Assembly (NCBI RefSeq): GCF_001463705.1
Contig: NZ_BBWH01000028.1
Location: 124,001 to 188,000 of the forward strand
DNA length: 64,000 nt
Direction: 5' to 3'
Origin: Aureimonas sp. AU12
GTDB taxonomy: Bacteria > Pseudomonadota > Alphaproteobacteria > Rhizobiales > Rhizobiaceae
Under the pieces are notes generated by a model, which was not told where the DNA came from, did not search any database, and saw nothing but the letters and a program-made list of their open reading frames with translations. Within the stretch, counting starts at the first letter, position 1, and every line of letters begins with the position of its first letter. Below, piece after piece: positions 1 to 64,000 of the stretch. The translations under genes and the position numbers were made by a program.

Positions 1-747
1 GAGCACGTCGTTGACCTGCCGCCGCGCGCGGAAGGCGACGGCGCGCGACAGGCCGGCGGCGGTCTCGGCGTCGGCCAGCACCAGCGCGGCGGCGCCGTCC
101 GAGATCAACGAACAGTCGGTGCGCCGCAGGGGCGCGGCGACGAGCGGGTTCTTCTCCGACACGGTGTCGCAGAACTCGACCGAGAAATTCTTGCGCATGT
201 GGGCGTAAGGGTTGGCGAGCCCGTTGTGGTGGTTCTTGGCCGCGATCATCGCCAGCTCATGCGAGCGGTCGCCGTGGCGCTGGAAGTAGTTGGCGGCGAT
301 GCGGCCGAAGAGGCCCGCGAAGCCCCCGGCGACGTCCGCCTCCTCTTCGCGGAAGGAGGCCGAGAGGAGGATGTCGCCGGCCTCCGCCGTCGGTACGCCC
401 GTCATCTTCTCGGCGCCCACCACGAGCGCGATCCGGCCGCGCCCGGCGGCGATGAAGTCCATCGCGGTGTTGATCGCCGCCGACCCGGTGGAACAGGCAT
501 TTTCCAGCCGCACGGCGGGCACGTGGTCGAGACCCTCGCAGGCCATGCCGACGAGGGCGCCCTGGAAGTCCTGACGCGAGAAGCCGTTGTTGTAGACGCC
601 GACGAAAATGCCATCGACGTCGCCGGCCGAGACCCCGGCATGGTCGAGCGCGGGGCCCACGACCTCCGCCATCAGCTCGCGCGTCGAGGGCGCCTCCGAC
701 TTGCCGAACTTCGAATGGGCCCAGCCGACGATCTGCGGATCTGCCAT
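1..747 (-). CDS. Thiolase / acetyl-CoA acetyltransferase family protein (partial, C-terminus beyond window)
   Basis: The minus-strand frame from the ATG at 747 stays open to base 1, giving 249 residues of a longer protein. The N-terminal domain is of the SCP-x thiolase type. The nucleophilic cysteine lies in the motif ENACSTGSAA at about residue 85, and the usual glycine-rich loops follow. Family members catalyse thiolytic or Claisen acyl-CoA chemistry, often in degradation of aromatic or branched carboxylates. The gene starts 10 bases after an IclR regulator, with a GGAGGAC ribosome site, so it is probably the last or a late gene of the TRAP-transporter operon. The substrate cannot be told. 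Confidence 0.85.
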   Translation of the reverse strand, partial: MADPQIVGWAHSKFGKSEAPSTRELMAEVVGPALDHAGVSAGDVDGIFVGVYNNGFSRQDFQGALVGMACEGLDHVPAVRLENACSTGSAAINTAMDFIAAGRGRIALVVGAEKMTGVPTAEAGDILLSASFREEEADVAGGFAGLFGRIAANYFQRHGDRSHELAMIAAKNHHNGLANPYAHMRKNFSVEFCDTVSEKNPLVAAPLRRTDCSLISDGAAALVLADAETAAGLSRAVAFRARRQVNDVL

Positions 748-757
748 GGTGTCCTCC

Positions 758-1660
758 TCAAGTCTTCGGCCGCTTCGGCCGGATGGGGGCGGGCGCGGCA
801 TCGGCGTCGCCCTGCGGCGCGCCGGCCTCGGCCCGGAAGAGGCGGTCCAGCCTCGTTTCGATCTCGGCGGCCTCTCTGGCCAGCAGCGCGGCGAGGTCGC
901 GGCGGCGGTCCTCGCCCATGCGGCCGTCGATCGCCGCCAGAGACAGGGCCCCGGCCAGCCGCCCGCCGGGAAAGCGCAGGGCGCAGCCGATGCCCCAGGA
1001 ATTGGCGAGGACACGGCCGGGATTGAACGCATGGCCGGCCTCACGGGTGAGGCTGACGTCCCGCGCGACGATCTCCGGCGTGTAGCCGGGATAGCGCGCC
1101 GCCAGCACCGGGGCGATGCGCGCCAAGACGGCCTCGACCTCGGCGTCCGTCAGCGCCGCCAGCATGGCCAGCGACCCCGCGCCGACGCCGAGCGGGTGCT
1201 GGTCGCCGGCCTGCAGCGCGTGGGTGCGGATCGGATAGCCGCCTTCCTCGCGATGCAGGCAGACGGCGAAATCGTCGCGCCGCATCGACAGGAAGGCGGT
1301 GTCAGCCGAGGCGGCGGCGAGCCGTCTCAGGCTCTCGCCGGCGATTTCGAGGAGCCCGTGGCGGCGCGAGGCGATCTGGCCGAGCACGTAGAGCTCGGAT
1401 CCCAGGTGATAGCGCCGCGTCGTCTCGTCCTGCTCGACCATGCGGGCCGAGATCAGCGCCACGAGCAGCCGGCGCGCGGTGGGCTTGTTCAGCCCGCTTG
1501 CCGCCACCGCCTCGCTCAGCGCCAGCCCGCGCTCGCCGCTGCCGCCGACGAGGGAGAGGAGCCGGAAGGCCCGCTCCACCGCCTGCGCGCCCGACGCGCC
1601 GGGCAGAGCGTTGCCCAGACTGGCGCCGAGGCCGGCCAGCGTCGTCACCGGATGCTCCAC
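758..1660 (-). CDS. IclR-family transcriptional regulator
   Basis: This 300-residue protein has an N-terminal winged helix-turn-helix (about residues 25-90, with the recognition region LSEAVAASGLNKPTARRLL) followed by an IclR-type effector-binding domain (about 95-270). It lies between dctP and the thiolase with short gaps, so it is co-oriented with the genes it probably controls. IclR proteins bind palindromic operators and sense small carboxylates. Two related palindromic sites are found upstream of the permease gene (4841-4862 and 5192-5213) and are candidates for its operators, which is inference. The C-terminal 30 residues are low-complexity and rich in Ala, Pro and Lys. Confidence 0.9.
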   Translation of the reverse strand: MEHPVTTLAGLGASLGNALPGASGAQAVERAFRLLSLVGGSGERGLALSEAVAASGLNKPTARRLLVALISARMVEQDETTRRYHLGSELYVLGQIASRRHGLLEIAGESLRRLAAASADTAFLSMRRDDFAVCLHREEGGYPIRTHALQAGDQHPLGVGAGSLAMLAALTDAEVEAVLARIAPVLAARYPGYTPEIVARDVSLTREAGHAFNPGRVLANSWGIGCALRFPGGRLAGALSLAAIDGRMGEDRRRDLAALLAREAAEIETRLDRLFRAEAGAPQGDADAAPAPIRPKRPKT

Positions 1661-1687
1661 TCGCGCGGCTCCCGCCCGTGGTCCGCC

Positions 1688-2707
1688 TCAGCCGAGCGCG
1701 TGGCCGGCCGAGGTTTCGAGGATCTTCCAGGCCTCGTCGCCGTACTTGCCCTTCCACTCGGCATAGAAGCCGGCACTCGACAGCTTCTCGCGGAAGGGCG
1801 CGGGATCGGGCGCGTTGAAGGCCATGCCGTTGCCCTCCAGCATCCCCTGGAGCGACTGGTTCAGCGCCATCACGTCGGCCCGTTGCAGCAGGGCGGCGGC
1901 GTTGAAGTTGCGCGAGACGATCTCCTGGCAATCCTCCGGCAGCGCCGCCCAGGCCCGCCGGTTGGCGAGGATCCAGAACCCGTCCCACATGTGGTTCGTC
2001 ATCGAGACGAACTTCTGCACCTCGTAGAGCTTGGCCGTGGAGAGGATGGCGAGCGGGTTCTCCTGCCCGTCGACGATGCCGGTCTGCAGCGCGGTGTAGG
2101 TCTCGGCGAAGTTGATCGAGGCGGGCGCCGCGCCGAAGGCCGAGAACATCGAGGTCCAGAGCGGGCTGACGGGCACGCGGATCTTGAAGCCCTCGAGATC
2201 GGCGGGCGTCGCGATGGCGCCGCGCGAGGAGGAGATCTGCCGGAAGCCGTTGTCCCAGATCGTGTCGAGGACGTGCAGACCCTTCTTCTGGATCTCGCCG
2301 CGCACGAAGCCGCCAAGCGCGCCGTCCATCGCCGGCCAGACCGCGTCGTAGCCCGCGAAGGCGAAGCCGATGCCCGACAGCGAGGCGTTGGGCACGAAGG
2401 TCGAGAGGATGAGCGGCGAGAGCGAGAAGAGTTCGACGCCGCCGCTGCGCACCTGGCCCAGCACGTCGGTGTCGGCGCCGAGCTGCGAGGAGGGGAAGAT
2501 GTTGATGGCGACGCGCCCGCCGCTCTCCTCCTGGATCTTCGCCGCCGCCTCCTTGGCGCGCACGTTCATCGGGTGCGTCAGCGTCTGGTTGTTGGCGAAC
2601 TTGTAGTTGAACTCCGCCGCGCGCGCCGGCGTCGTGCGGATCGCGAAGGACGTGGCGAGGCCGGTGGCGGCCGCGCCGATCATGAAATGCCTGCGGTTGA
2701 CGGTCAT
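1688..2707 (-). CDS. dctP: TRAP transporter substrate-binding protein, DctP family
   Basis: This 339-residue periplasmic binding protein starts with a Tat-like signal (MTVNRRHFMIGAAATGLA). It shows the DctP-family pattern of an extended N-terminal lobe, a central segment around GFKIRVPVSPLW (the conserved carboxylate-binding arginine region) and the ETYTALQTGIVDGQENPLA helix. It would deliver a carboxylate to the DctQM permease encoded 71 bases upstream. A longer open frame exists upstream, but it overlaps the permease gene antiparallel in frame use. The ATG at 2707, followed by the twin-arginine signal, is the sensible start. Confidence 0.93.
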   Translation of the reverse strand: MTVNRRHFMIGAAATGLATSFAIRTTPARAAEFNYKFANNQTLTHPMNVRAKEAAAKIQEESGGRVAINIFPSSQLGADTDVLGQVRSGGVELFSLSPLILSTFVPNASLSGIGFAFAGYDAVWPAMDGALGGFVRGEIQKKGLHVLDTIWDNGFRQISSSRGAIATPADLEGFKIRVPVSPLWTSMFSAFGAAPASINFAETYTALQTGIVDGQENPLAILSTAKLYEVQKFVSMTNHMWDGFWILANRRAWAALPEDCQEIVSRNFNAAALLQRADVMALNQSLQGMLEGNGMAFNAPDPAPFREKLSSAGFYAEWKGKYGDEAWKILETSAGHALG

Positions 2708-2778
2708 GGGGTCGTTTCCTCCGGGTCGGTCGGGTTCGAGGCGGCGGGCTTTCTGGTGCGTCCGTCCGCTGGGTGGGA

Positions 2779-4653
2779 TCAGAGAAAGGCGGTGGAGAAG
2801 AAGGGCACGGCGGCGATGGCGAGAAGCCCGACCATGAGAGCCGCGATGTAGGGCCAGATCGCGCGCATCGCCTCGTCCGGCGAGACGTTGCCGATCTTGC
2901 AGGCGATGTAGAAGCCGATGCCGATCGGCGGCGTCATCAGGCCGATGTTCATCGCGGTGACCACCACCATCGAATAGTGGATGTCGTTGATCCCCAGCGA
3001 TCGGGCGACCGGAAACATGATCGGCGCCATCAGGACGATGGCCGGGAGGCCTTCCAGCACGCAGCCGAGCACGAGGAAGATGACGATCGTGACGCCCATG
3101 AAGGACAGCCAGCCGCCGGGCAGGTCCTGAACGGCGGCGACGAGCTGGCCGGCGAACCCGGTCTGCGTCAGGGCCCAGGCCATGGCCGAGGCCGTGCCGA
3201 GGATGAGGAGGATCGCGCCCGACAGCGCCGCCGTCTCGACCAGCATGGAATAGAGCTTGGCCGGGCGGATGCCGCCATAGAGCACGGCGCCGATCGCCAG
3301 CGCGTAGAGCACCGCGATGGTCGAGACCTCCGTCGCCGTGGCGATGCCGCCGCCCACCGCCGAGCGGATGAGGAAGGGCAGGAGGAGGGCGGGCGCGGCG
3401 ATGACCAGCGTGCGGCCCATCACGGCGAAAGAGGCGCGGCGCACGCCCTCGCGCGACTCGCCCCGCGCCTTCCAGCGCGCCAGCACCGCCAGCATGAGGA
3501 GCAGCACCATGGCGATGGCGAAGCCGGCGGTGAACAGGCCGGCGATCGAGACCCCGGCGGCCGAGCCGAGCACGATGAGCACGATCGAGGGCGGCACCGT
3601 GTCGGCCATCGCTGCGCCGGTGGCCAGCAGCGCGATCATCTCGCGCGGCTCGTGGCCGCGCCGCTTCATCTCGGGAAACAGCGCCGGGGCAACGGTCGCC
3701 ATGTCCGAGACCTTCGAGCCGGAAATACCGGAAACGAGGAAGAGCGAGCCGAGCAGCACGTAGGACATGCCGGCCTTCACATGGCCGAGCAGCGAGGCCA
3801 GGAACTCGACGATGGCGCGACCCATGCCGGTGGCGTCGAGGACGCAGCCGAGCAGCACGAAGATCGGCACGGAGAGAAGGATGATCGAGGACATGCCCTC
3901 GTCCATCCGCCCGATCATCACGAAGACCGGCACCGAGGTCGAGAAGGCGAGGAAGGCCAGCGTTCCCAGTCCGAAGCAGAAGGCGATGGGAACGCCGAGC
4001 GCCAGGAACAGGCCGACGAAGCCGATGAGGAAGATCGGGATACTCCAGTTGCCGAGATCGCGCAGCACCGGCGTCAGCTGCCAGAGGCCGAGCGCCGTGA
4101 TGGCGATGAGCGCGAGGCCGGCGAGGATCAGCCAGGGGCGCGCGTCGCGCAGCGCGTTGACCACCGCCAGCAGCAGCATCAGCGCGATGCCGCAGGGCAG
4201 GGCGGAGGCGCGCCAGCTCATGGGAATGTTCAGCGCGGCGGAGGTCACGTAGGCCTCTTCCGAGGCGTAGTCGATCGCCGGCAGCAGCATGGCGGCGAGG
4301 AAGGCGGCCATGAGGAGAAGCGCGAGCGTCGAGGCGAAGGCGCGAGCCTGTGGCGGCAGCAGGTTGACGAAGACGGTGAGTCGCAGGTGCTCGCTGCGGT
4401 CCACCGCCATCGCGGCGCCGAGCATGGCCAGCCAGAGGAAGGAAAGCGAGGCGACCTCGTCGATCCAGATCACCGGCGTCGAGAAGACGTAGCGCGAGAG
4501 AACGCCGACGAGGAGCAGCCCGATGATGAAGGTGAGAAGGGAGGCGGCGATCCATTCCACCGGCCGCATCCAGCGCGAGCCCGGCTGCACGCTGGCGCCT
4601 TCCAGGCCCGCGACGAGGGCGGGATCGTCGCCCACCATGGTGCTCAGCGTCAT
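2779..4653 (-). CDS. dctQM: TRAP transporter fused permease, DctQ-DctM
   Basis: This 624-residue inner-membrane protein joins the small DctQ subunit (about residues 30-190, four membrane spans including LLTFIIGLLLVGVLSRYVF) to the large DctM subunit (about 200-620, many spans). DctM signatures include GVPIAFCFGLG, LFLVSGISGSKVSDMA and the PPSIVLIVLG loop. It uses the sodium or proton gradient to import substrate delivered by DctP. The start at 4653 is chosen because it has a GGGGAGG ribosome site eight bases upstream; an upstream in-frame ATG would add only a low-complexity Arg/Pro stretch. It is the first gene of the operon, after a 600-base non-coding region with two candidate operators. 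Confidence 0.93.
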   Translation of the reverse strand: MTLSTMVGDDPALVAGLEGASVQPGSRWMRPVEWIAASLLTFIIGLLLVGVLSRYVFSTPVIWIDEVASLSFLWLAMLGAAMAVDRSEHLRLTVFVNLLPPQARAFASTLALLLMAAFLAAMLLPAIDYASEEAYVTSAALNIPMSWRASALPCGIALMLLLAVVNALRDARPWLILAGLALIAITALGLWQLTPVLRDLGNWSIPIFLIGFVGLFLALGVPIAFCFGLGTLAFLAFSTSVPVFVMIGRMDEGMSSIILLSVPIFVLLGCVLDATGMGRAIVEFLASLLGHVKAGMSYVLLGSLFLVSGISGSKVSDMATVAPALFPEMKRRGHEPREMIALLATGAAMADTVPPSIVLIVLGSAAGVSIAGLFTAGFAIAMVLLLMLAVLARWKARGESREGVRRASFAVMGRTLVIAAPALLLPFLIRSAVGGGIATATEVSTIAVLYALAIGAVLYGGIRPAKLYSMLVETAALSGAILLILGTASAMAWALTQTGFAGQLVAAVQDLPGGWLSFMGVTIVIFLVLGCVLEGLPAIVLMAPIMFPVARSLGINDIHYSMVVVTAMNIGLMTPPIGIGFYIACKIGNVSPDEAMRAIWPYIAALMVGLLAIAAVPFFSTAFL

Positions 4654-4840
4654 CGCGTGTCCTCCCCCGGGTCGCGCTGGTCTCGACTGTCGCGGGGAGG
4701 CCGGATCGCCTGTCGGCGTCCGTGCAGAGCGAGCTGGAGACCGCCGCGCGTTGCCGCGCTGCACGATCCCGTTGACGACGCCGGGCGGCGCTGTCCTTCG
4801 TTCCTCCCCCGGCGGCGATCATTCGATCTGTCCGCCGTAT

Positions 4841-4862
4841 CGGTCCATTGGATGGACCTTGT
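4841..4862. promoter_or_regulatory. Candidate operator 1 (GGTCCAT-N3-ATGGACC)
   Basis: There is a perfect 7-bp inverted repeat, GGTCCAT/ATGGACC, around a 3-base centre at 4842-4858. It lies about 190 bases upstream of the dctQM start. A second site at 5192-5213 matches 17 of the same 22 bases. IclR-family regulators bind palindromes of this size, so the IclR encoded in the operon is the natural candidate. Confidence 0.5.
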
Positions 4863-5191
4863 TCTTCGCATTGGTGCAATCAGAGCACGAAGCGTCGCGA
4901 CATGACAAGCCGCCGGTGGCCGGTTTGTGAAGGAAGACGGGTCGGCAGGCGTGATGGCGTCTTGCCGCCCGTCGATGCCGATCGCTGCGGATCCTCGGCT
5001 CTGGATGGGAAGCCGGAGCCTGAAAGGTCGTGATCTCAAGCGTTCGAAGCGGATGATGGCGGCCCGACGTCGATCGAGCATCCCTCCGATCGTTCACACC
5101 GGGCCTGTCCAGAGGCGCCGAGCGACCGGACGCACCCAATGATCACGCGTCCGTCAGCCTATGCCGCGCCTGCCGATCGAGAGGTCTGGAT

Positions 5192-5213
5192 CGATCCATA
5201 TTGTGGACCTTGT
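5192..5213. promoter_or_regulatory. Candidate operator 2 (degenerate copy of the 4841 site)
   Basis: The sequence CGATCCATATTGTGGACCTTGT matches site 1 at 17 of 22 positions, keeping CCAT and TGGACCTTGT but losing part of the perfect dyad. It is about 350 bases from site 1 and about 40 bases beyond the stop of the PAP2 gene. Paired distant operators could allow looping; this is inference. Confidence 0.4.
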
Positions 5214-5253
5214 AGAGGTCGGTGAAGAGGCGGTCTGACGTTTGGCCGCCAGC

Positions 5254-5859
5254 CTACCGCCGCGCCACGATCGCCGAGGCCAAGCGGATGCCGAGATCGA
5301 CCGTGCCGGCGGCGACGAGGCCGATCGCGAGACCGGCCGCGAGGTCGCCGGGATAGTGATGGCCGCGCGGCACCTGGATCGCCGCGATGGCGGCTGCGAG
5401 GCCGAAGGCGGGAACCGACGCGGCCGGGTAGTGCGGGATCAGCGAAGCCGCCGCCGCGACCGCGCCGGCCGTGTGCCCGGACGGGAAGGAGCGATCGCGT
5501 CCGTCCTCGCTGGTGCCGGGGCGCATCTCGTAGCGGTTTTCCTCCACGGCGACGCCCGGCCGGGTGCGGTTCACCCGGTCCTTGATCCAGCCCTTGGCGA
5601 ATGTGGCAAGGCCGTGCGCCGCGAGCATCCGAACGCCCGTGGCCGCAAGGCGGGAGTCGCGCCGCAGCAGGCCGGCGAGGATCGTCAGGCCGCAGACCAC
5701 GGCGAGTTGCGGCTGATCGGCGATTTCGCTGAGCGTTCCGGCAAGGCGCACGAGCGGCCGGTTCCGGTTGCGCGCCGCCTTCGCGCCCGCTTCCACATCG
5801 GCCTTTTCCAGATCGCTGGTTTCGGGATCGGCCTGCGGCGACGTCGTTCCTTGGGTCAT
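5254..5859 (-). CDS. PAP2-family phosphatase
   Basis: This 201-residue membrane protein carries the acid-phosphatase/PAP2 motifs: K93-x6-RP (KDRVNRTRP), PSGHT at 126-130 and HYPGD at 168-172. Family members dephosphorylate lipid or sugar phosphates at the membrane. One oddity is motif 3. The arginine normally six residues before the catalytic histidine aligns with Gln162 (IQVPRGHHYPGD), although an Arg occurs at 165. Activity may therefore be altered, or the alignment shifted. The next gene downstream starts about 410 bases beyond this gene's start in the opposite reading sense of genome order, so no operon is obvious. Confidence 0.85.
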   Translation of the reverse strand: MTQGTTSPQADPETSDLEKADVEAGAKAARNRNRPLVRLAGTLSEIADQPQLAVVCGLTILAGLLRRDSRLAATGVRMLAAHGLATFAKGWIKDRVNRTRPGVAVEENRYEMRPGTSEDGRDRSFPSGHTAGAVAAAASLIPHYPAASVPAFGLAAAIAAIQVPRGHHYPGDLAAGLAIGLVAAGTVDLGIRLASAIVARR

Positions 5860-5925
5860 GGACGCTCAACCCGAGGCGTGCCTTCCGGTTCCGGCGCCTC
5901 GGGGACGGCGGGACGGGTCAGGCGA

Positions 5926-6213
5926 TCAGGCGGCCAACCGGATCGGCGTCGCCGCGTCGAGCCAAAGGCTCTTGCGGATGTGAAGGGCATCGAACCCGCA
6001 GGCCAGCATGGCGGACGTCAGATGCCCGCGCAGCCCGTCGTCGAGGCCGAGGCGAAGAGCTGTCGCGAGCGGCAGCGGCAGGCCGGCCAGCGCGACGCAG
6101 AACAGAAGATCCTCGAAGCTCTCGACCTTTGCCGCGGCCATCGCCGTGGCATCGTTCAGCCGTCCGGCGGACCAGGCTTCGAGCGTCTCGTGGATCGATT
6201 GGATGTCTTCCAT
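5926..6213 (-). CDS. Small hypothetical protein
   Basis: This is a 95-residue protein with no recognised domain. It is mostly predicted helical, with an acidic N-terminus (MEDIQSIHETLEAWSAGRLND) and a hydrophobic middle (LLFCVALAGLPLPLATALRLGL). No signal peptide is visible. It lies 66 bases upstream of the PAP2 gene on the same strand and could be transcribed with it. Its coding character (third-position GC, no better frame) supports a real gene, but function is unknown. Confidence 0.6.
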   Translation of the reverse strand: MEDIQSIHETLEAWSAGRLNDATAMAAAKVESFEDLLFCVALAGLPLPLATALRLGLDDGLRGHLTSAMLACGFDALHIRKSLWLDAATPIRLAA

Positions 6214-6390
6214 GCTTCCTCAAATACCCCCGATCGCCGAAGGATCCGTGGAAGGTCGGGCGTATGGTGAATGAATCGTTGCGGGGCGCGGCACCGGTCG
6301 TCGCGCTCGTCGAACGCTCTCCCGCCATGCCGTGCCTATGCCTCTCAAAGCCCGCGGACACAAGCCATGACGGTGTCGAAAGCCGCGGTC

Positions 6391-6945
6391 TCACTCGCAG
6401 CGGATCGTCTGCTGGGCCTGATAGGTTCCGGCCGAAAACACCCCCGTCGCCTTCGTCGCGGTGAGATCGAGTTCCAGCGACTGGGTGCCGTTGAGAATGA
6501 TGGCCGAGAGAAGATTGAGGGCGCTGGACGAGCCGAGCGTGCGCCAGCCGCCGGCGAAGGCGACGGTGGGGTCGGCGGCGTTGGGCGCGGCGGTGAAGCC
6601 TGCCGGCTGGACGACGCTGAGCGTGAAGCAGTTCAACGGCAGGCCGAGACTGCAGAGGAGGGCGGGTATGCCGCCTCCGGCCAGCGCCGTGACCTTCGCC
6701 CGCGCAGAGGAGCCGCCTGGATTGAGCGAGGACAGCGTCTTGAGATCGGGCGAGACCTTGAGGACGCCGGGCGTCTCGACGACGATGGTGCAGGTGCCGA
6801 GCGCCGCGCTGCGCGCCGACGCGGAACAGGCGAGGACGAGCACCGAGGCGAGGCTTGCGATGCGGAAGCATCGGCTGGCGGCATCTCTTGCGCGGCGCGT
6901 TGCCGCTTTCGCAGCGCTAGCGCTTGGCGGCGCGCGTTCCGTCAT
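6391..6945 (-). CDS. Exported subunit-like protein, paralogue of the protein at 7788-8303
   Basis: This 184-residue protein has a basic N-terminus, a signal-peptide-like hydrophobic stretch (IASLASVLVLACSASARSA) and a beta-rich mature part ending in GTYQAQQTIRCE. It shares the layout and key segments of the first gene in this cluster: an early Cys (GTCTIVV), a xSPDLKTLSSLNPGG block against TPDPTLKTLSSHNTGG, and a C-terminal RCE. The pattern recalls Cys-paired pilin or spore-coat-U-like subunits. It is the last of four overlapping minus-strand genes and overlaps the previous one by 29 bases. No experimental role is known to me. Confidence 0.65.
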   Translation of the reverse strand: MTERAPPSASAAKAATRRARDAASRCFRIASLASVLVLACSASARSAALGTCTIVVETPGVLKVSPDLKTLSSLNPGGSSARAKVTALAGGGIPALLCSLGLPLNCFTLSVVQPAGFTAAPNAADPTVAFAGGWRTLGSSSALNLLSAIILNGTQSLELDLTATKATGVFSAGTYQAQQTIRCE

Positions 6946-7411
6946 CGCTCCATCCCTCCTTCGCCCAGTTCCGGTCGTCCGCCGTGGCCGATGCCGGGCG
7001 CGCCTCGGCCACGGCGCCGCCCATGCCCATCTGCAGGAGCTTCAGTTCCATCTTCAGGCGCGCGACCTCCAGTTCGTAGAGCTGCGAGCAGTCGAGGCGC
7101 TTGCCGCTGCGGCCGAGCGGGATCACGACGCGGCCGTAGGTCGAGACCTCGCCTGAGCGGTTCGAGCTGCCGTTGATGGCGCCGACGTCGAGATAGGCGC
7201 CGGAGCCGCCGACCGCCGAGCGACAGGTCGTGCCGTCGGAGGCATGCACCTCGTCCTGCCCTTGGGGCAGCGTAACGCCGGGCAGGTTGAAGCCGCTCTG
7301 GGTCTGGTTGAGATAGTAGATGTCCTCGCCGCGGGCGGTGGTCGCAGTCGCGGGCAAGGTCATGATCGCCATCAGAACGGCGACAGCCTTCGTGCGAGAA
7401 ATTTTCCGCAT
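6917..7411 (-). CDS. Exported protein of unknown function in fimbria-like cluster
   Basis: This is a 164-residue protein with a clear signal peptide (MRKISRTKAVAVLMAIMTLPATATTARG). The mature part is rich in Gly, Ser and Asn and contains two cysteines (TTCRSAVGG and KRLDCSQLYELEVARLKMELKLLQ). The latter opens a short amphipathic helix that might oligomerise. An ATG at 7411 is preferred over an upstream in-frame start because the signal peptide follows it at once. It overlaps the chaperone-like gene by 40 bases and the subunit gene by 29 bases, so the four genes are one operon. Confidence 0.65.
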   Translation of the reverse strand: MRKISRTKAVAVLMAIMTLPATATTARGEDIYYLNQTQSGFNLPGVTLPQGQDEVHASDGTTCRSAVGGSGAYLDVGAINGSSNRSGEVSTYGRVVIPLGRSGKRLDCSQLYELEVARLKMELKLLQMGMGGAVAEARPASATADDRNWAKEGWSDDGTRAAKR

Positions 7412-7797
7412 ATCTGTGCCTTGATCTGGGTTTGACCGTTGGGAAAGGGGACGCTTTCGGCACAGACGCGCACCTTGCGCATCCGGTCGCCGTCGAAGGG
7501 GACGACGACCGTCACCGGCCTCGACCCCTGGCTGCCGAGCGCGAACTCGGACGGCGAGACGCGGGCGGAGATCTCGTGGAAATCCTGGTCGTAGACGCGC
7601 ACCTCCATGCGGATGCGGTGCGGATAGGGGTTGGAGGGAACGACCTTGAGGGCGAAAGCGTCCGAGAAGCTCTTGATCTCGCCGCGCATCGGCGACATCG
7701 ACTGCGCCGCCGCGACCGACCCCCATCCCCCCACGATCGGCAGCGACACCACTGCCACCCATGCGAGATGGTGAACGATGTGTCGCCTCACTCGCAT
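7372..7797 (-). CDS. Periplasmic chaperone-like single Ig-fold protein
   Basis: This 141-residue exported protein has a signal segment ending around GWGSVAAAQS. Its mature part resembles the N-terminal domain of PapD-type pilus chaperones: alternating strands, NPYPHRIRMEVRVYD, then SPSEFALGSQGSRPVTVVVPF followed by RVCAES. A full chaperone has about 230 residues and two domains; the second domain is missing here. The gene lies between the first subunit gene and the other exported proteins, which fits a folding or assembly role. The match is by strand pattern only, so a different immunoglobulin-like protein is possible. Confidence 0.55.
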   Translation of the reverse strand: MRVRRHIVHHLAWVAVVSLPIVGGWGSVAAAQSMSPMRGEIKSFSDAFALKVVPSNPYPHRIRMEVRVYDQDFHEISARVSPSEFALGSQGSRPVTVVVPFDGDRMRKVRVCAESVPFPNGQTQIKAQICGKFLARRLSPF

Positions 7798-8303
7798 CGC
7801 ACCGTCACCGTGGCGGCATAGGCGCCGTTCTTGAACGTGTTGGTGCCGGTCTTGGTGCCCGTTAGATGCACGGCCAGCGTGTTGGTGCCCGAGCCCGCGA
7901 TGGCGGTCGCCACGCTCGTGTCGGGAACGGTCTGCGCACCCGTCATCGAATAGGAAGGCACCCAGGTCGTCGCCGTCGAATCAGCTGCGGGAACGCTGAC
8001 GGCGCTGACGGGGTCGAGGCTCACCGTGACGTTCCCGGTGGTGGTGAGCGTCAGCGCGCCGGCAGAACCACCGGTATTGTGAGAGCTGAGAGTCTTCAGC
8101 GTCGGATCCGGGGTCATCGTGCCCGATCCGTTCGTCACGGTGATCGCGCAGCTCGAGGTGACCGTGCCGTTGAAGGTGACGGCCCCGGTCGCCGCAAGGG
8201 CCGGAGAGGGCAGGGCCGGCAGGACGAGAAGGCCGCTGGATAGTGCGGCGAGGGCGGTTCGTTTTGCCATCTCGAAGACCTTTGTCTGCAGGAGAGATGA
8301 CAT
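7788..8303 (-). CDS. Exported subunit-like protein (first gene of fimbria-like cluster)
   Basis: This 171-residue protein has a signal peptide (ALAALSSGLLVLPALPSPALA) and a Thr/Ser/Gly-rich, beta-strand mature region. It starts ATGAVTFNGTVTSSCAITV and ends NGAYAATVTVRCE. The first and last cysteines probably form a disulfide, as in pilin and spore-coat-U-like folds. It is the first gene of a four-gene operon and overlaps the chaperone-like gene by 10 bases. The closest relative in this window is the protein at 6391-6945. No usher gene is present in the window. Confidence 0.68.
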   Translation of the reverse strand: MSSLLQTKVFEMAKRTALAALSSGLLVLPALPSPALAATGAVTFNGTVTSSCAITVTNGSGTMTPDPTLKTLSSHNTGGSAGALTLTTTGNVTVSLDPVSAVSVPAADSTATTWVPSYSMTGAQTVPDTSVATAIAGSGTNTLAVHLTGTKTGTNTFKNGAYAATVTVRCE

Positions 8304-8522
8304 AGGAATTATCGCCGGAAGGTTGTGTAGAACTTATGGTTCTAGACGAGTTGTGGTCGGGCGCATCAAGATAGTCGAACGATTGTCGCGCGATCTATTA
8401 TTTGCCGCGTTTCGGCCGTAGAGATTGACGATAGGAACTGGGACGCCCGCATTTGCTTTCAGGCTGGCGACATCGGTTCGAAACCGATGCGCCGACCTTG
8501 AAAAGAAGAATCTGCAAAGCCG

Positions 8523-8909
8523 ATGGTGAAGAGCGAGCAACTGAACGAAGTGGTGGGCGCTCGGCTGAAGCACCTGCGGGAGAGCAAGGGTTTCACGCTG
8601 GTCAGCCTGGCGCGTGAACTGGACATCACCTACCAGCAGGTCCGCAAGTACGAGAGCGGCCTCAACCGGATCAGCGTGGTCTCGCTGATGGAAGTGGCCC
8701 GCATCCTCGACATCGAGATCGCCGAGTTCTTCGATGGGCTGATGCCCCGTCACAAGGCGGTGGCCCCGGCGGCCGAAGCGGAGCCGAAGCTCGACCAGAC
8801 GATGGCAGCAGCCCTCGACCGGATCGAGGATCCGATCGTGCGTCGGCGCATGCGCGATCTCATCGACGCGCTCGAAGGCACGGCGCAGGCGGAAGCGATC
8901 GGTCGCTAG
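8523..8909 (+). CDS. XRE-family transcriptional regulator
   Basis: This 128-residue protein has an N-terminal Cro/C1-type helix-turn-helix at about residues 10-65 (RLKHLRESKGFTLVSLARE, then the recognition helix TYQQVRKYESGLNR). Its C-terminal part is acidic and helical, with no recognised sensing domain. Rhizobial genomes carry many such short regulators. The gene is divergent from the fimbria-like operon across 219 bases, so it is a plausible regulator of that operon, although nothing in the sequence proves it. Confidence 0.88.
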   Translation: MVKSEQLNEVVGARLKHLRESKGFTLVSLARELDITYQQVRKYESGLNRISVVSLMEVARILDIEIAEFFDGLMPRHKAVAPAAEAEPKLDQTMAAALDRIEDPIVRRRMRDLIDALEGTAQAEAIGR

Positions 8910-8930
8910 GGCCCGCGCGTCGACGCGCCG

Positions 8931-10340
8931 TCAGGCCCGCGATGCATCCGCCTGCGCGGCGAGCGCCGGGGCCGGGCGGTCGAGCAGGCGCTCGATGCGG
9001 GCGGCGAGCCCCGCGCACTGGACGCGGATATCGGGCACCGCCGTCACCTCCCAGAATTTCGCCGCCGTCAGCGGCCCCAGCGCGAAGACGCGGGGCGATG
9101 GCGTGCCGGCCGCGCCGAGCACGGCGCTGTCGTCGTCGACGTCGAGGCTGAGGCCGAGCGGATCGCGCCGGATCGTGCCGCCGGCTTCGAGCGCTGCGAG
9201 AAGCGGCGTGCGGAACGGCAGGTCGGGCCGCAGCGTGCCGGTGCAGGCGAGGATCCGGCGCACCGGCAGGACGAGGATCGCGCCGTCGCTGCGGCTGCGG
9301 ATCGTCGCTTCGCCCCCAACGGGCGTCGCGGTCGCCGACAGGAGGCGGCCCGCCAGGATGTCCAGCTGGCCGGAAGCCTGCGCGGCCAAAATCCGCTCGC
9401 GGCTTTCCGCCGGCATGCGGTGGCGGTGAATGTCCCAGAAGGTGCGGGCGTGGCGCAGGAAGCGGCGCTTGGCCGTCGGCGTCAGCGAGGTCCAGAGCGC
9501 GGCGGTGTGCGGACGGATGCCGTCGATCACGTCGCGCCAGTCGCGCCCCTCGCTCACAGCCCAGGCGACCGTGCGCCGGAACCAGCGCGACAGATACGAG
9601 ATCTCGGTGCCGAAGGGGATATCGGCGGGGTCGAAGGGCAACGGCTTGTTGCGCGCGTGCGGCTGCGGCAGCTTGCCGTGGCGCGACAGCGCGACGATGC
9701 GCCCGCGATGCCCGGCATTGAGGAGCCGGATCACCGCATCGACCATCGTCAGGCCGGTGCCGACGATCAGCACCGTGTCGTCCGGCGCGATGCCGTTGTG
9801 CTCGGGCGAGCCCCAGGCGTCGCCATGAAGGCTGCCGGGTTCGAGCCCGGGCATGTCGTGGCCGGTGGCGAGCACGGCGGCATGGCCGATCAGGTCGCTG
9901 CCATCCGCCATCTGCGCGGCGACGCCGCTCTCGCTGACGCCGAGGCCCACGCACTCGCCGGTGACGATGTCGAGCCGGCCGTCGCCGCTGCCGGTGCGAT
10001 AGGGCGCGAGCAGCCCTTCGAGATAGCGGCCGTAGAGCTGGCGCGGCACGAAGCAGAACGGGTCGGCGCAGCTGCGGTTGGGGTCGCTCGCGTGGCCGTT
10101 GTCGACCAGCCAGCGCCAGAAGTGCTCGGGATCGGCGGGGAAGGCGCTCATCGAGGCGGCGCGGGTGTTGAGGATGTGGTCGCTGTCATCGGTCGAATAG
10201 GCGACGCCGCGGCCGATCTCGCGGCGGCGCTCGACCAGGGTGACGCGCAGGCGGCTGCCCGGCAGGCCCAGCAGATGGGCAGCGAGGAGCGTGCCGCTCG
10301 CGCCGCCGCCGATCACGAGGATTCGTCCGCTCGCGCTCAT
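8931..10340 (-). CDS. FAD/NAD(P)-binding protein
   Basis: This 469-residue protein has a Rossmann FAD site at its very N-terminus (GRILVIGGGASGTLLAAHLL, G11-G16) and a second dinucleotide site near residue 165 (VLIVGTGLTMVDAVIRLL). It matches the FAD-NAD(P)-binding protein family, with the characteristic GRGVAYSTDDSDHILNTRAASMSAF segment. The reaction is unknown; such proteins are often oxidoreductases or monooxygenase-like. The gene follows an Rrf2 regulator at 25 bases spacing, suggesting a redox- or iron-responsive pair. Confidence 0.88.
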   Translation of the reverse strand: MSASGRILVIGGGASGTLLAAHLLGLPGSRLRVTLVERRREIGRGVAYSTDDSDHILNTRAASMSAFPADPEHFWRWLVDNGHASDPNRSCADPFCFVPRQLYGRYLEGLLAPYRTGSGDGRLDIVTGECVGLGVSESGVAAQMADGSDLIGHAAVLATGHDMPGLEPGSLHGDAWGSPEHNGIAPDDTVLIVGTGLTMVDAVIRLLNAGHRGRIVALSRHGKLPQPHARNKPLPFDPADIPFGTEISYLSRWFRRTVAWAVSEGRDWRDVIDGIRPHTAALWTSLTPTAKRRFLRHARTFWDIHRHRMPAESRERILAAQASGQLDILAGRLLSATATPVGGEATIRSRSDGAILVLPVRRILACTGTLRPDLPFRTPLLAALEAGGTIRRDPLGLSLDVDDDSAVLGAAGTPSPRVFALGPLTAAKFWEVTAVPDIRVQCAGLAARIERLLDRPAPALAAQADASRA

Positions 10341-10365
10341 GCCGCGCGCTCCTGCAAGGGCCGGG

Positions 10366-10824
10366 TCAGGCGGTGGCGGCCCAGGCCTCCGGCGCGGCGT
10401 CGAGAAGCGCGGGCATCGATTTCAGCTCGGACAGCGTCTTCTCGTCGAGAATCGCCGAGATCGCGTTGCGCACCTCCAGCATGACCAGCCGCACCGAGCA
10501 GCGCTCCACATCTCCGCAGTCGTCGCAGCGCCGATAGGCCGTGCGGCTGGCGCAGGCGATGGGCGCGAGCGGTCCGTCGAGCACCCGCAGGATATGGCCG
10601 ACCCGGATCTCCGGCGGCGTGCGGGCCAGCGCGTAGCCGCCGTTGCGGCCCTTGCGCGCGTGGACGAAGCCGGCATTGCGCAGGTCGCCGAGGATCGTGT
10701 CGAGGAATTTCTTCGAGATCGAGTTCGCCGTCGCGATCTCCTCCGAGAGAGTCAGGCGCCCCGGCTCGGCGCCGGCCAGATGCAGCATGGCCTTCAGCCC
10801 ATACTTGCCTTTCATCGTGAGCAT
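10366..10824 (-). CDS. Rrf2-family transcriptional regulator (Fe-S type)
   Basis: This 152-residue regulator has an N-terminal winged helix (GKYGLKAMLHLA, then ISKKFLDTILGDLRNAGFVHARKGRNGGY). It also has a cysteine cluster at residues 91, 100, 103 and 109 that could hold an iron-sulfur cluster as in IscR, RirA and NsrR. The Cys spacing (8-2-5) differs from IscR, so the sensed signal (iron, NO, redox or cysteine) is undecided. It lies upstream of, and is probably cotranscribed with, the FAD-binding protein. An internal ATG at codon 4 is an equally good start. Confidence 0.9.
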   Translation of the reverse strand: MLTMKGKYGLKAMLHLAGAEPGRLTLSEEIATANSISKKFLDTILGDLRNAGFVHARKGRNGGYALARTPPEIRVGHILRVLDGPLAPIACASRTAYRRCDDCGDVERCSVRLVMLEVRNAISAILDEKTLSELKSMPALLDAAPEAWAATA

Positions 10825-11378
10825 CGCGGGGCTGCCTCGTCTGCACGGGATCGCGGCGATCCTCGTCTATCGACGAGATATAATGATCGGCGGGGCCGGT
10901 GCCTAGCGGGAAGGACGGAATGGGCATCGGGCAACCTCGTGGCAGGAGGGAAGCGCAGGCTGCGATCTCAAATCATTGTCTATAATCTTTGTAGAATGCA
11001 AGCCGGGTGTTCTACGCCCTTCGGAAGACGGGGTGCATCGGACGCCCGTACATTCGCCATTTCGGGTCGATCGACGGGTCGGGATCGACGTATCGAAAGA
11101 GGGGCCTGCTCGACCGAACGGGACACGGCCCCGATTGAATGTTGCGATGCCCGTCTCCTCCGCCGGGCGAGCTCTCGATGGGCCGCGACGGCCCGCCGAG
11201 CGGGATGACCCGCAAACGCTCCACAAGATTCTGTTCCTTCTCCACAGGAAAATAATCATACGTCCAGGCTGCTTGACTCGTCTTAGGCGCTCTGGAATCC
11301 ATGGGGAACATAGAGGGAACAGTTTTGCTGATCCCTTGAGCGGAACGACGATGCGCGGCATCGGCGACGGGAGGTTTC
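10825..11378. other. Divergent regulatory region between the Rrf2 gene and imuA
   Basis: This 554-base region has no gene I trust. A plus-strand frame at 10976 is open for 170 codons, but its product has no recognisable features and it overlaps the SOS box. The region contains the LexA box at 11306 and, near 10970-11000, an AT-richer patch (ATCATTGTCTATAATCTTTG) that could be the Rrf2 promoter or operator. Confidence 0.55.
11306..11320. promoter_or_regulatory. LexA (SOS) box, GAAC-N7-GAAC
   Basis: The sequence GAACATAGAGGGAAC is an exact match to the alphaproteobacterial LexA consensus, a direct GAAC repeat with seven bases between. It lies 59 bases upstream of the imuA ATG. ImuA-ImuB-DnaE2 operons are classic LexA targets in Caulobacter, Sinorhizobium and relatives, so the assignment is strong. 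Confidence 0.9.
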
Positions 11379-12449
11379 ATGGCGTCTGGATGGGAGGGAG
11401 ACCGGCGGTCGCCATCGCGTTCCATGCCGGGAACCGCAGGGCGGACGATGCCGGCAAACGTCATGGATTGCAACGACTTGTCGCCTGACAATGCATGGAA
11501 GGCGGGGCACGGTATCGAGACCGGTATCGATTCGGGCTCTCTTGCATCCCCGCCGTCCCGCTCGTCGCTCGTGGAGGGGCTGCGCGCGGCCATCTGCCGG
11601 ATCGAGGGGGTCCCGGCCGCCCGGCTCGAAGCCTCGCCGCCGCGAGACGTGGGACGGCCGGATCAGGACCGTCATCCTAGTTCTCCCTCCGATCGGGCCG
11701 CGAGGCTGGCGACGGGAATCGCGAAAGCCGATCGCCTTCTCGGCGGCGGGTTTCCACGGGCCGCGCTCACCGAGATCCGCATCGACGCGGTGCGCGACGG
11801 GGGCGCTGGCCTCGGCTTCGCGCTGGCGCTCGCCGTGCTCTTCGGCGCCACCGCGCGCCGTCCGCTGATCTGGATCGCCCCCGCCGCCATGCTCGGCGAG
11901 GCCGGGCTGCCCTATCGTCCCGGCCTGGCCGGCTTCGGGCTCGACCCCGATGCGCTCGTCGTGGTGCGCACGCGCCGGCTGGAGGACGCCGCCTGGGCCG
12001 GCGAGGAGGCGGCCCGCTCGGGTGCGGCCGCGCTCACCATCCTCGAACTGCGCGGCAATCCCGCGCGCCTCTCGCTCGAGGGCACGCGGCGGCTGCACAC
12101 CCGCGCCCGCGACGCGGGGCGACCCGTGCTGCTCCTGCGCCAGGGCGCCGAGGCCGAGCCCACCGCCGCGCCGCTGCGGCTTCATCTCTCGCCCGGCCGC
12201 GCCGCGCCGGTGGACGGCCTTGCCGACCCCCGGCTCATCGGCCGCCCGCGCTTCGTCCTTGCCGTCGAGAAATCGCGCGACGGCCGCTCCGACCACATGC
12301 TCATCGAATGGAACAGCCATGACCGACGCTTCGAAGACCCCGCCGCCGCGGTTCCTGTCGCTGTCGCTTCGACGCCTGCCGAGCGACCGGATCCGGCGCG
12401 AACGCTTCGGCCGGTCTTGGCGCTCGGTGGCGCCCGACGCTTGGGGTGA
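11379..12449 (+). CDS. imuA: ImuA, RecA-like mutagenesis protein
   Basis: This 356-residue protein has the degenerate RecA/SulA-like core of ImuA: GIAKADRLLGGGFPRAALTEI, a central ALALAVLFGATARRPLIWIAP block and a C-terminal beta segment FVLAVEKSRDGRSDHMLIEWN. ImuA works with ImuB and DnaE2 in error-prone synthesis past DNA damage. The first ~95 residues are poorly conserved, and internal starts exist. The ATG at 11379 is chosen for its CGGGAGG ribosome site. The 3' end overlaps imuB by 131 bases, and the last ~40 residues of ImuA are read from that overlap. Confidence 0.9.
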   Translation: MASGWEGDRRSPSRSMPGTAGRTMPANVMDCNDLSPDNAWKAGHGIETGIDSGSLASPPSRSSLVEGLRAAICRIEGVPAARLEASPPRDVGRPDQDRHPSSPSDRAARLATGIAKADRLLGGGFPRAALTEIRIDAVRDGGAGLGFALALAVLFGATARRPLIWIAPAAMLGEAGLPYRPGLAGFGLDPDALVVVRTRRLEDAAWAGEEAARSGAAALTILELRGNPARLSLEGTRRLHTRARDAGRPVLLLRQGAEAEPTAAPLRLHLSPGRAAPVDGLADPRLIGRPRFVLAVEKSRDGRSDHMLIEWNSHDRRFEDPAAAVPVAVASTPAERPDPARTLRPVLALGGARRLG

Positions 12450-14145
12450 GGTCGCCGCGCCTCGCATCATTCGCGAGGTTCAGGGTACCGCCAGCGCCGC
12501 GGGACGCGCCGGCGATGCGCGCCGGTCCCCCCCGTCCGGCTTCGCCGAGGCTCCGCAGGCATCCTTCGGCGCAGGCTCCACCGGCTTGGCGCAGGGCGCT
12601 CTCCTGCCGGTGCCCGTCGCCGCCGGCAGCGCCCATCGCCCGCCGCTTCGCGCTGCGCTCGGTCTCGGCGGCCCCGCGCCGCTGCCGGCCGCCGGTGCGC
12701 TCGTGCCGCTCGCCCTGTTCGAGCGCCGCGAGGGTGCCGACCGGATCTCGGCCGTCTCGGCCGAAGCCGAGGCGCTGGGGCTGCGGCCCGGGCTCGGGGT
12801 GGCCGAGGCCCGCGCCCGCTATCCCGCGCTCGACCTCGTGCCGGGCGACCCCGCCGCCGACGCGCGCCTGCTCGAAGCCGTCGCCGACTGGTGCGATCGC
12901 TACACGCCGCTCGTCGCCCTCGACGGGCCGCACTCGCTGCTCCTCGACATCGCCGGCTGTGCCCATCTCTTCGGCGGCGAGCAGGCGCTCATGGACGATC
13001 TCCTCGCCAAGCTCGCCGCGCAGGGCTTTGCGGCGGAGGCGGCGGTGGCTTCCACGGCGGGCACCGCGAGCGCCATCATGGCCTCCGGCGCTTCGCGGTT
13101 GAGCGTCCCGCCTGGCGGTGAGCGCGCCGCGGTGGAGGCGCTCGGCCTTGCCGCGCTCCGGCTCGACCCCGCGCTCGCCGGCTCGCTCCACCGGCTCGGC
13201 CTCAAATGCGTCGGCGATCTCCTCGCTTTGCCGCGCGCCGCGCTCACGCGCCGCTTCGGCGCGGATCTCGCCTGCCGGCTGGACGAGGCCGTCGGCGCCT
13301 CGCGCCGGCCGATCGGGCCGCGCCGCCCCGTGCCGCTGGTGATTCACGAGCGCCGCCTGTTCGAGCCCGTCAGCCTGCATGAGGACATCCTGCGTCTCGC
13401 CGGCCATCTCGCCGCGCGGCTGCGCGAGGATCTGGAGCGGCGGGGCGAGGGGGCCCGGCTGCTCGAACTCGCGCTGTTCCGCGTCGATGGCCGGGTGGAG
13501 CGGCTGATGGTGCGCACCGGCGCGCCCTTGCGCGATCCCGTCCGCATCGAGCGTCTCTTCACCGAACGGCTGAAGGCCACCGGCGACGAGATCGACGCCG
13601 GCTTCGGCTACGATCTCGTGCGCCTGTCGGTACTGGCCACCGAGGATATGGCGGAGCGCCAGAGCGATCTTGGCGAGGATCCGAAAGCCCCCGAGGAGAC
13701 GCTGGCCGAACTCCTCGACCGGTTGAGCACCCGGCTCGGAGAGGCCTGCGTCTTCGGCCTCGGCGACGTCGCCTCGCACCGGCCGGAGCGGGCCCAGCAG
13801 CGGGCCCGGCACTTATGCGCGCCGGCGCTCGCCGTTCCCGCGCACCTGCGGCTCGATAGGGGCGCGCGGCCGCTGCGCCTCTTCGAGACGCCCGAACTCG
13901 TCGAGGCCACCGCCGAGGTGCCGGACGGGCCGATCCGCCAGTTTCGCTGGCGCCGCGCCTTCTATCGCGTCGGGCGGATCGAGGGGCCCGAGCGCATCGC
14001 GCCCGAATGGTGGCGCGAGGCGGCGGGACCGGAGCGCGACTATTTCCGCGTCGAGGACGATCACGGCCGGCGCTACTGGCTGTTCCGCGAGACGCTGGCC
14101 TCCAGCCCGGTGCCCGGCTGGTTCCTGCACGGCCTCTTCGCGTGA
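12319..14145 (+). CDS. imuB: ImuB, catalytically inactive Y-family polymerase-like protein
   Basis: This 608-residue Y-family protein begins [24 protein letters not shown], the usual ImuB opening. The palm region reads [20 protein letters not shown], where active Y polymerases have S-x-D-E, so the catalytic acids are missing, as is normal for ImuB. ImuB bridges ImuA, DnaE2 and the beta clamp. The ATG at 12319 lies inside imuA (131-base overlap), and its stop overlaps the GTG of dnaE2 as GTGA. The three genes form one translationally coupled SOS operon. Confidence 0.92.
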
Positions 14146-17100
14146 GCGCCCCGGCGGAGGAGCCGCGCGTCATTCCGCCGGGCACGGGCTTCTGCGAGAT
14201 CGGGGCGGCGTCGAACTTCTCGTTCCTGCGCGGCGCCTCGCATCCGCGCGAGCTGGTAAGCGCGGCGAACCTCCTGCGGCTTGGGGGCCTCGGCCTTGCC
14301 GACCGCAACACGGTGGCGGGCGTCGTGCGCGGCTACGGGCAGGCGCGAGAGGAGGGCTTTCCCTTCCGGCCGGGCGCCCGCCTCGTCTTCGCCGATGGGG
14401 CGCCCGACATCTTCGCCTATCCGCGCGATCGCGCTGGCTGGGGCCGGCTCTGCAGGCTGCTGACGGCTGGAAACCTGCGCGCCGCCAAGGGCGCCTGCCA
14501 TCTGACGCTGGCCGATCTCCTCGAATGGGGGGAGGGGATCAATCTCGCGGTGTTGGCCCCCGATGGCTTGGGCGGTGACGGGGCGGCCCCGCAAGCGGCG
14601 CAGGATCGGCTGGACGGCGCGCTCGAACCCTTGCGCGCGGCCTTTCCCCGCCGGGTCCGGCTGGCGCTGGCGCCGCGCTTTGACGGCGGCGACGCGCGCC
14701 GGCTCGCCCGCGCCGCGCAACTGGCGGTCGACCGGGGCACGCCGCTCCTGGCGACGAACGACGTCTTCTACCACGTCGACGAGCGCCGGCGGCTCGGCGA
14801 CGTCGTCACCGCGATCCGCGAGCATGTGCCTCTGGCCGAGGCCGGTTTCCGGCTGGCCGCCAATGCCGAGCGCCGCCTCAAGCACGAGGGCGAGATGCTG
14901 CGCCTGTTCCGGGGGCATGAAGGCGCCATCACGGAAGCGCGGCGCTTCTTCGGCGAACTCGAGTTCGACCTCAAGACGCTGCGCTACGAATATCCCGACG
15001 AGGGACTGCGCCTCACCCGCAGCCCCGCCGCCGAGCTGCGGGCGCTGGCCGAGGCCGGAGCCCTCTGGCGCTACCCCGACGGCGTGCCAAAGAAAGTCAC
15101 GCAGCAGATCGACCGGGAGATGGCGATTATCTCGCAGCTGAAATACGAGCCCTACTTTCTCACCGTCCACCGCATCGTCGAGGCGGCGCGCGGCATGGGC
15201 ATCCTCTGCCAGGGGCGGGGCTCGGCCGCCAATTCCACCGTCTGCTACTGCATCGGCGTCACCGAGGTGAATCCCGAGATCACCGGTCTCCTGTTCGAAC
15301 GCTTCATCTCGCCGGACCGCGACGAGCCCCCGGACATCGACATCGACTTCGAGCACGAGCGGCGCGAGGAGGTGATCCAGTGGATCTACGAGACCTACGG
15401 CCGCGACAAGGCCGCGCTCGCGGCCACCGTGATCAGCTATCGCACCCGCTCGGCGGCGCGCGAGGTCGGCAAGGCGTTCGGCCTGTCGGAGGATGCGGTC
15501 TCGGCGCTTTCAGCCTCGGTCTGGGGCTATTCGCCCTCCGATCTCGGCGAGCGCGAGGTGGAGGCTGCGGGTCTCTCCGCAGCCGATCCGACGACCCGCA
15601 ACGTGCTGGCCTATTCCAGCGAGCTGATGGAATTCCCGCGCCATCTCTCGCAGCATGTCGGCGGCTTCGTGCTGACGCGGGGGCGGGTGGACGAGGTGGT
15701 GCCGCTGCTCAACACCGGTATGAAGGGACGCACCATCGTCGAGTGGGACAAGGACGATCTCGACGAGCTCGCCATCCTCAAGATCGACATCCTGGCGCTC
15801 GGCATGCTCTCATGCCTGCGCCGCGCCTTCGACATGCTGCACGAGATCTATCCCGGCGAGGTCGGCCGGGATGGCGAGAAGCCGACGCTCGCCACGCTGC
15901 CGATGGAAGGGCCGAAGGGTCCCGTCTGGGCGATGACGCACCGGGCCGACACGCTCGGGGTCTTCCAGATCGAATCGCGCGCGCAGATGACGATGCTGCC
16001 CAAGCTCCGGCCGAAGGAGTTCTACGACCTCGTGGTGCAGGTCGCGATCGTGCGTCCCGGTCCGATCCAGGGCAACATGGTGCATCCCTACCTCAAGCGA
16101 CGCATGGGGCTCGAGAAGGTCGACTATCCCAGCCTCGAACTGAAAGCCGTGCTCGAGCGCACCTGGGGCGTGCCGCTGTTCCAGGAGCAGGCGATGCAGA
16201 TCGCCATGGTCGCCGCCGGCTTCACCGGCGCCGAGGCCGACCAGCTGCGCCGCGCCATGGCCACGTTCAAACGCTCGGGCAAGGTGCAGGACTTCCGCTC
16301 CAAGATGATCGAGGGGATGGTCTCGAAAGGCTATGAGCGCGACTTCGCCGAACGTTGCTTCCGGCAGATCGAGGGCTTCGGCGAATACGGCTTCCCCGAG
16401 AGCCACGCGGCCTCCTTCGCGCTGCTCGTCTACGCCTCCTGCTGGCTCAAGTGCCACTATCCCGACGTCTTCGCCGCCAGCCTCCTCAACTCGCAGCCGA
16501 TGGGCTTCTATGCACCGGCGCAGATCGTGCGCGACGCGCGCGAGCACGGGATCGAGGTGCGGCCGGTCTGCGTCAACGCCTCGCGCTGGGACCAGTTGCT
16601 GGAGGCTCGAGCCTTCGATCCCAGCCGGGTCGCGCCGCGCCATCGCGAGATGGCCGGGGCCATCCGGAGCCGCCACGCCGTGCGGCTCGGCTTCCGGCAG
16701 GTGAAGGGGCTGCCCGAGGCGGAGATGGAGCGGCTGGTCCTCGAGCGCGACGGGGCGGGCGCGTTCGATTCGGTGCGCGACGTGCAGCGGCGCACCGGCT
16801 TGGCGCGCCGCACGATGGAGCGCCTCGCCGATGCCGACGCCTTCGCCGCGCTCGGCCTGTCGCGCCGCGACGCGCTCTGGGCCGTCGAGGCGCTCGACCC
16901 GGTGAGCGAGGATCTGCCACTCTTTGCCACGGCGGGGAATGCCGACCTGCGACCCGAGCCCGAGGTTCACCTGCCGGCGATGCCGATGGGCGAGGAGGTC
17001 GTCAACGACTACCGCTTCCTGTCGCTGTCCCTGAAGGCGCATCCCGTCTCGTTCCTGCGGGACAGGCTGACGGCGCTCGGCATCGTCCGGAACGCGGCGA

Positions 17101-17687
17101 TGGAGACCTGGCGATCCGGGCGGCAGGCCGATGTCTGTGGCCTCGTCCTCATCCGCCAGCGTCCGGGCTCTGCCAAGGGCGTCATCTTCATGACGATCGA
17201 GGACGAGACCGGCGTCGCCAACATCATCGTCTGGCCGAAGGTCTTCGAGGTGTTTCGCCCGGTGGTGCTGGGCGCGCGCTTCGTGCGGGTGCGCGGGCGC
17301 ATGCAAAGCGACCGCGGGGTGATCCATGTCGTCGCCGAGGGGATCGAGGACTTGTCGCCGCTGCTCTCGCATCTCGTCGCCGGCGGGCTCGAGGGGGCGC
17401 GCACGCTGCAGCCGACCGACCACGTGAAGAGCCCGCTGCGATCGCCGACGCGACCGCGCAGCGTCGACGGCACGATCAGCGACGAGATCGCCGAGGCCGC
17501 CACGGCTCTGGCCACGGCGCTGGCGCGTGCCGACGAGGTGCGCCGCCCTGTGAACGAGGCGGCGATGATGGGGCGGCTCCTGGCGCGACACCGCCCGCCC
17601 TCGCAAGCGGGCTCAGGTGGTGGAGCCGACGGGACTACGGTCGGCGACACGCATGCGGTCCTGCCACGCGGGCGCAACTTTCACTGA
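14142..17687 (+). CDS. dnaE2: Error-prone DNA polymerase III alpha subunit, DnaE2
   Basis: This 1181-residue C-family polymerase has an N-terminal PHP domain ([23 protein letters not shown]), the palm catalytic motif PDIDIDF and the [15 protein letters not shown] helix. A C-terminal OB fold ([21 protein letters not shown]) completes it. It carries out translesion synthesis with ImuA and ImuB. A GTG at 14142 overlapping the imuB stop is the likely start; the frame is open 135 bases further upstream, inside imuB, with no homology there. The C-terminal ~60 residues are low complexity. Confidence 0.95.
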
Positions 17688-17901
17688 TCGCGAGCCGGCC
17701 GGCCGATCCGGAATAAGGCTACCGGTGCCGTAAGGAAGCCTGAACACGAAGCCGTGAGTGCACAAGGCCCGACCCGCCCCCTAGGAAAACCTCGTCCACG
17801 ATTTAGTTTGGTTCCAATAAGGCAAAAAGGTGGCATGTTCGTGGGCGTGCCGCCGCCTTGCCGGGGGACGACGATGAGGACGATGCGGCGGGACGGCCGT
17901 C

Positions 17902-19014
17902 ATGTCTTCGACTGAGGGGCTTATCCTGACACGCTGCCACGTTTCGCCGCCATGCGCCGATCGATCTCCCAGCAGGGCATCGAACGGTCCGGCGTGCCAT
18001 GCCCCTATCGCTTCCGTGTCGCGCCGGCTGGCGCGGCCGCTGGCCGTCCTGTCGCTTGCGGTGCTGGCGGGCTGCCAGGGCCCGCAGTCGGTGTTCGATC
18101 CCGCTGGCATGGAGGCCGAGCGGGTGCTCGGCCTGTTCTGGGTCATGTTGGCCGGCGCCGTCGCGATCTGGCTCGTCGTCATGGGCATTTCCGTCTACGC
18201 CACGAAGGCGCATCCCGAAGCCCATAGCGAGAAGTCGGGCTTGCGCCTGATCCTCTGGGGCGGCGTCGCCTTTCCGGTGGTGGTGCTGACGGCGCTCCTC
18301 GTCTTCGGCCTGCAGATGATGCCGGCGTTCCGCGCACCCGCCGACGGGCCGCGCATCGCGGTCTCGGGCGAGCGCTTTTGGTGGCGCGTCCATTACGACA
18401 CGCCCGATCAGCCCGGCGTCGCCAAGGCGCTGTCGATGGTCGGCACGCCCTCGGCCAACGAGGTCTGGCTGCCGGTCGGGCGCCGATCCGAGATCCTGCT
18501 CGGCAGCCCCGACGTCATCCATTCCTTCTGGGTGCCCAACATCGCCGGCAAGACCGACACCATCCCCGGCCGCATCAACCGGCTCGTCGTCGAGCCGACG
18601 CGCGAGGGCATCTACAACGGCATCTGCGCCGAGTTCTGCGGCACCGCGCACGCCCAGATGGGGTTCCGCGTGCGCGTCGTCAGCGAAGCCGACTACGCGG
18701 CGAAGGTGGCGGCGGAAGCCGCGCCGGCCGCCGTCCTCGACCATCCCGGGCGCGAGGCCTTCGAGCGCAACGGCTGCGGCGCCTGCCACCAGGTGCGCGG
18801 CACGCCGTCTGCCGGCCTCGTCGGCCCCGATCTCACCCATCTCGCCGCGCGCCAGACGCTCGGCGCCGGAATCCTGCCCGTGACGCCTGACAACATCGCG
18901 CGCTTCGTCGCGCTCACCGAACACGAGAAGCCGGGCGTCCAGATGCCGGCCTTCGCCATGCTGCCGGAGGCCGAGATCGCGGCGATGGCGCAGTGGCTGG
19001 GAGCCTTGAAATGA
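17902..19014 (+). CDS. coxB: Cytochrome c oxidase subunit II with fused cytochrome c domain (caa3 type)
   Basis: This 370-residue protein has a lipobox-like signal (LAVLSLAVLAGC), two membrane helices and a cupredoxin domain with the CuA ligands (HSFWVPN histidine and CAEFCGTAHAQM). It ends in a cytochrome c domain with CGACH and a distal Met (PGVQMPAF). It passes electrons from cytochrome c to subunit I. The N-terminus is uncertain: the ATG at 17902 leaves ~40 residues before the signal, and a GTG at 18016 directly precedes it. The stop overlaps the next ATG as ATGA. Confidence 0.94.
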   Translation: MSSTEGLILTRCHVSPPCADRSPSRASNGPACHAPIASVSRRLARPLAVLSLAVLAGCQGPQSVFDPAGMEAERVLGLFWVMLAGAVAIWLVVMGISVYATKAHPEAHSEKSGLRLILWGGVAFPVVVLTALLVFGLQMMPAFRAPADGPRIAVSGERFWWRVHYDTPDQPGVAKALSMVGTPSANEVWLPVGRRSEILLGSPDVIHSFWVPNIAGKTDTIPGRINRLVVEPTREGIYNGICAEFCGTAHAQMGFRVRVVSEADYAAKVAAEAAPAAVLDHPGREAFERNGCGACHQVRGTPSAGLVGPDLTHLAARQTLGAGILPVTPDNIARFVALTEHEKPGVQMPAFAMLPEAEIAAMAQWLGALK

Positions 19015-21566
19015 GCGCCGCCGCCGAACTCATGGCGATGCGCCGTGCGGACGATCCCGACCAGGAGGACGAGGCCGTCCGCCGCGGCCAGCAGGAGCGG
19101 CTGATCAAGGTCTGGGAGAGCCCGAAGGGCTGGCGCTACTGGTCCGACGTCAACAACACCACGGTCGGCGTCTGGTACACGGCGACGGCCTTCGCCTTCA
19201 TGCTGTTCGCCGGCGTTCTCGGCCTGATGATCCGCGTGCAGCTGGCGGTGCCCGAGAACGACTTCCTGTCGGCGACGATGTACAATCAGGTGTACACGCT
19301 GCACGGCACGGTGATGATGTTCCTCTTCGCCGTGCCGATCTTCGAGGCGGTGGCGGTGATCCTCCTGCCGCAGATGCTCGGCGCGCGCGATCTGCCGTTC
19401 CCGCGGCTCTCGGCCTTCGGCTACTGGTGCTTCTTCATCGGCGGCATCTTCGTCTGCGGCTCGATCTTCTTCGGGCAGGCGCCGAACAGCGGCTGGTTCA
19501 TGTATCCGCCGCTGACGACGCAGGAGCGCTTCACTCCCGGCTACGGCGCCGACATCTGGCTGCTCGGCCTGTCCTTCATCGAGGTCGCCTCGATCGCGGC
19601 GGCGGTGGAGCTCATCGTCGGCGCGCTCAAGTGCCGCCCGCCGGGCATGCGCCTCAACCTGATGCCGCTCTATGCTTGGTATGTGCTGGTGGTGGCGGCG
19701 ATGATCCTCTTCGCCTTCCCGCCACTCATCGCCGGCGACATCCTGTTCGAGCTGGAGCGCCTGTTCGACTGGCCCTTCTTCGACCCGACGCGCGGCGGCG
19801 ATCCGATGCTCTGGCAGCATCTGTTCTGGATCTTCGGCCATCCGGAGGTCTACATCATCTTCCTGCCGACCATCGCGCTCTTCGCGATGATCATCCCGAC
19901 CTTCGCGCAGCGCCCGCTCATCGGCTACTCGTGGATCGTGCTGGCTGCCGTCGGCACCGGCTTCCTGTCGTTCGGCCTGTGGGTCCACCACATGTTCACG
20001 ACCGGCCTGCCGGCCATGTCATTGGGCTTCTTCTCGGCGGCATCGGAGGCGGTGGCGATCCCCACGGGCGTCCAGATCTTCGTGTTCCTCGCGACCTGCC
20101 TTGCCGGCCGCATCCTCTATTCCGTGCCGATGCTCTTCGTCTCAGGGTCGCTGGCGATCTTCGTGCTCGGCGGCCTCACCGGCGTCATGGTGGCGCTGGC
20201 GCCCTTCGACTGGCAGGTCCACGACACCTATTTCGTGGTAGCGCACCTGCACTACGTCATCCTCGGCGGCGTGCTGTTCCCGATCGTCGCCGGCCTCTAT
20301 TACTACTGGCCGATCGTCTCGTCGCGGAAGCTGCACGACCGCTGGGGCAAGGTGGCGTTCTGGCTGATGTTCATCGGCTTCAACGTGGCGTTCTTCCCGA
20401 TGCACTATTCCGGCATGATCGGCATGCCGCGCCGGGTCTACACCTATCCGGCGGCGCTCGGGCTCGAACTGCCGAACCTGATCTCCACCGTCGGCGCCTT
20501 CGTCTTCGCGGCGGGCTTCCTCATCGTGGTCGCCGACATGCTGCGCCCGCGCAAGGACCCCTATGCGGCCCGCAACGTCTGGAACGCCGGCACGCTCGAA
20601 TGGGCCGGCGAGGTGCCGGACCAGCCCTGGGGCGTCAGGTCGGTGCCGATCATCAAGTCGCGCTACCCGATCTGGGACCAGCCCGGCCTTCTCGACGACA
20701 TCGACAAGGGCCGGTTCTACATGCCGGACGCGCAGGAGGGGAAGCGCGAGACGATGGTGACGACCGTTCTCGACGCCGAACCGGTGCAGTGCCTGCGCGT
20801 GCCCGGTCCGTCCTTCGTGCCGATGATCGCCGCCTTCTTCCTCGGCGCCTGCTTCATCGCCGCGACCTTCCACTACTGGACGCTGACGCTCGGTGCGCTC
20901 GCCGTGGCCATCTTCGTCATCATGTTCTGGCTGTGGAAGGCAACCTCGGTCATTCCCGAGAAGGACGAGAAGTATGTCGGCCTGGGGCTGACATTGCCGA
21001 TCTACGTGTCGGGCCCGCATTCGGTCTCGTGGTGGGCGATGTTCATCACCATGATCGGCGATGCCACGGCCTTTCTCAGCCTCGTCTTCGGCTATTATTT
21101 CTTCTTCACCATCCATGCCGACTTCCCGCCGGCGGGCACGCTTGGTCCCGGCCTCCTCTGGCCGAGCGTCTCGCTCGCCCTTTTTGCCGCAGCATGGGCC
21201 GGCGCGGTCTTCGCACGCCGCGAGATGCGGCGCGGCGGGGTCATGCTGTCGCGCCTGATGATGCTCGTCGGCATCGTCGCCTCGTTGGCGGCGGGAGCGG
21301 CGCTGCTCTGGGCGCCGCATGTCACGGGTCTGCAGCCGAGCGTCCATGTCTACCCGGCAACGGTCTGGGTGCTCTGCATCTGGACGGCGATCCATGCCGG
21401 CGTCGGGGCGCTGATGCTGTCCTACTGCCTGGCGCGCTCCTTCGCCGGCAAGCTGACCCCGCGCTACGACATCGACATCGCCAATGTCGCCCTCTACTGG
21501 CACTTCGCCGCGGCCACCGGTTTCGTCACCATCCTGACGATCGCCTATTTTCCTCTGACGGTCTGA
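19011..21566 (+). CDS. Cytochrome c oxidase fused subunits I and III
   Basis: This 851-residue membrane protein fuses subunit I (about residues 1-590) with subunit III (about 600-851). Subunit I carries the heme and CuB ligands in YTLHGTVMMF, HLFWIFGHPEVYIIFLP (His, crosslinked Tyr) and FVVAHLHYVILGG. Subunit III begins after a linker around EKYVGLGLTLPIYVSGPHSVSWWAMF. The fusion is known for caa3-type (CtaD/E) oxidases. It reduces oxygen to water and pumps protons. Translation is coupled to coxB by an ATGA overlap. Confidence 0.95.
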   Translation: MSAAAELMAMRRADDPDQEDEAVRRGQQERLIKVWESPKGWRYWSDVNNTTVGVWYTATAFAFMLFAGVLGLMIRVQLAVPENDFLSATMYNQVYTLHGTVMMFLFAVPIFEAVAVILLPQMLGARDLPFPRLSAFGYWCFFIGGIFVCGSIFFGQAPNSGWFMYPPLTTQERFTPGYGADIWLLGLSFIEVASIAAAVELIVGALKCRPPGMRLNLMPLYAWYVLVVAAMILFAFPPLIAGDILFELERLFDWPFFDPTRGGDPMLWQHLFWIFGHPEVYIIFLPTIALFAMIIPTFAQRPLIGYSWIVLAAVGTGFLSFGLWVHHMFTTGLPAMSLGFFSAASEAVAIPTGVQIFVFLATCLAGRILYSVPMLFVSGSLAIFVLGGLTGVMVALAPFDWQVHDTYFVVAHLHYVILGGVLFPIVAGLYYYWPIVSSRKLHDRWGKVAFWLMFIGFNVAFFPMHYSGMIGMPRRVYTYPAALGLELPNLISTVGAFVFAAGFLIVVADMLRPRKDPYAARNVWNAGTLEWAGEVPDQPWGVRSVPIIKSRYPIWDQPGLLDDIDKGRFYMPDAQEGKRETMVTTVLDAEPVQCLRVPGPSFVPMIAAFFLGACFIAATFHYWTLTLGALAVAIFVIMFWLWKATSVIPEKDEKYVGLGLTLPIYVSGPHSVSWWAMFITMIGDATAFLSLVFGYYFFFTIHADFPPAGTLGPGLLWPSVSLALFAAAWAGAVFARREMRRGGVMLSRLMMLVGIVASLAAGAALLWAPHVTGLQPSVHVYPATVWVLCIWTAIHAGVGALMLSYCLARSFAGKLTPRYDIDIANVALYWHFAAATGFVTILTIAYFPLTV

Positions 21567-21573
21567 GGCTCGG

Positions 21574-21954
21574 ATGTTCGGACTTCGCCGCGGCACCACC
21601 GACTCGCTCATCACCATGATCGCGACGCCCACCGTCTGGGCGCTGCATTTCCTCTTCTGCTACGTGCTCGTCGCCTCGGCCTGCGCCCCCAACGAGGACG
21701 TGTTCAAGTCGATCAACGGCGCGCGGATCGCCATCGCGGTCGCGACCGCGGTGAGTCTGGCCTTCTGCTTCTTCGCGGGGCTGCGAGCGTTGCGCGAGTG
21801 GAAGGCGGCGGGCGGAACACCGCCGCACGACCAGCCCACCGAACACGACCGCGAACGACAGATGGAGCTGGCCTCGGTTCTTCTTTCGGCGTTGTCCTTC
21901 CTCGCCATCGTCTTCACCGCGCTGCCGGTCCTCCTCGTGGCGGACTGCCGGTGA
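21574..21954 (+). CDS. Small membrane protein of the caa3 oxidase operon
   Basis: This 126-residue protein has about three hydrophobic helices (TPTVWALHFLFCYVLVASACA, RIAIAVATAVSLAFCFFAGL and SFLAIVFTALPVLLVADC). Proteins of this type are found between ctaD/E and ctaG in many alphaproteobacterial caa3 operons, but no function has been assigned that I know of. A role as an assembly or accessory subunit is inference from position. It starts 7 bases after the oxidase subunit, and its stop overlaps the ctaG GTG as GTGA. Confidence 0.8.
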   Translation: MFGLRRGTTDSLITMIATPTVWALHFLFCYVLVASACAPNEDVFKSINGARIAIAVATAVSLAFCFFAGLRALREWKAAGGTPPHDQPTEHDRERQMELASVLLSALSFLAIVFTALPVLLVADCR

Positions 21955-22652
21955 GGGCGGCCTTGGCGAGCGGGACGGAGACCGGCCGGCTGGCCCGGTT
22001 CGCGCCGCTGGTCGGTGCGCTCGGGCTTCTGGCGTTGCTTTGGGGCGGGCCGCTGCCGGAGCGCGCGGAGGGTTCGTTCGCCGCGCACATGGTCATGCAC
22101 ATGGGCGTCGTGGCGCTGGCCGCGCCGCTTCTGGCCTTTGGGTTGGCGCGCGCCTTTCCCGGTCTCGTGCGCCGCGTTCCCGGCCGGCTGGCGCTGATGG
22201 CGGCGCTCGTCGAATTCGTGCTGATCTGGGGCTGGCACGCGCCGGCGCTGCACGATGCCGCGCGCCAGAGCCTGCCGCTGCTCCTGCTCGAACAGGCGTC
22301 CTTCCTGACGGCGGGTCTCTTCGTCTGGCTGACGGCCCTCAGTGCCGGGGCGAACGGCAACCGCACGGAGTCACGCGCTGCCGGGGCCGCCGGGCTGCTC
22401 GTCACCTCCATGCACATGACGCTGCTCGGCGCGCTGCTCCTCCTCAGCCCGCGCGCGCTCTACGCCTGTGCCCAGCTCTGCACCCCCTTCGCGACGCTGA
22501 CGGCGCTGGAGGACCAGCAGCTCGGCGGCGTCCTCATGCTGGGGATCGGCGGTGCCGCCTATCTCGCGGGCGGGCTCCTGCTGCTCGCCGGCCTTCTCAA
22601 CGAGCGCCGCGCGAGCGGCCCCCTCGCATCCACCGGAAGTTCGCATCCATGA
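21951..22652 (+). CDS. ctaG: Cytochrome c oxidase assembly factor CtaG (caa3 family)
   Basis: This 233-residue polytopic protein has the Caa3_CtaG features: FAAHMVMHMGVVALAAPLL with its His/Met pair, EFVLIWGWHAPALHDAAR, and LLVTSMHMTLLGALLLL. CtaG family members help build the CuB site of caa3 oxidases. The start is a GTG at 21951 overlapping the previous stop. The stop at 22650-22652 overlaps the next ATG (ATGA). It is the fourth of five coupled genes. Confidence 0.9.
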   Translation: MRAALASGTETGRLARFAPLVGALGLLALLWGGPLPERAEGSFAAHMVMHMGVVALAAPLLAFGLARAFPGLVRRVPGRLALMAALVEFVLIWGWHAPALHDAARQSLPLLLLEQASFLTAGLFVWLTALSAGANGNRTESRAAGAAGLLVTSMHMTLLGALLLLSPRALYACAQLCTPFATLTALEDQQLGGVLMLGIGGAAYLAGGLLLLAGLLNERRASGPLASTGSSHP

Positions 22653-24058
22653 AGCGTCAGATCACCATCACCTGGAAGCGTCTGGCGCTTCTGCCCGTGG
22701 TGGGGCTGGCGGGCGCGCTGACTGTCGGCTGGTCGGGCCTCGTCTCGATCGCCGCCTCGTCGGGCCATTTCGCGCCCGTCGAATGGTTCCTGCACTGGAC
22801 CTTCGGCAACGCCGTCGACACGCAATCGATGGCGATCACGCTGCCCGAGGGCATCGACCTCGGCGATCCCGCTCTCGTACAGCGCGCCGCCGGCCATTTC
22901 GCCAGCGGCTGCGCGCCCTGCCACGGCGCGCCGGGCGAGCTGCAGTCGCCGGTGGTGAAGGCGATGATGCCCTGGCCGCCCCGCCTGGAGGGCAAGGTCG
23001 GCGAGTGGCGGGATCGCGAACTGTTCTGGATCGGCCAGCACGGCGTGAAATATTCGGGCATGCCGGCCTGGGTCTCGCAGAAGCGGCCGGACGAGGTCTG
23101 GGCGATGGTGGCGTTCCTGCGCGCCCTGCCGACGATGAGCGCAGAGACCTATGGCACGTTGGCGCTCGGCCGGCCGGCCGACGCGGCCTTGCGAGAGATG
23201 ACGGCGAATGCGGCCTTGGCGGATGGATCCGTCGATATCGCTCCCGCGTCCTCGCCCGGCGCTGCCGTCCCGCTTCCCTCGGCGACGAATGCCGCGCCGA
23301 TGGCGTCCGGCGCCTCGCCGCAGACGCTGGGACTGAGCGCGATGGGGCAGGCGGGCGATCCCGCGCTGGCCGATTGTGCGCGGTGCCATGGCGAGAGCGG
23401 GCGCGGCGTCGGGGCGCCCGGCGCCTTCCCGGTGATCTCGGGCCAGCCGGAAGCCTATCTCTACGAGACGCTGCTCGCCTATGCCGCGGGCACGCGCGAA
23501 AGCGGCATCATGACCCCGGCCGCCGGCATCCACGAGAGCGAGACGCTGCGCCGGCTGGCGGCGCACTATGCGGCGCAACCCGCGGTCGCTGTCGAGGGCG
23601 CGGCGTCCGCCGTGCCGCCGGTCTCCGGCGTCGCCATCGGCCCGGAGCATCAGGTGCGCGCGCCCCGCTCCAGCATCGGGCCGGACGCGCCGGCCACCGA
23701 GCCGGCGTTGACCGGCGCAGACGCCGTGGTCGATCCCTCCGCTGCGCACGGCCCGCCCTACAGCGTCGACGGGCTTCTGGCACTCGGCCGGCGGCTTGCC
23801 GAGGAAGGGCTGCCGAGCGAGAAGATCGCCGCCTGCGACAGCTGCCATGGCGCCAGCGGGCGTGCGAAGAACCCGCTCTATCCCTATCTCGCCGGCCAGC
23901 CCGAATGGTTTACGGCGACGAACCTGCAGCTCTGGAAGGACGGCGATCGCGGCGGCACGCCGCTCGCCCATGTGATGACGCCGATCGCCATCAACATGAC
24001 CGAGGAGCAGATCGACGCCGTGGCGCTCTGGTACGCGAGCCAGCCCGCCGGCCGCTGA
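22649..24058 (+). CDS. Triheme c-type cytochrome, membrane anchored
   Basis: This 469-residue protein has one N-terminal membrane helix (LALLPVVGLAGALTVGWSGLVSIAA) and three CxxCH heme sites (CAPCH, CARCH and CDSCH) spaced along the chain. Ala/Pro/Ser-rich linkers separate the heme domains. It is likely an electron donor to the caa3 oxidase, possibly receiving electrons from bc1 or alcohol/aldehyde dehydrogenases. It is the last gene of the five-gene oxidase operon. Confidence 0.9.
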   Translation: MKRQITITWKRLALLPVVGLAGALTVGWSGLVSIAASSGHFAPVEWFLHWTFGNAVDTQSMAITLPEGIDLGDPALVQRAAGHFASGCAPCHGAPGELQSPVVKAMMPWPPRLEGKVGEWRDRELFWIGQHGVKYSGMPAWVSQKRPDEVWAMVAFLRALPTMSAETYGTLALGRPADAALREMTANAALADGSVDIAPASSPGAAVPLPSATNAAPMASGASPQTLGLSAMGQAGDPALADCARCHGESGRGVGAPGAFPVISGQPEAYLYETLLAYAAGTRESGIMTPAAGIHESETLRRLAAHYAAQPAVAVEGAASAVPPVSGVAIGPEHQVRAPRSSIGPDAPATEPALTGADAVVDPSAAHGPPYSVDGLLALGRRLAEEGLPSEKIAACDSCHGASGRAKNPLYPYLAGQPEWFTATNLQLWKDGDRGGTPLAHVMTPIAINMTEEQIDAVALWYASQPAGR

Positions 24059-24183
24059 GGCGGGCGGCACCGCCCTCTGGGCATTGGGCGATCTATCGGG
24101 TCCCGTTCCGAGTGCGGTTTGTCGGCTCGGATCAGAATGGCTGGCAGGACCGTACCGGAGGTCCGGCCGCAACGCGCGCTGCA

Positions 24184-24600
24184 GGAATTGGCCGGCAGGG
24201 CGTCATCCCTTCGGCTCGGCCCCTGCCAGCCAGCTTACGGTGTCGAATTGCCTGCCTATGGCCTGCCGCGGCGAGTTCGTCCATCAGTCGACCGACAAGG
24301 CTGAGGTGGGGGCAGAGCGGTCGGGATTCAGGCCGCTACACACGCCGTCGGGATTGGCCGACAGGGCGTCATCCCTCGGCTCGGCCCTTGCCAGCCAGCT
24401 TACTGCGTCTGATCGCTTGCCTTTGGCCCGCCACGGCGAGCGCGTGCCTTTGTCCTTTCGACAACGCGAAGGTGGGCAGAGGCGTGTAGGGGCCGAAGCC
24501 ATGACGCACGCCGACGGGATTGGCGGACAACGCCCTCAGCCGTTCGCATGGGCCGTGCCTATCCGCTCCATTGCCTCGAACCCGTTGGCCGCAGCGCCGG
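24184..24600. repeat. Imperfect tandem repeats with 166-bp period
   Basis: Units begin at 24184, 24350 and 24516, exactly 166 bases apart. The first two share most bases over at least the first 95 positions (GG[A/G]ATTGGCCG[G/A]CAGGGCGTCATCCCT...GCCAGCCAGCTTAC). The third matches mainly at its start (GGGATTGGCGGACAACGCC) and then decays. The flank before each unit also matches loosely (CACGCCG[T/A]CGGGATTGG). This looks like an old tandem duplication of an intergenic element, not a coding repeat. Confidence 0.7.
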
Positions 24601-24697
24601 GCCACAGGCCTGCAGTCCGTCGCAGGGATCGGACGGACAGGACCCACGGACTTGCGCCCCGTTCATCGTCCGATGCTGTGGGTCTCTGTCTTGCCCG

Positions 24698-24735
24698 CAT
24701 GTCCAGACGAAGTGTGTCCGCTTCGTCTGGACATG
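24698..24735. terminator. Perfect 15-bp inverted repeat
   Basis: CATGTCCAGACGAAG at 24698-24712 pairs perfectly with CTTCGTCTGGACATG at 24721-24735, with an 8-base loop (TGTGTCCG). It begins two bases past the stop codon of the minus-strand phosphatase gene. No T-run follows on either strand, so it may be a Rho-protecting hairpin, a binding site or a mobile repeat, not a classical terminator. Confidence 0.55.
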
Positions 24736-24737
24736 CT

Positions 24738-25226
24738 TCAGGCGGCCGTCCCGGCGGTGGCGATCCAGGCTTCCTGCGCCTCGGTCTCGATCGCGCCGGG
24801 CCGCACCTGGCGGATCTTGGCGACGGCGCCATCCGGCGAGCGGCCGCGCTCCGCCAGCAGCCGGGCCGCGATCATGCCGGAGCGCCCGAGGCCGCCCCAG
24901 CAATGGATCGCCACTGTCTCGCCCCGGTCGAGGCGCGGGTGGATGCGGCCGGCGATCTCGCGCCAGAGCGCGGCGCTGGGCGGAATGCCGAAGTCGGGAA
25001 CCGGCATGTGCAGCCATTCGATGCCGGCGGCCGCGAGCTCGTCGCCGAGGTCGTCGGCGTCGGGCAGTTCGTGCGGCTCCACGAGGCCGAGAAGGCAGGT
25101 GACCTGCAGCAGCTTCAGGGAGGCGACATCACCGCGGAACGGCCGGCGCCGGCCGGGGCAGGGCTGGATCAACAGGGCGCCGCGACGCAGCGACGCGGGC
25201 GGCAGGACATGCGGCGACACCGCCAT
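24738..25226 (-). CDS. Dual-specificity / tyrosine phosphatase-like protein
   Basis: This 162-residue cytosolic protein has the Cys-based phosphatase signature HCWGGLGRSG (C-x5-R-S/G). The general-acid loop is probably around MPVPDFGIPP. Related bacterial proteins dephosphorylate Tyr/Ser/Thr residues or small phosphoesters. No partner kinase is adjacent. It is divergent from the BadF-type kinase across 248 bases. A perfect hairpin follows the stop codon. Confidence 0.85.
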   Translation of the reverse strand: MAVSPHVLPPASLRRGALLIQPCPGRRRPFRGDVASLKLLQVTCLLGLVEPHELPDADDLGDELAAAGIEWLHMPVPDFGIPPSAALWREIAGRIHPRLDRGETVAIHCWGGLGRSGMIAARLLAERGRSPDGAVAKIRQVRPGAIETEAQEAWIATAGTAA

Positions 25227-25474
25227 TCGGGAAGGCTCCGGGTTCGAGATCGGCAGGACGGAATGCGTCCGAAAAGACGGGGGCGGCGGGTCCGTGTTGC
25301 GTCGCTCCGCAGGCGGGGCGGCGACGGCGCGTCTTCACGGCGCGCTTGCGATATGCGATTCGCGGGAGGGCGGCGAGCGCCCGCCGGCCCCCTCATGGAA
25401 AATTCATGAGCAGGGGCCGGGTCTCGATCAACGGCGCTGCCGTTCGTCCCCTTGAACCCCTTCGCGAGGCTGCG

Positions 25475-26368
25475 ATGACCGACCTGCTGCTTCTCGGTAT
25501 CGATGCCGGGGGATCCTCCTGCCGGGCGCGGCTGGCGCTGGCCGACGGACGGGTCCTCGGCGAGGGGCGCGGCGGGCCAGCCTCGGCGCGCCTTGGCGTC
25601 GCGCCCGCCTTCGACGCGATGATGGAGGCAGTGCGCGGCGCCTGGGGGCAAGCGGGGCTCGGCCCCCCGGTGTTCTCGCGCGTGGTCGCCGCGGCCGGGG
25701 TCGCCGGCTTTCGGCGCGAGGGTGCGGCCGAGGCGTTCGCCGGCCGGCCGCATCCGTTCGCCGACCTCGCCTTCACCGACGACGGCACGATCGCGTGTCT
25801 GGGCGCCCACGGCGGCGCTGAGGGCGGCGTGGTGGTGGTCGGCACCGGGTCGATCGCGGTGGGCCTGCTGCACGGCCAGCCGCTGCGCTTCGGTGGCTAC
25901 GGCCTGCCGGCCTCCGACGAGGGATCGGGCGCCCGGCTCGGGCAGGCGGCGATGGCATTTGCCTTCGAGGTGGTGGACGGGCGACGTTTGCGCGGCTCGC
26001 TCGCGGCGGCGATCCTCGAGCGCTTCGCCGACAGCACGCCCGCGATGACCGGCTGGATGGAACGCGCCTCGCCCGCCGACTATGCGGGTCTGGCGCCGCT
26101 CGTGCTCGCCGCGGCGCCGCAGGACGAAGACGCCGCCGCGCTGCTCATGGAGGCCGGGCGCGGCATCGGCGGCCTCGTGGATGCGCTGGCGGGGGCGGGC
26201 TGCCGGCGGATCGCGCTGCTCGGCGGTTTGGCCGAGCCATTGCGGCCCTTCCTGCCGGCGGCGAGCATGGCCCGTCTCGCCCCGGCCCTCGGCGATGCCC
26301 TCGACGGGGCGCTGGGATTGGCGAAGGCCCGGCTCGCGGAGATATCGGGCGCGAGGCGAAACGCATGA
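25475..26368 (+). CDS. BadF/BadG/BcrA/BcrD-type ATPase; probable N-acetylglucosamine kinase
   Basis: This 297-residue protein has the ASKHA fold signatures: phosphate 1 loop [45 protein letters not shown], and [14 protein letters not shown]-terminal adenosine motif follows ([14 protein letters not shown]). Length and motifs fit N-acetylglucosamine kinases of this family better than the radical-enzyme activases, because the Fe-S cysteines are absent. The substrate is inferred. The start at 25475 has a GAGG site just upstream; a longer frame lacks homology. Confidence 0.85.
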
Positions 26369-26498
26369 TCGTCATCGCCGCAGCAGTGGCGCCCGGGGGG
26401 CGTCCCGTTGTATCCAGCATCGCGAACGGGGGACGGCTTGCATCGGCCACCGACATCCTGGCCGGCCTGCCGCCGGCCCCTTCCGAGGAGATCCTTCG

Positions 26499-27611
26499 AT
26501 GAAGTCACGCGCCGCCGTCGCCTGGGAAGCGGGCAAGCCGCTCACGATCGAGACCGTCGACATCCGGGGTCCGCAGCCGGGCGAAGTGCTCGTCGAAATC
26601 ATGGCCACCGGCGTCTGCCACACCGACGCCTATACGCTGTCGGGCCTCGATTCCGAAGGCAAGTTCCCCGCGATCCTCGGCCACGAGGGCGCCGGCATCG
26701 TGCGCGAGGTCGGCGCGGGCGTGACGAGCGTGAAGCCCGGAGACCACGTCATTCCGCTCTACACGCCGGAATGCCGCAACTGCAAAAGCTGCCTGTCGCA
26801 GCGGACCAACCTCTGCACCGCCATCCGCTCGACGCAGGGGCAGGGCGTGATGCCGGACGGCACGTCGCGCTTCCGCTGCGACGAGACCACCGTCTTCCAC
26901 TACATGGGCTGCTCGACCTTCTCGAACTTCACCGTGCTGCCCGAGATCGCGGTGGCGAAGGTGCGCGAGGACGCCCCCTTCGACAAGATCTGCTACATCG
27001 GCTGCGGCGTCACCACCGGCATCGGCGCGGTGATCTACACCGCCAAGGTCTGGCCGGGCGCCAACGTGGTGGTCTTCGGCTTGGGCGGCATCGGCCTCAA
27101 CGTGCTGCAGGGCGCGCGGATGGTGGGCGCCGACAAGATCATCGGCGTCGACATCAATCCGGCAAGGCAAGAGATGGCCCGCAAGTTCGGCATGACCGAC
27201 TTCATCAACCCCGCCGAGATCGGCAACGACAAGGTGGTGCAGGCGATCCAGGACCTCACCGGGGGCGGCGCCGACTTCTCGTTCGACGCCACCGGCAACA
27301 CCAACGTGATGCGCCAGGCGCTGGAATGCTGCCATCGCGGCTGGGGCGAGTCGATCGTCATCGGCGTGGCCGAGGCCGGCAAGGAGATCTCCACGCGGCC
27401 GTTCCAGCTCGTCACCGGCCGGGTCTGGAAGGGCACGGCCTTCGGCGGCGCGCGGGGCCGGACCGACGTTCCAAAGATCGTCGACTGGTACATGGAGGGC
27501 AAGATCAACATCGACGACCTCATCACCCACACGATGCCGCTCGACGAGATCAACACGGCCTTCGACCTGATGCACGAGGGCAAGTCGATCCGCTCCGTGG
27601 TGGTCTACTGA
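26499..27611 (+). CDS. adhC: S-(hydroxymethyl)glutathione dehydrogenase / class III alcohol dehydrogenase
   Basis: This 370-residue zinc enzyme is very well conserved. The catalytic zinc ligands lie in [10 protein letters not shown] and GHEGAGIV, the structural zinc cluster in [15 protein letters not shown], and the NAD fold in [19 protein letters not shown]. It oxidises the adduct of formaldehyde and glutathione to S-formylglutathione. It is preceded by GAGGAG six bases before the ATG. S-formylglutathione hydrolase is encoded two genes downstream, making a formaldehyde detoxification or oxidation unit. Confidence 0.97.
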
Positions 27612-27619
27612 GCGAGATC

Positions 27620-28087
27620 GTGACCGGCGGGGTGCAGGGCTGGCGCTGGACGACGTTCGACGCTTTGAGCGGCCGGGAGGTCCACGACCTCCTGAAGCTG
27701 CGGATGGACGTCTTCGTGGTGGAGCAGGCCTGCGCCTTCGCCGAGATCGACGGCAAGGACCCGCACGCGCTTCACCTTCTCCACACGGTGGAGGGCGCGC
27801 TGGCCGCGTGCCTGCGCGTCTTCGCGCCGCCGGCCCAAGGTCAAGCCGCGCGGATCGGCCGGGTGGCGACGTCAGCGGCCTTTCGCGGCACGGGGCTGGG
27901 CCACCGCCTGATGGTGGAAGGGGTCCGCTTCTGCCGCGAGACCTATCCCGGCCACCCCATCGATCTCTCGGCGCAGGCCCATCTCGTGCGCTTCTACGAG
28001 CGCCACGGCTTCACCTGCGTCTCCGACGCCTATCTGGAAGACGACATTCCGCATGTCGACATGCGACGGCCCGCCGATACGGCTTGA
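27620..28087 (+). CDS. GNAT acetyltransferase, ElaA family
   Basis: This 155-residue protein opens WRWTTFDALSGREVHDLLKLRMDVFVVEQ, typical of ElaA-type GNATs. It has the acetyl-CoA loop RVATSAAFRGTGLGHRLM and ends with the usual YLEDDIPHVDM. The acceptor is unknown. The start is probably the GTG at 27620, 8 bases after the adhC stop; a GTG at 27632 is possible. It is inserted between the two genes of glutathione-dependent formaldehyde oxidation and is likely cotranscribed with them. Confidence 0.85.
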   Translation: MTGGVQGWRWTTFDALSGREVHDLLKLRMDVFVVEQACAFAEIDGKDPHALHLLHTVEGALAACLRVFAPPAQGQAARIGRVATSAAFRGTGLGHRLMVEGVRFCRETYPGHPIDLSAQAHLVRFYERHGFTCVSDAYLEDDIPHVDMRRPADTA

Positions 28088-28133
28088 ACCCGCTCGCAAG
28101 ACGACCGCCCGATCGAAGAAGGATGCCCCGCTT

Positions 28134-28979
28134 ATGCCGCTCGATACGATCTCGTCCTCCAAGGCCCATGGCGGCACGCAAGGGGTCTACCGCCATCACT
28201 CGCGCACCACCGACACGGTGATGACCTTCGCGGTCTTCACGCCGCCGCAGGCATCCGAGGGCCGGGTACCCGTGCTCTGGTATCTCTCGGGCCTCACCTG
28301 CTCGCACCAGAACGCGATGGACAAGGCCGAGTATCGCAAGGCCGCCGCCGAGCACGGCGTGATGATCGTGCTGCCCGACACCAGCCCGCGCGGCACCAAC
28401 GTTCCCGACGAGCCCGGCAACTGGCAGTTCGGCTCGGGCGCCGGCTTCTATCTCGATGCGACGCGCGACCCATACGCCGCCAACTATCGCATGTATTCCT
28501 ACGTCACCGACGAACTGCCGGGTTATCTCGCCACGCATTTCCCGGCCGACATGCGCCGCCAGTCGATCTCCGGCCATTCGATGGGTGGCCACGGCGCGCT
28601 GACGATCGCGCTGAAGAACCCCGAGGCCTACAAGAGCGCCTCGGCCTTCGCGCCGATCGTGCAGCCGACCACGGCCGACTGGTCGAAGCCGGCCCTCGAC
28701 AAGTATCTCGGCGTCGGCTCGAAGGCGCAGCGCGAGTACGACACGACGCTGCTGATCGCCGACGGCAAGCGTTTCCCCGAGTTCTACGTGGACCAAGGCA
28801 CCGCCGACGAGTTCCTCGACACGGGCCTGCGCCCGCATCTGCTGCGCGAGGCGTGCGCCAAGGCCGGCATCAAGCTGACGCTGACGATGCGCGACGGCTA
28901 CGACCACTCCTACAACTTCGTCTCGTCCTTCATGGCCGACCACGTCGCCTATCACGCCGAGCACCTGCACCGGGGCTGA
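28134..28979 (+). CDS. fghA: S-formylglutathione hydrolase
   Basis: This 281-residue esterase-D-type alpha/beta hydrolase has the nucleophile elbow GHSMGG (Ser149), the LWYLSGLTCSHQN block near the N-terminus and a C-terminal GYDHSYNFVSSF containing the catalytic His. It hydrolyses S-formylglutathione to formate and glutathione, the step after AdhC. The ATG at 28134 has AAGGA upstream. It is followed by a good intrinsic terminator at 28989. Confidence 0.96.
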   Translation: MPLDTISSSKAHGGTQGVYRHHSRTTDTVMTFAVFTPPQASEGRVPVLWYLSGLTCSHQNAMDKAEYRKAAAEHGVMIVLPDTSPRGTNVPDEPGNWQFGSGAGFYLDATRDPYAANYRMYSYVTDELPGYLATHFPADMRRQSISGHSMGGHGALTIALKNPEAYKSASAFAPIVQPTTADWSKPALDKYLGVGSKAQREYDTTLLIADGKRFPEFYVDQGTADEFLDTGLRPHLLREACAKAGIKLTLTMRDGYDHSYNFVSSFMADHVAYHAEHLHRG

Positions 28980-28988
28980 CGATATCGA

Positions 28989-29023
28989 GGTGGAGGCCAG
29001 CTTCTGCCGGTCTCCACCTTTTC
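28989..29023 (+). terminator. Intrinsic terminator after fghA
   Basis: GGTGGAGGCC (28989-28998) pairs with GGTCTCCACC (29009-29018) with one wobble pair, and TTTTC follows at once. It lies 10 bases past the fghA stop and ends the formaldehyde operon. Confidence 0.8.
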
Positions 29024-29116
29024 AATCGTTTCGCCGGTTGTTATCGGTAACGCGAAACCATGGCGAGGGCCGATTCCACCGGATGCGAACCCGGATGGCG
29101 GCAAGGGGGAACGGGC

Positions 29117-30550
29117 ATGAGCGAGCGGCAGGCGGACCTGGGTGTCCTCGGAATGGGGACGATGGGCGCGAACCTCGCGCTGAACTTCGCCGACAATGGC
29201 GGGTTCACGGTGGCGCTGTCGAACCGCACGGTGGCGAAAGCCTACGGCGTGCGCGACGACAATCCGGCGCTGGCCGAGCGTCTGGTGCCGACCGACTCGA
29301 TCGAGCATTTCATCGCGACGCTGAAGAGCCCCCGCGTCGTCGTGCTGATGGTGAATGCCGGCGCGCCAGTGGACGAGCAGATGGCGCTGGTGCTGCCGCA
29401 TCTCGATAAGGGCGACATCCTCATCGATGCCGGCAATGCCGATTTCAACGACACGGTGCGCCGCGACCGCGAGGTGAAGGACACCGGCATCCATTTCGTC
29501 GGCATGGGCGTATCGGGCGGCGAAGAGGGCGCGCGTCACGGGCCGTCGATCATGGTGGGCGGCGACGAGGCGGTCTGGGAGCGCCTGAAGCCCCTGCTCG
29601 AGCCGATCTCGGCGAAGTACGAGGGCTCGCCTTGCGTCGACTGGCTCGGCCCCGACGGCGCCGGCCATTTCGTCAAGACGATCCACAACGGCATCGAATA
29701 TGCCGATATGCAGATGATCGCCGAAGTCTACGGCATCCTGCGCGACGGCGTCGGCCTTCAGGCCGGCGAGATGGCCGACATCTTCGCCGACTGGAACACG
29801 CGCGGCCTCTCGTCCTATCTCGTCGAGATCACCGCGGTGACCTTGAGCGAAACCGATCCCGAGACCGGAAAGCCGCTGGTGGACGTCATCGTCGACGAGG
29901 CCGGTCAGAAGGGCACCGGGCGCTGGTCGGTGATCGAGGCGCAGAAGCTCGGCATCGGCGCCACCACGCTGGAGGCCGCCGTCTCGGCGCGCGGCATCTC
30001 CTCGCGCCGTGCGGAACGCGCCGGTGCCGCCAAGCTCTTCGGCGCGGTGACGACGGCCAAGGCCGAGTTCCACGCCGATCAGGACGGGCTGGCGGAACTC
30101 GAAGCCGCGCTCGAGACCGCCAAGCTGATCGCCTATGCGCAGGGCTACGCGACGATGGCGGAGGCGTCGAAGGAGTTCGGCTGGCACCTGCCGCTCGGCG
30201 AGATCGCCCGGATCTGGCGCGCCGGCTGCATCATCCGCTCGCGCTTCCTCGACGACATCACACAGGCTTATGAGAGCGGCGGCGGCGAGGTGATCAACCT
30301 GCTGCAGGCGCCCTCGTTCAAGACGCTGGTGGAAGAGGGGCAGGCCTCGCTGCGCCGCGTCGTCGCCAAGGCCGTGCTCGCCGGCCTGCCGGTGCCCGCG
30401 CTCTCGGCCGCGCTCGCCTATTTCGACGACTACCGGCGCGCACGCGGCACGACGAACCTGACGCAGGCGCAGCGCGACCTCTTCGGCGCTCACACGTTCA
30501 AGCGGCTGGACCGCGAAGGCGTCTTCCACCACCGCTGGCCGGCGGTCTGA
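29117..30550 (+). CDS. gnd: 6-phosphogluconate dehydrogenase, decarboxylating
   Basis: This 477-residue enzyme of the long, NADP-type class starts with VLGMGTMGANLALNFADNGGF (cofactor site). It carries the substrate-binding HFVKTIHNGIEYADMQ segment, IVDEAGQKGTGRWS and the C-terminal R-x-x-FGAHTFKRLDREG. It converts 6-phosphogluconate to ribulose 5-phosphate in the pentose phosphate pathway. The ATG at 29117 follows AAGGGGGAACGGGC. The gene stands alone, with a hairpin 40 bases after its stop. Confidence 0.96.
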   Translation: MSERQADLGVLGMGTMGANLALNFADNGGFTVALSNRTVAKAYGVRDDNPALAERLVPTDSIEHFIATLKSPRVVVLMVNAGAPVDEQMALVLPHLDKGDILIDAGNADFNDTVRRDREVKDTGIHFVGMGVSGGEEGARHGPSIMVGGDEAVWERLKPLLEPISAKYEGSPCVDWLGPDGAGHFVKTIHNGIEYADMQMIAEVYGILRDGVGLQAGEMADIFADWNTRGLSSYLVEITAVTLSETDPETGKPLVDVIVDEAGQKGTGRWSVIEAQKLGIGATTLEAAVSARGISSRRAERAGAAKLFGAVTTAKAEFHADQDGLAELEAALETAKLIAYAQGYATMAEASKEFGWHLPLGEIARIWRAGCIIRSRFLDDITQAYESGGGEVINLLQAPSFKTLVEEGQASLRRVVAKAVLAGLPVPALSAALAYFDDYRRARGTTNLTQAQRDLFGAHTFKRLDREGVFHHRWPAV

Positions 30551-30936
30551 CCGGGCCTTCGCCTCCCGCATTCGCGGGGGCGCGCTTTGGTTCCATGCGG
30601 GTCGGACTGTCCGCATGGAGCCGCGATTCAGGCGGCGGGCGCGACTCGTCGCCTATTTTCTCGAGGTCGAGCTGACGAGAGATAGTCAGTCTGGGCCAGC
30701 GCCGGATTGACGAGGGGAGGCGACGAGGTCGCTTCCCGTTCTTCTCCTGCGAGCTCACGCGGATGGCCCCTGCATCGGCCGTTCGCCTGCTTCGGCCTTC
30801 GATCGGCGCGCCCTTTTCCTTCTGGCGTCCATCAAGGGATCGCTTGGAGCGGCCTCTTGGCTTCGCAAGGGCTGCAGATGCGAAGGCGTCCGGCAGCCGC
30901 GGCAGCCCCGGCCGAGCGGTTCTTCAAGAGCCTTTG
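30551..30936. other. Intergenic region between gnd and recQ
   Basis: This 386-base stretch between convergent genes has no supported coding region. It contains a strong hairpin near gnd; otherwise nothing recognisable was seen. Its open frames are Arg/Ser-rich shadows. Confidence 0.6.
30589..30622 (+). terminator. Hairpin downstream of gnd
   Basis: GGTTCCATGCGG (30589-30600) pairs with CCGCATGGAGCC (30611-30622) over 12 positions with one G-T pair and a 10-base loop. It begins about 40 bases after the gnd stop. There is no T-run, so it is probably a Rho-associated 3' end structure. Confidence 0.55.
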
Positions 30937-32856
30937 TCAGACCTCTCCGTCGGCGGCGAGGCGGATGGCGTCGAGGAAGATCTCGCCGTAGCGTTCGAGC
31001 TTGGCCATGCCGACGCCGGGAATGGCCTTGAGGTCCTGCGGACGCGTCGGGCGGGCCTGCGCCATGGCGCGCAGGGTCGCGTCCGAGAACACCATGTAGG
31101 GCGGGATCTTCTGCTCGCGCGAGAGGCGGGTGCGCTCGCGGCGCAAGGCCTCGAACACCGTCGCCGACAGGCCGTCCAGCCCGTCGGTGGCCTGCCCGCC
31201 GGAGCGCTTGAACTGCGTTGCGACGCGGGCGCGATCCTTGCGCAGGGTGACGCGCCGCTCGCCGCGAAACACCGCGCGGGCTTCTTCCGGCAGCGTCAGC
31301 GCGCCGAAGGCCTCGTGATCGATCGTCAGCAGGCTCGCGGCGGTGAGCTGGCGCGCCACCGACTGCCAGGTGCGCGCGTCGATGTCGCGGCCGACGCCGA
31401 AGACGGCGAGCGTGTCGTGGCCGGCACGTTGCACCTTCTCGGTCGCCTTGCCGGTGAGGACGTCGATGACGTGGCCCGAGCCGTAGCGCTGCCCGGTGCG
31501 GTAGACGGCGGCGAGAAGCTTGGTGGCCGCTTCCGTGCCGTCCCAGGTCTCGACGGGCGAGAGACAGGTGTCGCAATTGCCGCAGTTGCCGGGATGGGCC
31601 TCGCCGAAATGGCGCAGGATCGCAGCGCGCCGGCATTCGGCGGTCTCGCAGATGCCGAGGAGCGCATCGAGCTTGCCCCGCTCCACCCGCTTGATCGCCT
31701 CCTCCGAGCCGCCCTCGTCGATCATCCGGCGGCGCTGCACCACGTCCTGCAGCCCGTAGGCCATCCACGCCTCGGAGGGTGCGCCATCGCGCCCGGCGCG
31801 GCCGGTCTCCTGATAGTAGGCCTCGACGGAGGAGGGGAGATCGAGATGGGCGACGAAGCGCACGTCGGGCTTGTCGATGCCCATGCCGAAGGCCACCGTC
31901 GCCACGAGGCAGAGGTTCTCGTCCTTGAGGAAGGCGTCCTGGTTGCGCGCCTTCACGGCGGACTCCATGCCGGCATGGTAGGGCAGGGCGTATAGGCCCT
32001 GCTCGTTCAGCCAGGCGGCGGTCTCCTCCACCTTGCGGCGCGACAGGCAGTAGACGATGCCGCTGGCGCCCTTGTGGTTCTGAAGGAAGGCCAGAAGCTG
32101 CTTCTTCGGATTGTCGCGCTCGACGATCGCGTAGCGGATGTTCGGCCGGTCGAACGAGGTCATGAAGACCGGCGCGTCGGCCAGCCGCAGGCGCTCGACG
32201 ATGTCGGCCCGCGTCGTCGGATCGGCGGTGGCGGTCAGGGCGATGCGCGGCACGTCGGGATAGTCGTCGGCAAGGCGCGCGAGCTCGCGGTATTCGGGCC
32301 GGAAGTCGTGGCCCCAGGCGCTGACGCAATGCGCCTCGTCGATGGCGAAGAGTGCGATGCGCACCTGCGAGAGCGTGCGCCGGAAGCCTTCGCCGACGAG
32401 CCGTTCGGGCGTGACATAGAGAAGGTCGAGCTTGCCGCCGACGAGATCGCGCCAGACCGCGCTGCGCTCCTCCTCGCTCATCGAGGAGTTCATCGAGGCC
32501 GCCGAGACGCCGGCCTGGCGCAGCGCCTCCACCTGATCGCGCATCAGGGCGATGAGCGGCGAGACGACGATCGCCGTGCCGGGGCGGCAGAGCGCGGGCA
32601 CCTGATAGCACATCGACTTGCCGGCGCCGGTCGGGAACAGCACCACCGCGTCGCCGCCGCGCACGATCTGCTCGACCACAGCCTCCTGCTCGCCGCGAAA
32701 CGCGCCGTGGCCGAAGACGGTGCGCAGCACCTCGCGCGGTTCGCGAAGGCGGCCATCGGCTTTGGGTCCGTCGAACAGGGCGTCGGAAGGGGCCGACCCG
32801 GCCTGGGTGCGGCGTCCGGTTTCAGGCATCGAGGTCTCCGGGAAAGCGTCGGGCAC
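30937..32856 (-). CDS. recQ: ATP-dependent DNA helicase RecQ
   Basis: This 639-residue superfamily 2 helicase has Walker A FPTGAGKS (75-81), the DEAH box AIDEAHC and motif [13 protein letters not shown] zinc-binding RQC region follows ([12 protein letters not shown]...CGNCDTC). A C-terminal HRDC domain ([20 protein letters not shown]) completes it. It unwinds recombination and repair intermediates. The first ~40 residues are not conserved, and the true start could be internal. It is convergent to gnd. Confidence 0.95.
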
Positions 32857-32930
32857 TGTCGGGTATCACGGGCGTCGAGGCAACCGCCGGCGCGGCGTCG
32901 TCCCCAGCACCCGGCGAAGGCCCGACATGG

Positions 32931-32962
32931 AAAACCCCCGGAGCTGGCGGCTCCGGGGGTTG
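32931..32962 (-). terminator. Intrinsic terminator of rpoH
   Basis: Read on the minus strand, ACCCCCGGAGC and GCTCCGGGGGT form an 11-bp stem with a 5-base loop, followed by TTT. It lies about 30 bases past the rpoH stop codon. Because A-runs flank the other side, it may also work on the plus strand. Confidence 0.85.
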
Positions 32963-32993
32963 GAAGGACGGCGACGGCCGGCCGGCTCGCAGA

Positions 32994-33905
32994 TCAGGCG
33001 TGGACGTCCTCGACCACGCGCAGCGCCCGGCGGGCGGCTTCGGCAGTGTCCTTCACCGCCTTCTGAACCTTCTCGAAGGCGCGCACTTCGATCTGGCGCA
33101 CGCGCTCGCGGCTGATGTCGAACTCGCCGGACAGAGCCTCGAGCGTCAGCGGATCGTCGGAAAGGCGACGCGCCTCGAAGATGCGGCGCTCGCGGTCGTT
33201 CAGCACGTCCATCGCCTGATGCAGCATGTCGCGGCGCTGGTTCAGCTCGTCCTGCTCGACGAGCATGTCTTCCTGGTTCTCGGTCTGATCGACCAGCCAG
33301 TCCTGCCACTCGCCCGATTCGCCTTCGGTGGCGCGGATCGGGGCGTTCAGCGAGGCGTCGCCCGACAGGCGACGGTTCATCGACACGACCTCTTCGGGCG
33401 AGACGCCGAGCTGGGTGGCGATCTGATCGACCTGATCCGGGCGCAGGTCCCCTTCGTCGAGCGCCTGGATGCGGCTCTTCATCTTGCGCAGATTGAAGAA
33501 CAGCCGCTTCTGGTTGGCGGTGGTCCCCATCTTCACGAGGCTCCACGAGCGCAGGATGTACTCCTGAATCGAGGCCTTGATCCACCACATCGCGTAGGTC
33601 GCCAGACGGAAGCCCCGCTCCGGGTCGAAACGCTTGACCGCCTGCATCAGGCCGACATTGCCCTCCGACACGACCTCGCCGATCGGCAGGCCGTAGCCGC
33701 GATAGCCCATGGCGATCTTGGCGACGAGACGCAGATGGCTGGTCACGAGCCGATGTGCGGCATCGCGGTCGTCATGCTCGGCGTAACGCTTGGCGAGCAT
33801 GTATTCTTCCTGGGGCTCCAACATGGGAAACCGACGGATTTCCTCGAGATAGCGGCTGAGGCCGCCTTCGCCCGAGGCGATGCTCGGAAGATTGGCTCGC
33901 GCCAT
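32994..33905 (-). CDS. rpoH: RNA polymerase sigma factor RpoH (sigma-32)
   Basis: This 303-residue heat-shock sigma factor has region 2 (AHRLVTSHLRLVAKIAMGYRGYGLP, then RFDPERGFRLATYAMWWIKASIQEYIL) and the RpoH box around QKRLFFNLRKMK. Region 4.2 ends ISRERVRQIEVRAFEKVQ. It directs transcription of chaperone and protease genes. The ATG at 33905 has a GGAGG site; an upstream in-frame ATG adds 12 non-conserved residues. Rhizobia often carry two rpoH genes; which one this is cannot be decided here. Confidence 0.95.
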   Translation of the reverse strand: MARANLPSIASGEGGLSRYLEEIRRFPMLEPQEEYMLAKRYAEHDDRDAAHRLVTSHLRLVAKIAMGYRGYGLPIGEVVSEGNVGLMQAVKRFDPERGFRLATYAMWWIKASIQEYILRSWSLVKMGTTANQKRLFFNLRKMKSRIQALDEGDLRPDQVDQIATQLGVSPEEVVSMNRRLSGDASLNAPIRATEGESGEWQDWLVDQTENQEDMLVEQDELNQRRDMLHQAMDVLNDRERRIFEARRLSDDPLTLEALSGEFDISRERVRQIEVRAFEKVQKAVKDTAEAARRALRVVEDVHA

Positions 33906-34082
33906 GTGAAACCCTCCTTCGACTGCAACGGCCGCTCGCATTCGAGCCGGCCGACGACGGAGCGTCCCTGAAGACCCATTCCGCCCGAACTCATATGGGG
34001 ACGCGAACCCGGCGTTTCATGATCGCAAACCGATGAACCGGATTACAATCCGTTCACCTTTCGGCCCAAATCCGACGTCTCG

Positions 34083-35096
34083 TCAGCGGCTTTTGTAGGT
34101 CGAACCGCGCGGCTCATCGGCACAATGGCGGAAGCCCTCGAGGAGTTCCTGCATGTCGGCGGGCAGCTCGGTCTCGAACTCCATCGGCTCGCCGCTGGCC
34201 GGGTGCTCGAAGCCGAGGCGGAAGGCATGGAGGGCCTGACGCGGGAAGTGCTCGATGATGGCAGCGACATTCTCGCCGAGCTTGCGGGCCTTGGAGCGGA
34301 AATGCGCCCCATAGGCGTCGTCGCCGACGAGCGGGTGGCCGATATGAGCCATGTGGACGCGGATCTGGTGGGTGCGGCCGGTCTCCAGAACGCAGGTCAC
34401 GAGCGCGGCGTGCTCGGCCGCGCCGCCGAAGCGCTCCATCACCTGGAAATGCGTCACCGCATGCTTGGCGTCGGCGCGCTCCTCGTTGACCACGGTGCGC
34501 TTCATCCGGTCGGAATTGGAGCGCCCGAGAGCCGCTTCGATCCGGCCGACGGGGCGCGAGGGAACGCCCCAGACCACCGCCCGATAGGCGCGCTCCATCC
34601 GCCCGTCGCGCCCGTGGGCGGCGAACTGGTCGGCGAGCGAGCGATGGGCGAGATCGGTCTTGGCGACCACCATGACGCCGCTCGTCTCCTTGTCGAGACG
34701 GTGGACGATGCCCGGCCGCTTGACGCCGCCGATGCCCGACAGCGTGTCGCCGCAATGGAAGAGGAGGGCGTTGACGAGCGTGCCCGTCCAGTTGCCGGGG
34801 CCGGGATGGACAACGAGCCCGGCGGGCTTGTCGATGACGATGAGATGCTCGTCTTCATGGAGCACGTCGAGCGGGATGTCCTCGCCGACCGGCTCGGGGG
34901 CTTCGGCCTCCGGCACCGTAAAGGCCACCGTCTCGCCGGCCGCGACCTTGCGCTTGGGCACGCGCACGGGCGCGCCATCGACGCTGACCTCGCCGGCCTC
35001 GATCAGGCCCTGGACGCGCGAGCGCGAGAGTTCGCCCCCGACCGCCTGCGCCAGGAACTGGTCGAGACGCTTTCCGGCGTTCTCGCCCTCCACCAC
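34083..35096 (-). CDS. rluD: RluA-family pseudouridine synthase (RluD-like)
   Basis: This 337-residue protein has an N-terminal S4 RNA-binding domain (LSRSRVQGLIEAGEVSVDGA) and the RluA catalytic motif GIVHRLDKETSG with Asp135. RluD modifies 23S rRNA helix 69. RluC or another RluA member cannot be excluded by motif alone. The order RluA-family synthase then rpoH on the same strand is common in rhizobia and supports the call. It is divergent from the small membrane protein gene. Confidence 0.88.
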   Translation of the reverse strand: MVEGENAGKRLDQFLAQAVGGELSRSRVQGLIEAGEVSVDGAPVRVPKRKVAAGETVAFTVPEAEAPEPVGEDIPLDVLHEDEHLIVIDKPAGLVVHPGPGNWTGTLVNALLFHCGDTLSGIGGVKRPGIVHRLDKETSGVMVVAKTDLAHRSLADQFAAHGRDGRMERAYRAVVWGVPSRPVGRIEAALGRSNSDRMKRTVVNEERADAKHAVTHFQVMERFGGAAEHAALVTCVLETGRTHQIRVHMAHIGHPLVGDDAYGAHFRSKARKLGENVAAIIEHFPRQALHAFRLGFEHPASGEPMEFETELPADMQELLEGFRHCADEPRGSTYKSR

Positions 35097-35174
35097 GAAG
35101 CGGCTTGCGCCCGCTTCGGCTCCCCCTGTACCAACGGCCGAAATGACACCCTCCGAGAGACTGGACTGAACGCG

Positions 35175-35585
35175 ATGACGGATGAAAACGGGACGCAGGC
35201 GCCGATCGATCCGGCCTTCGAGCGGGTTCGCCGCAAGATGGTACGGCTCCTCGCGTTATCGATCGCCGTCCTCTTCGTGGGACTTATCGCGGTTCTCTCC
35301 GCCGTTGTCTATCGCAGCTCCGACCGGCCCGCCGAGACCGCCGCCGCGCCGGCCGGCGCCACGCAGGGGCTGACCGAGGGCAACAGCGCGCCGATCCTGC
35401 TGCCGGCCGGCGCGCGGATCGCCGAGAGCGCGCTCGACGCCAACCATGCGCTGATCCGCATCGCGCTGGCGGGCGGCGGCGAAGAGCTGCTGATCGTCGA
35501 TCTGGCGACCGGCGAGGTGGTCTCGCGCTACCCGATCCGGGTCGAGGGCGCGGCTTCGCCGGCTCCCGCGACGACGACGCCGTAA
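35175..35585 (+). CDS. Small single-pass membrane protein of unknown function
   Basis: This 136-residue protein has a cytosolic N-terminus (RVRRKMVRLL), one membrane helix (LLALSIAVLFVGLIAVLSAVVY) and a periplasmic domain with a short beta-propeller-like stretch (LLIVDLATGEVVSRYPI). It resembles the DUF6476-type proteins of alphaproteobacteria, but I cannot confirm this. It lies between a divergent pseudouridine synthase gene and tRNA-Glu. A much longer in-frame extension upstream is antisense to rluD and is discounted. Confidence 0.75.
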   Translation: MTDENGTQAPIDPAFERVRRKMVRLLALSIAVLFVGLIAVLSAVVYRSSDRPAETAAAPAGATQGLTEGNSAPILLPAGARIAESALDANHALIRIALAGGGEELLIVDLATGEVVSRYPIRVEGAASPAPATTTP

Positions 35586-35644
35586 GCGCCAAAAAAGCGC
35601 TTGCCATCCGGAAACGCCGTGGCTATACGGACAACCACTGGCTC

Positions 35645-35719
35645 GCGCCCATCGTCTAGCGGTTAGGACGGCGCCCTCTCACGGCGCAAACAGGGGTTCG
35701 ATTCCCCTTGGGCGTACCA
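35645..35719 (+). tRNA. tRNA-Glu (CTC anticodon)
   Basis: The 75-base sequence folds into a cloverleaf. The acceptor pairs GCGCCCA with TGGGCGT, the anticodon stem is GCGCC/GGCGC with loop CTCTCAC (anticodon CTC), and the T arm is AGGGG-TTCGATT-CCCCT. The 3' CCA is encoded at 35717-35719. Confidence 0.95.
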
Positions 35720-35796
35720 GTCATCTCTCTTCTTTTTGCATTGCAAACGGCTTTCTGACCTCAAGGGCTAGAGCGAAACCGGCAAGAGAGCGACGC

Positions 35797-36624
35797 ATGA
35801 TCCAGCCCCTTCTCATCACCGACCCCGCCGATTCGCGGATCGAGCCGTTTCGCTGTATTCGCGACCGCGACCTCGTCGGGCGCGGCGGGTTCATCGCGGA
35901 AGGGGCGGTGGTGCTCGACCTCCTGCTCAAGGCCGAGCGGTTCCGGCCGACGGCGCTCCTGATCCTGCGCAACCGGCTGGCGGGTCTGGAGATGCGTATC
36001 GCCGACCTACCGGACGACGTGCCGCTCTACGTCGCGGAACAGGCAGTGTTCGATGCGGTCGCCGGCTTTCCCGTGCATCGCGGCATCCTCGCCCACGGCG
36101 AGACGGTGCCGATGCCGGCCGACGATCTCGACCGGCATCTCGCCGCGATCGCGCGGGAGGGCGGGCAGGTGGTCGTGGCCTGCGGCATCGCCAATCACGA
36201 CAATATGGGGGCGATCTTCCGCAACGCCGCCGCCTTCGGGGCCGGCGCGGTGCTGCTCGACGGGCAGGCCTGCGATCCGCTCTATCGCAAAGCGATCCGC
36301 GTCTCGGTGGGGACGGTGCTGACGGTGCCGTTCTGGCGCGCGGGCGAGCCGGGTGCCATCCGCGAGCGGCTGAGCGCGGCCGGGTTCGAGTGCCTGGCGC
36401 TGTCGCCGGCCGGCGAGCGGCGGCTCGACGAGATCCGCGAGCCCCGGCCGCGGGCGCTCTTTCTCGGCACGGAAGGGGAGGGGCTTGCCGAGCGCTTCCT
36501 TCAGGACTGCCGCAGCCTCAGGATCGCCATGGCGCCGGGGCTCGACAGTCTCAACGTCGCGACCGCGGCCGCGATCGCCCTCCACCATTTCTTTTCGCTG
36601 CGACCGGACGCGCCGGCTCGCTGA
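35797..36624 (+). CDS. SpoU/TrmH-family RNA methyltransferase
   Basis: This 275-residue protein has the three SPOUT motifs: N-x2-AIFRNAAAFG (motif 1), ALFLGTEGEGL (motif 2) and MAPGLDSLNVATAAAI (motif 3), with an N-terminal substrate-binding domain. It would transfer a methyl group from SAM to the 2'-OH of tRNA or rRNA; the exact site is unknown. Its 3' end overlaps the convergent gene at 36551 by 74 bases. Confidence 0.92.
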   Translation: MIQPLLITDPADSRIEPFRCIRDRDLVGRGGFIAEGAVVLDLLLKAERFRPTALLILRNRLAGLEMRIADLPDDVPLYVAEQAVFDAVAGFPVHRGILAHGETVPMPADDLDRHLAAIAREGGQVVVACGIANHDNMGAIFRNAAAFGAGAVLLDGQACDPLYRKAIRVSVGTVLTVPFWRAGEPGAIRERLSAAGFECLALSPAGERRLDEIREPRPRALFLGTEGEGLAERFLQDCRSLRIAMAPGLDSLNVATAAAIALHHFFSLRPDAPAR

Positions 36625-37645
36625 CCGCCGCTTCGGACGTAGTGGCGCTTTGCAAGGTGGGTGTCATGCTCGTCTCGTCCGGCGCCGCCAGCGCGAGGGT
36701 TGGCTCGCCGGCCGACATGTCCTCGCCGGCCATCAGGCGCTTCACCCGGTCGGCAAGCGTCGGTGCTGCGCTCGTCTGCGCCGGGCCGCTTTCGGAGATG
36801 ATGCGGGCGACAGGCGACTGCGGCCCGTCCGTCTCGACCTGCTTGTGGATGACGCGCGCGGCGATGTCGCTGATGCGCTCACGGATCTCGGCGTTCTCCT
36901 CGCGCGAGGCCGGACGGCGCTCGCCGGTGCGCGAGGCGATGGCGGCACGCAGGCGATGGCTGCCCGACACGGTCTCGGGTCTGCCTGTCGTGGGAAGAGA
37001 CGCCGCAGCGAGGAGCGGCGCGACGGGCGCTTCCACCTGGGCTGGAACGGGGGCAGGCGCCGGCGCATCGGCCTTCGAGCGGGTCGTGCCGGCGCGCATC
37101 GCGTCGGTGAGTTGCAGGATGCGCGTCTCGGCGGCGGCGAGGGCGAGGCGGCGGTCGTCGGCGGCCTCGCGCATCTCCTGATACTTGCTGGCCAGTCCTT
37201 CCAACTCCTCGCCGCGCAGCTGCAGCTTGTGGCGCAGTTCCTGGCGCGTCTCGTGCAACTCGTCGCGCTCGCCGGTCAGCGCCTCCAGTTTTTCCTCGAG
37301 ACGGCGCAAGGCGCCGGCCCCGGCGGCGAGCTCGTTCTGGAGTTCGGCCTGGCGGATCCGCAGTTCGCCGTTCTCGACGACGATGCGGCCGGCCTCGGCG
37401 CGCTCGCGGGCGCCGGCCTCGCGTGCCTCGCGCGCCTGGATCTCGATGCGGCGGATGTCGAAGGCCGAGGCAGCGCGCACGGCATCGACCTCGGCGCGGA
37501 TCTCGTTGACGCTCGTCGGGATCGTCGCCTCGAAGTCGCGGCGGGCCAGACGCTGCGCCTTGCGCCAGACGAGCGGCACGAGGAGGAGGGCCACGAGGCT
37601 CGCAATGAGGGCGCCGAGGACGAAGACGAGGCCGGTCGCAAGCAT
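36551..37645 (-). CDS. Membrane-anchored coiled-coil protein of unknown function
   Basis: This 364-residue protein begins with one membrane helix (MLATGLVFVLGALIASLVALLLVPLVW). A long coiled coil rich in Glu, Arg and Ala follows (about residues 40-185, for example ELRHKLQLRGEELEGLASKYQEM), then a disordered Pro/Ala/Thr-rich tail. Such proteins are common in rhizobia and are annotated only as hypothetical. The start at 37645 precedes the membrane helix directly; longer frames add basic low-complexity sequence. Convergent overlap with the methyltransferase gene is 74 bases. Confidence 0.75.
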   Translation of the reverse strand: MLATGLVFVLGALIASLVALLLVPLVWRKAQRLARRDFEATIPTSVNEIRAEVDAVRAASAFDIRRIEIQAREAREAGARERAEAGRIVVENGELRIRQAELQNELAAGAGALRRLEEKLEALTGERDELHETRQELRHKLQLRGEELEGLASKYQEMREAADDRRLALAAAETRILQLTDAMRAGTTRSKADAPAPAPVPAQVEAPVAPLLAAASLPTTGRPETVSGSHRLRAAIASRTGERRPASREENAEIRERISDIAARVIHKQVETDGPQSPVARIISESGPAQTSAAPTLADRVKRLMAGEDMSAGEPTLALAAPDETSMTPTLQSATTSEAAVSEPARPVAAKRNGGGRSRPRSRR

Positions 37646-37930
37646 GGCAATCCCAAGGTTTGATCGAGGGCCCCGATCGCGCGCCGCCCCGGTCCCCGCG
37701 GGTCTTGTCGCACCCGCCACGCCTGTGGAGATCGCTGCCCGTTCCCGACACTTAGGGCAGTCTCTCGCGATCTGCCTAGAGCGGCGTTCGACGATTCGCG
37801 AAAAGACACCGGGACGGGGCCGTGTGTGCGGCAAGCCGTCGGATGGCCGGCGCCGACGTCCGGCCGCTCGCGCGCCGCGACCGGACGGACGTCGTGCGAG
37901 GGCGCGAGGTCGGGCGTTTGTCGTTCTGGA

Positions 37931-38521
37931 TCAGAAGGGGTTCCAGGTCGCCGACGGGGTCAGCTTGAGGTAGCCGACATTGACGCCGAGACGCGCGCCG
38001 AGGCCGGTCTTGATCGGCACGAGCGTGATGGAGTCGCGCTGCAGGAAGGTCATGCCGAGGCCGCCGACGAGGTAGGCGCTGCCTGTGACGCCGATATAGC
38101 GACCGTAGACGCCCTCGACCGAGGGCAGGTTGTAGACGAGCATCATGGTGCGGGCGCCGTCGCCGCCGGCATCGAAGCCGATCGAGGGGCCCTGCCAGTA
38201 GATCCGGTGCTCGCCGGCATTCTTGGTGAACAGCGTGCCCTCGCCGAAGCGCAGGCCGCCGATGAAGGCGCCCGAGCCCTCTTCGCCGAGAATGTAGCCG
38301 TTCGGCAGGCCCTTCTGCTGGAAGGCCTTCTCGATCACCGTGGCGAGGCCTCCGGCGGTGGAGCCGAAGAAGCGGTGCCCCTCGGTGACGATCTCGTCCA
38401 TCGTATAGCCGCTGGCCTGCTCCTGCGCGCTGGCGGGCGGTGGCGGAGCGACGGCGAGCAGCGCCGTTGCAGCCAGCAGGGCGAGCGACAGAGAACGGAT
38501 CTGACGGGCGATGCGGTTCAT
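37931..38521 (-). CDS. eipA: DUF1134 periplasmic envelope protein (EipA-like)
   Basis: This 196-residue exported protein has a signal peptide (SLALLAATALLAVAPPPPASA) and the DUF1134 core: GHRFFGSTAGGLATVIEKAF, GSGAFIGGLRFGEGTL, and the VYGRYIGVTGSAYLVGGLG block. EipA in Brucella is a periplasmic protein needed for envelope integrity and is linked to the CtrA regulon. Here the gene sits close to chpT and ctrA. It is divergent from chpT across about 305 bases. Confidence 0.9.
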   Translation of the reverse strand: MNRIARQIRSLSLALLAATALLAVAPPPPASAQEQASGYTMDEIVTEGHRFFGSTAGGLATVIEKAFQQKGLPNGYILGEEGSGAFIGGLRFGEGTLFTKNAGEHRIYWQGPSIGFDAGGDGARTMMLVYNLPSVEGVYGRYIGVTGSAYLVGGLGMTFLQRDSITLVPIKTGLGARLGVNVGYLKLTPSATWNPF

Positions 38522-38826
38522 CGGACGGCTCCTCGAAAGCGTGAGACGGCAATCGGATCCGTCACGGCGCCGGTGCGCCGCGTCGATCCGCGTCGATCCC
38601 CAGATTGCGCTCGCCATGGTTGCCAGAGTGTAAACGAGGGCATCGAAAGCGACGGTCGGGCCCTGAGCGGATCTGGGTCCACGCGCCACAGGGGGAGGCG
38701 AACCGTGGCGCGCACGCGCCACCTGGGGGGCGAAATTGCGGCGACGCCGCCGCGACTCTCGCCGCGATTCGCACGCCGTGTTACGGCGCTCGAAGAGTTC
38801 ACGCAATTTTAAGCAATTCAACGGCC
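38522..38826. promoter_or_regulatory. Divergent promoter region of eipA and chpT
   Basis: This 305-base region has no gene. It contains an 18-bp near-perfect palindrome GTGGCGCG-CA-CGCGCCAC at 38705-38722. A related sequence about 30 bases earlier (CACGCGCCACAGGGGGAGGCGAA, from about 38680) repeats the palindrome's right arm and flank. The repeats could bind a regulator shared by the two genes. No full CtrA box (TTAA-N7-TTAA) was seen. Confidence 0.45.
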
Positions 38827-39477
38827 ATGAACGGATCGACGATGACCAACCTGCCCGATATGTCCGCGCCGGATCTGGCGGCACTTCTCGCCAGCCGACT
38901 GTGCCACGACATCATCTCGCCGGTCGGCGCGGTGCAGGCGGGTCTCGAGCTCCTTGACGAAATGCCGAACGACCCCGAGGCGATGGCGCTGGTGCGCCGT
39001 TCCACGCACAGCGCCGTGACCAAGCTGCAGTTCGCCCGCGTCGCCTACGGCTCGTCGGGCTCGACGGTCGCGCAAATCGACATGGGCGACGCCAAGTCGG
39101 TGGCCGAGGGGTTGATGTCCTTCGAGAAGGCCGATCTCGCCTGGACCGGCGAGCGCGCCTACGTGCCTAAGAACATCGCCAAGCTGGTGCTGAACCTGGT
39201 GCTCGTCGCCAACGCCTCGGTGCCGCGCGGCCGCGAGGTCGAGGTGCAGATCGAGAAGCTGGAGCCGGCGGCCGAGATCACGATCACCGCCCGCGGCAAG
39301 CCGCTGCGCGTCCCCGCCCTGTTCCGCACGCTGGTGGCCGGCGAGACCCCGGCCGAGCCGATCGACGCCCACGGCATCCAGCAATATTACACGCTGCTGC
39401 TGGCGCGCGAATGCGGCCTGACGGTCACGCTCGACATCGTCGAGGAGATGGCGACCTTCACGGTTCGCCCGGCCTGA
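38827..39477 (+). CDS. chpT: Histidine phosphotransferase ChpT
   Basis: This 216-residue protein has the dimerising helical hairpin with the phospho-accepting histidine in RLCHDIISPVGAVQAGLELLDEM (about His27) and a degenerate ATPase-like C-terminal domain. ChpT passes phosphate from CckA to CtrA and CpdR in the alphaproteobacterial cell cycle. An ATG at 38842 (MTNLPDM) is an equally likely start. It is 165 bases upstream of a degenerate receiver gene and near ctrA, as in other rhizobia. Confidence 0.93.
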   Translation: MNGSTMTNLPDMSAPDLAALLASRLCHDIISPVGAVQAGLELLDEMPNDPEAMALVRRSTHSAVTKLQFARVAYGSSGSTVAQIDMGDAKSVAEGLMSFEKADLAWTGERAYVPKNIAKLVLNLVLVANASVPRGREVEVQIEKLEPAAEITITARGKPLRVPALFRTLVAGETPAEPIDAHGIQQYYTLLLARECGLTVTLDIVEEMATFTVRPA

Positions 39478-39641
39478 AGGACACCTCGTCCCGCCCGGTG
39501 GCGGGGCGGATGCCGACAGTTGGAGCGATCGGATTGACCGTTCCTTATCCGTTCTTGGCAACGGGTCCGAAAAGGATCTGCGCGTAGGGTTCTGCCGGTA
39601 CAAGGAACGGCGCCGGGGTGGCGCGACCGGGAGAGCCGACG

Positions 39642-40016
39642 ATGACGCAGTGCCTGGTGATCGACGATTCCAGCGTCGTGGTGAAGGTCGCAGCCCGGAT
39701 CCTGGGCGGCATCGACATCGAGACGACAGGCGCGGCCTCGCTCGCCGAAGCCGAGATGCTGCTCGCCAAGAGCGGCCTCTGCGAACTCGTGATCCTGTCG
39801 GCCGCCCTCGACGGGACGCCGGTGGAAGCGGCCGTGAAGGCGCTTCGCGCCAAGCCCGCCACCGCCAAGGCGGCCATCCTCGTCTCGCTCGTCGACGCCA
39901 ATCTCGGCGTCATGACCCGCGCCAAGCGGGCCGGGGCCAACGGTTTCATCTTCCGGCCCTTCGATCGCGCTTCGCTTCTCGCCTGGGTCGATCCGTTCGT
40001 GAAGGTCGCGGCCTGA
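39642..40016 (+). CDS. Degenerate receiver-domain protein (pseudo-receiver)
   Basis: This 124-residue protein has the CheY fold pattern with the acidic pair intact (VIDDS, D8-D9). The phosphoacceptor Asp is replaced: the aligned segment CELVILSAALDG has Ser53 at that place. The conserved Lys of beta-5 is Arg105 (GFIFRPFD). It probably cannot be phosphorylated normally and may act by binding a partner such as ChpT or CtrA, which is inference. The start has GGGAGAG upstream. It is convergent with ctrA, sharing a two-way terminator. Confidence 0.82.
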   Translation: MTQCLVIDDSSVVVKVAARILGGIDIETTGAASLAEAEMLLAKSGLCELVILSAALDGTPVEAAVKALRAKPATAKAAILVSLVDANLGVMTRAKRAGANGFIFRPFDRASLLAWVDPFVKVAA

Positions 40017-40028
40017 GACCGGACACCG

Positions 40029-40063
40029 AAAAGCCCGCGGTCCTTGAGGGGACGGCGGGCTTT
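40029..40063. terminator. Bidirectional intrinsic terminator between the pseudo-receiver gene and ctrA
   Basis: AAAGCCCGC pairs with GCGGGCTTT around an inner GTCC/GGAC stem and a short loop. The outer arms are A- and T-rich, so it can end transcripts from both convergent genes. It lies 12 bases past the receiver stop and 32 bases past the ctrA stop. Confidence 0.8.
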
Positions 40064-40094
40064 GGGTTCGTCGCGGCTCTACGGGATGCGAAGA

Positions 40095-40793
40095 TCAGGC
40101 GGCGCGGGTGTCGGCTTCCGGCTCGCGCAGCACGTAGCCGCGGCCCCAGACCGTTTCGATGTAGTTCTTGCCCTCGGTGGCGGTCGCCAGCTTCTTGCGC
40201 AGCTTGCAGATGAAGACGTCGATGATCTTCAGCTCGGGCTCGTCCATGCCGCCGTAGAGGTGGTTGAGGAACATTTCCTTCGTCAGCGTCGTGCCCTTGC
40301 GCAGCGAGAGCAGCTCGAGCATGGCGTATTCCTTGCCCGTCAGGTGAACCCGCTGGCCGTTGACCTCGACGGTCTTGGCATCGAGATTGACCGTCAGGTC
40401 GCCGGTGTTGATGACCGACTGGGCATGGCCCTTGGAGCGACGCACGATGGCGTGGATCCGGGCGACGAGCTCGTCCTTGTGGAAGGGCTTCGTCATGTAG
40501 TCGTCGGCACCGAACCCCAGGCCCCGAACCTTGTCCTCGATGCCGGCCATGCCGGAGAGGATCAGGATCGGCGTCTTCACCTTCGACAGACGCAGCGTCC
40601 GCAGGACCTCGTAACCCGACATGTCGGGCAAGTTGAGGTCGAGGAGGATGATGTCGTAGTCGTAGAGCTTGCCGAGATCGACGCCTTCCTCACCCAGATC
40701 GGTGGTGTAGACGTTGAAGCTTTCGGACTTGAGCATGAGTTCGATGCTCTGCGCGACGGCGCTGTCATCCTCGATCAAAAGAACGCGCATCAC
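40095..40793 (-). CDS. ctrA: Cell-cycle response regulator CtrA
   Basis: This 232-residue OmpR-type regulator is nearly identical to rhizobial CtrA. The receiver has D51 ([13 protein letters not shown]) and K102-region TKPFHKDEL. The DNA-binding winged helix contains [32 protein letters not shown] and ends in [12 protein letters not shown]. Phosphorylated via CckA-ChpT, it controls cell division, replication initiation and motility genes. The upstream region has TTAACCAT-type half sites that suggest autoregulation. Confidence 0.97.
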
Positions 40794-41166
40794 TTAATCC
40801 TCTGCATCAGCCCGGCGGGAACACAGTTCCGACTAGGTTGGAGTTCGTATTTGAGCCGGCTTAGAGCTTGGCACTGAATGGTTAACAATGCCTTCAAGTC
40901 CGCTCGTTCCATCAACCTAATCTTTTCGGTCTGAGACCGTTCTGCGCGTCACAATCCGCGGCGGGTGACAATCCGCAAACCATGCGCAGGGACCGGAGAG
41001 TTCTAATCAAGCAATTTACTCAGCCTTAAATCCTTGGCGCCTATGATTAACGGTGCGCGTAAACAGGTGGTTAAGATCTAGCCTTTGAGGCTTGCCCGAA
41101 GCCGCAGACTGCACCGCAGCACGGGGTTTCATGTCCAGAAGCCCTAGGAACAGGAGAGTGGGCTCG
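40794..41166. promoter_or_regulatory. Divergent promoter region of ctrA and the fliJ-like gene
   Basis: This 373-base region is AT-richer than its surroundings. It holds several TTAA half sites: ATGGTTAAC at 40878, GATTAACGG near 41045 and TGGTTAAG near 41069. It also has a direct repeat GT[C/G]ACAATCCGC at 40948-40959 and 40965-40976. CtrA binds TTAA-N7-TTAA or TTAACCAT, so autoregulation is likely. No intact TTAA-N7-TTAA was found. Confidence 0.55.
40878..40885. promoter_or_regulatory. Candidate CtrA half site (TTAACCAT on minus strand)
   Basis: ATGGTTAA here is the exact reverse complement of the TTAACCAT CtrA half motif and lies 85 bases upstream of the ctrA start. One eight-base match is weak evidence alone; the location in the ctrA promoter makes it credible. 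Confidence 0.45.
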
Positions 41167-41526
41167 ATGTCGAAACGTGACAACCTCATGCGTCTGACGC
41201 GTTTCAAGGTGGCCGAGAAGCGCCGCCAAGTGGACCAGCTGCAGATGATGCTCGGCGAGTTCGAGCGGATGGCCGGCGAGCTCGACGCCCAGATTGCCAA
41301 CGAGGAAAAGAAGTCGGGCATCACCGACATCACCCATTTCGCCTACCCGACCTTCGCCAAGGCCGCCCGCACCCGCCGCGACAACCTGATGAATTCGGTG
41401 GGCGACCTGCGCATCCAGATGAACGCGGCCCGAATCGCGCTCGAAGAGGCCGAGGCCGAACTGTCCAACGCCGAGAAGCTCGAGCAGCGCGACGGCGACG
41501 ACCGGCGCTCGGTCGCGGTGGCCTGA
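41167..41526 (+). CDS. fliJ: FliJ-like flagellar export chaperone
   Basis: This 119-residue protein is a two-helix coiled coil, with positions 1-45 (MSKRDNLMRLTRFKVAEKRRQVDQLQ...) and 60-110 (RTRRDNLMNSVGDLRIQMNAARIALEEAEAEL). Size and pattern fit FliJ-family proteins, which ferry flagellar substrates or stimulate the export ATPase. Rhizobial genomes carry this gene divergent from ctrA. An upstream in-frame start exists, but MSKRDNLM is the usual N-terminus. Confidence 0.8.
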   Translation: MSKRDNLMRLTRFKVAEKRRQVDQLQMMLGEFERMAGELDAQIANEEKKSGITDITHFAYPTFAKAARTRRDNLMNSVGDLRIQMNAARIALEEAEAELSNAEKLEQRDGDDRRSVAVA

Positions 41527-41532
41527 TCTGGC

Positions 41533-41550
41533 GGAGCCCGCTAGGGCTCC
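41533..41550 (+). terminator. Hairpin after the fliJ-like gene
   Basis: GGAGCCC and GGGCTCC form a perfect 7-bp stem with loop GCTA seven bases after the stop. A pyrimidine-rich tail (CTCTCTCTTG) follows at distance, without a strict T-run. Confidence 0.55.
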
Positions 41551-41764
41551 CGATCGCCTCTCTCTTGAGTTGTGCCGGTGGTTCGGCGGCCCCATGCGTG
41601 AAGCATGCCGGGCCGCTTCGTCGTTTCGGCGGTGGATGCCTCAAAGGCGCGTCGCTGACAGCACGGAATGGGGGGAAAGCCTCTTCGGCCGCACCAAACG
41701 CCACAAACGAAAAGACCGGCACGAGGCCGGTCCGTTCGATCGTCTGGTCGAGGACCGGCTTCCC

Positions 41765-42055
41765 CTAGTGGAAGTCGATCTTCTTTCGGTATTCCTGCAG
41801 CTGCGTCGTGCGCAGGCCCGCCAGCCCATGGCTGTCGATCGACACCTGCCAGGACAGGAATTCCTCGACCGTCAGGGTATAGCGGGAGCACGCCTCGTCG
41901 AGACTCAGCAACCCCCCGCGCACTGCGGCGACGACCTCCGCCTTGCGGCGGATGACCCAGCGCCTCGTGTTCGAGGGCGGGAGATCGGCGATCGTCAGCG
42001 GGCTCCCATCGGGGCCGATGACGTATTTGACTCTCGGTCTAACCTGATCGGTCAT
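41765..42055 (-). CDS. sciP: CtrA inhibitor SciP (DUF1153)
   Basis: This 96-residue protein opens MTDQVRPRVKYVIGPDGSPL and contains a helix-turn-helix (RRKAEVVAAVRGGLLSLDEA, then SRYTLTVEEFLSWQ). The match to Caulobacter SciP is close over the full length. SciP binds CtrA and blocks its transcription activation in early cell-cycle stages. Its presence next to ctrA, chpT and fliJ-like makes a compact cell-cycle locus. A likely promoter lies in the AT-rich 42056-42200 stretch. Confidence 0.95.
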   Translation of the reverse strand: MTDQVRPRVKYVIGPDGSPLTIADLPPSNTRRWVIRRKAEVVAAVRGGLLSLDEACSRYTLTVEEFLSWQVSIDSHGLAGLRTTQLQEYRKKIDFH

Positions 42056-42314
42056 TGAACTCTCTACAATTACGCAAAGACCTAATCGCCCCCGACCTTA
42101 GCCTTCCGCTTCTAAAAATTCCGCTAAGCCTCTCAAAACAATTCGAGAAGAGCTTGAGCCAAATGCGAAGCGACGGGCGTCACAGTTTCAGCGGTTTGTC
42201 TTGCCAGAGAGCCGCGGCAGTCGCCTTGATCCCTCGTGCAGTTGGCACGATGGCAGGTCGGGATTAAAAGAAACGACAACGCCGACCGAGATCGGCATCC
42301 GAAGAGTGGTTGCC

Positions 42315-43499
42315 ATGCGAAACAGCCTCGATCTGCCGAAGTCGCCGGCGGACACGCGCGTCGTGGTCGCCATGTCCGGCGGCGTCGATTCCTCCGTCAC
42401 GGCCGCGATTCTGAAGGCCGAGGGCTACGATGTCGTCGGAATCACCCTGCAGCTCTACGACGGCGGCGCAACGCCCAAGCGCGCCGGCGCCTGCTGCGCC
42501 GGCCAGGACATCGCCGACGCCCGCCGCACGGCCGAGATCCTCGCCGTCCCGCATTACGTCCTCGACTACGAGCAGCGCTTCCGCGAATCGGTGATCGATC
42601 CGTTCGCGGCGAGCTATCTGGCGGGCGAGACGCCGATTCCCTGCGTCGCCTGCAACCAGACGGTGAAGTTTCGCGATCTGCTGGCCACCGCGCAGGACCT
42701 CGGCGCCGATGCGCTCGCCACCGGCCACTACATCGAATCGCGAGCGAACGGCGACCATCGCTCGCTCTACCGCCCCGCCGATCTCGACCGCGACCAGAGC
42801 TACTTCCTCTATGCGACGACGCAGGCGCAGATCGACTACCTGCGCTTTCCCTTGGGCGGCCTCACCAAGCCCGAGACGCGCGCCATCGCCGAACGCCATG
42901 GGCTCGGCGTCGCCTCCAAGCCCGACAGCCAGGACATCTGCTTCGTCTCGAAGGGTCGCTACAGCGACGTGATCACCAAGCTGCGGCCCGATGCCGGCGC
43001 GCCCGGCGATCTCGTCCATGTCGATGGCCGCGTGCTCGGCCGGCACGAGGGGATCCTGCATTTCACGGTGGGCCAGCGCCGGGGTCTCGGCGTTTCCTCC
43101 GGCGAGCCGCTCTACGTCGTCGCCATCGATGCGCGGGCGGCGCGGGTGACGGTCGGCCCGCGCGAGGCGCTGCAGACGCGTCGTCTCGCGCTGCGCTCGA
43201 TCAACTGGCTGGGCGAGGGCACGGCGATCGACGCCGCGCTCGCCGGCAGGCCGGTCTTCGTCAAGATCCGCTCGACCCGCCCGCCCGCGCCCGCGCGGCT
43301 GGTGGAGGACGGCGGCGAGGTGATGGTGGAACTCGGCGCCGGCGAAGAGGGTGTCTCGCCGGGACAGGCCTGCGTCTTCTACGCCGGGGAGGGCGCCGGT
43401 GTTCAGGTGCTCGGCGGCGGCATCATCGCGCGCACCGAGCCGGTGCGGGTGGAGGCACCGGCCACGATGGCGGGAGCGGAGGCGACGCTCGTCGCCTGA
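42315..43499 (+). CDS. mnmA: tRNA-specific 2-thiouridylase MnmA
   Basis: This 394-residue enzyme has the PP-loop SGGVDSS (21-27), the catalytic cysteines in [14 protein letters not shown]-like and [11 protein letters not shown] segments, and the [16 protein letters not shown] motif. A C-terminal beta-barrel holds the tRNA. It thiolates U34 of tRNA-Lys, -Glu and -Gln. The ATG at 42315 fits the family's usual length; the frame is open 114 bases further upstream with non-conserved sequence. Confidence 0.95.
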
Positions 43500-43503
43500 G
43501 GCG

Positions 43504-44457
43504 TCAGTCGCCGCGGCGCGGCGAGGCGGCCGCGAGGATCCGCACGGTCTCTACGGCTTCGCTCGCGCCGGTGCGCGGCGTCTCGCGGGTTTCCACGCAG
43601 TGGATGAAATGGCGCAGCTCGCGGTCGAGCGGCAGGCCCGGCACCGTCTCCAGATGCTCGGCGTCGCCGTTGCGGAACGTGAAGCCGTTTTCGGTGCGCC
43701 GCACCTGATGGGCATAGAGCGCCAGCTTCTGACCCTCGGGCGCCAGGTCGTCGAAGGTGATCATGCCCTCGGTACCGACCACCGAGAACCGCCGGTCGCG
43801 ATAGGGCGACACGCGCGAGACGTGGATCTCGGCGGTGAGGCCGCCGGCAAACGTCATGGCGATATCGGCGACGTCGGTCTCGTCGCTGAGCACCGTGCGG
43901 CGCAGCGTCTCGATGCGCTCCGGCGCCGAGCCGGCCATGTGGAGCACCAGCGAGAGATCGTGCGGCGCGAGATCCCAGACGACGTCCATGCCCAGGAAAC
44001 GCCCGAGCCCGAGCCGGGTCGAGACGATGTGGCGGACCTCGCCGATCCGCCCCTCGCGGACCACCGCGTCGAGCCGCTCGAAGACGGGATGGAAGCGCAG
44101 GACATGCCCGACCATCAGCAGCCGGCCATGCTCGCTCGCGGCGCGCGCCGTCTCAGTGGCGTCCACGGGGTCGAGCCCGATCGGCTTCTCGATGAGCACG
44201 TCCTTGCCGGCGGCGAAGGCGCGGCGCGCGGTCGGCCCATGCAGGCGCGGCGGCATGGCCAGCACGAGCGCGTCGATGGTGCGATCCTCGATCAGCTGGT
44301 CGAGCGGCAGCGCGGGCACCTCGTAGCGCGCGGAAAGATCGGCGGCGCGCGTGGGATCGGCGTCGGAAATCGCGGCGAGGGCGCCGATCTCGTGCAGGGT
44401 GCGCACGTGATTCTGGCCCCACTGGCCGCAGCCGACCACCGCCAAACGCTTCGTCAT
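43504..44457 (-). CDS. Gfo/Idh/MocA-family oxidoreductase
   Basis: This 317-residue protein has an N-terminal NAD(P)-binding Rossmann fold (RLAVVGCGQWGQNHVRTL) and the EKPIGLDPVDA motif with the conserved catalytic Lys. The C-terminal substrate domain contains WDLAPHDLSLVLHM. Substrates in the family are sugars, inositols or nucleotide sugars; the FLGMDVVWDLAPHD segment is typical of nucleotide-sugar dehydrogenases of surface-polysaccharide pathways, but no partner genes are present. A GAGGATC site precedes the ATG at 44457. It ends 4 bases from the mnmA stop (convergent). Confidence 0.88.
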   Translation of the reverse strand: MTKRLAVVGCGQWGQNHVRTLHEIGALAAISDADPTRAADLSARYEVPALPLDQLIEDRTIDALVLAMPPRLHGPTARRAFAAGKDVLIEKPIGLDPVDATETARAASEHGRLLMVGHVLRFHPVFERLDAVVREGRIGEVRHIVSTRLGLGRFLGMDVVWDLAPHDLSLVLHMAGSAPERIETLRRTVLSDETDVADIAMTFAGGLTAEIHVSRVSPYRDRRFSVVGTEGMITFDDLAPEGQKLALYAHQVRRTENGFTFRNGDAEHLETVPGLPLDRELRHFIHCVETRETPRTGASEAVETVRILAAASPRRGD

Positions 44458-44575
44458 TCCGGATCCTCGCGATCGCACCTGTCTGCGGGCGTGCCTATCG
44501 CCCGAAGCGCAATGCCGCAAGCTGGCTGCGCGAAGCGGCAAGGTGAATGCCGAGCGTGATGTTGATGAGAGGGGG

Positions 44576-44619
44576 GGTGGCGATGGGTGGACTTGAACCA
44601 CCGACCTCCGGGTTATGAA
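44576..44619. repeat. attL: 44-bp direct repeat, displaced tRNA-Met 3' fragment
   Basis: The sequence is identical over 44 bases to 60527-60570. Read on the minus strand it is the tRNA-Met 3' half from the anticodon loop to the discriminator base, but lacks the 5' half. The base just outside differs (G44575 against T60526), so the last A of an encoded CCA is present only at the right end. Confidence 0.93.
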
Positions 44620-44880
44620 GACGATTGGCAATCCAGCTTTTAAAAGGGTTTGAGCCCTCATGTTGCGAACATGTTGCGTTTTTTGTGCGTCGATGGCCTG
44701 TGCGTTCTCTGTCGTTCTATATCCGTATCGTACGAATTGTGTGACGCAACCGAGCTTTTAGGTACGCCGGTTCCCAGCTGCCACACCTTGTCCCTCGTTG
44801 TGTCCTGTACGCGCAAAAGCCTTGCTGTTCCTGCATCCACGGATATGTTCAGAGACAAATATCCTGGACTGGAGAATCGT
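44620..44880. promoter_or_regulatory. Left-end non-coding region with candidate integrase arm sites
   Basis: Two direct copies of ATGTTGCG occur at 44660-44667 and 44671-44678, 11 bases apart. The same motif recurs twice near the right end (60378 and 60390). Paired short direct repeats inside both att ends are typical arm-type integrase sites. The rest is AT-rich leader of the Fic operon. Confidence 0.55.
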
Positions 44881-45099
44881 ATGGCCGAACGCAAATCAGC
44901 CTTGAAGAGAGCGCCTGCGCGCCCCGAGCTGGAAGCGAAGCTGGCAAATGCGCGTACCGTAGTTTTGACCGAAGAGCAGCTACGGGAGCAGCGCGCAAGT
45001 TTCGTTTACGGGAACGCTCCTAAGGGATCGCGGATCACCCGGGAGTCAGCCCAGCGTGCGACTACTCATGTTAGAATTGGCGTCCAAGAGCCTGTGTAG
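44881..45099 (+). CDS. Small partner protein of Fic (probable antitoxin)
   Basis: This 72-residue basic protein lies 6 bases upstream of the fic gene, with GGAG eight bases before its ATG. Small proteins in this position often inhibit Fic enzymes through a helix with S/T-x3-E-G/N. Here residues 40-45 read SFVYGN, matching Ser and Gly/Asn but with Gly where the inhibitory Glu would be. The protein is therefore either a variant inhibitor or a different type of partner. Proteins with an xxSFVYGNAP segment next to Fic genes recur in bacteria as far as I recall, which supports a pair. Confidence 0.65.
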   Translation: MAERKSALKRAPARPELEAKLANARTVVLTEEQLREQRASFVYGNAPKGSRITRESAQRATTHVRIGVQEPV

Positions 45100-45105
45100 C
45101 TTGAT

Positions 45106-45756
45106 ATGATCGTTCTTGAGGATGAGGACCCGGAGCTTTATGACCGTGTACAGGAGCAAAATCTAGGCCGACAGTATAGTCTAATGCTGAATTGCATTGA
45201 GATTGGTCTCAAGCAAGGTCCTAGATCATTTGACAGGTCTTTGCTCTGGTCCTTAAACCATGTCGCAGTGGCAAATATATCGGCTTTTGGTGGGAGATTT
45301 CGCCAAGAGCCGATATATGTAGGCGATCACAAGCCACCCCATTTCAATGAGGTGGGTGATTGGATGGATCGGTTTATTTCGACGGTTCAAGAAAATTGGT
45401 ACATTTGGACGCCCACTGAGTTGGCTGCATACGGATTGTGGCGCCTCAATTGGATCCATCCATTTGTTGAGGGAAACGGCCGGACTGCAAGAGCTGTCTG
45501 CTACTTCTTGCTATGTGTTCGAAGTGGAGCCTTGCAGCCCGGGAAGCGCATACTCCCTGAGCGTATTCGCGACGCTCGAGATGGCTATGAGCAAGCCTTA
45601 ATCGCTGCTGATACCGCTTGGGATGCCGGGCATCTCGACTTTACAGATATGGAAGACTATCTCGCGGTCTTGGTCCAAGCGCAGATCGACGATGAAGGCC
45701 TCCCATACGAGGGTGGCGCCGTAGACCAGCCGAGCGAAAATAATCAGCCTAGCTGA
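45106..45756 (+). CDS. Fic-domain AMPylase-type protein
   Basis: This 216-residue protein has an intact Fic motif HPFVEGNGRTAR (His118), the usual preceding flap region (REPIYVGDHKPPHF) and an N-terminal helical part. Fic enzymes transfer AMP or other nucleotide parts onto proteins and often act as toxins, for example on gyrase. The Glu in the motif's acidic position (E instead of D) is also found in active members. Base composition is clearly lower in GC than the chromosome. It is an accessory gene of the satellite, between attL and the integrase, and ends near the convergent integrase stop. Confidence 0.9.
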   Translation: MIVLEDEDPELYDRVQEQNLGRQYSLMLNCIEIGLKQGPRSFDRSLLWSLNHVAVANISAFGGRFRQEPIYVGDHKPPHFNEVGDWMDRFISTVQENWYIWTPTELAAYGLWRLNWIHPFVEGNGRTARAVCYFLLCVRSGALQPGKRILPERIRDARDGYEQALIAADTAWDAGHLDFTDMEDYLAVLVQAQIDDEGLPYEGGAVDQPSENNQPS

Positions 45757-45774
45757 AAATATGCGTTCAGACGT

Positions 45775-47010
45775 TCACCCAAGGAGTGCCGCTTCAGCGG
45801 CAGCCATTTCGTCGGCTTCGTCGGCCTTCGGGAATAGGTGCGAGTAGCGGTCCATCGTCAGGGCGATCGTCGAATGGCCCATGCGGTCCTGTACCGTCTT
45901 CGGGGGCAGGGCAAGGCCGCCGTCTTCGCGGCGGTTGACGCACCATGACGCGAACCAATGGCGCAGGGCGTGCATGCCGGAATATTTCGGGGCGAGGACC
46001 TGGTGCCCGTCCGCGTCCACCTGGTCCGTCTCGACCGTGACGCCGGCAGCGATCCAAGCCGGATGCAGGCCGCGCCGCACGATGTTGTTGAGCTGCTCGA
46101 CCTTGCCGGCGCCGTTTGGGAACGCGAGATCGAGGACGAGGACCGGATTGCCGTCCGCGTCCCGCTTGCCTGTCCAGCGGCGAGGGCAGGCGAGCTTCCA
46201 TTCTCGAAGCGTGTTGATGACGATCGGCGGCGCCGGCACGGTGCGCTCGCCCGACGAGGATTTGGGCGACCCAATTTCGTTGTAGCGATCGGCGCGCTGA
46301 TGCACCCGGATCTCGCGGCGATCGAGATCCACGTCAGACCACCGCAGGCCGCGCAGCTCGGACGCGCGCAGGCCGGTGAAGATTGCCGTGAGAATCAGCG
46401 GACGCCATCGGCCTTCGACGGCGCCGACAAGCGCTTTGATCTCTTCGCGGGTCGGAATGTCGACGCCGATCTTCAGCTTGCCCCGGTGACGCTTCTCTTG
46501 GCGCCGATCGCTGCCGCCGCGTCGGCCGCGCACGTCGCGAATGACATTCCTGTTCGTCAGGCCCCGTTCCTGCGCGTCGGCGATCAACGTGCCGAGGGAG
46601 ACGAGTATCTTCCGCACCATGGCAGGGGAGCGCCCGGCCGTCCGAAGCTGGTCCTCGAAAGCGCGGACGGCGGGGATCGTCAAAGCCGAGATCTTCGCCT
46701 CGCCGAGGTAGGGCACGATATGCAATCGGAGATGGCCTTCGTAGCTGGCCGCCGTCGTCCGCTCCAGCCCGGCCGCATCGACGCTTGCCAGCCAGAGCTT
46801 GCCGGCGGCGGCAACCGTGACGCTGGCGCTATCGGCGACGTGCGTTCCGGCGCGGATCTCGACCAGGGCGGTAGCGGCGAAGGCGTCGGCCTGTTTCTTG
46901 AGCTTGAAGGTCTTGAGCCGGCGCTTACCCGTGGCGTCGGTGTAGTCGACGACCCATGCGGTTTTCGCTTCGCCGCCGGGCGTGGTCCAAGCCCGCTTGC
47001 GGACAGACAT
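45775..47010 (-). CDS. int: Tyrosine recombinase (integrase) of the element
   Basis: This 411-residue phage-type integrase has an N-terminal arm-binding part with a YTDATGKRRLKTFKLKKQAD segment, a SAM-like core-binding domain and the catalytic domain. Catalytic residues lie in GLRASELRGLRW (Arg), HALRHWFASW (His, Arg), MGHSTIALTMDRYSHLF (His and the Tyr nucleophile, about Tyr389). It would recombine the 44-bp tRNA-Met core. A start at 47010 leaves 4 bases after the Arc-type gene, so the two are cotranscribed. Confidence 0.93.
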   Translation of the reverse strand: MSVRKRAWTTPGGEAKTAWVVDYTDATGKRRLKTFKLKKQADAFAATALVEIRAGTHVADSASVTVAAAGKLWLASVDAAGLERTTAASYEGHLRLHIVPYLGEAKISALTIPAVRAFEDQLRTAGRSPAMVRKILVSLGTLIADAQERGLTNRNVIRDVRGRRGGSDRRQEKRHRGKLKIGVDIPTREEIKALVGAVEGRWRPLILTAIFTGLRASELRGLRWSDVDLDRREIRVHQRADRYNEIGSPKSSSGERTVPAPPIVINTLREWKLACPRRWTGKRDADGNPVLVLDLAFPNGAGKVEQLNNIVRRGLHPAWIAAGVTVETDQVDADGHQVLAPKYSGMHALRHWFASWCVNRREDGGLALPPKTVQDRMGHSTIALTMDRYSHLFPKADEADEMAAAEAALLG

Positions 47011-47014
47011 TTCA

Positions 47015-47344
47015 CTACTTTCCGTTTTTGTCTCTAATATTTCTAAGAGCGGCAATGGCTAGGTTTAGCTCTTCGGAGTATCGAATTACCGCTTCGGTAA
47101 TTTCGTCCTCGTCCATGGCTCGATATGACTGTTCTCTATACCAGCCTGAAGGGCGATGGGTACTCTGAACACCTTTATCAAAATCGAAATAGGTTTGGAC
47201 GAATTCGTAAGTTTCTTCCAAACGTTTCACAATTTCGGCGTTCATCGAGCGCTTATTCTCTGCTGCTGAACGCTTGAGCTTCTCGCGCATCCCCGGCGGG
47301 AGCCTGATTTGGAACTGTTCAAAATCAGCAGCCTTTGGCGGCAT
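47015..47344 (-). CDS. Arc-family ribbon-helix-helix DNA-binding protein
   Basis: This 109-residue protein has a clear Arc-type RHH at its N-terminus: EQFQIRLPPGMREKLKRSAAENKRSMNAEIVKRLEET. The C-terminus is charged and helical. RHH proteins are typical repressors or excision regulators of phages and satellites. It lies upstream of int on the same strand and divergent from the excisionase-like gene, with repeated TATGGGGTA sites in between that it may bind. Confidence 0.85.
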   Translation of the reverse strand: MPPKAADFEQFQIRLPPGMREKLKRSAAENKRSMNAEIVKRLEETYEFVQTYFDFDKGVQSTHRPSGWYREQSYRAMDEDEITEAVIRYSEELNLAIAALRNIRDKNGK

Positions 47345-47359
47345 CGACCCGACCCTCGT

Positions 47360-47435
47360 TTTTCATAGCACTATGGGGTAGATCCGTTGACGCCAATCCT
47401 CCCACTCTGCTACCCATATCATTGTGGGGTTAACA
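47360..47435. promoter_or_regulatory. Candidate regulator-binding repeats between arc-like and xis-like genes
   Basis: Three related sites occur: CACTATGGGGTAG (47369-47381), its inverted form CTACCCATAT (about 47409-47419) and CATTGTGGGGTTA (47420-47432). The two forward copies share CA-x-T-x-TGGGGT. They lie in the divergent promoter region, where an Arc-type repressor would act. Confidence 0.5.
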
Positions 47436-47446
47436 GGAGATGGAAA

Positions 47447-47644
47447 GTGCATACTCAAGGGAGTGCAGGGGAAACCCTCAACCTGATCTGGGGCGCCAAG
47501 GCGATCTCCAAATTTATCGGGCGTACGGAGCGTGCGACGTTCGGCATGCTCGAAAGCGGCGAGCTGCCGGCCAAAAAGGTGAGCGGGAAGTGGGTGGCCG
47601 AGCGTTCGAAGCTCACCAACTTCTTCGTGGAGTTCGCGTCTTGA
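47447..47644 (+). CDS. Excisionase-like small DNA-binding protein
   Basis: This 65-residue protein contains IWGAKAISKFIGRTERATFGMLESGELPAKKVSGKWVA, which fits a MerR/excisionase-type winged helix that reads a single recognition helix followed by a basic wing. Such proteins bend DNA for excision or act as AlpA-like activators in satellites. The GTG at 47447 has AGGAGA nine bases upstream; an upstream ATG in the same frame would extend through the operator region and is less likely. Confidence 0.7.
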   Translation: MHTQGSAGETLNLIWGAKAISKFIGRTERATFGMLESGELPAKKVSGKWVAERSKLTNFFVEFAS

Positions 47645-47727
47645 TCCGCGTCATCGACGAAACTGGCCCGGCAGAGGCTGCCACCTCTCCGGGCCGTGGT
47701 TCCAACAATTCCTGCAAGGAAAGCGCT

Positions 47728-48366
47728 GTGAACAGTCAGCTTCATAACACCGCGTCCAGCGGGGCGGCAAGGGCGCCGTTCGACTACCGCCAGTTCTATG
47801 AGGCGATCGAAGAGCCGATCCACTCTGCGGCAGGGCGATCTCACGTTCTCTGCATGCTCGCGGATACTACGTTCGCCATGGCTGCCGAGGGCGGGGTCAC
47901 CAAGGTCTTCGAGGACCAGGCGCGCACCATCGTCTTCATGATCGAAGAAGTTCACCGCGCCGTCAAAGCCCTCGACGAGATCTATCGAGAGACCTGGCCG
48001 GCGGAGGTTGTCAGTGAGACCGAGCGGAGGGGCAAGCTGATCCAGGATCGGACACGCGATGACGAAGAGCTTGCGCTGCTGCTCACCCGTCACCGTGCCG
48101 CCGCGATCGCGTTTAGGTCGGTCCTTGACGCGGCGGCTAGCGCTAACCGCTCCTCGGCAACTCAAACCGCTGGTGAGAAGGAGGCTCGGGCACTGTTGGA
48201 TCACGCGTCCCGCGACCTCTTGTCGTGGCGCCCGCGCACGCTCGAAGGCAATGCAATCCGCATCAAGTACCTGACTGACGACGAGCGTGGTCTCTGGCGC
48301 GATGTGCAGCCGGAAGAGGGCGAGCTGTGGTTGCTCTTCAGTTCGATGATGGAAAAGGACGCTTGA
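47728..48366 (+). CDS. Hypothetical protein of the satellite early region
   Basis: This 212-residue, largely helical protein has no known domain. A central segment AGRSHVLCMLADTTFAMAAEGGVTKVFEDQARTIVFMIEE is the most ordered part. A GTG at 47728 with AAGGA nine bases upstream is the best start; the frame is also open to a TTG at 47641 that overlaps the previous stop. The gene is coupled to the next one by a TTGA overlap. Confidence 0.65.
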   Translation: MNSQLHNTASSGAARAPFDYRQFYEAIEEPIHSAAGRSHVLCMLADTTFAMAAEGGVTKVFEDQARTIVFMIEEVHRAVKALDEIYRETWPAEVVSETERRGKLIQDRTRDDEELALLLTRHRAAAIAFRSVLDAAASANRSSATQTAGEKEARALLDHASRDLLSWRPRTLEGNAIRIKYLTDDERGLWRDVQPEEGELWLLFSSMMEKDA

Positions 48367-49157
48367 GCGCGCTGGCGACATTCGATTTCGAATTCGAGAG
48401 CCAGCCTATTAGGTTCTTGACGGTGGATGGCCGCGAAGCTGTCATCGGAAAAGATATGGCTTTGGCTATCGGGGTCGCACGTTACCGCGATGTGTTCGGT
48501 CGCATTCCAGCCGATGAAAAGGGGGCGGTTAGTATCCGCACCCTTGGCGGGCCGCAAAAGATGGTCGTGCTGTATGAGCCGGGCATGTATCGCTTGATTT
48601 TCGAAAGCCGCAAGCAGGCGGCCGAGCGGTTCAAGTCCTGGGTGTTCGGGACGGTGCTGCCGGAGATCCGGCGCACCGGCCGCTTCGGCGGCGCGACGGC
48701 GAAACCCGAACTAGATAGCGTCCTCGCGCTTGCTCGATCCTGCGAGCTGGTCCGTCGCATCCACGGTCGTCCAGCCGCACAGCGCCTTTGGTCTGAAATG
48801 GGCGGCATGCCCTTGCCCGTCGACGAAGAGCGAGCCGCGAGACGTTCACCCCCGGCAGGCGAGGCGCCGCGATCGACCGCATCGCCGCCAAGCGCACGAA
48901 ACATGCGGCAGCTCAAGGATGTTCGTCGGTTCCTGCGCTGCTGCTGCCGGCAAGTTCGCGGCGGCAAAGTGGGGGCTCGCACGCTGTATGCCGCCTATGC
49001 GGCTTGGGCGCCGATCGTGAACGCGGAACGGCTGACGCAAACCATGTTCGGTCTCCTCATGCGGCAGACGGAGATTGAGCGCGAGGACGGCCGCCGGCGG
49101 CACTATTTGGGGCTCAAGCTGACCGACATCGCCACGCATAGGATGCGCCACACGTGA
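48363..49157 (+). CDS. Bro-N domain protein with primase-type C-terminal winged helix
   Basis: This 264-residue protein has an N-terminal Bro-N/antirepressor domain: PIRFLTVDGREAVIGKDMALAIG, then VLYEPGMYRLIFESRKQAAERFKSWVFGTVLPEIRR. The C-terminal half ends GARTLYAAYAAWAPIVNAERLTQTMFGLLMRQTEIER, which looks like the winged helix at the end of P4/D5-type phage primases. No helicase or primase domain accompanies it. A role in regulating or starting replication at the adjacent iteron region is inference. The TTG at 48363 has AAAGGA upstream; an ATG at 48327 is the alternative. Confidence 0.72.
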   Translation: MSALATFDFEFESQPIRFLTVDGREAVIGKDMALAIGVARYRDVFGRIPADEKGAVSIRTLGGPQKMVVLYEPGMYRLIFESRKQAAERFKSWVFGTVLPEIRRTGRFGGATAKPELDSVLALARSCELVRRIHGRPAAQRLWSEMGGMPLPVDEERAARRSPPAGEAPRSTASPPSARNMRQLKDVRRFLRCCCRQVRGGKVGARTLYAAYAAWAPIVNAERLTQTMFGLLMRQTEIEREDGRRRHYLGLKLTDIATHRMRHT

Positions 49158-49390
49158 CGAGGTCACCGCAACCATGTCTTCGCCCGCGTGCCATGCCGCG
49201 CGAGCGCCATTATTTGGCCGCCGTCAGCCTCCCCCGCACCCCCACCGTGCGGCGGCGGCGCTTCGCCGTTTTTTGGGAGATGGCGAACGGACCATAAGCG
49301 CGCAAAATCAGTAAAGGAGCCTTGTTTTACCGCAAGTTTGCGGCCGAAATCACCCTATTCAGGGAACGGGAAAGCTGTGTCTAGTGTGCG

Positions 49391-49485
49391 GTTGCGATAG
49401 TTTGCGAGGGTTTGCGATACCTTGCGAGGGGCGCCGGGGAGCCGCGAAGCCCTGTGACGCAAGGGGTTTGCGATAGGTGCGAGGC
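49391..49485 (+). repeat. Direct decamer repeats TTGCGA-type, left array
   Basis: Four decamers lie back to back with a 10-base period: GTTGCGATAG, TTTGCGAGGG, TTTGCGATAC and CTTGCGAGGG (49391-49430). A further TTTGCGATAGGTGCGAGG follows at 49467. A 10-bp period puts sites on one helix face. Confidence 0.75.
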
Positions 49486-49611
49486 TTCCTCACGTGGGCG
49501 CGCGTAAGACCATTTCACCGAGTAAGATTGGTTATATGCCTATAGAAACTGGAAAAACTATCGCGAGACTTTCGAAGTCGTTGAAAAAATTAGTGAAATT
49601 TCGGATTTTCC

Positions 49612-49652
49612 ACCCTCGCTAACTACTGATCTACCCTCGCAAACCCTCGTAA
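49612..49652 (-). repeat. Inverted decamer repeats, right array
   Basis: ACCCTCGCTA (49612-49621), ACCCTCGCAA (49633-49642) and ACCCTCGTAA (49643-49652) are reverse complements of the left-array unit TTTGCGAGGG or variants. Two are adjacent at 10-base spacing. Confidence 0.75.
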
Positions 49653-49826
49653 AGTCTGACCTAGGAAATTTATTTGTGGGCAGATGCAAAAGAACGATCC
49701 TCTTGGCTCCCCTCAGACTGCAAAATATAGCTGTTACGCCTATTCAAACTCCAATCAGTACAGTTACTTCGGTTTGCATTTCAGGAAAGACTTCGACCAA
49801 GTAGGGCCTTCACTTGAGGGCCGGAC

Positions 49827-51041
49827 GTGTCGAACTGGATTGGCGGATTTATCGGGTCGCTTCTGCGCCGCGACGTTGCGGGCGTCGTCAGCCTTTCCGA
49901 CGCCCGGTTGGTCGAGATCTTCGGCGCAACGCCCGCCGCCGCCGGCATCGCCGTTACCCCGGCCTCGGCCATGCGGTCGACGCCCGTCCGGTGCGCAGTC
50001 CAGACGATCGCCGAGGCGATCGGTCAGCTTCCCATTCACGTCGTCGAGCGCGGCGAGAACGGCTCGAAGTCGCGGGCGACGGATCATCCGGCTTATGCGC
50101 TGGTCCACGACCAGGCGAACGATTGGACCTCGGCCTCCGACCTTCTCGAACAGGTCACAAGGGACGCCCTCCTTCATGGCAACGGCTATGCCTTCATCAA
50201 CCGGCAGAACGGCCAGCCGCGCGAACTGATCCGCCTCGATCCACCGTCCCTCACGGTCGAGCGGGACCGCCACACGGGCGAACCGCTTTACTCGATCACG
50301 GAACAGGGTGGCCGCCGCTACCTCGATCGGCGCGACCTGATCCACATCAAGGCGCCATCGATGGACGGGCTTTCCGGCGCCAGCCCGATCACGCAAGGCC
50401 GCGAGGCCATCGCGCTTGCCCTCGTCATGGAAGAGCATGCGGCCAAGCTCTTCGCGAACGGCGCTCGCCCGTCCGGCATCCTGAAGTTCCCGAACAAGCT
50501 GGGTGCCGAGACCGCGCCCCGCATCAAGGCGTCATGGAACGCTAGCCATGCCGGCGGCGCGAAGTCGGGTGGCACGGCCGTTCTGGAGGAAGGCGGCGAC
50601 TTCCAAGCCCTGACCTTCTCGTCGGTCGACGCGCAGTTCTTAGAGCTGTGGCAGCACGTCATCACCGAGATTGCCCGGATCTTCCGCGTCCCCCCGCACA
50701 TGCTCTTCGAGCTGGGGCGGGCGACCTGGGGCAACGCCGAAGAGATGGGCGCGAGCTTCGTCCGCTTCGGCCTGATGCGCTGGGTGAAGGCTTGGCAGGG
50801 CGAGCTGCGCCTCAAGCTCTTCACCGCCGAGGAACGCTCCCGGTTCACCGCCGAGTTCGTCCTCGACGATCTCCTTCGCGCCGATACGACGACGCGCTTC
50901 GAGGCCTACTCGAAGGCGATCACGGCTCGCATCCTGAACCCGAACGAGGTCCGCGCCCGCGAGAACCTGCCGCCCTACGCGGGCGGTGACGAGTTCGCCA
51001 ATCCACACACGACGAGCGGCAGCGCCGGGGGCGAGGCATGA
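49827..51041 (+). CDS. Phage portal protein, HK97 family
   Basis: This 404-residue protein matches the HK97-type portal family: an N-terminal SAMRSTPVRCAVQTIAEAIGQLP, a central DLIHIKAPSMDGLSGASPI, and FRVPPHMLFELGRATWGNAEEM. Portals form the dodecameric vertex through which DNA is packaged. The start is a GTG at 49827 with GAGGG upstream. The stop overlaps the protease ATG (ATGA), the first of a series of coupled genes. Confidence 0.95.
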   Translation: MSNWIGGFIGSLLRRDVAGVVSLSDARLVEIFGATPAAAGIAVTPASAMRSTPVRCAVQTIAEAIGQLPIHVVERGENGSKSRATDHPAYALVHDQANDWTSASDLLEQVTRDALLHGNGYAFINRQNGQPRELIRLDPPSLTVERDRHTGEPLYSITEQGGRRYLDRRDLIHIKAPSMDGLSGASPITQGREAIALALVMEEHAAKLFANGARPSGILKFPNKLGAETAPRIKASWNASHAGGAKSGGTAVLEEGGDFQALTFSSVDAQFLELWQHVITEIARIFRVPPHMLFELGRATWGNAEEMGASFVRFGLMRWVKAWQGELRLKLFTAEERSRFTAEFVLDDLLRADTTTRFEAYSKAITARILNPNEVRARENLPPYAGGDEFANPHTTSGSAGGEA

Positions 51042-51580
51042 CCGACCATATCGACCTGTCGTTCCGGTTCGCCGCGCCCGACGAGAGCGGGATCTTCACC
51101 GGCCTTGCTGCCGTCCACACCGAACCGAACTCGCACGGCGAGACGATCCGCTTCGGCGCGTTCAAGCGGACGCTGGCCGAGCACAAGCGCGCCGGCACAC
51201 GGCCTCTCATGCTGCGCGACCACGATCCCCGCGCGATCGTTGGCGTGTGGGAAACGATCGTCGAGACCGACAAGGGCCTTGCCGTCACCGGCCGCTTCAT
51301 TCGCGAGACCGCTGGCGGGGCCGAGGCTTACGCCCTCGTAAAGGCCGGCGCCGTCAACGGCCTCTCGATCGGCTTCCGCGCCCGCGCCGATACGCGGGGC
51401 CCGAACGGCAGCCGGATCATCACCGATATCGACCTCGTCGAGATCTCGCTCGTCGGCCTGCCCTCGGCGGCACGGGCGCGGATCAAGACCATCCACTCGC
51501 AACATGGCCGTCCGTCGAGCGCGGCGGCCTTCATCGAAGCCTGCCGTAAGGCCGCGCGCTCTCTGGAGACACGATCATGA
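51038..51580 (+). CDS. HK97-family prohead protease
   Basis: This 180-residue serine protease has catalytic His62 (MLRDHDPRAIVG) and Ser110 (NGLSIGF), with the FKRTLAEHKRAG and VEISLVGLPS segments normal for the family. It cleaves the capsid protein delta domain during maturation. Its short overlap with the capsid gene (4 bases) points to coupled expression. Confidence 0.95.
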   Translation: MTDHIDLSFRFAAPDESGIFTGLAAVHTEPNSHGETIRFGAFKRTLAEHKRAGTRPLMLRDHDPRAIVGVWETIVETDKGLAVTGRFIRETAGGAEAYALVKAGAVNGLSIGFRARADTRGPNGSRIITDIDLVEISLVGLPSAARARIKTIHSQHGRPSSAAAFIEACRKAARSLETRS

Positions 51581-52806
51581 ATTCCCTCGCCCTCCTTTCC
51601 GCTTCGAGCGCGCTGGCCGGTATGGCGGCGCTCGAAACCCGCTCAGTGCTGCCGCTCGAAACCCGCGACGAGCCGAATGACGATCCGCTGGCGGCCGCCA
51701 CGGCTGCCGTCGAAGAGCTGCGTTCGGCGAACGAGAACTTCCGCACCGAACAGGCCGCCGCTGCCGATCGTCACCAGACCGAGGTTCGAGGTCTCACCGA
51801 GCGCCTGGCCGGGCTGGAAACCCGCCTCAACCGTCCGGGCGGCGGCAATCCGCCTCCGGCTGGTCCGACGATCGAGGTCCGCGCCTTCACCGGCTTCATT
51901 CGGCAGGGCCGCGAACTTCTCGGCGCCGACGAGATCCGCGCGCTTCGTACCGACGCGCAGGTTGCCGGCGGTTATCTCGCCCCGGACCAGTTCGAAGCGA
52001 CGCTTCTGCGCGAGCTGGTCGAGATCTCGCCGCTTCGTCAGGCCGCTCGCGTCACGCCCGTTTCGTCCGGCGCCGTCATCCTGCCGAAGCGCACGGGCCG
52101 GATCACCGCCAAGTGGGTCGGCGAGGTCGAGGAGCGTCCCGGTACCGAGCCGACCTATGGTCAAATCGAGATCCCGGTTCACGAGATGGCGTGCTGGGTC
52201 GACGTGTCGAACCGTCTTCTCGAAGACGCGGCCATCAACATGGAACAGGAACTGGCGATCGACTTCGCCGAAGAGTTCGGGCGTCTCGAAGGCCTCGCCT
52301 TCGTCAGCGGCGACGGGATCAAGAAGCCGGTCGGTATCCTGAATGATCCGAACGTTGCCAGCGTGGCGACGGGATCGGCCACCGCGATCACGCCCGATAG
52401 CCTGATCGACCTCATGTACTCGCTTCCGCAGGTCTACCGGAACCGGGGCTCCTTCCTGATGAACAGCCGGACGATCGCGGCTGTCCGCAAGATGAAGGAT
52501 GCCGGCGGGAACTTCATGTGGGTCGATGGGGTCGGAACGATCGCAGCGCCGCAGCCGGCGACCCTTCTCGGCCGTCCCGTGATCGAGGCCCCGGATCTCG
52601 CCGACGTGGGCGCTGGCGCCGTCCCGGTCGCCTATGGCGACTTCGGCTCGGCCTATCGCATCCTCGATCGCGTCGGCCTGACCGTGCTTCGCGACCCCTA
52701 CACCCAGCAGACCAACGGCCTCGTGCGCTTCCATGCCCGCCGCCGCGTCGGCGCTGGCGTGGTGCGGCCTGAAGCCGTTCGCAAGCTCAAGGTCGCGGCG
52801 GCCTAA
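51577..52806 (+). CDS. HK97-type major capsid protein
   Basis: This 409-residue protein has a charged, coiled-coil delta/scaffold part (about 30-95) and the HK97 fold. It includes ADEIRALRTDAQVAGGYLAP, VTPVSSGAVILPKRTGRITAKWVGE, LVSGDGIKKPVGIL-like and GYGDFG-type C-terminal elements (VAYGDFGSAYRILDR). It polymerises into the icosahedral shell. Its presence in a 16-kb element, without tail genes, is the main mark of a capsid-forming satellite. Capsid size cannot be read from the sequence. Confidence 0.95.
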   Translation: MNSLALLSASSALAGMAALETRSVLPLETRDEPNDDPLAAATAAVEELRSANENFRTEQAAAADRHQTEVRGLTERLAGLETRLNRPGGGNPPPAGPTIEVRAFTGFIRQGRELLGADEIRALRTDAQVAGGYLAPDQFEATLLRELVEISPLRQAARVTPVSSGAVILPKRTGRITAKWVGEVEERPGTEPTYGQIEIPVHEMACWVDVSNRLLEDAAINMEQELAIDFAEEFGRLEGLAFVSGDGIKKPVGILNDPNVASVATGSATAITPDSLIDLMYSLPQVYRNRGSFLMNSRTIAAVRKMKDAGGNFMWVDGVGTIAAPQPATLLGRPVIEAPDLADVGAGAVPVAYGDFGSAYRILDRVGLTVLRDPYTQQTNGLVRFHARRRVGAGVVRPEAVRKLKVAAA

Positions 52807-52841
52807 GCCGCGATCCCCCTTCATCTCTGGAGCACCATCCG

Positions 52842-53234
52842 ATGCGCGAACACGCAAGCAGTATCAAACCCGTCGTGGCCTTGAGCCCGGCGGTTCGGGC
52901 CGCCTCGGCGATGGGCGGTTCCATCGATCGTCTCGGCTTCGAGAAGCTGTCGTTCCTCGTGACGACTGGCGACTGGACGAACGGCTCGCATGCCGTCGTC
53001 GCTGAAGAGTCAGCCGACAACGCCAACTGGACGGCGGTCCCTGCGGCATCCCTGACGAAGGCTCTGCCGACTGTCGATGCGGCAGGCAAGGGCAACGCGT
53101 CGACCCTCGTCGGCTACCTGGGCGATGCCCGCTACGTCCGCGTGAAAGCGAACGTCTCCGGGTCGCCTGCAACCGGCGCCGTCGTCGGCGTCGTGGTCCT
53201 CCTCGCTGGCGCTCGCGCCAAGCCCGTCCAGTAG
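52842..53234 (+). CDS. Hypothetical virion-region protein
   Basis: This 130-residue protein is beta-rich with many Val/Ala/Gly residues (LGFEKLSFLVTTGDWTNGSHAVVAEESADNANW, then VRVKANVSGSPATGAVVGVVVLLAG). Its place right after the capsid gene suggests a capsid decoration or head protein, but no family was recognised. It has no signal peptide or membrane helix. Confidence 0.7.
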   Translation: MREHASSIKPVVALSPAVRAASAMGGSIDRLGFEKLSFLVTTGDWTNGSHAVVAEESADNANWTAVPAASLTKALPTVDAAGKGNASTLVGYLGDARYVRVKANVSGSPATGAVVGVVVLLAGARAKPVQ

Positions 53235-53248
53235 GATCGGAGAGGGCC

Positions 53249-53821
53249 ATGCTCACCATCATCGAGAAGGCGGCAAGCAAGGCCCTCACGACCACTGTGG
53301 CCGTGGAGGCCGAGTTGGGGAGCTTCGACGCTAACGAGCGCGGTCTAGTGGAGGAGATGATCCTCCGGGCGTCCGCCACAGTCGAGACGCTATGCGGTCG
53401 GACCTTCGCTCTTGAGCGGGTCCGGGAGACCAGCGCCAGCGTCCTTCGGCAGGGTGGAAGCCTCACGCTCTCGCGTTGGCCGATCGCCGAGATCCACAGC
53501 GTCACCGCCAACGGCAGTGCGCTCGGCGACGACGCCTATGCGCTGGATCACGGCATCTTGTCGGGCGCCTTTGGACGGGTCGCAGTCGAGTATAGCGCTG
53601 GGTACGTGCTGCCCGGCGTCGAGGGTCGCGACCTTCCCTATGATATCGAGCGGGTCGTGATCGAGCTGGTGAAGCTCGATTGGTTGAGCCGTGGCCGTGA
53701 CGCGTCCATCCGTTCTGAGGACGTGGACGGCGTGTCGAGCATCGCGTTCTTCGGCGCGGGCTCCACGATGAGCGCCGTCACGGCGCCGCTTGCCGCCTAC
53801 CGCGTCCCGGTGGCGCTGTAG
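53249..53821 (+). CDS. Head-tail connector protein (gp6/phiE125 gp8-like)
   Basis: This 190-residue protein has the helical N-terminus of connector proteins (DANERGLVEEMILRASATVETLCGRTF), a beta section (ETSASVLRQGGSLTLSRWPIAEIHSVTANG) and the late VVIELVKLDWLSRGRDASIRSEDVDGVSSIAF helix. Connectors dock on the portal and join the head to adaptors. It follows the capsid region and leads to the HNH gene 2 bases later. Confidence 0.82.
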   Translation: MLTIIEKAASKALTTTVAVEAELGSFDANERGLVEEMILRASATVETLCGRTFALERVRETSASVLRQGGSLTLSRWPIAEIHSVTANGSALGDDAYALDHGILSGAFGRVAVEYSAGYVLPGVEGRDLPYDIERVVIELVKLDWLSRGRDASIRSEDVDGVSSIAFFGAGSTMSAVTAPLAAYRVPVAL

Positions 53822-53823
53822 CG

Positions 53824-54315
53824 ATGCCCGTTCACGCACCCCGTATCTGTTCCTGCGGCAAGACGGTCGCCAGCGGCAAGACGTGCGCTTGCCGGATCAA
53901 GGCACGTGCCGAGGCGGACGCTCGCCGCCCCTCTGCGGCCGTGCGCGGCTATGACGCCGCCTGGAAGCGTGTCCGCTCCGACTTCCTCAAGCGCCATCCC
54001 GTGTGCTGCTCGCCCGGTTGCGGCAAGCCTGCGACCGAAGCCGATCACGTCGTCAGCGTCGCGGAGCGGCCGGACCTGCGCCTGTCGTGGTCGAATCTTC
54101 GACCCTTCTGCAAGCCGCACCACTCACAGCGCACGGCACGCGACCAGGGCTTCGCCCGATCGGGCGCCCGGACCCTCGATCTCCCCTCGATCGACCGCCC
54201 GACCGGGGGGGTGGGTGCGAACTTCACCCCAAAGGCCGGAGACCGTCTGGGTAGGCACGCGCGCGAGAGAGGCCAAATGGATTTTTCCGTTTGGGTTGAT
54301 GGGCTTGACCGATGA
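53824..54315 (+). CDS. HNH endonuclease
   Basis: This 163-residue protein has paired cysteines (RICSCGKTVASGKTCAC and HPVCCSPGCGKPATEADH) and the HNH core EADHVVSV...LSWSNLRPFCKPHHSQR. In HK97-type phages and cf-PICIs an HNH protein is encoded next to the terminase and is needed for cos-type DNA cutting. The stop region overlaps terS by 4 bases. The C-terminal 50 residues are less conserved. Confidence 0.9.
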   Translation: MPVHAPRICSCGKTVASGKTCACRIKARAEADARRPSAAVRGYDAAWKRVRSDFLKRHPVCCSPGCGKPATEADHVVSVAERPDLRLSWSNLRPFCKPHHSQRTARDQGFARSGARTLDLPSIDRPTGGVGANFTPKAGDRLGRHARERGQMDFSVWVDGLDR

Positions 54316-54707
54316 GAGGGGTCAAGCCGCACCTCGTCGTGTCGAACGAAAACCCGCTCCCGGCGGCCTCGTCCGCGCCCGATTGGATGAGCGTAGAGGC
54401 GCGCGAGGAATGGGATCGGGTTTACCCGATCGTCGCCGTTCGCCGCGTCCTCACGGCGGCCGACATGGCCTCGCTGGAGAATTACTGCACGGCGGTCGGC
54501 CGCTCCCGGCAACTGGAGCGCGCCATCCAGCGGGCCGGCGACGATCTCGATCTCAAGATGATCCGCATGCAGGACAAGAGCATGTCGACCGCCCGCCAGC
54601 TCGCGGTGGAAATCGGTCTGACGCCTTCGGCTCGCTCGCGCTCGACGTTCCGCGAACAGGAGGAAGGCAGTGTCCAAAATGACCTCTTCTCCCAGCTGGA
54701 TCTTTGA
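54312..54707 (+). CDS. Terminase small subunit, P27 family
   Basis: This 131-residue protein contains LPAASSAPDWMSVEAREEWDRVYPIVAVRRVLTAADMASLENYCTAVG-type helices (written here as two segments: WMSVEAREEWDRV and LTAADMASLENYCTAVG) and ends in a RSRSTFREQEEGS tail, as in P27-type TerS. TerS picks the DNA for packaging. In satellites the TerS is the specificity factor that directs packaging of the island genome. It overlaps terL by 38 bases. Confidence 0.88.
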   Translation: MRGVKPHLVVSNENPLPAASSAPDWMSVEAREEWDRVYPIVAVRRVLTAADMASLENYCTAVGRSRQLERAIQRAGDDLDLKMIRMQDKSMSTARQLAVEIGLTPSARSRSTFREQEEGSVQNDLFSQLDL

Positions 54708-56280
54708 CGGCAGCGAGATCCCCGACCCCTTCGGGTACGGGGAGCGCGCCGTCCAGTTCCTGCGCGGCCTGAAGCATCCCAAAAGCCGCTTGCCCGGCCG
54801 CGCCTTCGACCTGCCGCACTGGCAGGAGCGCATCGTGCGCAAGATTTACGGCCCGTGTGATGAGAACGGTCGTCGCATCGCGCGAACCGTCGTGATCCTC
54901 CTGCCGCGCGGCAACCGCAAGACCAGCCTCGGCGCCGCGCTGGCGCTCCTGCATACGATCGGCTTCGAGAAGCTGGCTGGGGGCCAAGCGCTCTGCGCGG
55001 CCTCGGATCGCAAGCAAGCGCTGATCGCCTATGAAGAGGCGGTCGGCATCCTCAATCAGGACCCGCGCTTCGCGGCCGTCCTCAGTTTCCAAGCCTACAA
55101 GAACCGGATCGTTCACGCGAAGAGCGGCGCGGCACTGGAGGCGATCTCGGCCGACGCCGGAACGCAGCACGGACGCACGCCGACCTTCGCACTCGCCGAC
55201 GAGCTGCACGCGTGGAAGAACCGAGACCTATGGGACGTGATCCGCACCGGCCTCGTGAAGGTCGCCGGATCGCTCATGGTGGTCATCACCACGGCCGGGC
55301 GCGGGCAAGAGAACATCGCCTGGGATATCGTCGACTATGCCCGCAAGGTGCAGGCCGGCGAGATCGACGATCCGTCCTACGTCCCGGTCATCTTCGAGAC
55401 CGCGAAGAACGCCGACTGGCAGGACGAGGCCGTCTGGCGCGCGGTGAACCCCGGCCTCGTCGATGGCTTCCCGGATATCGAAGGCCTGCGCGCCCTGGCG
55501 CGCGAGGCGAAGAACCGTCCTGGCGATCGTGAGGCCTTCCGGCAGCTCCATCTGAACGTCTGGCTCGATCACTCGGCCGAGCCGTTCGTCGACATGGACG
55601 TGTACGACCAGGGCGCGGCCCGCATCGACCTTGCGGCGCTCGCCGGGCGGCCGTGCTGGCTTGGTGTCGACCTGTCGTCGAACTCGGATCTTACGGCGAT
55701 CGTCGCCGCCTTCCGTGACGACGCGGACGGCTTCGTCGTCGTGCCGTGGTTCTTCTGCCCGGCCGACAATCTGCGGCGGCGGTCGGAACTGGACGGCGTG
55801 CCCTACACGACCTGGGCGACCGAGCGACACATTATCCCGACGCCCGGCAACGTCGTCGACTTCCGGCGGGTTGAGGACGAGATCCGCGATCTTTGCGACC
55901 GGTTCGACGTGCGCGAAATCGCGTTCGATCCACACCTCGCCCGCAACATGCTGAACAACCTTCTCGAAGACGGCTTCCCCGCGGTCGAGATGCGGCAGGG
56001 CTGGGTGACGATGGCGCCGGCAGTCAAGGAACTGGAGCGCGCGATCGTCGGCGGCGGCTTCCAGCACGGCGGCCACCCTGTCCTACGCTGGAACTTCCAG
56101 AACATCTCCGTCGAGACCGACAAGGCCGGGAACCGCATGTTCCACAAGGGCAAGAGCCGCGACCGCATCGACGGCGCGGTTGCCGCCGCCATGGCCGTCG
56201 CCCGCGCCGCTGCCGGCGACGACGATCGCTCGGTCTACAGCGACTTCGGGGCGCGGCCGGAAGGGCTGCTGGTCTTCTGA
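54670..56280 (+). CDS. Terminase large subunit
   Basis: This 536-residue ATPase-nuclease has Walker A LLPRGNRKTS (79-85), Walker B TFALADELHAW (Asp178-Glu179) and an RNase-H-like nuclease domain. The nuclease acids sit in GVDLSSNSDLTAIVA, FDPHLARNML and SRDRIDGAVAAAMA. It pumps DNA into the head and cuts it. A GTG at 54670 with AGGAAGG is the likely start; an ATG three codons later is possible. Here it lies downstream of portal and capsid, not upstream as in most HK97-type phages. Confidence 0.95.
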   Translation: MSKMTSSPSWIFDGSEIPDPFGYGERAVQFLRGLKHPKSRLPGRAFDLPHWQERIVRKIYGPCDENGRRIARTVVILLPRGNRKTSLGAALALLHTIGFEKLAGGQALCAASDRKQALIAYEEAVGILNQDPRFAAVLSFQAYKNRIVHAKSGAALEAISADAGTQHGRTPTFALADELHAWKNRDLWDVIRTGLVKVAGSLMVVITTAGRGQENIAWDIVDYARKVQAGEIDDPSYVPVIFETAKNADWQDEAVWRAVNPGLVDGFPDIEGLRALAREAKNRPGDREAFRQLHLNVWLDHSAEPFVDMDVYDQGAARIDLAALAGRPCWLGVDLSSNSDLTAIVAAFRDDADGFVVVPWFFCPADNLRRRSELDGVPYTTWATERHIIPTPGNVVDFRRVEDEIRDLCDRFDVREIAFDPHLARNMLNNLLEDGFPAVEMRQGWVTMAPAVKELERAIVGGGFQHGGHPVLRWNFQNISVETDKAGNRMFHKGKSRDRIDGAVAAAMAVARAAAGDDDRSVYSDFGARPEGLLVF

Positions 56281-57179
56281 TGCTGCATATCTCAGCCGAA
56301 ACCCTCCTCTTCCTGAAAAAACAACAGGCGGCGGCCGAGGCAGCCGAGCGGCGGCGCCTCGCGGTCGCGGTTCACAAGCCGCCGAGAAAGCTTGACCACA
56401 AGAGGCTAAGCCGTCTGGTGGCCTCAGCCGCCCTGATCCTTCGCGCAGGGCATCCCACGCTGTTCGAGTACGAGGGGGCTTGCCGGCGCGGTCTTCGGAT
56501 CGCTCTCATTCGGCAGGGCTGGGTTTGGGCCGATGCGGACAGAAGCGCGGCGAAGGTCGTGGAAACGGCTCTTCATTCTCTCGGCGCCGAGCGGCCCACG
56601 TGGAAGGAAGGTCAGTCGGACTTTGCCATTGCCGATCGCGGCGAGCGGTATCGTTGCGCCCGCTGCGGTGGCGCTCTCGAAGGAGACCGATACAAATATT
56701 GCAGCAAGAGTTGCGGCCAGCTTGCATCGCAAACAAAAGCGAGAGCAAGCAGTGAACGCCTTGACCGCGCGCAATACCTAGCAAGCTTGGCGCTTCGCAA
56801 AGAGGAAGCCATACGAGAGCGCTCCGAACCCTGCGAGCATTGCGGAAAATACATGCTGACGCTGGAGATCGGCCAACGGTTTTGCTCCACACAGTGCTCC
56901 GGCGCTCGCCGCAAGATCTACAAGGACAAGCCCTGTCCGACGTGTGCCAAGCTGTTTTACCCGAACGTCAAAAACGGCATCGAGAAGAAATTCTGTTCGA
57001 ACGCTTGCTCATGGGAGCAGAAGCGCGTGGCCAAGCCGGAAGCGACTTGCCCGACGTGCGAGAGCGTCTTCCGATGGCGAACCCGGACAATTCCGCAGAA
57101 ATTTTGCTCTGCCCGATGCTCGCCCCGAAGCGCGCAGTTCGCTGGGCGGAGCACGTTCAAATGTGAAGGGACCGAATGA
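56280..57179 (+). CDS. Multi-zinc-ribbon protein of the packaging operon
   Basis: This 299-residue protein has an N-terminal helical part (about 1-120) and at least four zinc-ribbon-like modules (C-x2-C pairs): YRCARCGGAL/KYCSKSCG, PCEHCGKYM/RFCSTQCS, PCPTCAKLF/KFCSNACS, and TCPTCESVF/KFCSARCS. It starts by overlapping the terL stop (TGATG) and is read with the packaging genes. I do not recognise its family; the repeated ribbons suggest nucleic-acid or protein binding. An insertion of a regulatory or homing-type gene cannot be excluded. Confidence 0.7.
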   Translation: MLHISAETLLFLKKQQAAAEAAERRRLAVAVHKPPRKLDHKRLSRLVASAALILRAGHPTLFEYEGACRRGLRIALIRQGWVWADADRSAAKVVETALHSLGAERPTWKEGQSDFAIADRGERYRCARCGGALEGDRYKYCSKSCGQLASQTKARASSERLDRAQYLASLALRKEEAIRERSEPCEHCGKYMLTLEIGQRFCSTQCSGARRKIYKDKPCPTCAKLFYPNVKNGIEKKFCSNACSWEQKRVAKPEATCPTCESVFRWRTRTIPQKFCSARCSPRSAQFAGRSTFKCEGTE

Positions 57180-57547
57180 TGGTCGCTGCCGAACCACTAC
57201 GCCTTGGATCAAGCCGCACAATCTCGCCTCGCGCTCTCAGTGTCATGGCCGCCTACCGAAGGCAGCTGACCGGAAACCCGATCCTGCTACGGCGTCACGA
57301 TGCGCCCGACTGCTACGCTCGGGGACGCGTCATGGGTTTCTCGGCAGCGGAGATCGTCGGCGGGGTGCAGGAAGGGCGGCGCAAACTGATTGTGTTCGCG
57401 TCTGACGTCACCTGGTCCGATCCGCTGCGCGAGGGCGACCTTGCGATCGTCGACGGCGCGGAACTCTACGTCAACACGGTCGACGACCAGCGGCGCCGCG
57501 TCGACGGCACGCTGATGGCCTACGAAGTCACGGCGGGCGGGCGATGA
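57176..57547 (+). CDS. Head-tail joining / head-closure-like protein
   Basis: This 123-residue protein has a beta-barrel-like pattern: PILLRRHDAPDCYARGRVMGFSAAEIVGG, KLIVFASDVTWSDPLREGDLAIV and VNTVDDQRRRVDGTLMAYEV. It resembles short adaptor proteins found just before HK97 gp10 genes. The ATG at 57176 overlaps the previous stop; an internal ATG at 57245 would remove a non-conserved N-terminus. Confidence 0.65.
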   Translation: MMVAAEPLRLGSSRTISPRALSVMAAYRRQLTGNPILLRRHDAPDCYARGRVMGFSAAEIVGGVQEGRRKLIVFASDVTWSDPLREGDLAIVDGAELYVNTVDDQRRRVDGTLMAYEVTAGGR

Positions 57548-58206
57548 AGCCTTCGAAGATTGCGCCGATCTTCCGCGAGGTCGAATTGAGCTTCGCGGCG
57601 CATTCCTCGCCGAGGGTGCGCTCGAGGAAACTGGCGGCCTATGCGCTGGATAAGATCAGCGAGGCTAAGCGCATCAATGGCACGGCCGATCGGCCCGCTC
57701 CGCATCGCCAGATCGTCGACGGCCGGGAGGGGGCGCCGCTCGCCTCGGTGAAGCCCGATGGCGTGATCGTCGCCCGCTTCAATCTCGTCACCGAGGCCCT
57801 GATCTGGATCGGCGACGAGCTGGTGAAGAACAGTCCCGTTCTGACGGGGCAGTTCGCGCGCAGTCACGTCCTCTACATCGACGGGACGCCGCATGTGCCG
57901 GGCACGCCGTACCTGGACGGCGAGGAATACGCCTTCATCAACGTCCAGCCCTACGCCCGGCGGATCGAGAAGGGCTGGTCGAAGAAAGTCCCGGACGGTC
58001 TCTATGAGGGCGTCGCGACGATGGCGGCGCAGCGGTTCGGCAACATCGCCCGGATCGGCTTCGCCTGGCGCTCGCTGGAGGGCGCCGGCGCGCTCGATGC
58101 CTGGGCCGGCAAGACCAGCATGACGCGCAAGGATCGCGACCTCAAAGGGGCGGACCTGCAGGACTGGCTGAAACGACAACCCGCGATCACCGTGAGGCCG
58201 AACTGA
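57544..58206 (+). CDS. HK97 gp10-like adaptor protein
   Basis: This 220-residue protein carries the gp10-like core NSPVLTGQFARSHVLYIDG, followed by AFINVQPYARRIEKGWSKKVPDGLYEGVA. These proteins complete the head-tail interface. It overlaps the previous gene by 4 bases. The last recognised phage-structure genes follow; no major tail protein is found. Confidence 0.75.
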   Translation: MKPSKIAPIFREVELSFAAHSSPRVRSRKLAAYALDKISEAKRINGTADRPAPHRQIVDGREGAPLASVKPDGVIVARFNLVTEALIWIGDELVKNSPVLTGQFARSHVLYIDGTPHVPGTPYLDGEEYAFINVQPYARRIEKGWSKKVPDGLYEGVATMAAQRFGNIARIGFAWRSLEGAGALDAWAGKTSMTRKDRDLKGADLQDWLKRQPAITVRPN

Positions 58207-58207
58207 C

Positions 58208-58642
58208 ATGGCGCACCCGCATGTGATTGCTGCCGTCGACGCCCGCTTCCGTGCCGGCTTCGTCGAGCCGGATTGCCCGATCCGGGAAGTGAACGACAAG
58301 CCCGGCGCAGACAAGACGCGCACGGCCTTCGTCGTGCTGCAGTTTCCATGGTGCCGCTCGGATCCCGCGACAGTCGGGGCGCCGGGCGGCCAGTGGTTTG
58401 CCGAACAGGGGACGTTCCGCTTCGTCATCGCCCTGCCGAAGGGCGAAGGGCTCGGCCAAGGGCCGACCTGGGCGGAGCGGATCGCGGCTCTGTTCCGCAG
58501 CGAAGAGTTCGAAGGCCTGTGGTGCATGGCGCCCGGCTCGCCGGTCATCGACGACGCTAACGAAACTGACGCGTATTTTCGCGTTTCGTTTAGCGTGCCT
58601 TACGAGTTCCAGTTCCAGATTGAGGAGCATAAGCGAATATGA
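58208..58642 (+). CDS. Tail-terminator-like protein
   Basis: This 144-residue protein has the alpha/beta layout of small tail-terminator or tail-completion proteins (HPHVIAAVDARFRAGFVEPDCPI, TAFVVLQFPWC, GTFRFVIALPKGEG, FRVSFSVPYEFQFQ), possibly DUF4128. In a satellite it would prepare the head to accept a helper tail. It is the last gene of the structural operon, and the GC content drops sharply right after its stop. Confidence 0.62.
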   Translation: MAHPHVIAAVDARFRAGFVEPDCPIREVNDKPGADKTRTAFVVLQFPWCRSDPATVGAPGGQWFAEQGTFRFVIALPKGEGLGQGPTWAERIAALFRSEEFEGLWCMAPGSPVIDDANETDAYFRVSFSVPYEFQFQIEEHKRI

Positions 58643-58663
58643 CGCCGCAATAACTTTACCCGA

Positions 58664-59086
58664 CTATAAAAGTGAAAGCTGCTGAAATTCGTTGTGCTTG
58701 GCCGGCTGTACAGAGGGGACGTACATAAAGGACTGAGGAGGTGTGAAATTCGGGAACATTTCATCCGGGTCTAATGGTGAATCAAACTCCTGTACAAAGC
58801 CGATTTGCAACGCATAGCCAAGTTGACGACCTGCGAAATAGGAATCGAAAAAGTCCTTAGAGATTCCCGATCCGGCGTAAGTCGTCTCCCACAAAGCCTC
58901 CGGAGAGTCTTGAATAATTCTATCTATAGAAAACTCACCCACAATTTTAGCGACTGGTTTAGTTGAATAAATCAAGATTTTTCTTACATCTTTTCGTGAA
59001 AATATTTTTTTTCTGAACTCAAATATTTTAACCCCGTCAAGAATCTTCCGGACATGGACTGGATTAATCGACAATAATACGCGCAT
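58664..59086 (-). CDS. ASCH-domain protein
   Basis: This 140-residue protein is a single ASCH (PUA-like) domain: LLSINPVHVRKILDGVKIFEFRKKIF, ILIYSTKPVAKIVGEFSIDRII, and GSGISKDFFDSYFAGRQLGYALQI. ASCH proteins bind RNA or modified nucleotides. It is AT-rich and overlaps the GNAT gene by 23 bases on the same strand, so the two form a cargo pair. No function has been shown for this pair that I know of; defence or toxin-antitoxin roles are possible. Confidence 0.8.
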   Translation of the reverse strand: MRVLLSINPVHVRKILDGVKIFEFRKKIFSRKDVRKILIYSTKPVAKIVGEFSIDRIIQDSPEALWETTYAGSGISKDFFDSYFAGRQLGYALQIGFVQEFDSPLDPDEMFPNFTPPQSFMYVPSVQPAKHNEFQQLSLL

Positions 59087-60119
59087 TTACTTCTCCAAGC
59101 TCCAGCATGCTTCTGAGCTGATCGTGGGTCAGCTCCCGAAGATCCCAGCGCGGCTGCTCTGTCACGATCCCATCGTCCATTAGGCGCCCCCTCGTAATGC
59201 GCTTTGAAAGGGCTGCATTATAAGTCAGCTTGGCAACGTACAAACGGGACCAAGCGGCCCAATAGCCACGTAACTCCTCCTCGGGGAAGACGCTGCGGGG
59301 CAACGCATAATCTATAAAATCTTGGCCATCCCGGAAATCACGCTTCTTCCGGACCTCCTCAACGACGCATACAGACGTTATGACCGAGCGATAATAGGCA
59401 GGTCCTTTGTGATCGTTTGTCCTGTAGAAGATGACAGTGTCACCAGGCGATAAGCGACTAAGTGCAAGCTTCGAAATATAGACTTTATGGATCGTATTTG
59501 TATGCGAGACGTCCCTGACCATATCTGCATCTTCGTTATGCAAAATTGAATCGGGTAGAAGCTCAGTATGGTACTCTGGGTAGATCGCCAAAAGCCATGC
59601 TTTATGGTTGGCAAGTGTTATGAAAGGGTAATCCCGAGTCCTGTCGCCTACAGTAGTTGTAAGTGACCGCGTAAACACCAATTCAATGCCATTATCGGTT
59701 GCTTTTGTGCCTGATCTGACAAAACCATACTTTGTGAAAAGCTTTATCAGCTTATCATGAAGTTCAAACACCGTAACGTAGATCCCATCACAACCTCTAT
59801 CGATCGCGGTATCAAATATCTTTTTGATGACACGCTCACCTAATCGAGTCCCTTTGCCATCTATCTTGAGGGTTCCAACCTTCAGCCAATGGAGATCGGG
59901 GAGGTTTGGTTCAACGTCTTCAACTGGACCGTTCTCCTCTTTTAGGTATATCATACCGCTTAGAGAATTGTTCTCATCGTCTCTTACAACGTAAAGTTCC
60001 TCATCGGCTTTGCCTGCAAACCAGCGAGGAAACTCATCATATCCTGCCTTCAGACTATCAAAGAAAGGATCATCAATAGACAAGTTGCGAAATTTCGTTA
60101 ACTCAAGCCTGCGTCCCAA
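59064..60119 (-). CDS. GNAT acetyltransferase fused to a PUA/ASCH-like C-terminal domain
   Basis: This protein of about 351 residues has an N-terminal GNAT domain (LYVVRDDENNSLSGMIYLKEE, the KIDGKGTRLGERVIKKIFDTA acetyl-CoA loop, LIKLFTKYGFVRSGTKATDNG). Its C-terminal half contains KLALSRLSPGDTVIFYRTND, YRSVITSVCVVEEVRKKRDF, a PUA-like or ASCH-like fold. The N-terminus is uncertain: TTG at 60119 with GGGAGGG upstream is preferred; upstream frames run into the att arm and tRNA region. With the neighbouring ASCH gene it forms an accessory module at the right end of the satellite. Confidence 0.75.
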   Translation of the reverse strand: MGRRLELTKFRNLSIDDPFFDSLKAGYDEFPRWFAGKADEELYVVRDDENNSLSGMIYLKEENGPVEDVEPNLPDLHWLKVGTLKIDGKGTRLGERVIKKIFDTAIDRGCDGIYVTVFELHDKLIKLFTKYGFVRSGTKATDNGIELVFTRSLTTTVGDRTRDYPFITLANHKAWLLAIYPEYHTELLPDSILHNEDADMVRDVSHTNTIHKVYISKLALSRLSPGDTVIFYRTNDHKGPAYYRSVITSVCVVEEVRKKRDFRDGQDFIDYALPRSVFPEEELRGYWAAWSRLYVAKLTYNAALSKRITRGRLMDDGIVTEQPRWDLRELTHDQLRSMLELGEVNARIIVD

Positions 60120-60525
60120 CCAACCCTCCCGCGTGATTCGTTCAACTTGAGGTGGAGAATAAGCCGGCCCTACCGCTGTTTGCCAGACCCAACGTGATGA
60201 GCACCTTTTTGTAAGGCCAAGGTGAGTCTCACCCTGCAGGCAGGGTGCTGAGGGGCGGCAACCCGTCTGGGCAGCCATCAATCGTTTCAGTCGTGAATGA
60301 TTCGCTCTCTGCGTCGACCATGGCTTGCCGTTTAAACGGCTTTCGCACCGCTCATGGCGGTCATCTTTGCGCCCGCCATGTTGCGCGACATGTTGCATGG
60401 AGTAGCCGTGGGTGCCGGGAACCCCCCGCAATCCAAGGGAAGTGAAGCGCAACAAGCTGCGACACGGAGCTAGGCTCAACAATGCCGTTGGCTGCAGAAT
60501 TTGTCGTAAAATCAAGTGGTTGGGG
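60120..60525. promoter_or_regulatory. Right-end non-coding region with candidate integrase arm sites
   Basis: This 406-base region has no trusted gene. It holds a hairpin CACCCTG-CAGG-CAGGGTG at 60230-60247 and two copies of ATGTTGC (60378-60385 and 60390-60396) that match the left-end pair. The promoter of the GNAT-ASCH operon must also lie here. Confidence 0.55.
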
Positions 60526-60602
60526 TGGTGGCGATGGGTGGACTTGAACCACCGACCTCCGGGTTATGAATCCGGCGCTCTAACCAGCTGAGCTACACTG
60601 CC
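60526..60602 (-). tRNA. tRNA-Met (CAT anticodon), target of integration
   Basis: On the minus strand a 77-base cloverleaf starts GGCAGTG and ends CATCGCC-A-CCA. The D arm is normal, the anticodon stem-loop CCGGATTCATAACCCGG carries CAT, and the T arm is GGTGG-TTCAAGT-CCACC. The acceptor has an A4-C69 mismatch and a G5-T68 pair; with CACTGCC at the 3' side it would pair fully. The 3' half (60527-60570) is the att core. Lysidine-modified tRNA-Ile is an unlikely alternative. Confidence 0.9.
60527..60570. repeat. attR: 44-bp direct repeat inside tRNA-Met
   Basis: Identical over 44 bases to 44576-44619. It runs from the discriminator base through the T arm and variable loop to the anticodon loop, so the crossover lies within the tRNA 3' half and the gene is restored by element sequence. 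Confidence 0.93.
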
Positions 60603-60793
60603 ATTTCCACCATCCAGCAGCTTGCGCCGCCGACCCGAACGACCGGGGCCGATACGGGATAGGTTGCCGCCGCCCGGTGGACAGCGCAACTGACGCGGAT
60701 ATACGGATCGGCGGCCCGGCCTGTCAAGATGGTTTGGGCGGCATCGAACGCCTCGGGCGCGTCGCGCCGTCCGGCTTCCGTGGAAAGGACCCC

Positions 60794-61417
60794 ATGACAG
60801 GCAGCGCTCCCGATTTCGGCGATCCCCTCGATGCCGGCTGGTTCGCGCGCGATGCCGTGACGCTGGCGCGCGATCTCGTCGGTGCCGGGTTCTTCGTCGA
60901 TGGCGTCGGCGGGCGCATCGTCGAGACCGAGGCCTATCGGCGCGACGATGCGGCCTCGCATTCCTTTCGCGGCGAGACCCCCAGGAACCGTGCGATGTTC
61001 GGACCCGTGGGGCATGCCTATCTCTATCGCTCCTACGGCATCCATTTCTGCCTGAACGTCGTCTGCGACGTTGCCGAACCCGGCAGCGCCGTCCTGATCC
61101 GCGCCATCGAACCGCTGGAGGGGCTCGGTCGCATGGCGGAGCGCCGGGGGCTCGCCGCCCCGCGGCTTCTTTGCGCGGGGCCGGGGCGGCTGGCGCAGGC
61201 GCTGGGCCTCGATCTCGGCTTCGACGGACTGTCGCTGCGCGAGGCGCCTTTCGAGGTGCTGCGGCCGGGCGGCCCCGTCGACCTCGTCATCGGGCCCCGG
61301 ATCGGCATCACCAAGGCGGCGGAGCAGCCCTGGCGGTTCGGGCTGAAAGGGTCGCGCTTTCTCAGTCGCGGCTTCCCGGCCCCGACAAAGCCTCGCAACC
61401 TCAAGGAAACCGTTTGA
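60794..61417 (+). CDS. DNA-3-methyladenine glycosylase (AAG/MPG family)
   Basis: This 207-residue glycosylase of the Aag family has [42 protein letters not shown] (catalytic Glu in the ETEAY motif), [16 protein letters not shown] and the C-terminal [16 protein letters not shown]. It removes alkylated purines from DNA in base excision repair. The ATG at 60794 has AAAGGA nine bases upstream. The gene is divergent from tRNA-Met. Confidence 0.93.
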
Positions 61418-61510
61418 AGCGGATGGGCCGCGCGGTGTAACCGGGGCGCGTGTCCGGCGCGTCGATCCGCCCCGGTGTCCTCGATGCCCCGAAGTCTGCG
61501 ACCCCGTCCC

Positions 61511-62476
61511 ATGACCACCGCCTCGCGAGCCGCCTCCACTCCCGCTTCCAGCGCGCTCGTCGGCGTGGCGTTCATGCTGCTCGGCGTGTTCCTGTTCTCG
61601 GTGAACGACGCCATGGGCAAGTGGCTGGTCGACCGCTACGCCGTGGGGCAGGTGCTGCTCATCCGCTCGCTCGCGGCGCTCTGCGTGCTTGCGCCCTTCA
61701 TCTGGCGCGAGGGGCCGCGGCGGGTGATGCGCCCCCGCAACCGGCCGCTGCATCTCGTGCGCGCCGCCGGCTCGACGATCGAGGTGGCGCTGTTCTACTG
61801 GGCGCTGAGCTACCTGCCGCTCGCCAACGTGATGACCTTCTATCTCGCCGGGCCGATCTACGTGACGGCGCTCTCGGCGCTGGTGCTGAAGGAACAGGTC
61901 GGCTGGGTGCGCTGGAGCGCCGTGCTCGTGGGCTTTGCCGGCGTGCTGGTGGCGCTGGGGCCGGACCTGATGAGCGCCGGCTGGCCGGCGATGATCGCGG
62001 TCGGCGGCTCCTTCGCCTATGCCGTCCTGATGATCTCGACGCGGTTCCTCGCCTCCGACGGCGAGACGACGCTGATCGCCTGGCAGATGGTGGCCGCGCT
62101 CCTCGCCGGCATCGTGCTCTCGCCGCTGCAATGGGTGTCGCCGCCGCCCTTCGATCTCGCCTTCCTGCTGCTCCTCGGGATCCTGTCGATGGGCGGCCAC
62201 GTCTGCGTCAACCGCTCGCTGCTCATCGCCCCGGCCTCGGTGGTGGTGCCCTACCAGTACACGCTGATCATCTGGGCCATCGTCTTCGGCGTCTTCATCT
62301 TCGGCGAGACGCCGAGCCTGCCGCTGCTCGTCGGCGCCGCGCTCATCACCGTGTCCGGCGTCTTCATCTTCCTGCGCGAGCAGCGGTTGAAGGTCGCGAC
62401 CACGGCGCGCGGTGCGGCCTCCGTTTCGGCGGCGCCCGACGGCGTGGCGCTGGTGTACGAGACGCGGCGCGACTGA
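61511..62476 (+). CDS. DMT-superfamily (EamA) transporter
   Basis: This inner-membrane protein of about 321 residues has ten predicted helices in two EamA repeats: VGVAFMLLGVFLFSVNDAMGKWLV ... YLPLANVMTFYLAGPIYVTALSALVL, and a second repeat SFAYAVLMISTRFLAS ... SVVVPYQYTLIIWAIVFGVFIFGE. It probably exports amino acids or metabolites; the substrate is unknown. Earlier starts at 61475 (GTG) and 61484 (ATG) are possible. The Lrp gene follows at 72 bases and may control it. Confidence 0.88.
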   Translation: MTTASRAASTPASSALVGVAFMLLGVFLFSVNDAMGKWLVDRYAVGQVLLIRSLAALCVLAPFIWREGPRRVMRPRNRPLHLVRAAGSTIEVALFYWALSYLPLANVMTFYLAGPIYVTALSALVLKEQVGWVRWSAVLVGFAGVLVALGPDLMSAGWPAMIAVGGSFAYAVLMISTRFLASDGETTLIAWQMVAALLAGIVLSPLQWVSPPPFDLAFLLLLGILSMGGHVCVNRSLLIAPASVVVPYQYTLIIWAIVFGVFIFGETPSLPLLVGAALITVSGVFIFLREQRLKVATTARGAASVSAAPDGVALVYETRRD

Positions 62477-62548
62477 CCCCAAGCTGGCGGCCGGCCGCCG
62501 GGAATGCGAAGCTCGGCGGCGAGTGAAGGCGAGCGGAGGCGCCGGGCC

Positions 62549-63004
62549 ATGCTGGATGCAACCGATCTTCGGATCCTGCGGGCGCTGCAGGATCATCCCG
62601 ACAGTTCGATCGAGGAGGTCGGGCGCATCGCCGGCGTCAGCCATACGCCGTGCTGGCGGCGCATCCGCCGGATGCAGGAGGACGGCGTCATTCGCGGCCG
62701 CGCCTACCAGTTCGACCCCAAGGCGGTCGGCCTCGGCATCACCGTCATCACCATGACGAAGCTCGACCGGCACGACGAGGCTGCGCTCGACGCCTTCGAA
62801 CGCGAGGCCGAGAAGCTCGCCGAGATCGTCGAGTGTTATCTCGTGACCGGGACCTACGACTACGCGCTGAAGATCGTGACGCGCGACATGGACGCCTTCG
62901 AGACCTTCCTCAAGACGCGCCTGTCGAACCTGCCGCATGTCGGCGACATGCACTCGACCGTGGTCATGCGCCGCGTCAAGGACGGCGGCCGGCTGCCGAT
63001 CTGA
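62549..63004 (+). CDS. Lrp/AsnC-family transcriptional regulator
   Basis: This 151-residue regulator has an N-terminal helix-turn-helix (DLRILRALQDHPDSSIEEVGRIAGVSHTPCWRRIRRMQEDGVI) and a C-terminal RAM effector domain (VECYLVTGTYDYALKIVTRDMDAFETF). Lrp proteins sense amino acids. It lies between an exporter and an indolepyruvate oxidoreductase gene; the latter acts on aromatic or branched keto acids, so the regulator may tie the two to amino-acid supply (inference). GGAGG precedes the start at 62549. Confidence 0.92.
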   Translation: MLDATDLRILRALQDHPDSSIEEVGRIAGVSHTPCWRRIRRMQEDGVIRGRAYQFDPKAVGLGITVITMTKLDRHDEAALDAFEREAEKLAEIVECYLVTGTYDYALKIVTRDMDAFETFLKTRLSNLPHVGDMHSTVVMRRVKDGGRLPI

Positions 63005-63059
63005 TCGCAGCGCGAAACATAGGCCGGATCTCTTCGGCGACGCAATAACGGTCAAACTC

Positions 63060-63085
63060 TCCTCAAGATCGACGCTTCTTGAGGA
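63060..63085. promoter_or_regulatory. Perfect 9-bp inverted repeat upstream of the indolepyruvate oxidoreductase gene
   Basis: TCCTCAAGA (63060-63068) and TCTTGAGGA (63077-63085) form a perfect 9-bp dyad with an 8-base centre, about 130 bases before the next start. It could be an operator for the adjacent Lrp regulator or a hairpin ending that gene. No T-run follows. Confidence 0.45.
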
Positions 63086-63211
63086 CGTTCCTCCTCATTC
63101 CCGCCCTTCGCATCCCATCAACGAGGATGCGGCTCCCTTCGGCCCGTTCTACGATTTCGCCCAAGAGCGGGACCACCCGCCGGCGATGTCAGCCCTGCGG
63201 GAGGAACGGTG

Positions 63212-64000
63212 ATGGCGTATCTCGGCGAACTCGAGCGCAAGTACCGGGCCGAGGACGGCCGGGTCTTCATGAACGGCATCCAAGCGCTGGTGCGCCTGCC
63301 GATCGTGCAGATGCGGCGCGACCGCGCGGCGGGGCTGAACACCGGCGCCTTCATCTCCGGCTATCGCGGCTCTCCGCTCGGCGGCTACGACCAGCAGCTG
63401 ATGAAGGAGCGCAAGATCCTCGACGCCGAGGGTATCGTCTTCCAGCCCGGCATCAACGAGGATCTGGCGGCCACCGCGGTCTGGGGCTCGCAGCAGGTGC
63501 ATCTGTCGCCGGGCGCGCGCAAAGAGGGCGTCGTCGGCATCTGGTACGGCAAGGGGCCGGGCGTCGATCGCTCGGGCGACGTCTTCAAGCACGGAAACGC
63601 GGCGGGCTCTGCGGCCAAGGGCGGCGTCCTCTGCATCGCCGGCGACGACCACGGCGCCAAGTCCTCCACCGTTCCGCACCAGTCCGATCACGCTTTCGGC
63701 GCCGCGCTGATGCCGGTGCTCTACCCCTCGTCGATCCATGAATTCGTCGAGATGGGGCTGCTCGGCATCGCCATGTCGCGCTATTCCGGCTGCTGGGTGG
63801 GGATGAAGGTGATCGCCGACACGGTGGAGACCACCGCCTCGGTGGATCTTGCCGATGAGCGCCGCACCATCCTGCTGCCGACCGATTTCGACATGCCCGA
63901 AGGCGGGCTGAACCTGCGCTGGCCCGACGATCGCTGGTCGCAGGACGCCCGCATGCAGAGCCTGAAACCCTATGCCGCCATCGCCTTTGCCCGCGCCAAC
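63212..64000 (+). CDS. Indolepyruvate ferredoxin oxidoreductase family protein (partial, 5' part)
   Basis: The frame from the ATG at 63212 (GGGAGG site) stays open to the window end, giving 263 residues of a protein that is usually over 1,100 long. The visible N-terminal part is the thiamine-diphosphate PYR-like domain: FMNGIQALVRLPIVQMRRDRAAGLNTGAFISGYRGSPLGGYD (here split as FMNGIQALVRLPIVQ and TGAFISGYRGSPLGGYD), then GINEDLAATAVWGSQQ and GDDHGAKSSTVPHQSDHA. It oxidatively decarboxylates arylpyruvates to acyl-CoA with ferredoxin. The fused alpha-beta form is common in proteobacteria. Confidence 0.9.
   Translation, partial: MAYLGELERKYRAEDGRVFMNGIQALVRLPIVQMRRDRAAGLNTGAFISGYRGSPLGGYDQQLMKERKILDAEGIVFQPGINEDLAATAVWGSQQVHLSPGARKEGVVGIWYGKGPGVDRSGDVFKHGNAAGSAAKGGVLCIAGDDHGAKSSTVPHQSDHAFGAALMPVLYPSSIHEFVEMGLLGIAMSRYSGCWVGMKVIADTVETTASVDLADERRTILLPTDFDMPEGGLNLRWPDDRWSQDARMQSLKPYAAIAFARAN

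Follow-up and report, generated by a model that had tools for sequence, protein, structure and literature searches.

The 64,000-nucleotide stretch of Aureimonas sp. AU12 DNA analysed here (the window) contains a 16-kb element with phage head genes, which raises the question of whether it is a prophage that has lost its tail or a satellite that borrows one and, in the latter case, from which phage. It remains an open question which phages mobilise which satellites and, in the excerpted text of PMC11389934, co-occurrence is no guarantee of compatibility: of the 17 prophages in its strain, none detectably mobilised the cfPICI EcCIEDL933. Judging from sequence comparisons, the element is probably a tailed-phage satellite that is integrated and forms its own capsid; its likely helper is a siphoprophage in the same genome, on contig C23.

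The element (44576–60570) is inserted in the Aureimonas chromosome at a tRNA-Met gene. The perfect 44-bp attachment repeats claimed by the first-pass annotation were recovered as exact copies at 44576–44619 (left) and 60527–60570 (right), both embedded in a longer imperfect match of 68 nt. The right copy lies inside tRNA-Met(cat) (60526–60602, reverse strand) and forms its 3′ half. GC content in 1-kb windows drops to 0.465 within the element and is 0.61–0.77 outside. The tRNA-Met site is empty in two species, while another Aureimonas species carries a sister element at the same tRNA with the same flank. Distribution in the genus is patchy, with TerL relatives of at least 55% identity in 5 of 21 genomes, its own included. 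IMG/VR catalogues the element as a viral contig (L001).

On the left, a tyrosine integrase (45775–47055, reverse strand; PF00589, 4.6e-14; phrog_1, 1e-61; 87% identical in the relative L002) is followed by an Arc-type repressor (47015–47344, reverse strand; PF03869, 2.5e-13). All genes from here to the tail terminator lie on the forward strand. A small HTH/excisionase-like ORF (47387–47644) is a candidate AlpA-type regulator: its L139 orthologue passes HTH_17 (4e-7), the L002 copy stays below the cut-off (0.0034) and the window copy has no Pfam match. Next come a conserved 240-aa protein (47641–48366; 46% identical in L002), for which the family search gave no usable family, and a protein joining BRO-N to a winged helix like the C-terminus of D5-type phage primase-helicases (48327–49157; PF02498, 7e-12; phrog_1156). 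The head and packaging genes comprise a portal (49827–51041; PF04860, 4.9e-103), an S78 prohead protease (51038–51580; PF04586, 1.3e-20), an HK97-type major capsid protein (51577–52806; PF05065, 1.1e-83), a conserved head-module protein (52842–53234; phrog_5707, 9e-22), a head-tail adaptor (53249–53821; phrog_442, 3e-24), an HNH endonuclease (53824–54315; phrog_144, 7e-22), TerS of the Terminase_4 type (54312–54707; PF05119, 1.3e-16) and TerL (54670–56280; PF20441, 8e-35; PF03354, 6e-18). A cysteine-rich, zinc-finger/HNH-like protein that recurs in relatives (56277–57179; phrog_1271, 4e-14) precedes head closure Hc1 (57176–57547; weak match to phrog_161, 8e-4), a neck/tail-completion protein (57544–58206; phrog_169, 2e-9) and a tail terminator (58208–58642; phrog_179, 4e-11). 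The integrase, portal, protease, capsid, HNH, TerS and TerL assignments of the first-pass annotation were thus confirmed; these genes are in open frames, as are those for the Arc and BRO-N proteins and the connectors. Connectors are present as it had said, but it counted too few: Hc1, the neck and the tail terminator (57176–58642) have to be added, and the terminase separates them from the adaptor.

None of the 20 element proteins that were searched in Pfam and PHROGs matched a family of tail tubes, tape measures, tip proteins, lysis proteins or polymerases, in line with the reported absence of tail tube, tape measure, lysis and polymerase genes, and the sole primase match was the C-terminal domain of the BRO protein. 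Apart from that domain, the same two databases revealed no Pri-Rep initiator and no family of primases, helicases or Rep proteins in the element. A complete small phage was rejected as a reading, the tail, lysis and replication modules of a complete temperate phage being unrecognised in these 20 proteins.

The element had been described as a cf-PICI-like satellite, and the capsid-forming, satellite-like part of that description stands. In the excerpts cited (PMC10690885, PMC10803314, PMC10448857, PMC11389934), cf-PICIs likewise combine integrase and att sites with their own capsid, protease, portal, connectors, TerS, TerL and HNH and no tail genes, and at 16 kb the element is close to their average of 14 kb (PMC10803314, in part). 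Membership of the cf-PICIs is not supported as worded: the Pri-Rep initiator, which an excerpt of PMC10448857 names among the cfPICI signature genes, was not found, and the AlpA assignment is uncertain. Because Pri-Rep is absent, we call the element cf-PICI-like. It differs further in its BRO-winged-helix fusion, in an origin-like region of the resident-prophage class and in the near identity of its neck and tail terminator to those of the resident prophage. The hosts listed for cf-PICIs in the excerpt of PMC10803314 are mainly Enterobacteriaceae, Pasteurella, Morganellaceae and several Gram-positive groups, whereas this host is alphaproteobacterial.

The C23 siphoprophage is 41 kb long and apparently complete. 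It encodes integrase, primase, helicase, TerS, TerL, portal, protease, capsid, adaptor, major and minor tail proteins, lysozyme and a 2000-aa tape-measure homologue, related to a PHROG-confirmed tape measure. Its portal, protease, capsid, adaptor and TerL share 29–35% amino acid identity with those of the element (TerL, 31%); identity is 97% for the neck, 94–96% for the tail terminator and 69% for Hc1. A recombined patch of 1.27 kb with sharp edges (57347–58618, forward strand), which includes the 3′ part of Hc1, aligns without gaps to C23:48925–50196 at 94.5% DNA identity. The neck of L002 is only 57% identical to that of the element despite a TerL of 88%, and the C23 neck diverges from the G469 prophage along with its immediate neighbours (adaptor 68%, Hc1 67%, neck 70%, tail terminator 73%), which together point to movement of the patch from phage to satellite. 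This direction is not certain because C23 is itself mosaic: compared with G469, its portal is 32% and its tape measure 39% identical. The interface match is seen in one genome only, since neck and tail terminator of the satellite in Aureimonas sp. ME7 are just 37% identical to those of its resident prophage. A neck search of viral_contigs for a prophage cognate to L002 returned L002 alone.

Position, repeats and similarity suggest a second link to C23, in an iteron region upstream of the portal (49352–49653, forward strand) that is a putative replication origin. Its repeats are spaced about 10 bp apart and face inverted copies. The iteron count of 6 is only modestly above chance (simulated mean 3.15, maximum 5 in 40 simulations) and, such counts being statistically weak, we used pairwise alignment with shuffled controls. 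Positions 49352–49514 align with C23:39802–39965 at 68%, with a Smith-Waterman z of 20.5. The iterons of the ME7 sister satellite belong to a different class, that of its own resident prophage (z of 20.1); the two satellites compared with each other gave 0.7, and the crossed satellite-prophage pairs 1.3 and −0.9. The region lies downstream of a D5-type helicase gene in C23, L164, L108 and L165, and downstream of a winged-helix gene in the element, L002 and L139. The winged helix of the BRO protein is 37% identical to the C-terminus of the C23 helicase (phrog_1156 on residues 195–268), and the predicted fold of the protein matches RFX and, more weakly, AsfvPrimPol. The match denotes an origin class and is not unique to the resident phage, since L002, for which no shared genome with C23 is known, scores higher against the C23 region than the element does (z of 26.7) and the region of L139 scores about equally against a prophage from a different species (84) and against the resident one (82). 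In a third genome, A. frigidaquae G774, a search for another origin pair found none, as the repeat-bearing stretch taken for the origin matched nothing else; it had been guessed from repeats and overlaps called genes.

Selection was estimated by comparison with L002, about 79% identical in DNA, which repeats the layout without tail-tube, tape-measure, tip or lysis genes. Ratios computed from dN and dS were 0.09 for the integrase, 0.17 for the portal, 0.19 for the protease, 0.16 for the capsid, 0.15 for the phrog_5707 protein, 0.19 for TerS and 0.12 for TerL. Most head and packaging genes are therefore under clear purifying selection (dN/dS 0.12–0.19); it is weaker on HNH (0.41), the adaptor (0.29), the neck (0.31) and the cysteine-rich gene (0.37).

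Relatives were sought with TerL because the capsid alone is a poor guide: capsids match in 278 of 397 genomes of the order, and among the matches listed many are at about 40% identity, which we infer to be GTA-type and other prophage capsids. The set comprised 76 loci (72 of 73 scan loci, L279 being excluded, plus the element, L002, L139 and L140), with L139/L245 and L140/L215 each the same element twice. TerL was called in 70, by an in-house gene caller that may have missed some genes. Head-encoding elements are a widespread alphaproteobacterial group, and the terminase-after-capsid order proposed for an alphaproteobacterial member recurs in many of them. Homologues in which the adaptors are followed by a complete tail and lysis module had been named as the mark of a deleted prophage; no tail-tip or lysis gene was recognised in the 49 relatives, all scan loci, with at least 7.5 kb on each side of TerL, where many large flanking genes are unannotated. 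The tip/lysis test across the 76 loci used seven C23 proteins as queries, some termed tip by position alone (one tip-type query, of 515 aa, is of unknown function in PHROGs), and only two of the seven matched a control prophage, in control stretches cut at about 20 kb. The block without tail genes was found in 16 loci, in which a six-frame ORF search with added queries gave no match and 10 large genes near TerL (in 9 of the 16) hit no tail or lysis family in PHROGs. Many other relatives carry tail-tube and tape-measure genes, so that "no tail genes" cannot define the whole family. Two of the 49, L233 and L235, match the tape measure directly, although clustering gave the neck only, and were counted as carrying it. 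Flanking repeats were examined in 23 hand-picked loci, five of which were skipped for want of a called integrase, portal or TerL. Exact repeats of 44–60 bp close 10 of the remaining 18, and 8 have a short repeat or none; for L109, L146, L166 and L167 none was found in the ranges searched.

Prophage remnants are common, recombination between co-resident prophages requires no satellite biology, and the IMG/VR entry as a viral contig would suit a defective prophage minus its tail, lysis and replication genes, in which the shared patch is a functionless gene conversion with C23. We find this quite unlikely. Purifying selection on most of the open head genes, together with the lack, in a test of limited reach, of recognised tip or lysis genes in relatives with enough flank, argues for a capsid-forming satellite over a decaying prophage; a layout of head genes with no recognised tip or lysis gene recurs, closed by exact repeats in 10 of 18 relatives, a sister element occupies the same tRNA and flank, and in two genomes the satellite and a resident prophage have origins of one class. 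Gene transfer agents have no integrase or att and are vertically kept in a lineage. A domesticated head cluster of this type is scarcely plausible for an element that carries an integrase, is bounded by exact att repeats at a tRNA and occurs patchily, with empty sites in two species, even though a separate capsid-bearing cluster of the same genome (L055) has a gene order that we take to recall gene transfer agents.

Two other readings concern the shared noncoding region. It could be a cos/packaging site or a helper-controlled late promoter, which is compatible with a satellite and with its place, at 49157–49827, directly upstream of the head operon and 1–2 kb upstream of HNH-TerS in C23. A shared packaging site is not expected when the TerL proteins are so divergent, and the spaced repeats facing inverted copies speak for an origin, as does the constant place beside the helicase or the C-terminal domain of that protein; we rate this reading quite unlikely. 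The element could also be an ordinary cf-PICI with its own origin and an unrecognised initiator, the likeness of origins reflecting shared ancestry only. The conserved, unannotated 240-aa protein or the BRO fusion, with its origin-type winged helix, could serve as initiator, known satellites replicate from their own origin (PMC10803314, in the part cited), and an origin of this class also occurs in L002, for which no resident match is known. This too is unlikely, given that Pfam and PHROGs revealed no primase, helicase or Rep family in the element and that common descent of the satellites fails to explain the origins, those of the two sisters being unrelated and matching in each case the class of a resident prophage.

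For a satellite served by C23, induction would lead to excision, and the D5-type primase-helicase of C23 would replicate the satellite from the iterons, where the BRO-winged-helix protein may recruit it, time it or compete with it. Satellite TerS and TerL would package satellite DNA into the satellite's own head. This head would take a C23 tail, its neck and tail terminator being of the C23 kind, and lysis would also come from C23. In this scheme the satellite would swap its origin and its tail interface, as modules, in step with the helper, and the head and terminase would remain with the satellite lineage. That a whole class of replicase-less capsid-forming satellites tracks its helpers by exchanging iterons and head-to-tail interface in this way, head and packaging genes staying, is a tentative proposal with a nearly even chance of being right. 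If so, satellite-helper pairs would be predictable from sequence alone, and BRO- or Arc-winged-helix fusions would be a new replication adaptor or competitor built from a helicase origin-binding domain.

What is new here is the link between satellite and helper. Tail interface and origin class separately name the candidate, and helper specificity is thus testable by single gene removals; the proposal also suggests a concrete way for a replicase-less satellite to be copied. In the excerpts of PMC10690885, the Streptomyces satellites MulchRoom and MiniFlayer similarly have their own head and packaging genes, no obvious replicase and an argued helper-dependent replication, but their helpers are virulent and no significant homology to PICIs is reported there; in the element, an origin-like region matches that of a candidate helper that is temperate. 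Like some relatives, putative E. coli satellites carry head genes and a tape measure without most tail genes, yet as excerpted they lack terminase, protease and adaptors and have a RepA protein (PMC10448857). Salmonella genomic island SGI1 is also an integrated island with helper-dependent replication and an iteron origin, but has its own RepA and a conjugative plasmid as helper (PMC7826253, in part).

The ends of the element hold other genes. Near the left repeat lie a small ORF (44650–45099), without a match in PADLOC, the only database searched for it, and a Fic/Doc-family protein, as cargo (45106–45756, forward strand; PF02661, 4.5e-15). The first-pass annotation overlooked the tRNA target, the resident prophage with the same neck and tail terminator, the iteron region and, near the right repeat, a candidate phage-defence pair on the reverse strand. 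The pair consists of PDC-M11B (58664–59086; PADLOC, 4.9e-46) and the GNAT-domain protein PDC-M11A (ORF 59064–60515; PADLOC, 2.9e-127 on 59064–60203), whose true start probably lies inside this ORF.

The candidate satellite (window 44576-60570) is 15,995 bp long and has at its two ends identical copies of a 44-bp repeat (44576-44619 and 60527-60570), of which the right one falls within a tRNA-Met(cat) gene on the minus strand (60526-60602). GC content drops within it. In two other species of the genus (G782 and G777), only ~150-175 bp separate the left-flank gene from the tRNA and the integration site is therefore empty; this gap is ~1.9 kb in G776 and ~1.6 kb in G779. In G783, a sister species, a second repeat copy is found ~37.7 kb away from the tRNA, and another element of ~37.7 kb apparently occupies the same tRNA-Met site (L201-L202; contig C105, 155.5-193.2 kb).

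Searches of 20 of its proteins against Pfam and PHROGs identified a Fic protein, an integrase, an Arc repressor and a BRO-N protein, together with head genes (portal, S78 protease, HK97-type capsid, a phrog_5707 protein and a head-tail adaptor), packaging and downstream genes (HNH, TerS, TerL and a cysteine-rich protein) and connectors (head closure Hc1, a weak match, neck and tail terminator). No tail-tube, tape-measure, tip, lysis or polymerase family was matched among these 20 proteins. The capsid matches 584 records in the phage collection, every one at less than 60% identity. According to PADLOC, against which the right-end genes were searched, the cargo at that end includes a candidate defence pair, PDC-M11B/M11A (58664-60515; 4.9e-46 and 2.9e-127). 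A small ORF and the Fic-domain protein (44650-45756), which separate the left att from the integrase gene, are perhaps a toxin-antitoxin type cargo. The cysteine-rich protein, encoded 3' of TerL (56277-57179), belongs to a family present in 19 of 85 clustered loci, where its position varies.

The nearest relative, the IMG/VR contig L002, retains this layout, with ~79% DNA identity over the integrase and portal-TerL and 67% from Hc1 to the tail terminator. Between the two, dN/dS is 0.09 for the integrase, 0.17 for the portal, 0.19 for the protease, 0.16 for the capsid, 0.15 for the phrog_5707 protein, 0.19 for TerS and 0.12 for TerL. These values (0.09-0.19), at dS 0.5-1.0, show that the seven genes are under purifying selection and that the element is maintained. 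Constraint is weaker on Hc1 (0.22), the adaptor (0.29), the neck (0.31), the cysteine-rich gene (0.37) and HNH (0.41); the tail terminator comparison is saturated. A sister satellite in Aureimonas sp. ME7 (L139; TerL 89%, portal 80% and capsid 74% identical) occupies the same tRNA and flanks. At both ends of its 17,649-bp contig stands the att core as a perfect 48-bp repeat, which recurs close to the ends of two more ME7 contigs, C11 (left-flank gene) and C4 (right-flank gene). A sequenced culture with the element excised, or in a mixed state, might account for this contig shape, but so might assembly alone.

Searching the satellite's own genome with TerL revealed one other place, contig C23. 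The capsid search also found a further head-tail cluster on contig C28 (L055, at position ~231 kb), whose gene order recalls that of gene transfer agents. C23 holds a siphoprophage of ~41 kb (IMG/VR contig 40,867 bp) that adjoins a tRNA-Arg and has an 18-bp repeat at its ends. It encodes an integrase, a primase, a D5-type helicase, HNH, TerS, TerL, portal, protease, capsid, adaptor, major tail protein, an fn3-domain minor tail protein and a phage lysozyme; its 2000-aa protein is a homologue of the PHROG-confirmed tape measure of L139, and several genes 3' of it have no assigned function. Head proteins of the satellite and C23 are 29-35% identical, while identity reaches 69% for Hc1, 97% for the neck and 94-96% for the tail terminator. 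The sole long DNA match is an ungapped 1,272-bp patch (57347-58618; 94.5%) with sharp edges, starting within Hc1 and stopping where the tail terminator ends, in which dN/dS is 0.14 for the neck and 0.19 for the tail terminator. The satellite neck is 57% identical to that of L002 while TerL is 88% identical, and between C23 and the G469 prophage the neck has diverged as much as the genes immediately beside it. Because of this, the patch was most likely acquired by the satellite from a C23-type phage. C23 is itself mosaic, with a portal 32% and a tape measure 39% identical to those of the G469 prophage.

The satellite matches C23 in DNA a second time, in a noncoding stretch (49352-49514, aligned with C23:39802-39965; 68%, E 4.7e-8 in a search against a small prophage set). 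In both of these putative origin regions a TTTGCGAGGG-like unit is repeated, with some copies at 10-bp spacing, opposite inverted copies. The prophages C23, L164 (resident with L139), L108 and L165 have the matched region directly downstream of the helicase gene, whose product matches D5_N and Pox_D5. In the satellites, the gene upstream of this region encodes a protein with a C-terminus like that of the prophage helicase. This domain is fused to BRO-N in our satellite (48327-49157) and in L002, and a related winged-helix domain is fused to Arc in L139 (L139:14198-14821). The predicted structure of the BRO-N protein's C-terminal domain (mean pLDDT 91.5) matches an RFX winged helix (E 9.9e-4) and, more weakly, AsfvPrimPol.

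We then compared eight origin-like regions in all 28 pairs using alignment z scores. Both resident pairs scored high (satellite-C23, 20.5; L139-L164, on contig C15, 20.1), while the two sister satellites are unrelated here (0.7) and the crossed satellite-prophage pairs gave 1.3 and -0.9. The L002 region matches our satellite (22.0) and C23 (26.7); two prophages of other species reached 147.8 with each other, and eight further pairs were moderate (4.1 to 9.3). When our satellite's origin was compared with 18 Aureimonas stretches, none of them from the two satellites, C23 scored best (63; next 41). As the L139 origin scores about level with its resident prophage (82) and the G759 prophage (84), above the G545 prophage (72), the match is one of class and not unique to the resident: by sequence, each of the two satellites carries an origin class also held by its resident prophage. 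Two results count against a general pairing: the presumed origin stretch of a satellite in G774 gave no second match in its own genome, and L139 and its resident prophage have just 37% identity in neck and tail terminator. The L139 tape measure (L139:2565-5936) shares DNA segments of 76-82% identity with that of this prophage, including 786 bp at 81%.

Reading each functional step from sequence features, we consider it fairly probable that the satellite assembles a head of its own and packages its DNA into it, while the resident prophage copies that DNA and supplies the tail. Replication would pass through the common origin class, and the tail would be taken up through the common neck and tail terminator. 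The satellite would work like a cf-PICI, as the first-pass annotation proposed. However, we do not class it as one because Pri-Rep, which PMC10448857 places among the cfPICI signature genes, was not found in it. Its host is alphaproteobacterial, whereas the hosts that PMC10803314 gives for cf-PICIs, mainly Enterobacteriaceae with several further groups, include no Alphaproteobacteria. According to PMC10690885, every known phage satellite except the two described there depends on a replicase of its own for replication. In the literature searched, we recognised no report of a comparable exchange of origin or neck; the searches lay mostly outside subscription papers and so give weak evidence of absence.

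Scanning a named genome collection with a TerL alignment yielded 73 loci, including one Verrucomicrobia MAG and two titled Proteobacteria only; by title and taxonomy, the others are alphaproteobacterial. We examined 76 loci (72 from the scan plus the satellite, L002, L139 and L140; TerL called in 70), of which the 49 with at least 7.5 kb either side of TerL were used for tail-gene counts. Major tail protein, tape measure and neck occur together in 22 of the 49, tape measure without major tail protein in 10 (L233 and L235 placed here), and major tail protein and neck without tape measure in one; 16 lack all three. Six-frame ORFs of these 16 matched no tape-measure, tail-tube, neck, terminator, C23 tip or lysis query, and no tail or lysis PHROG was matched by 10 large genes that lie close to TerL in nine of these loci. 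Many relatives, however, encode a tail tube and tape measure; a representative of the group with all three genes has a phrog_158 major tail protein, a phrog_313 tail assembly chaperone and a phrog_10574 tape measure. Relatives with a full tail and lysis module, which would speak against a satellite, did not appear: seven C23 tip, fibre and lysozyme proteins matched in none of the 76 loci, a test of limited reach.

Flanking repeats were sought in 23 selected loci, 18 of them testable; exact 44-60-bp repeats close 10, giving elements of ~15.5-18.5 kb, with a tRNA at the repeat in the eight covered by the tRNA scan. In eight whole alphaproteobacterial loci of ~17-18.5 kb with exact att repeats (L211, L227, L229, L246, L260, L262, L274 and L278), genes for the head, the connectors and a major tail protein are accompanied by a tape measure (39 family members, median 701 aa), and the queries used recognised no tail tip or lysis gene in them. 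Such elements may be satellites that make head and tail tube themselves and borrow the tip alone. Three Aureimonas loci (L109, L166 and L167, in G759, G775 and G778) each combine a neck gene with a tape measure (997-1125 aa) and two unassigned genes; no head genes were called and no boundaries found in them. Tape measures are 1756-2000 aa in the Aureimonas prophages L105, L106, L108 and C23, 1266 aa as called in L164, and 490 to 1977 aa in other prophages, which makes shorter tails in these three elements no more than a guess.
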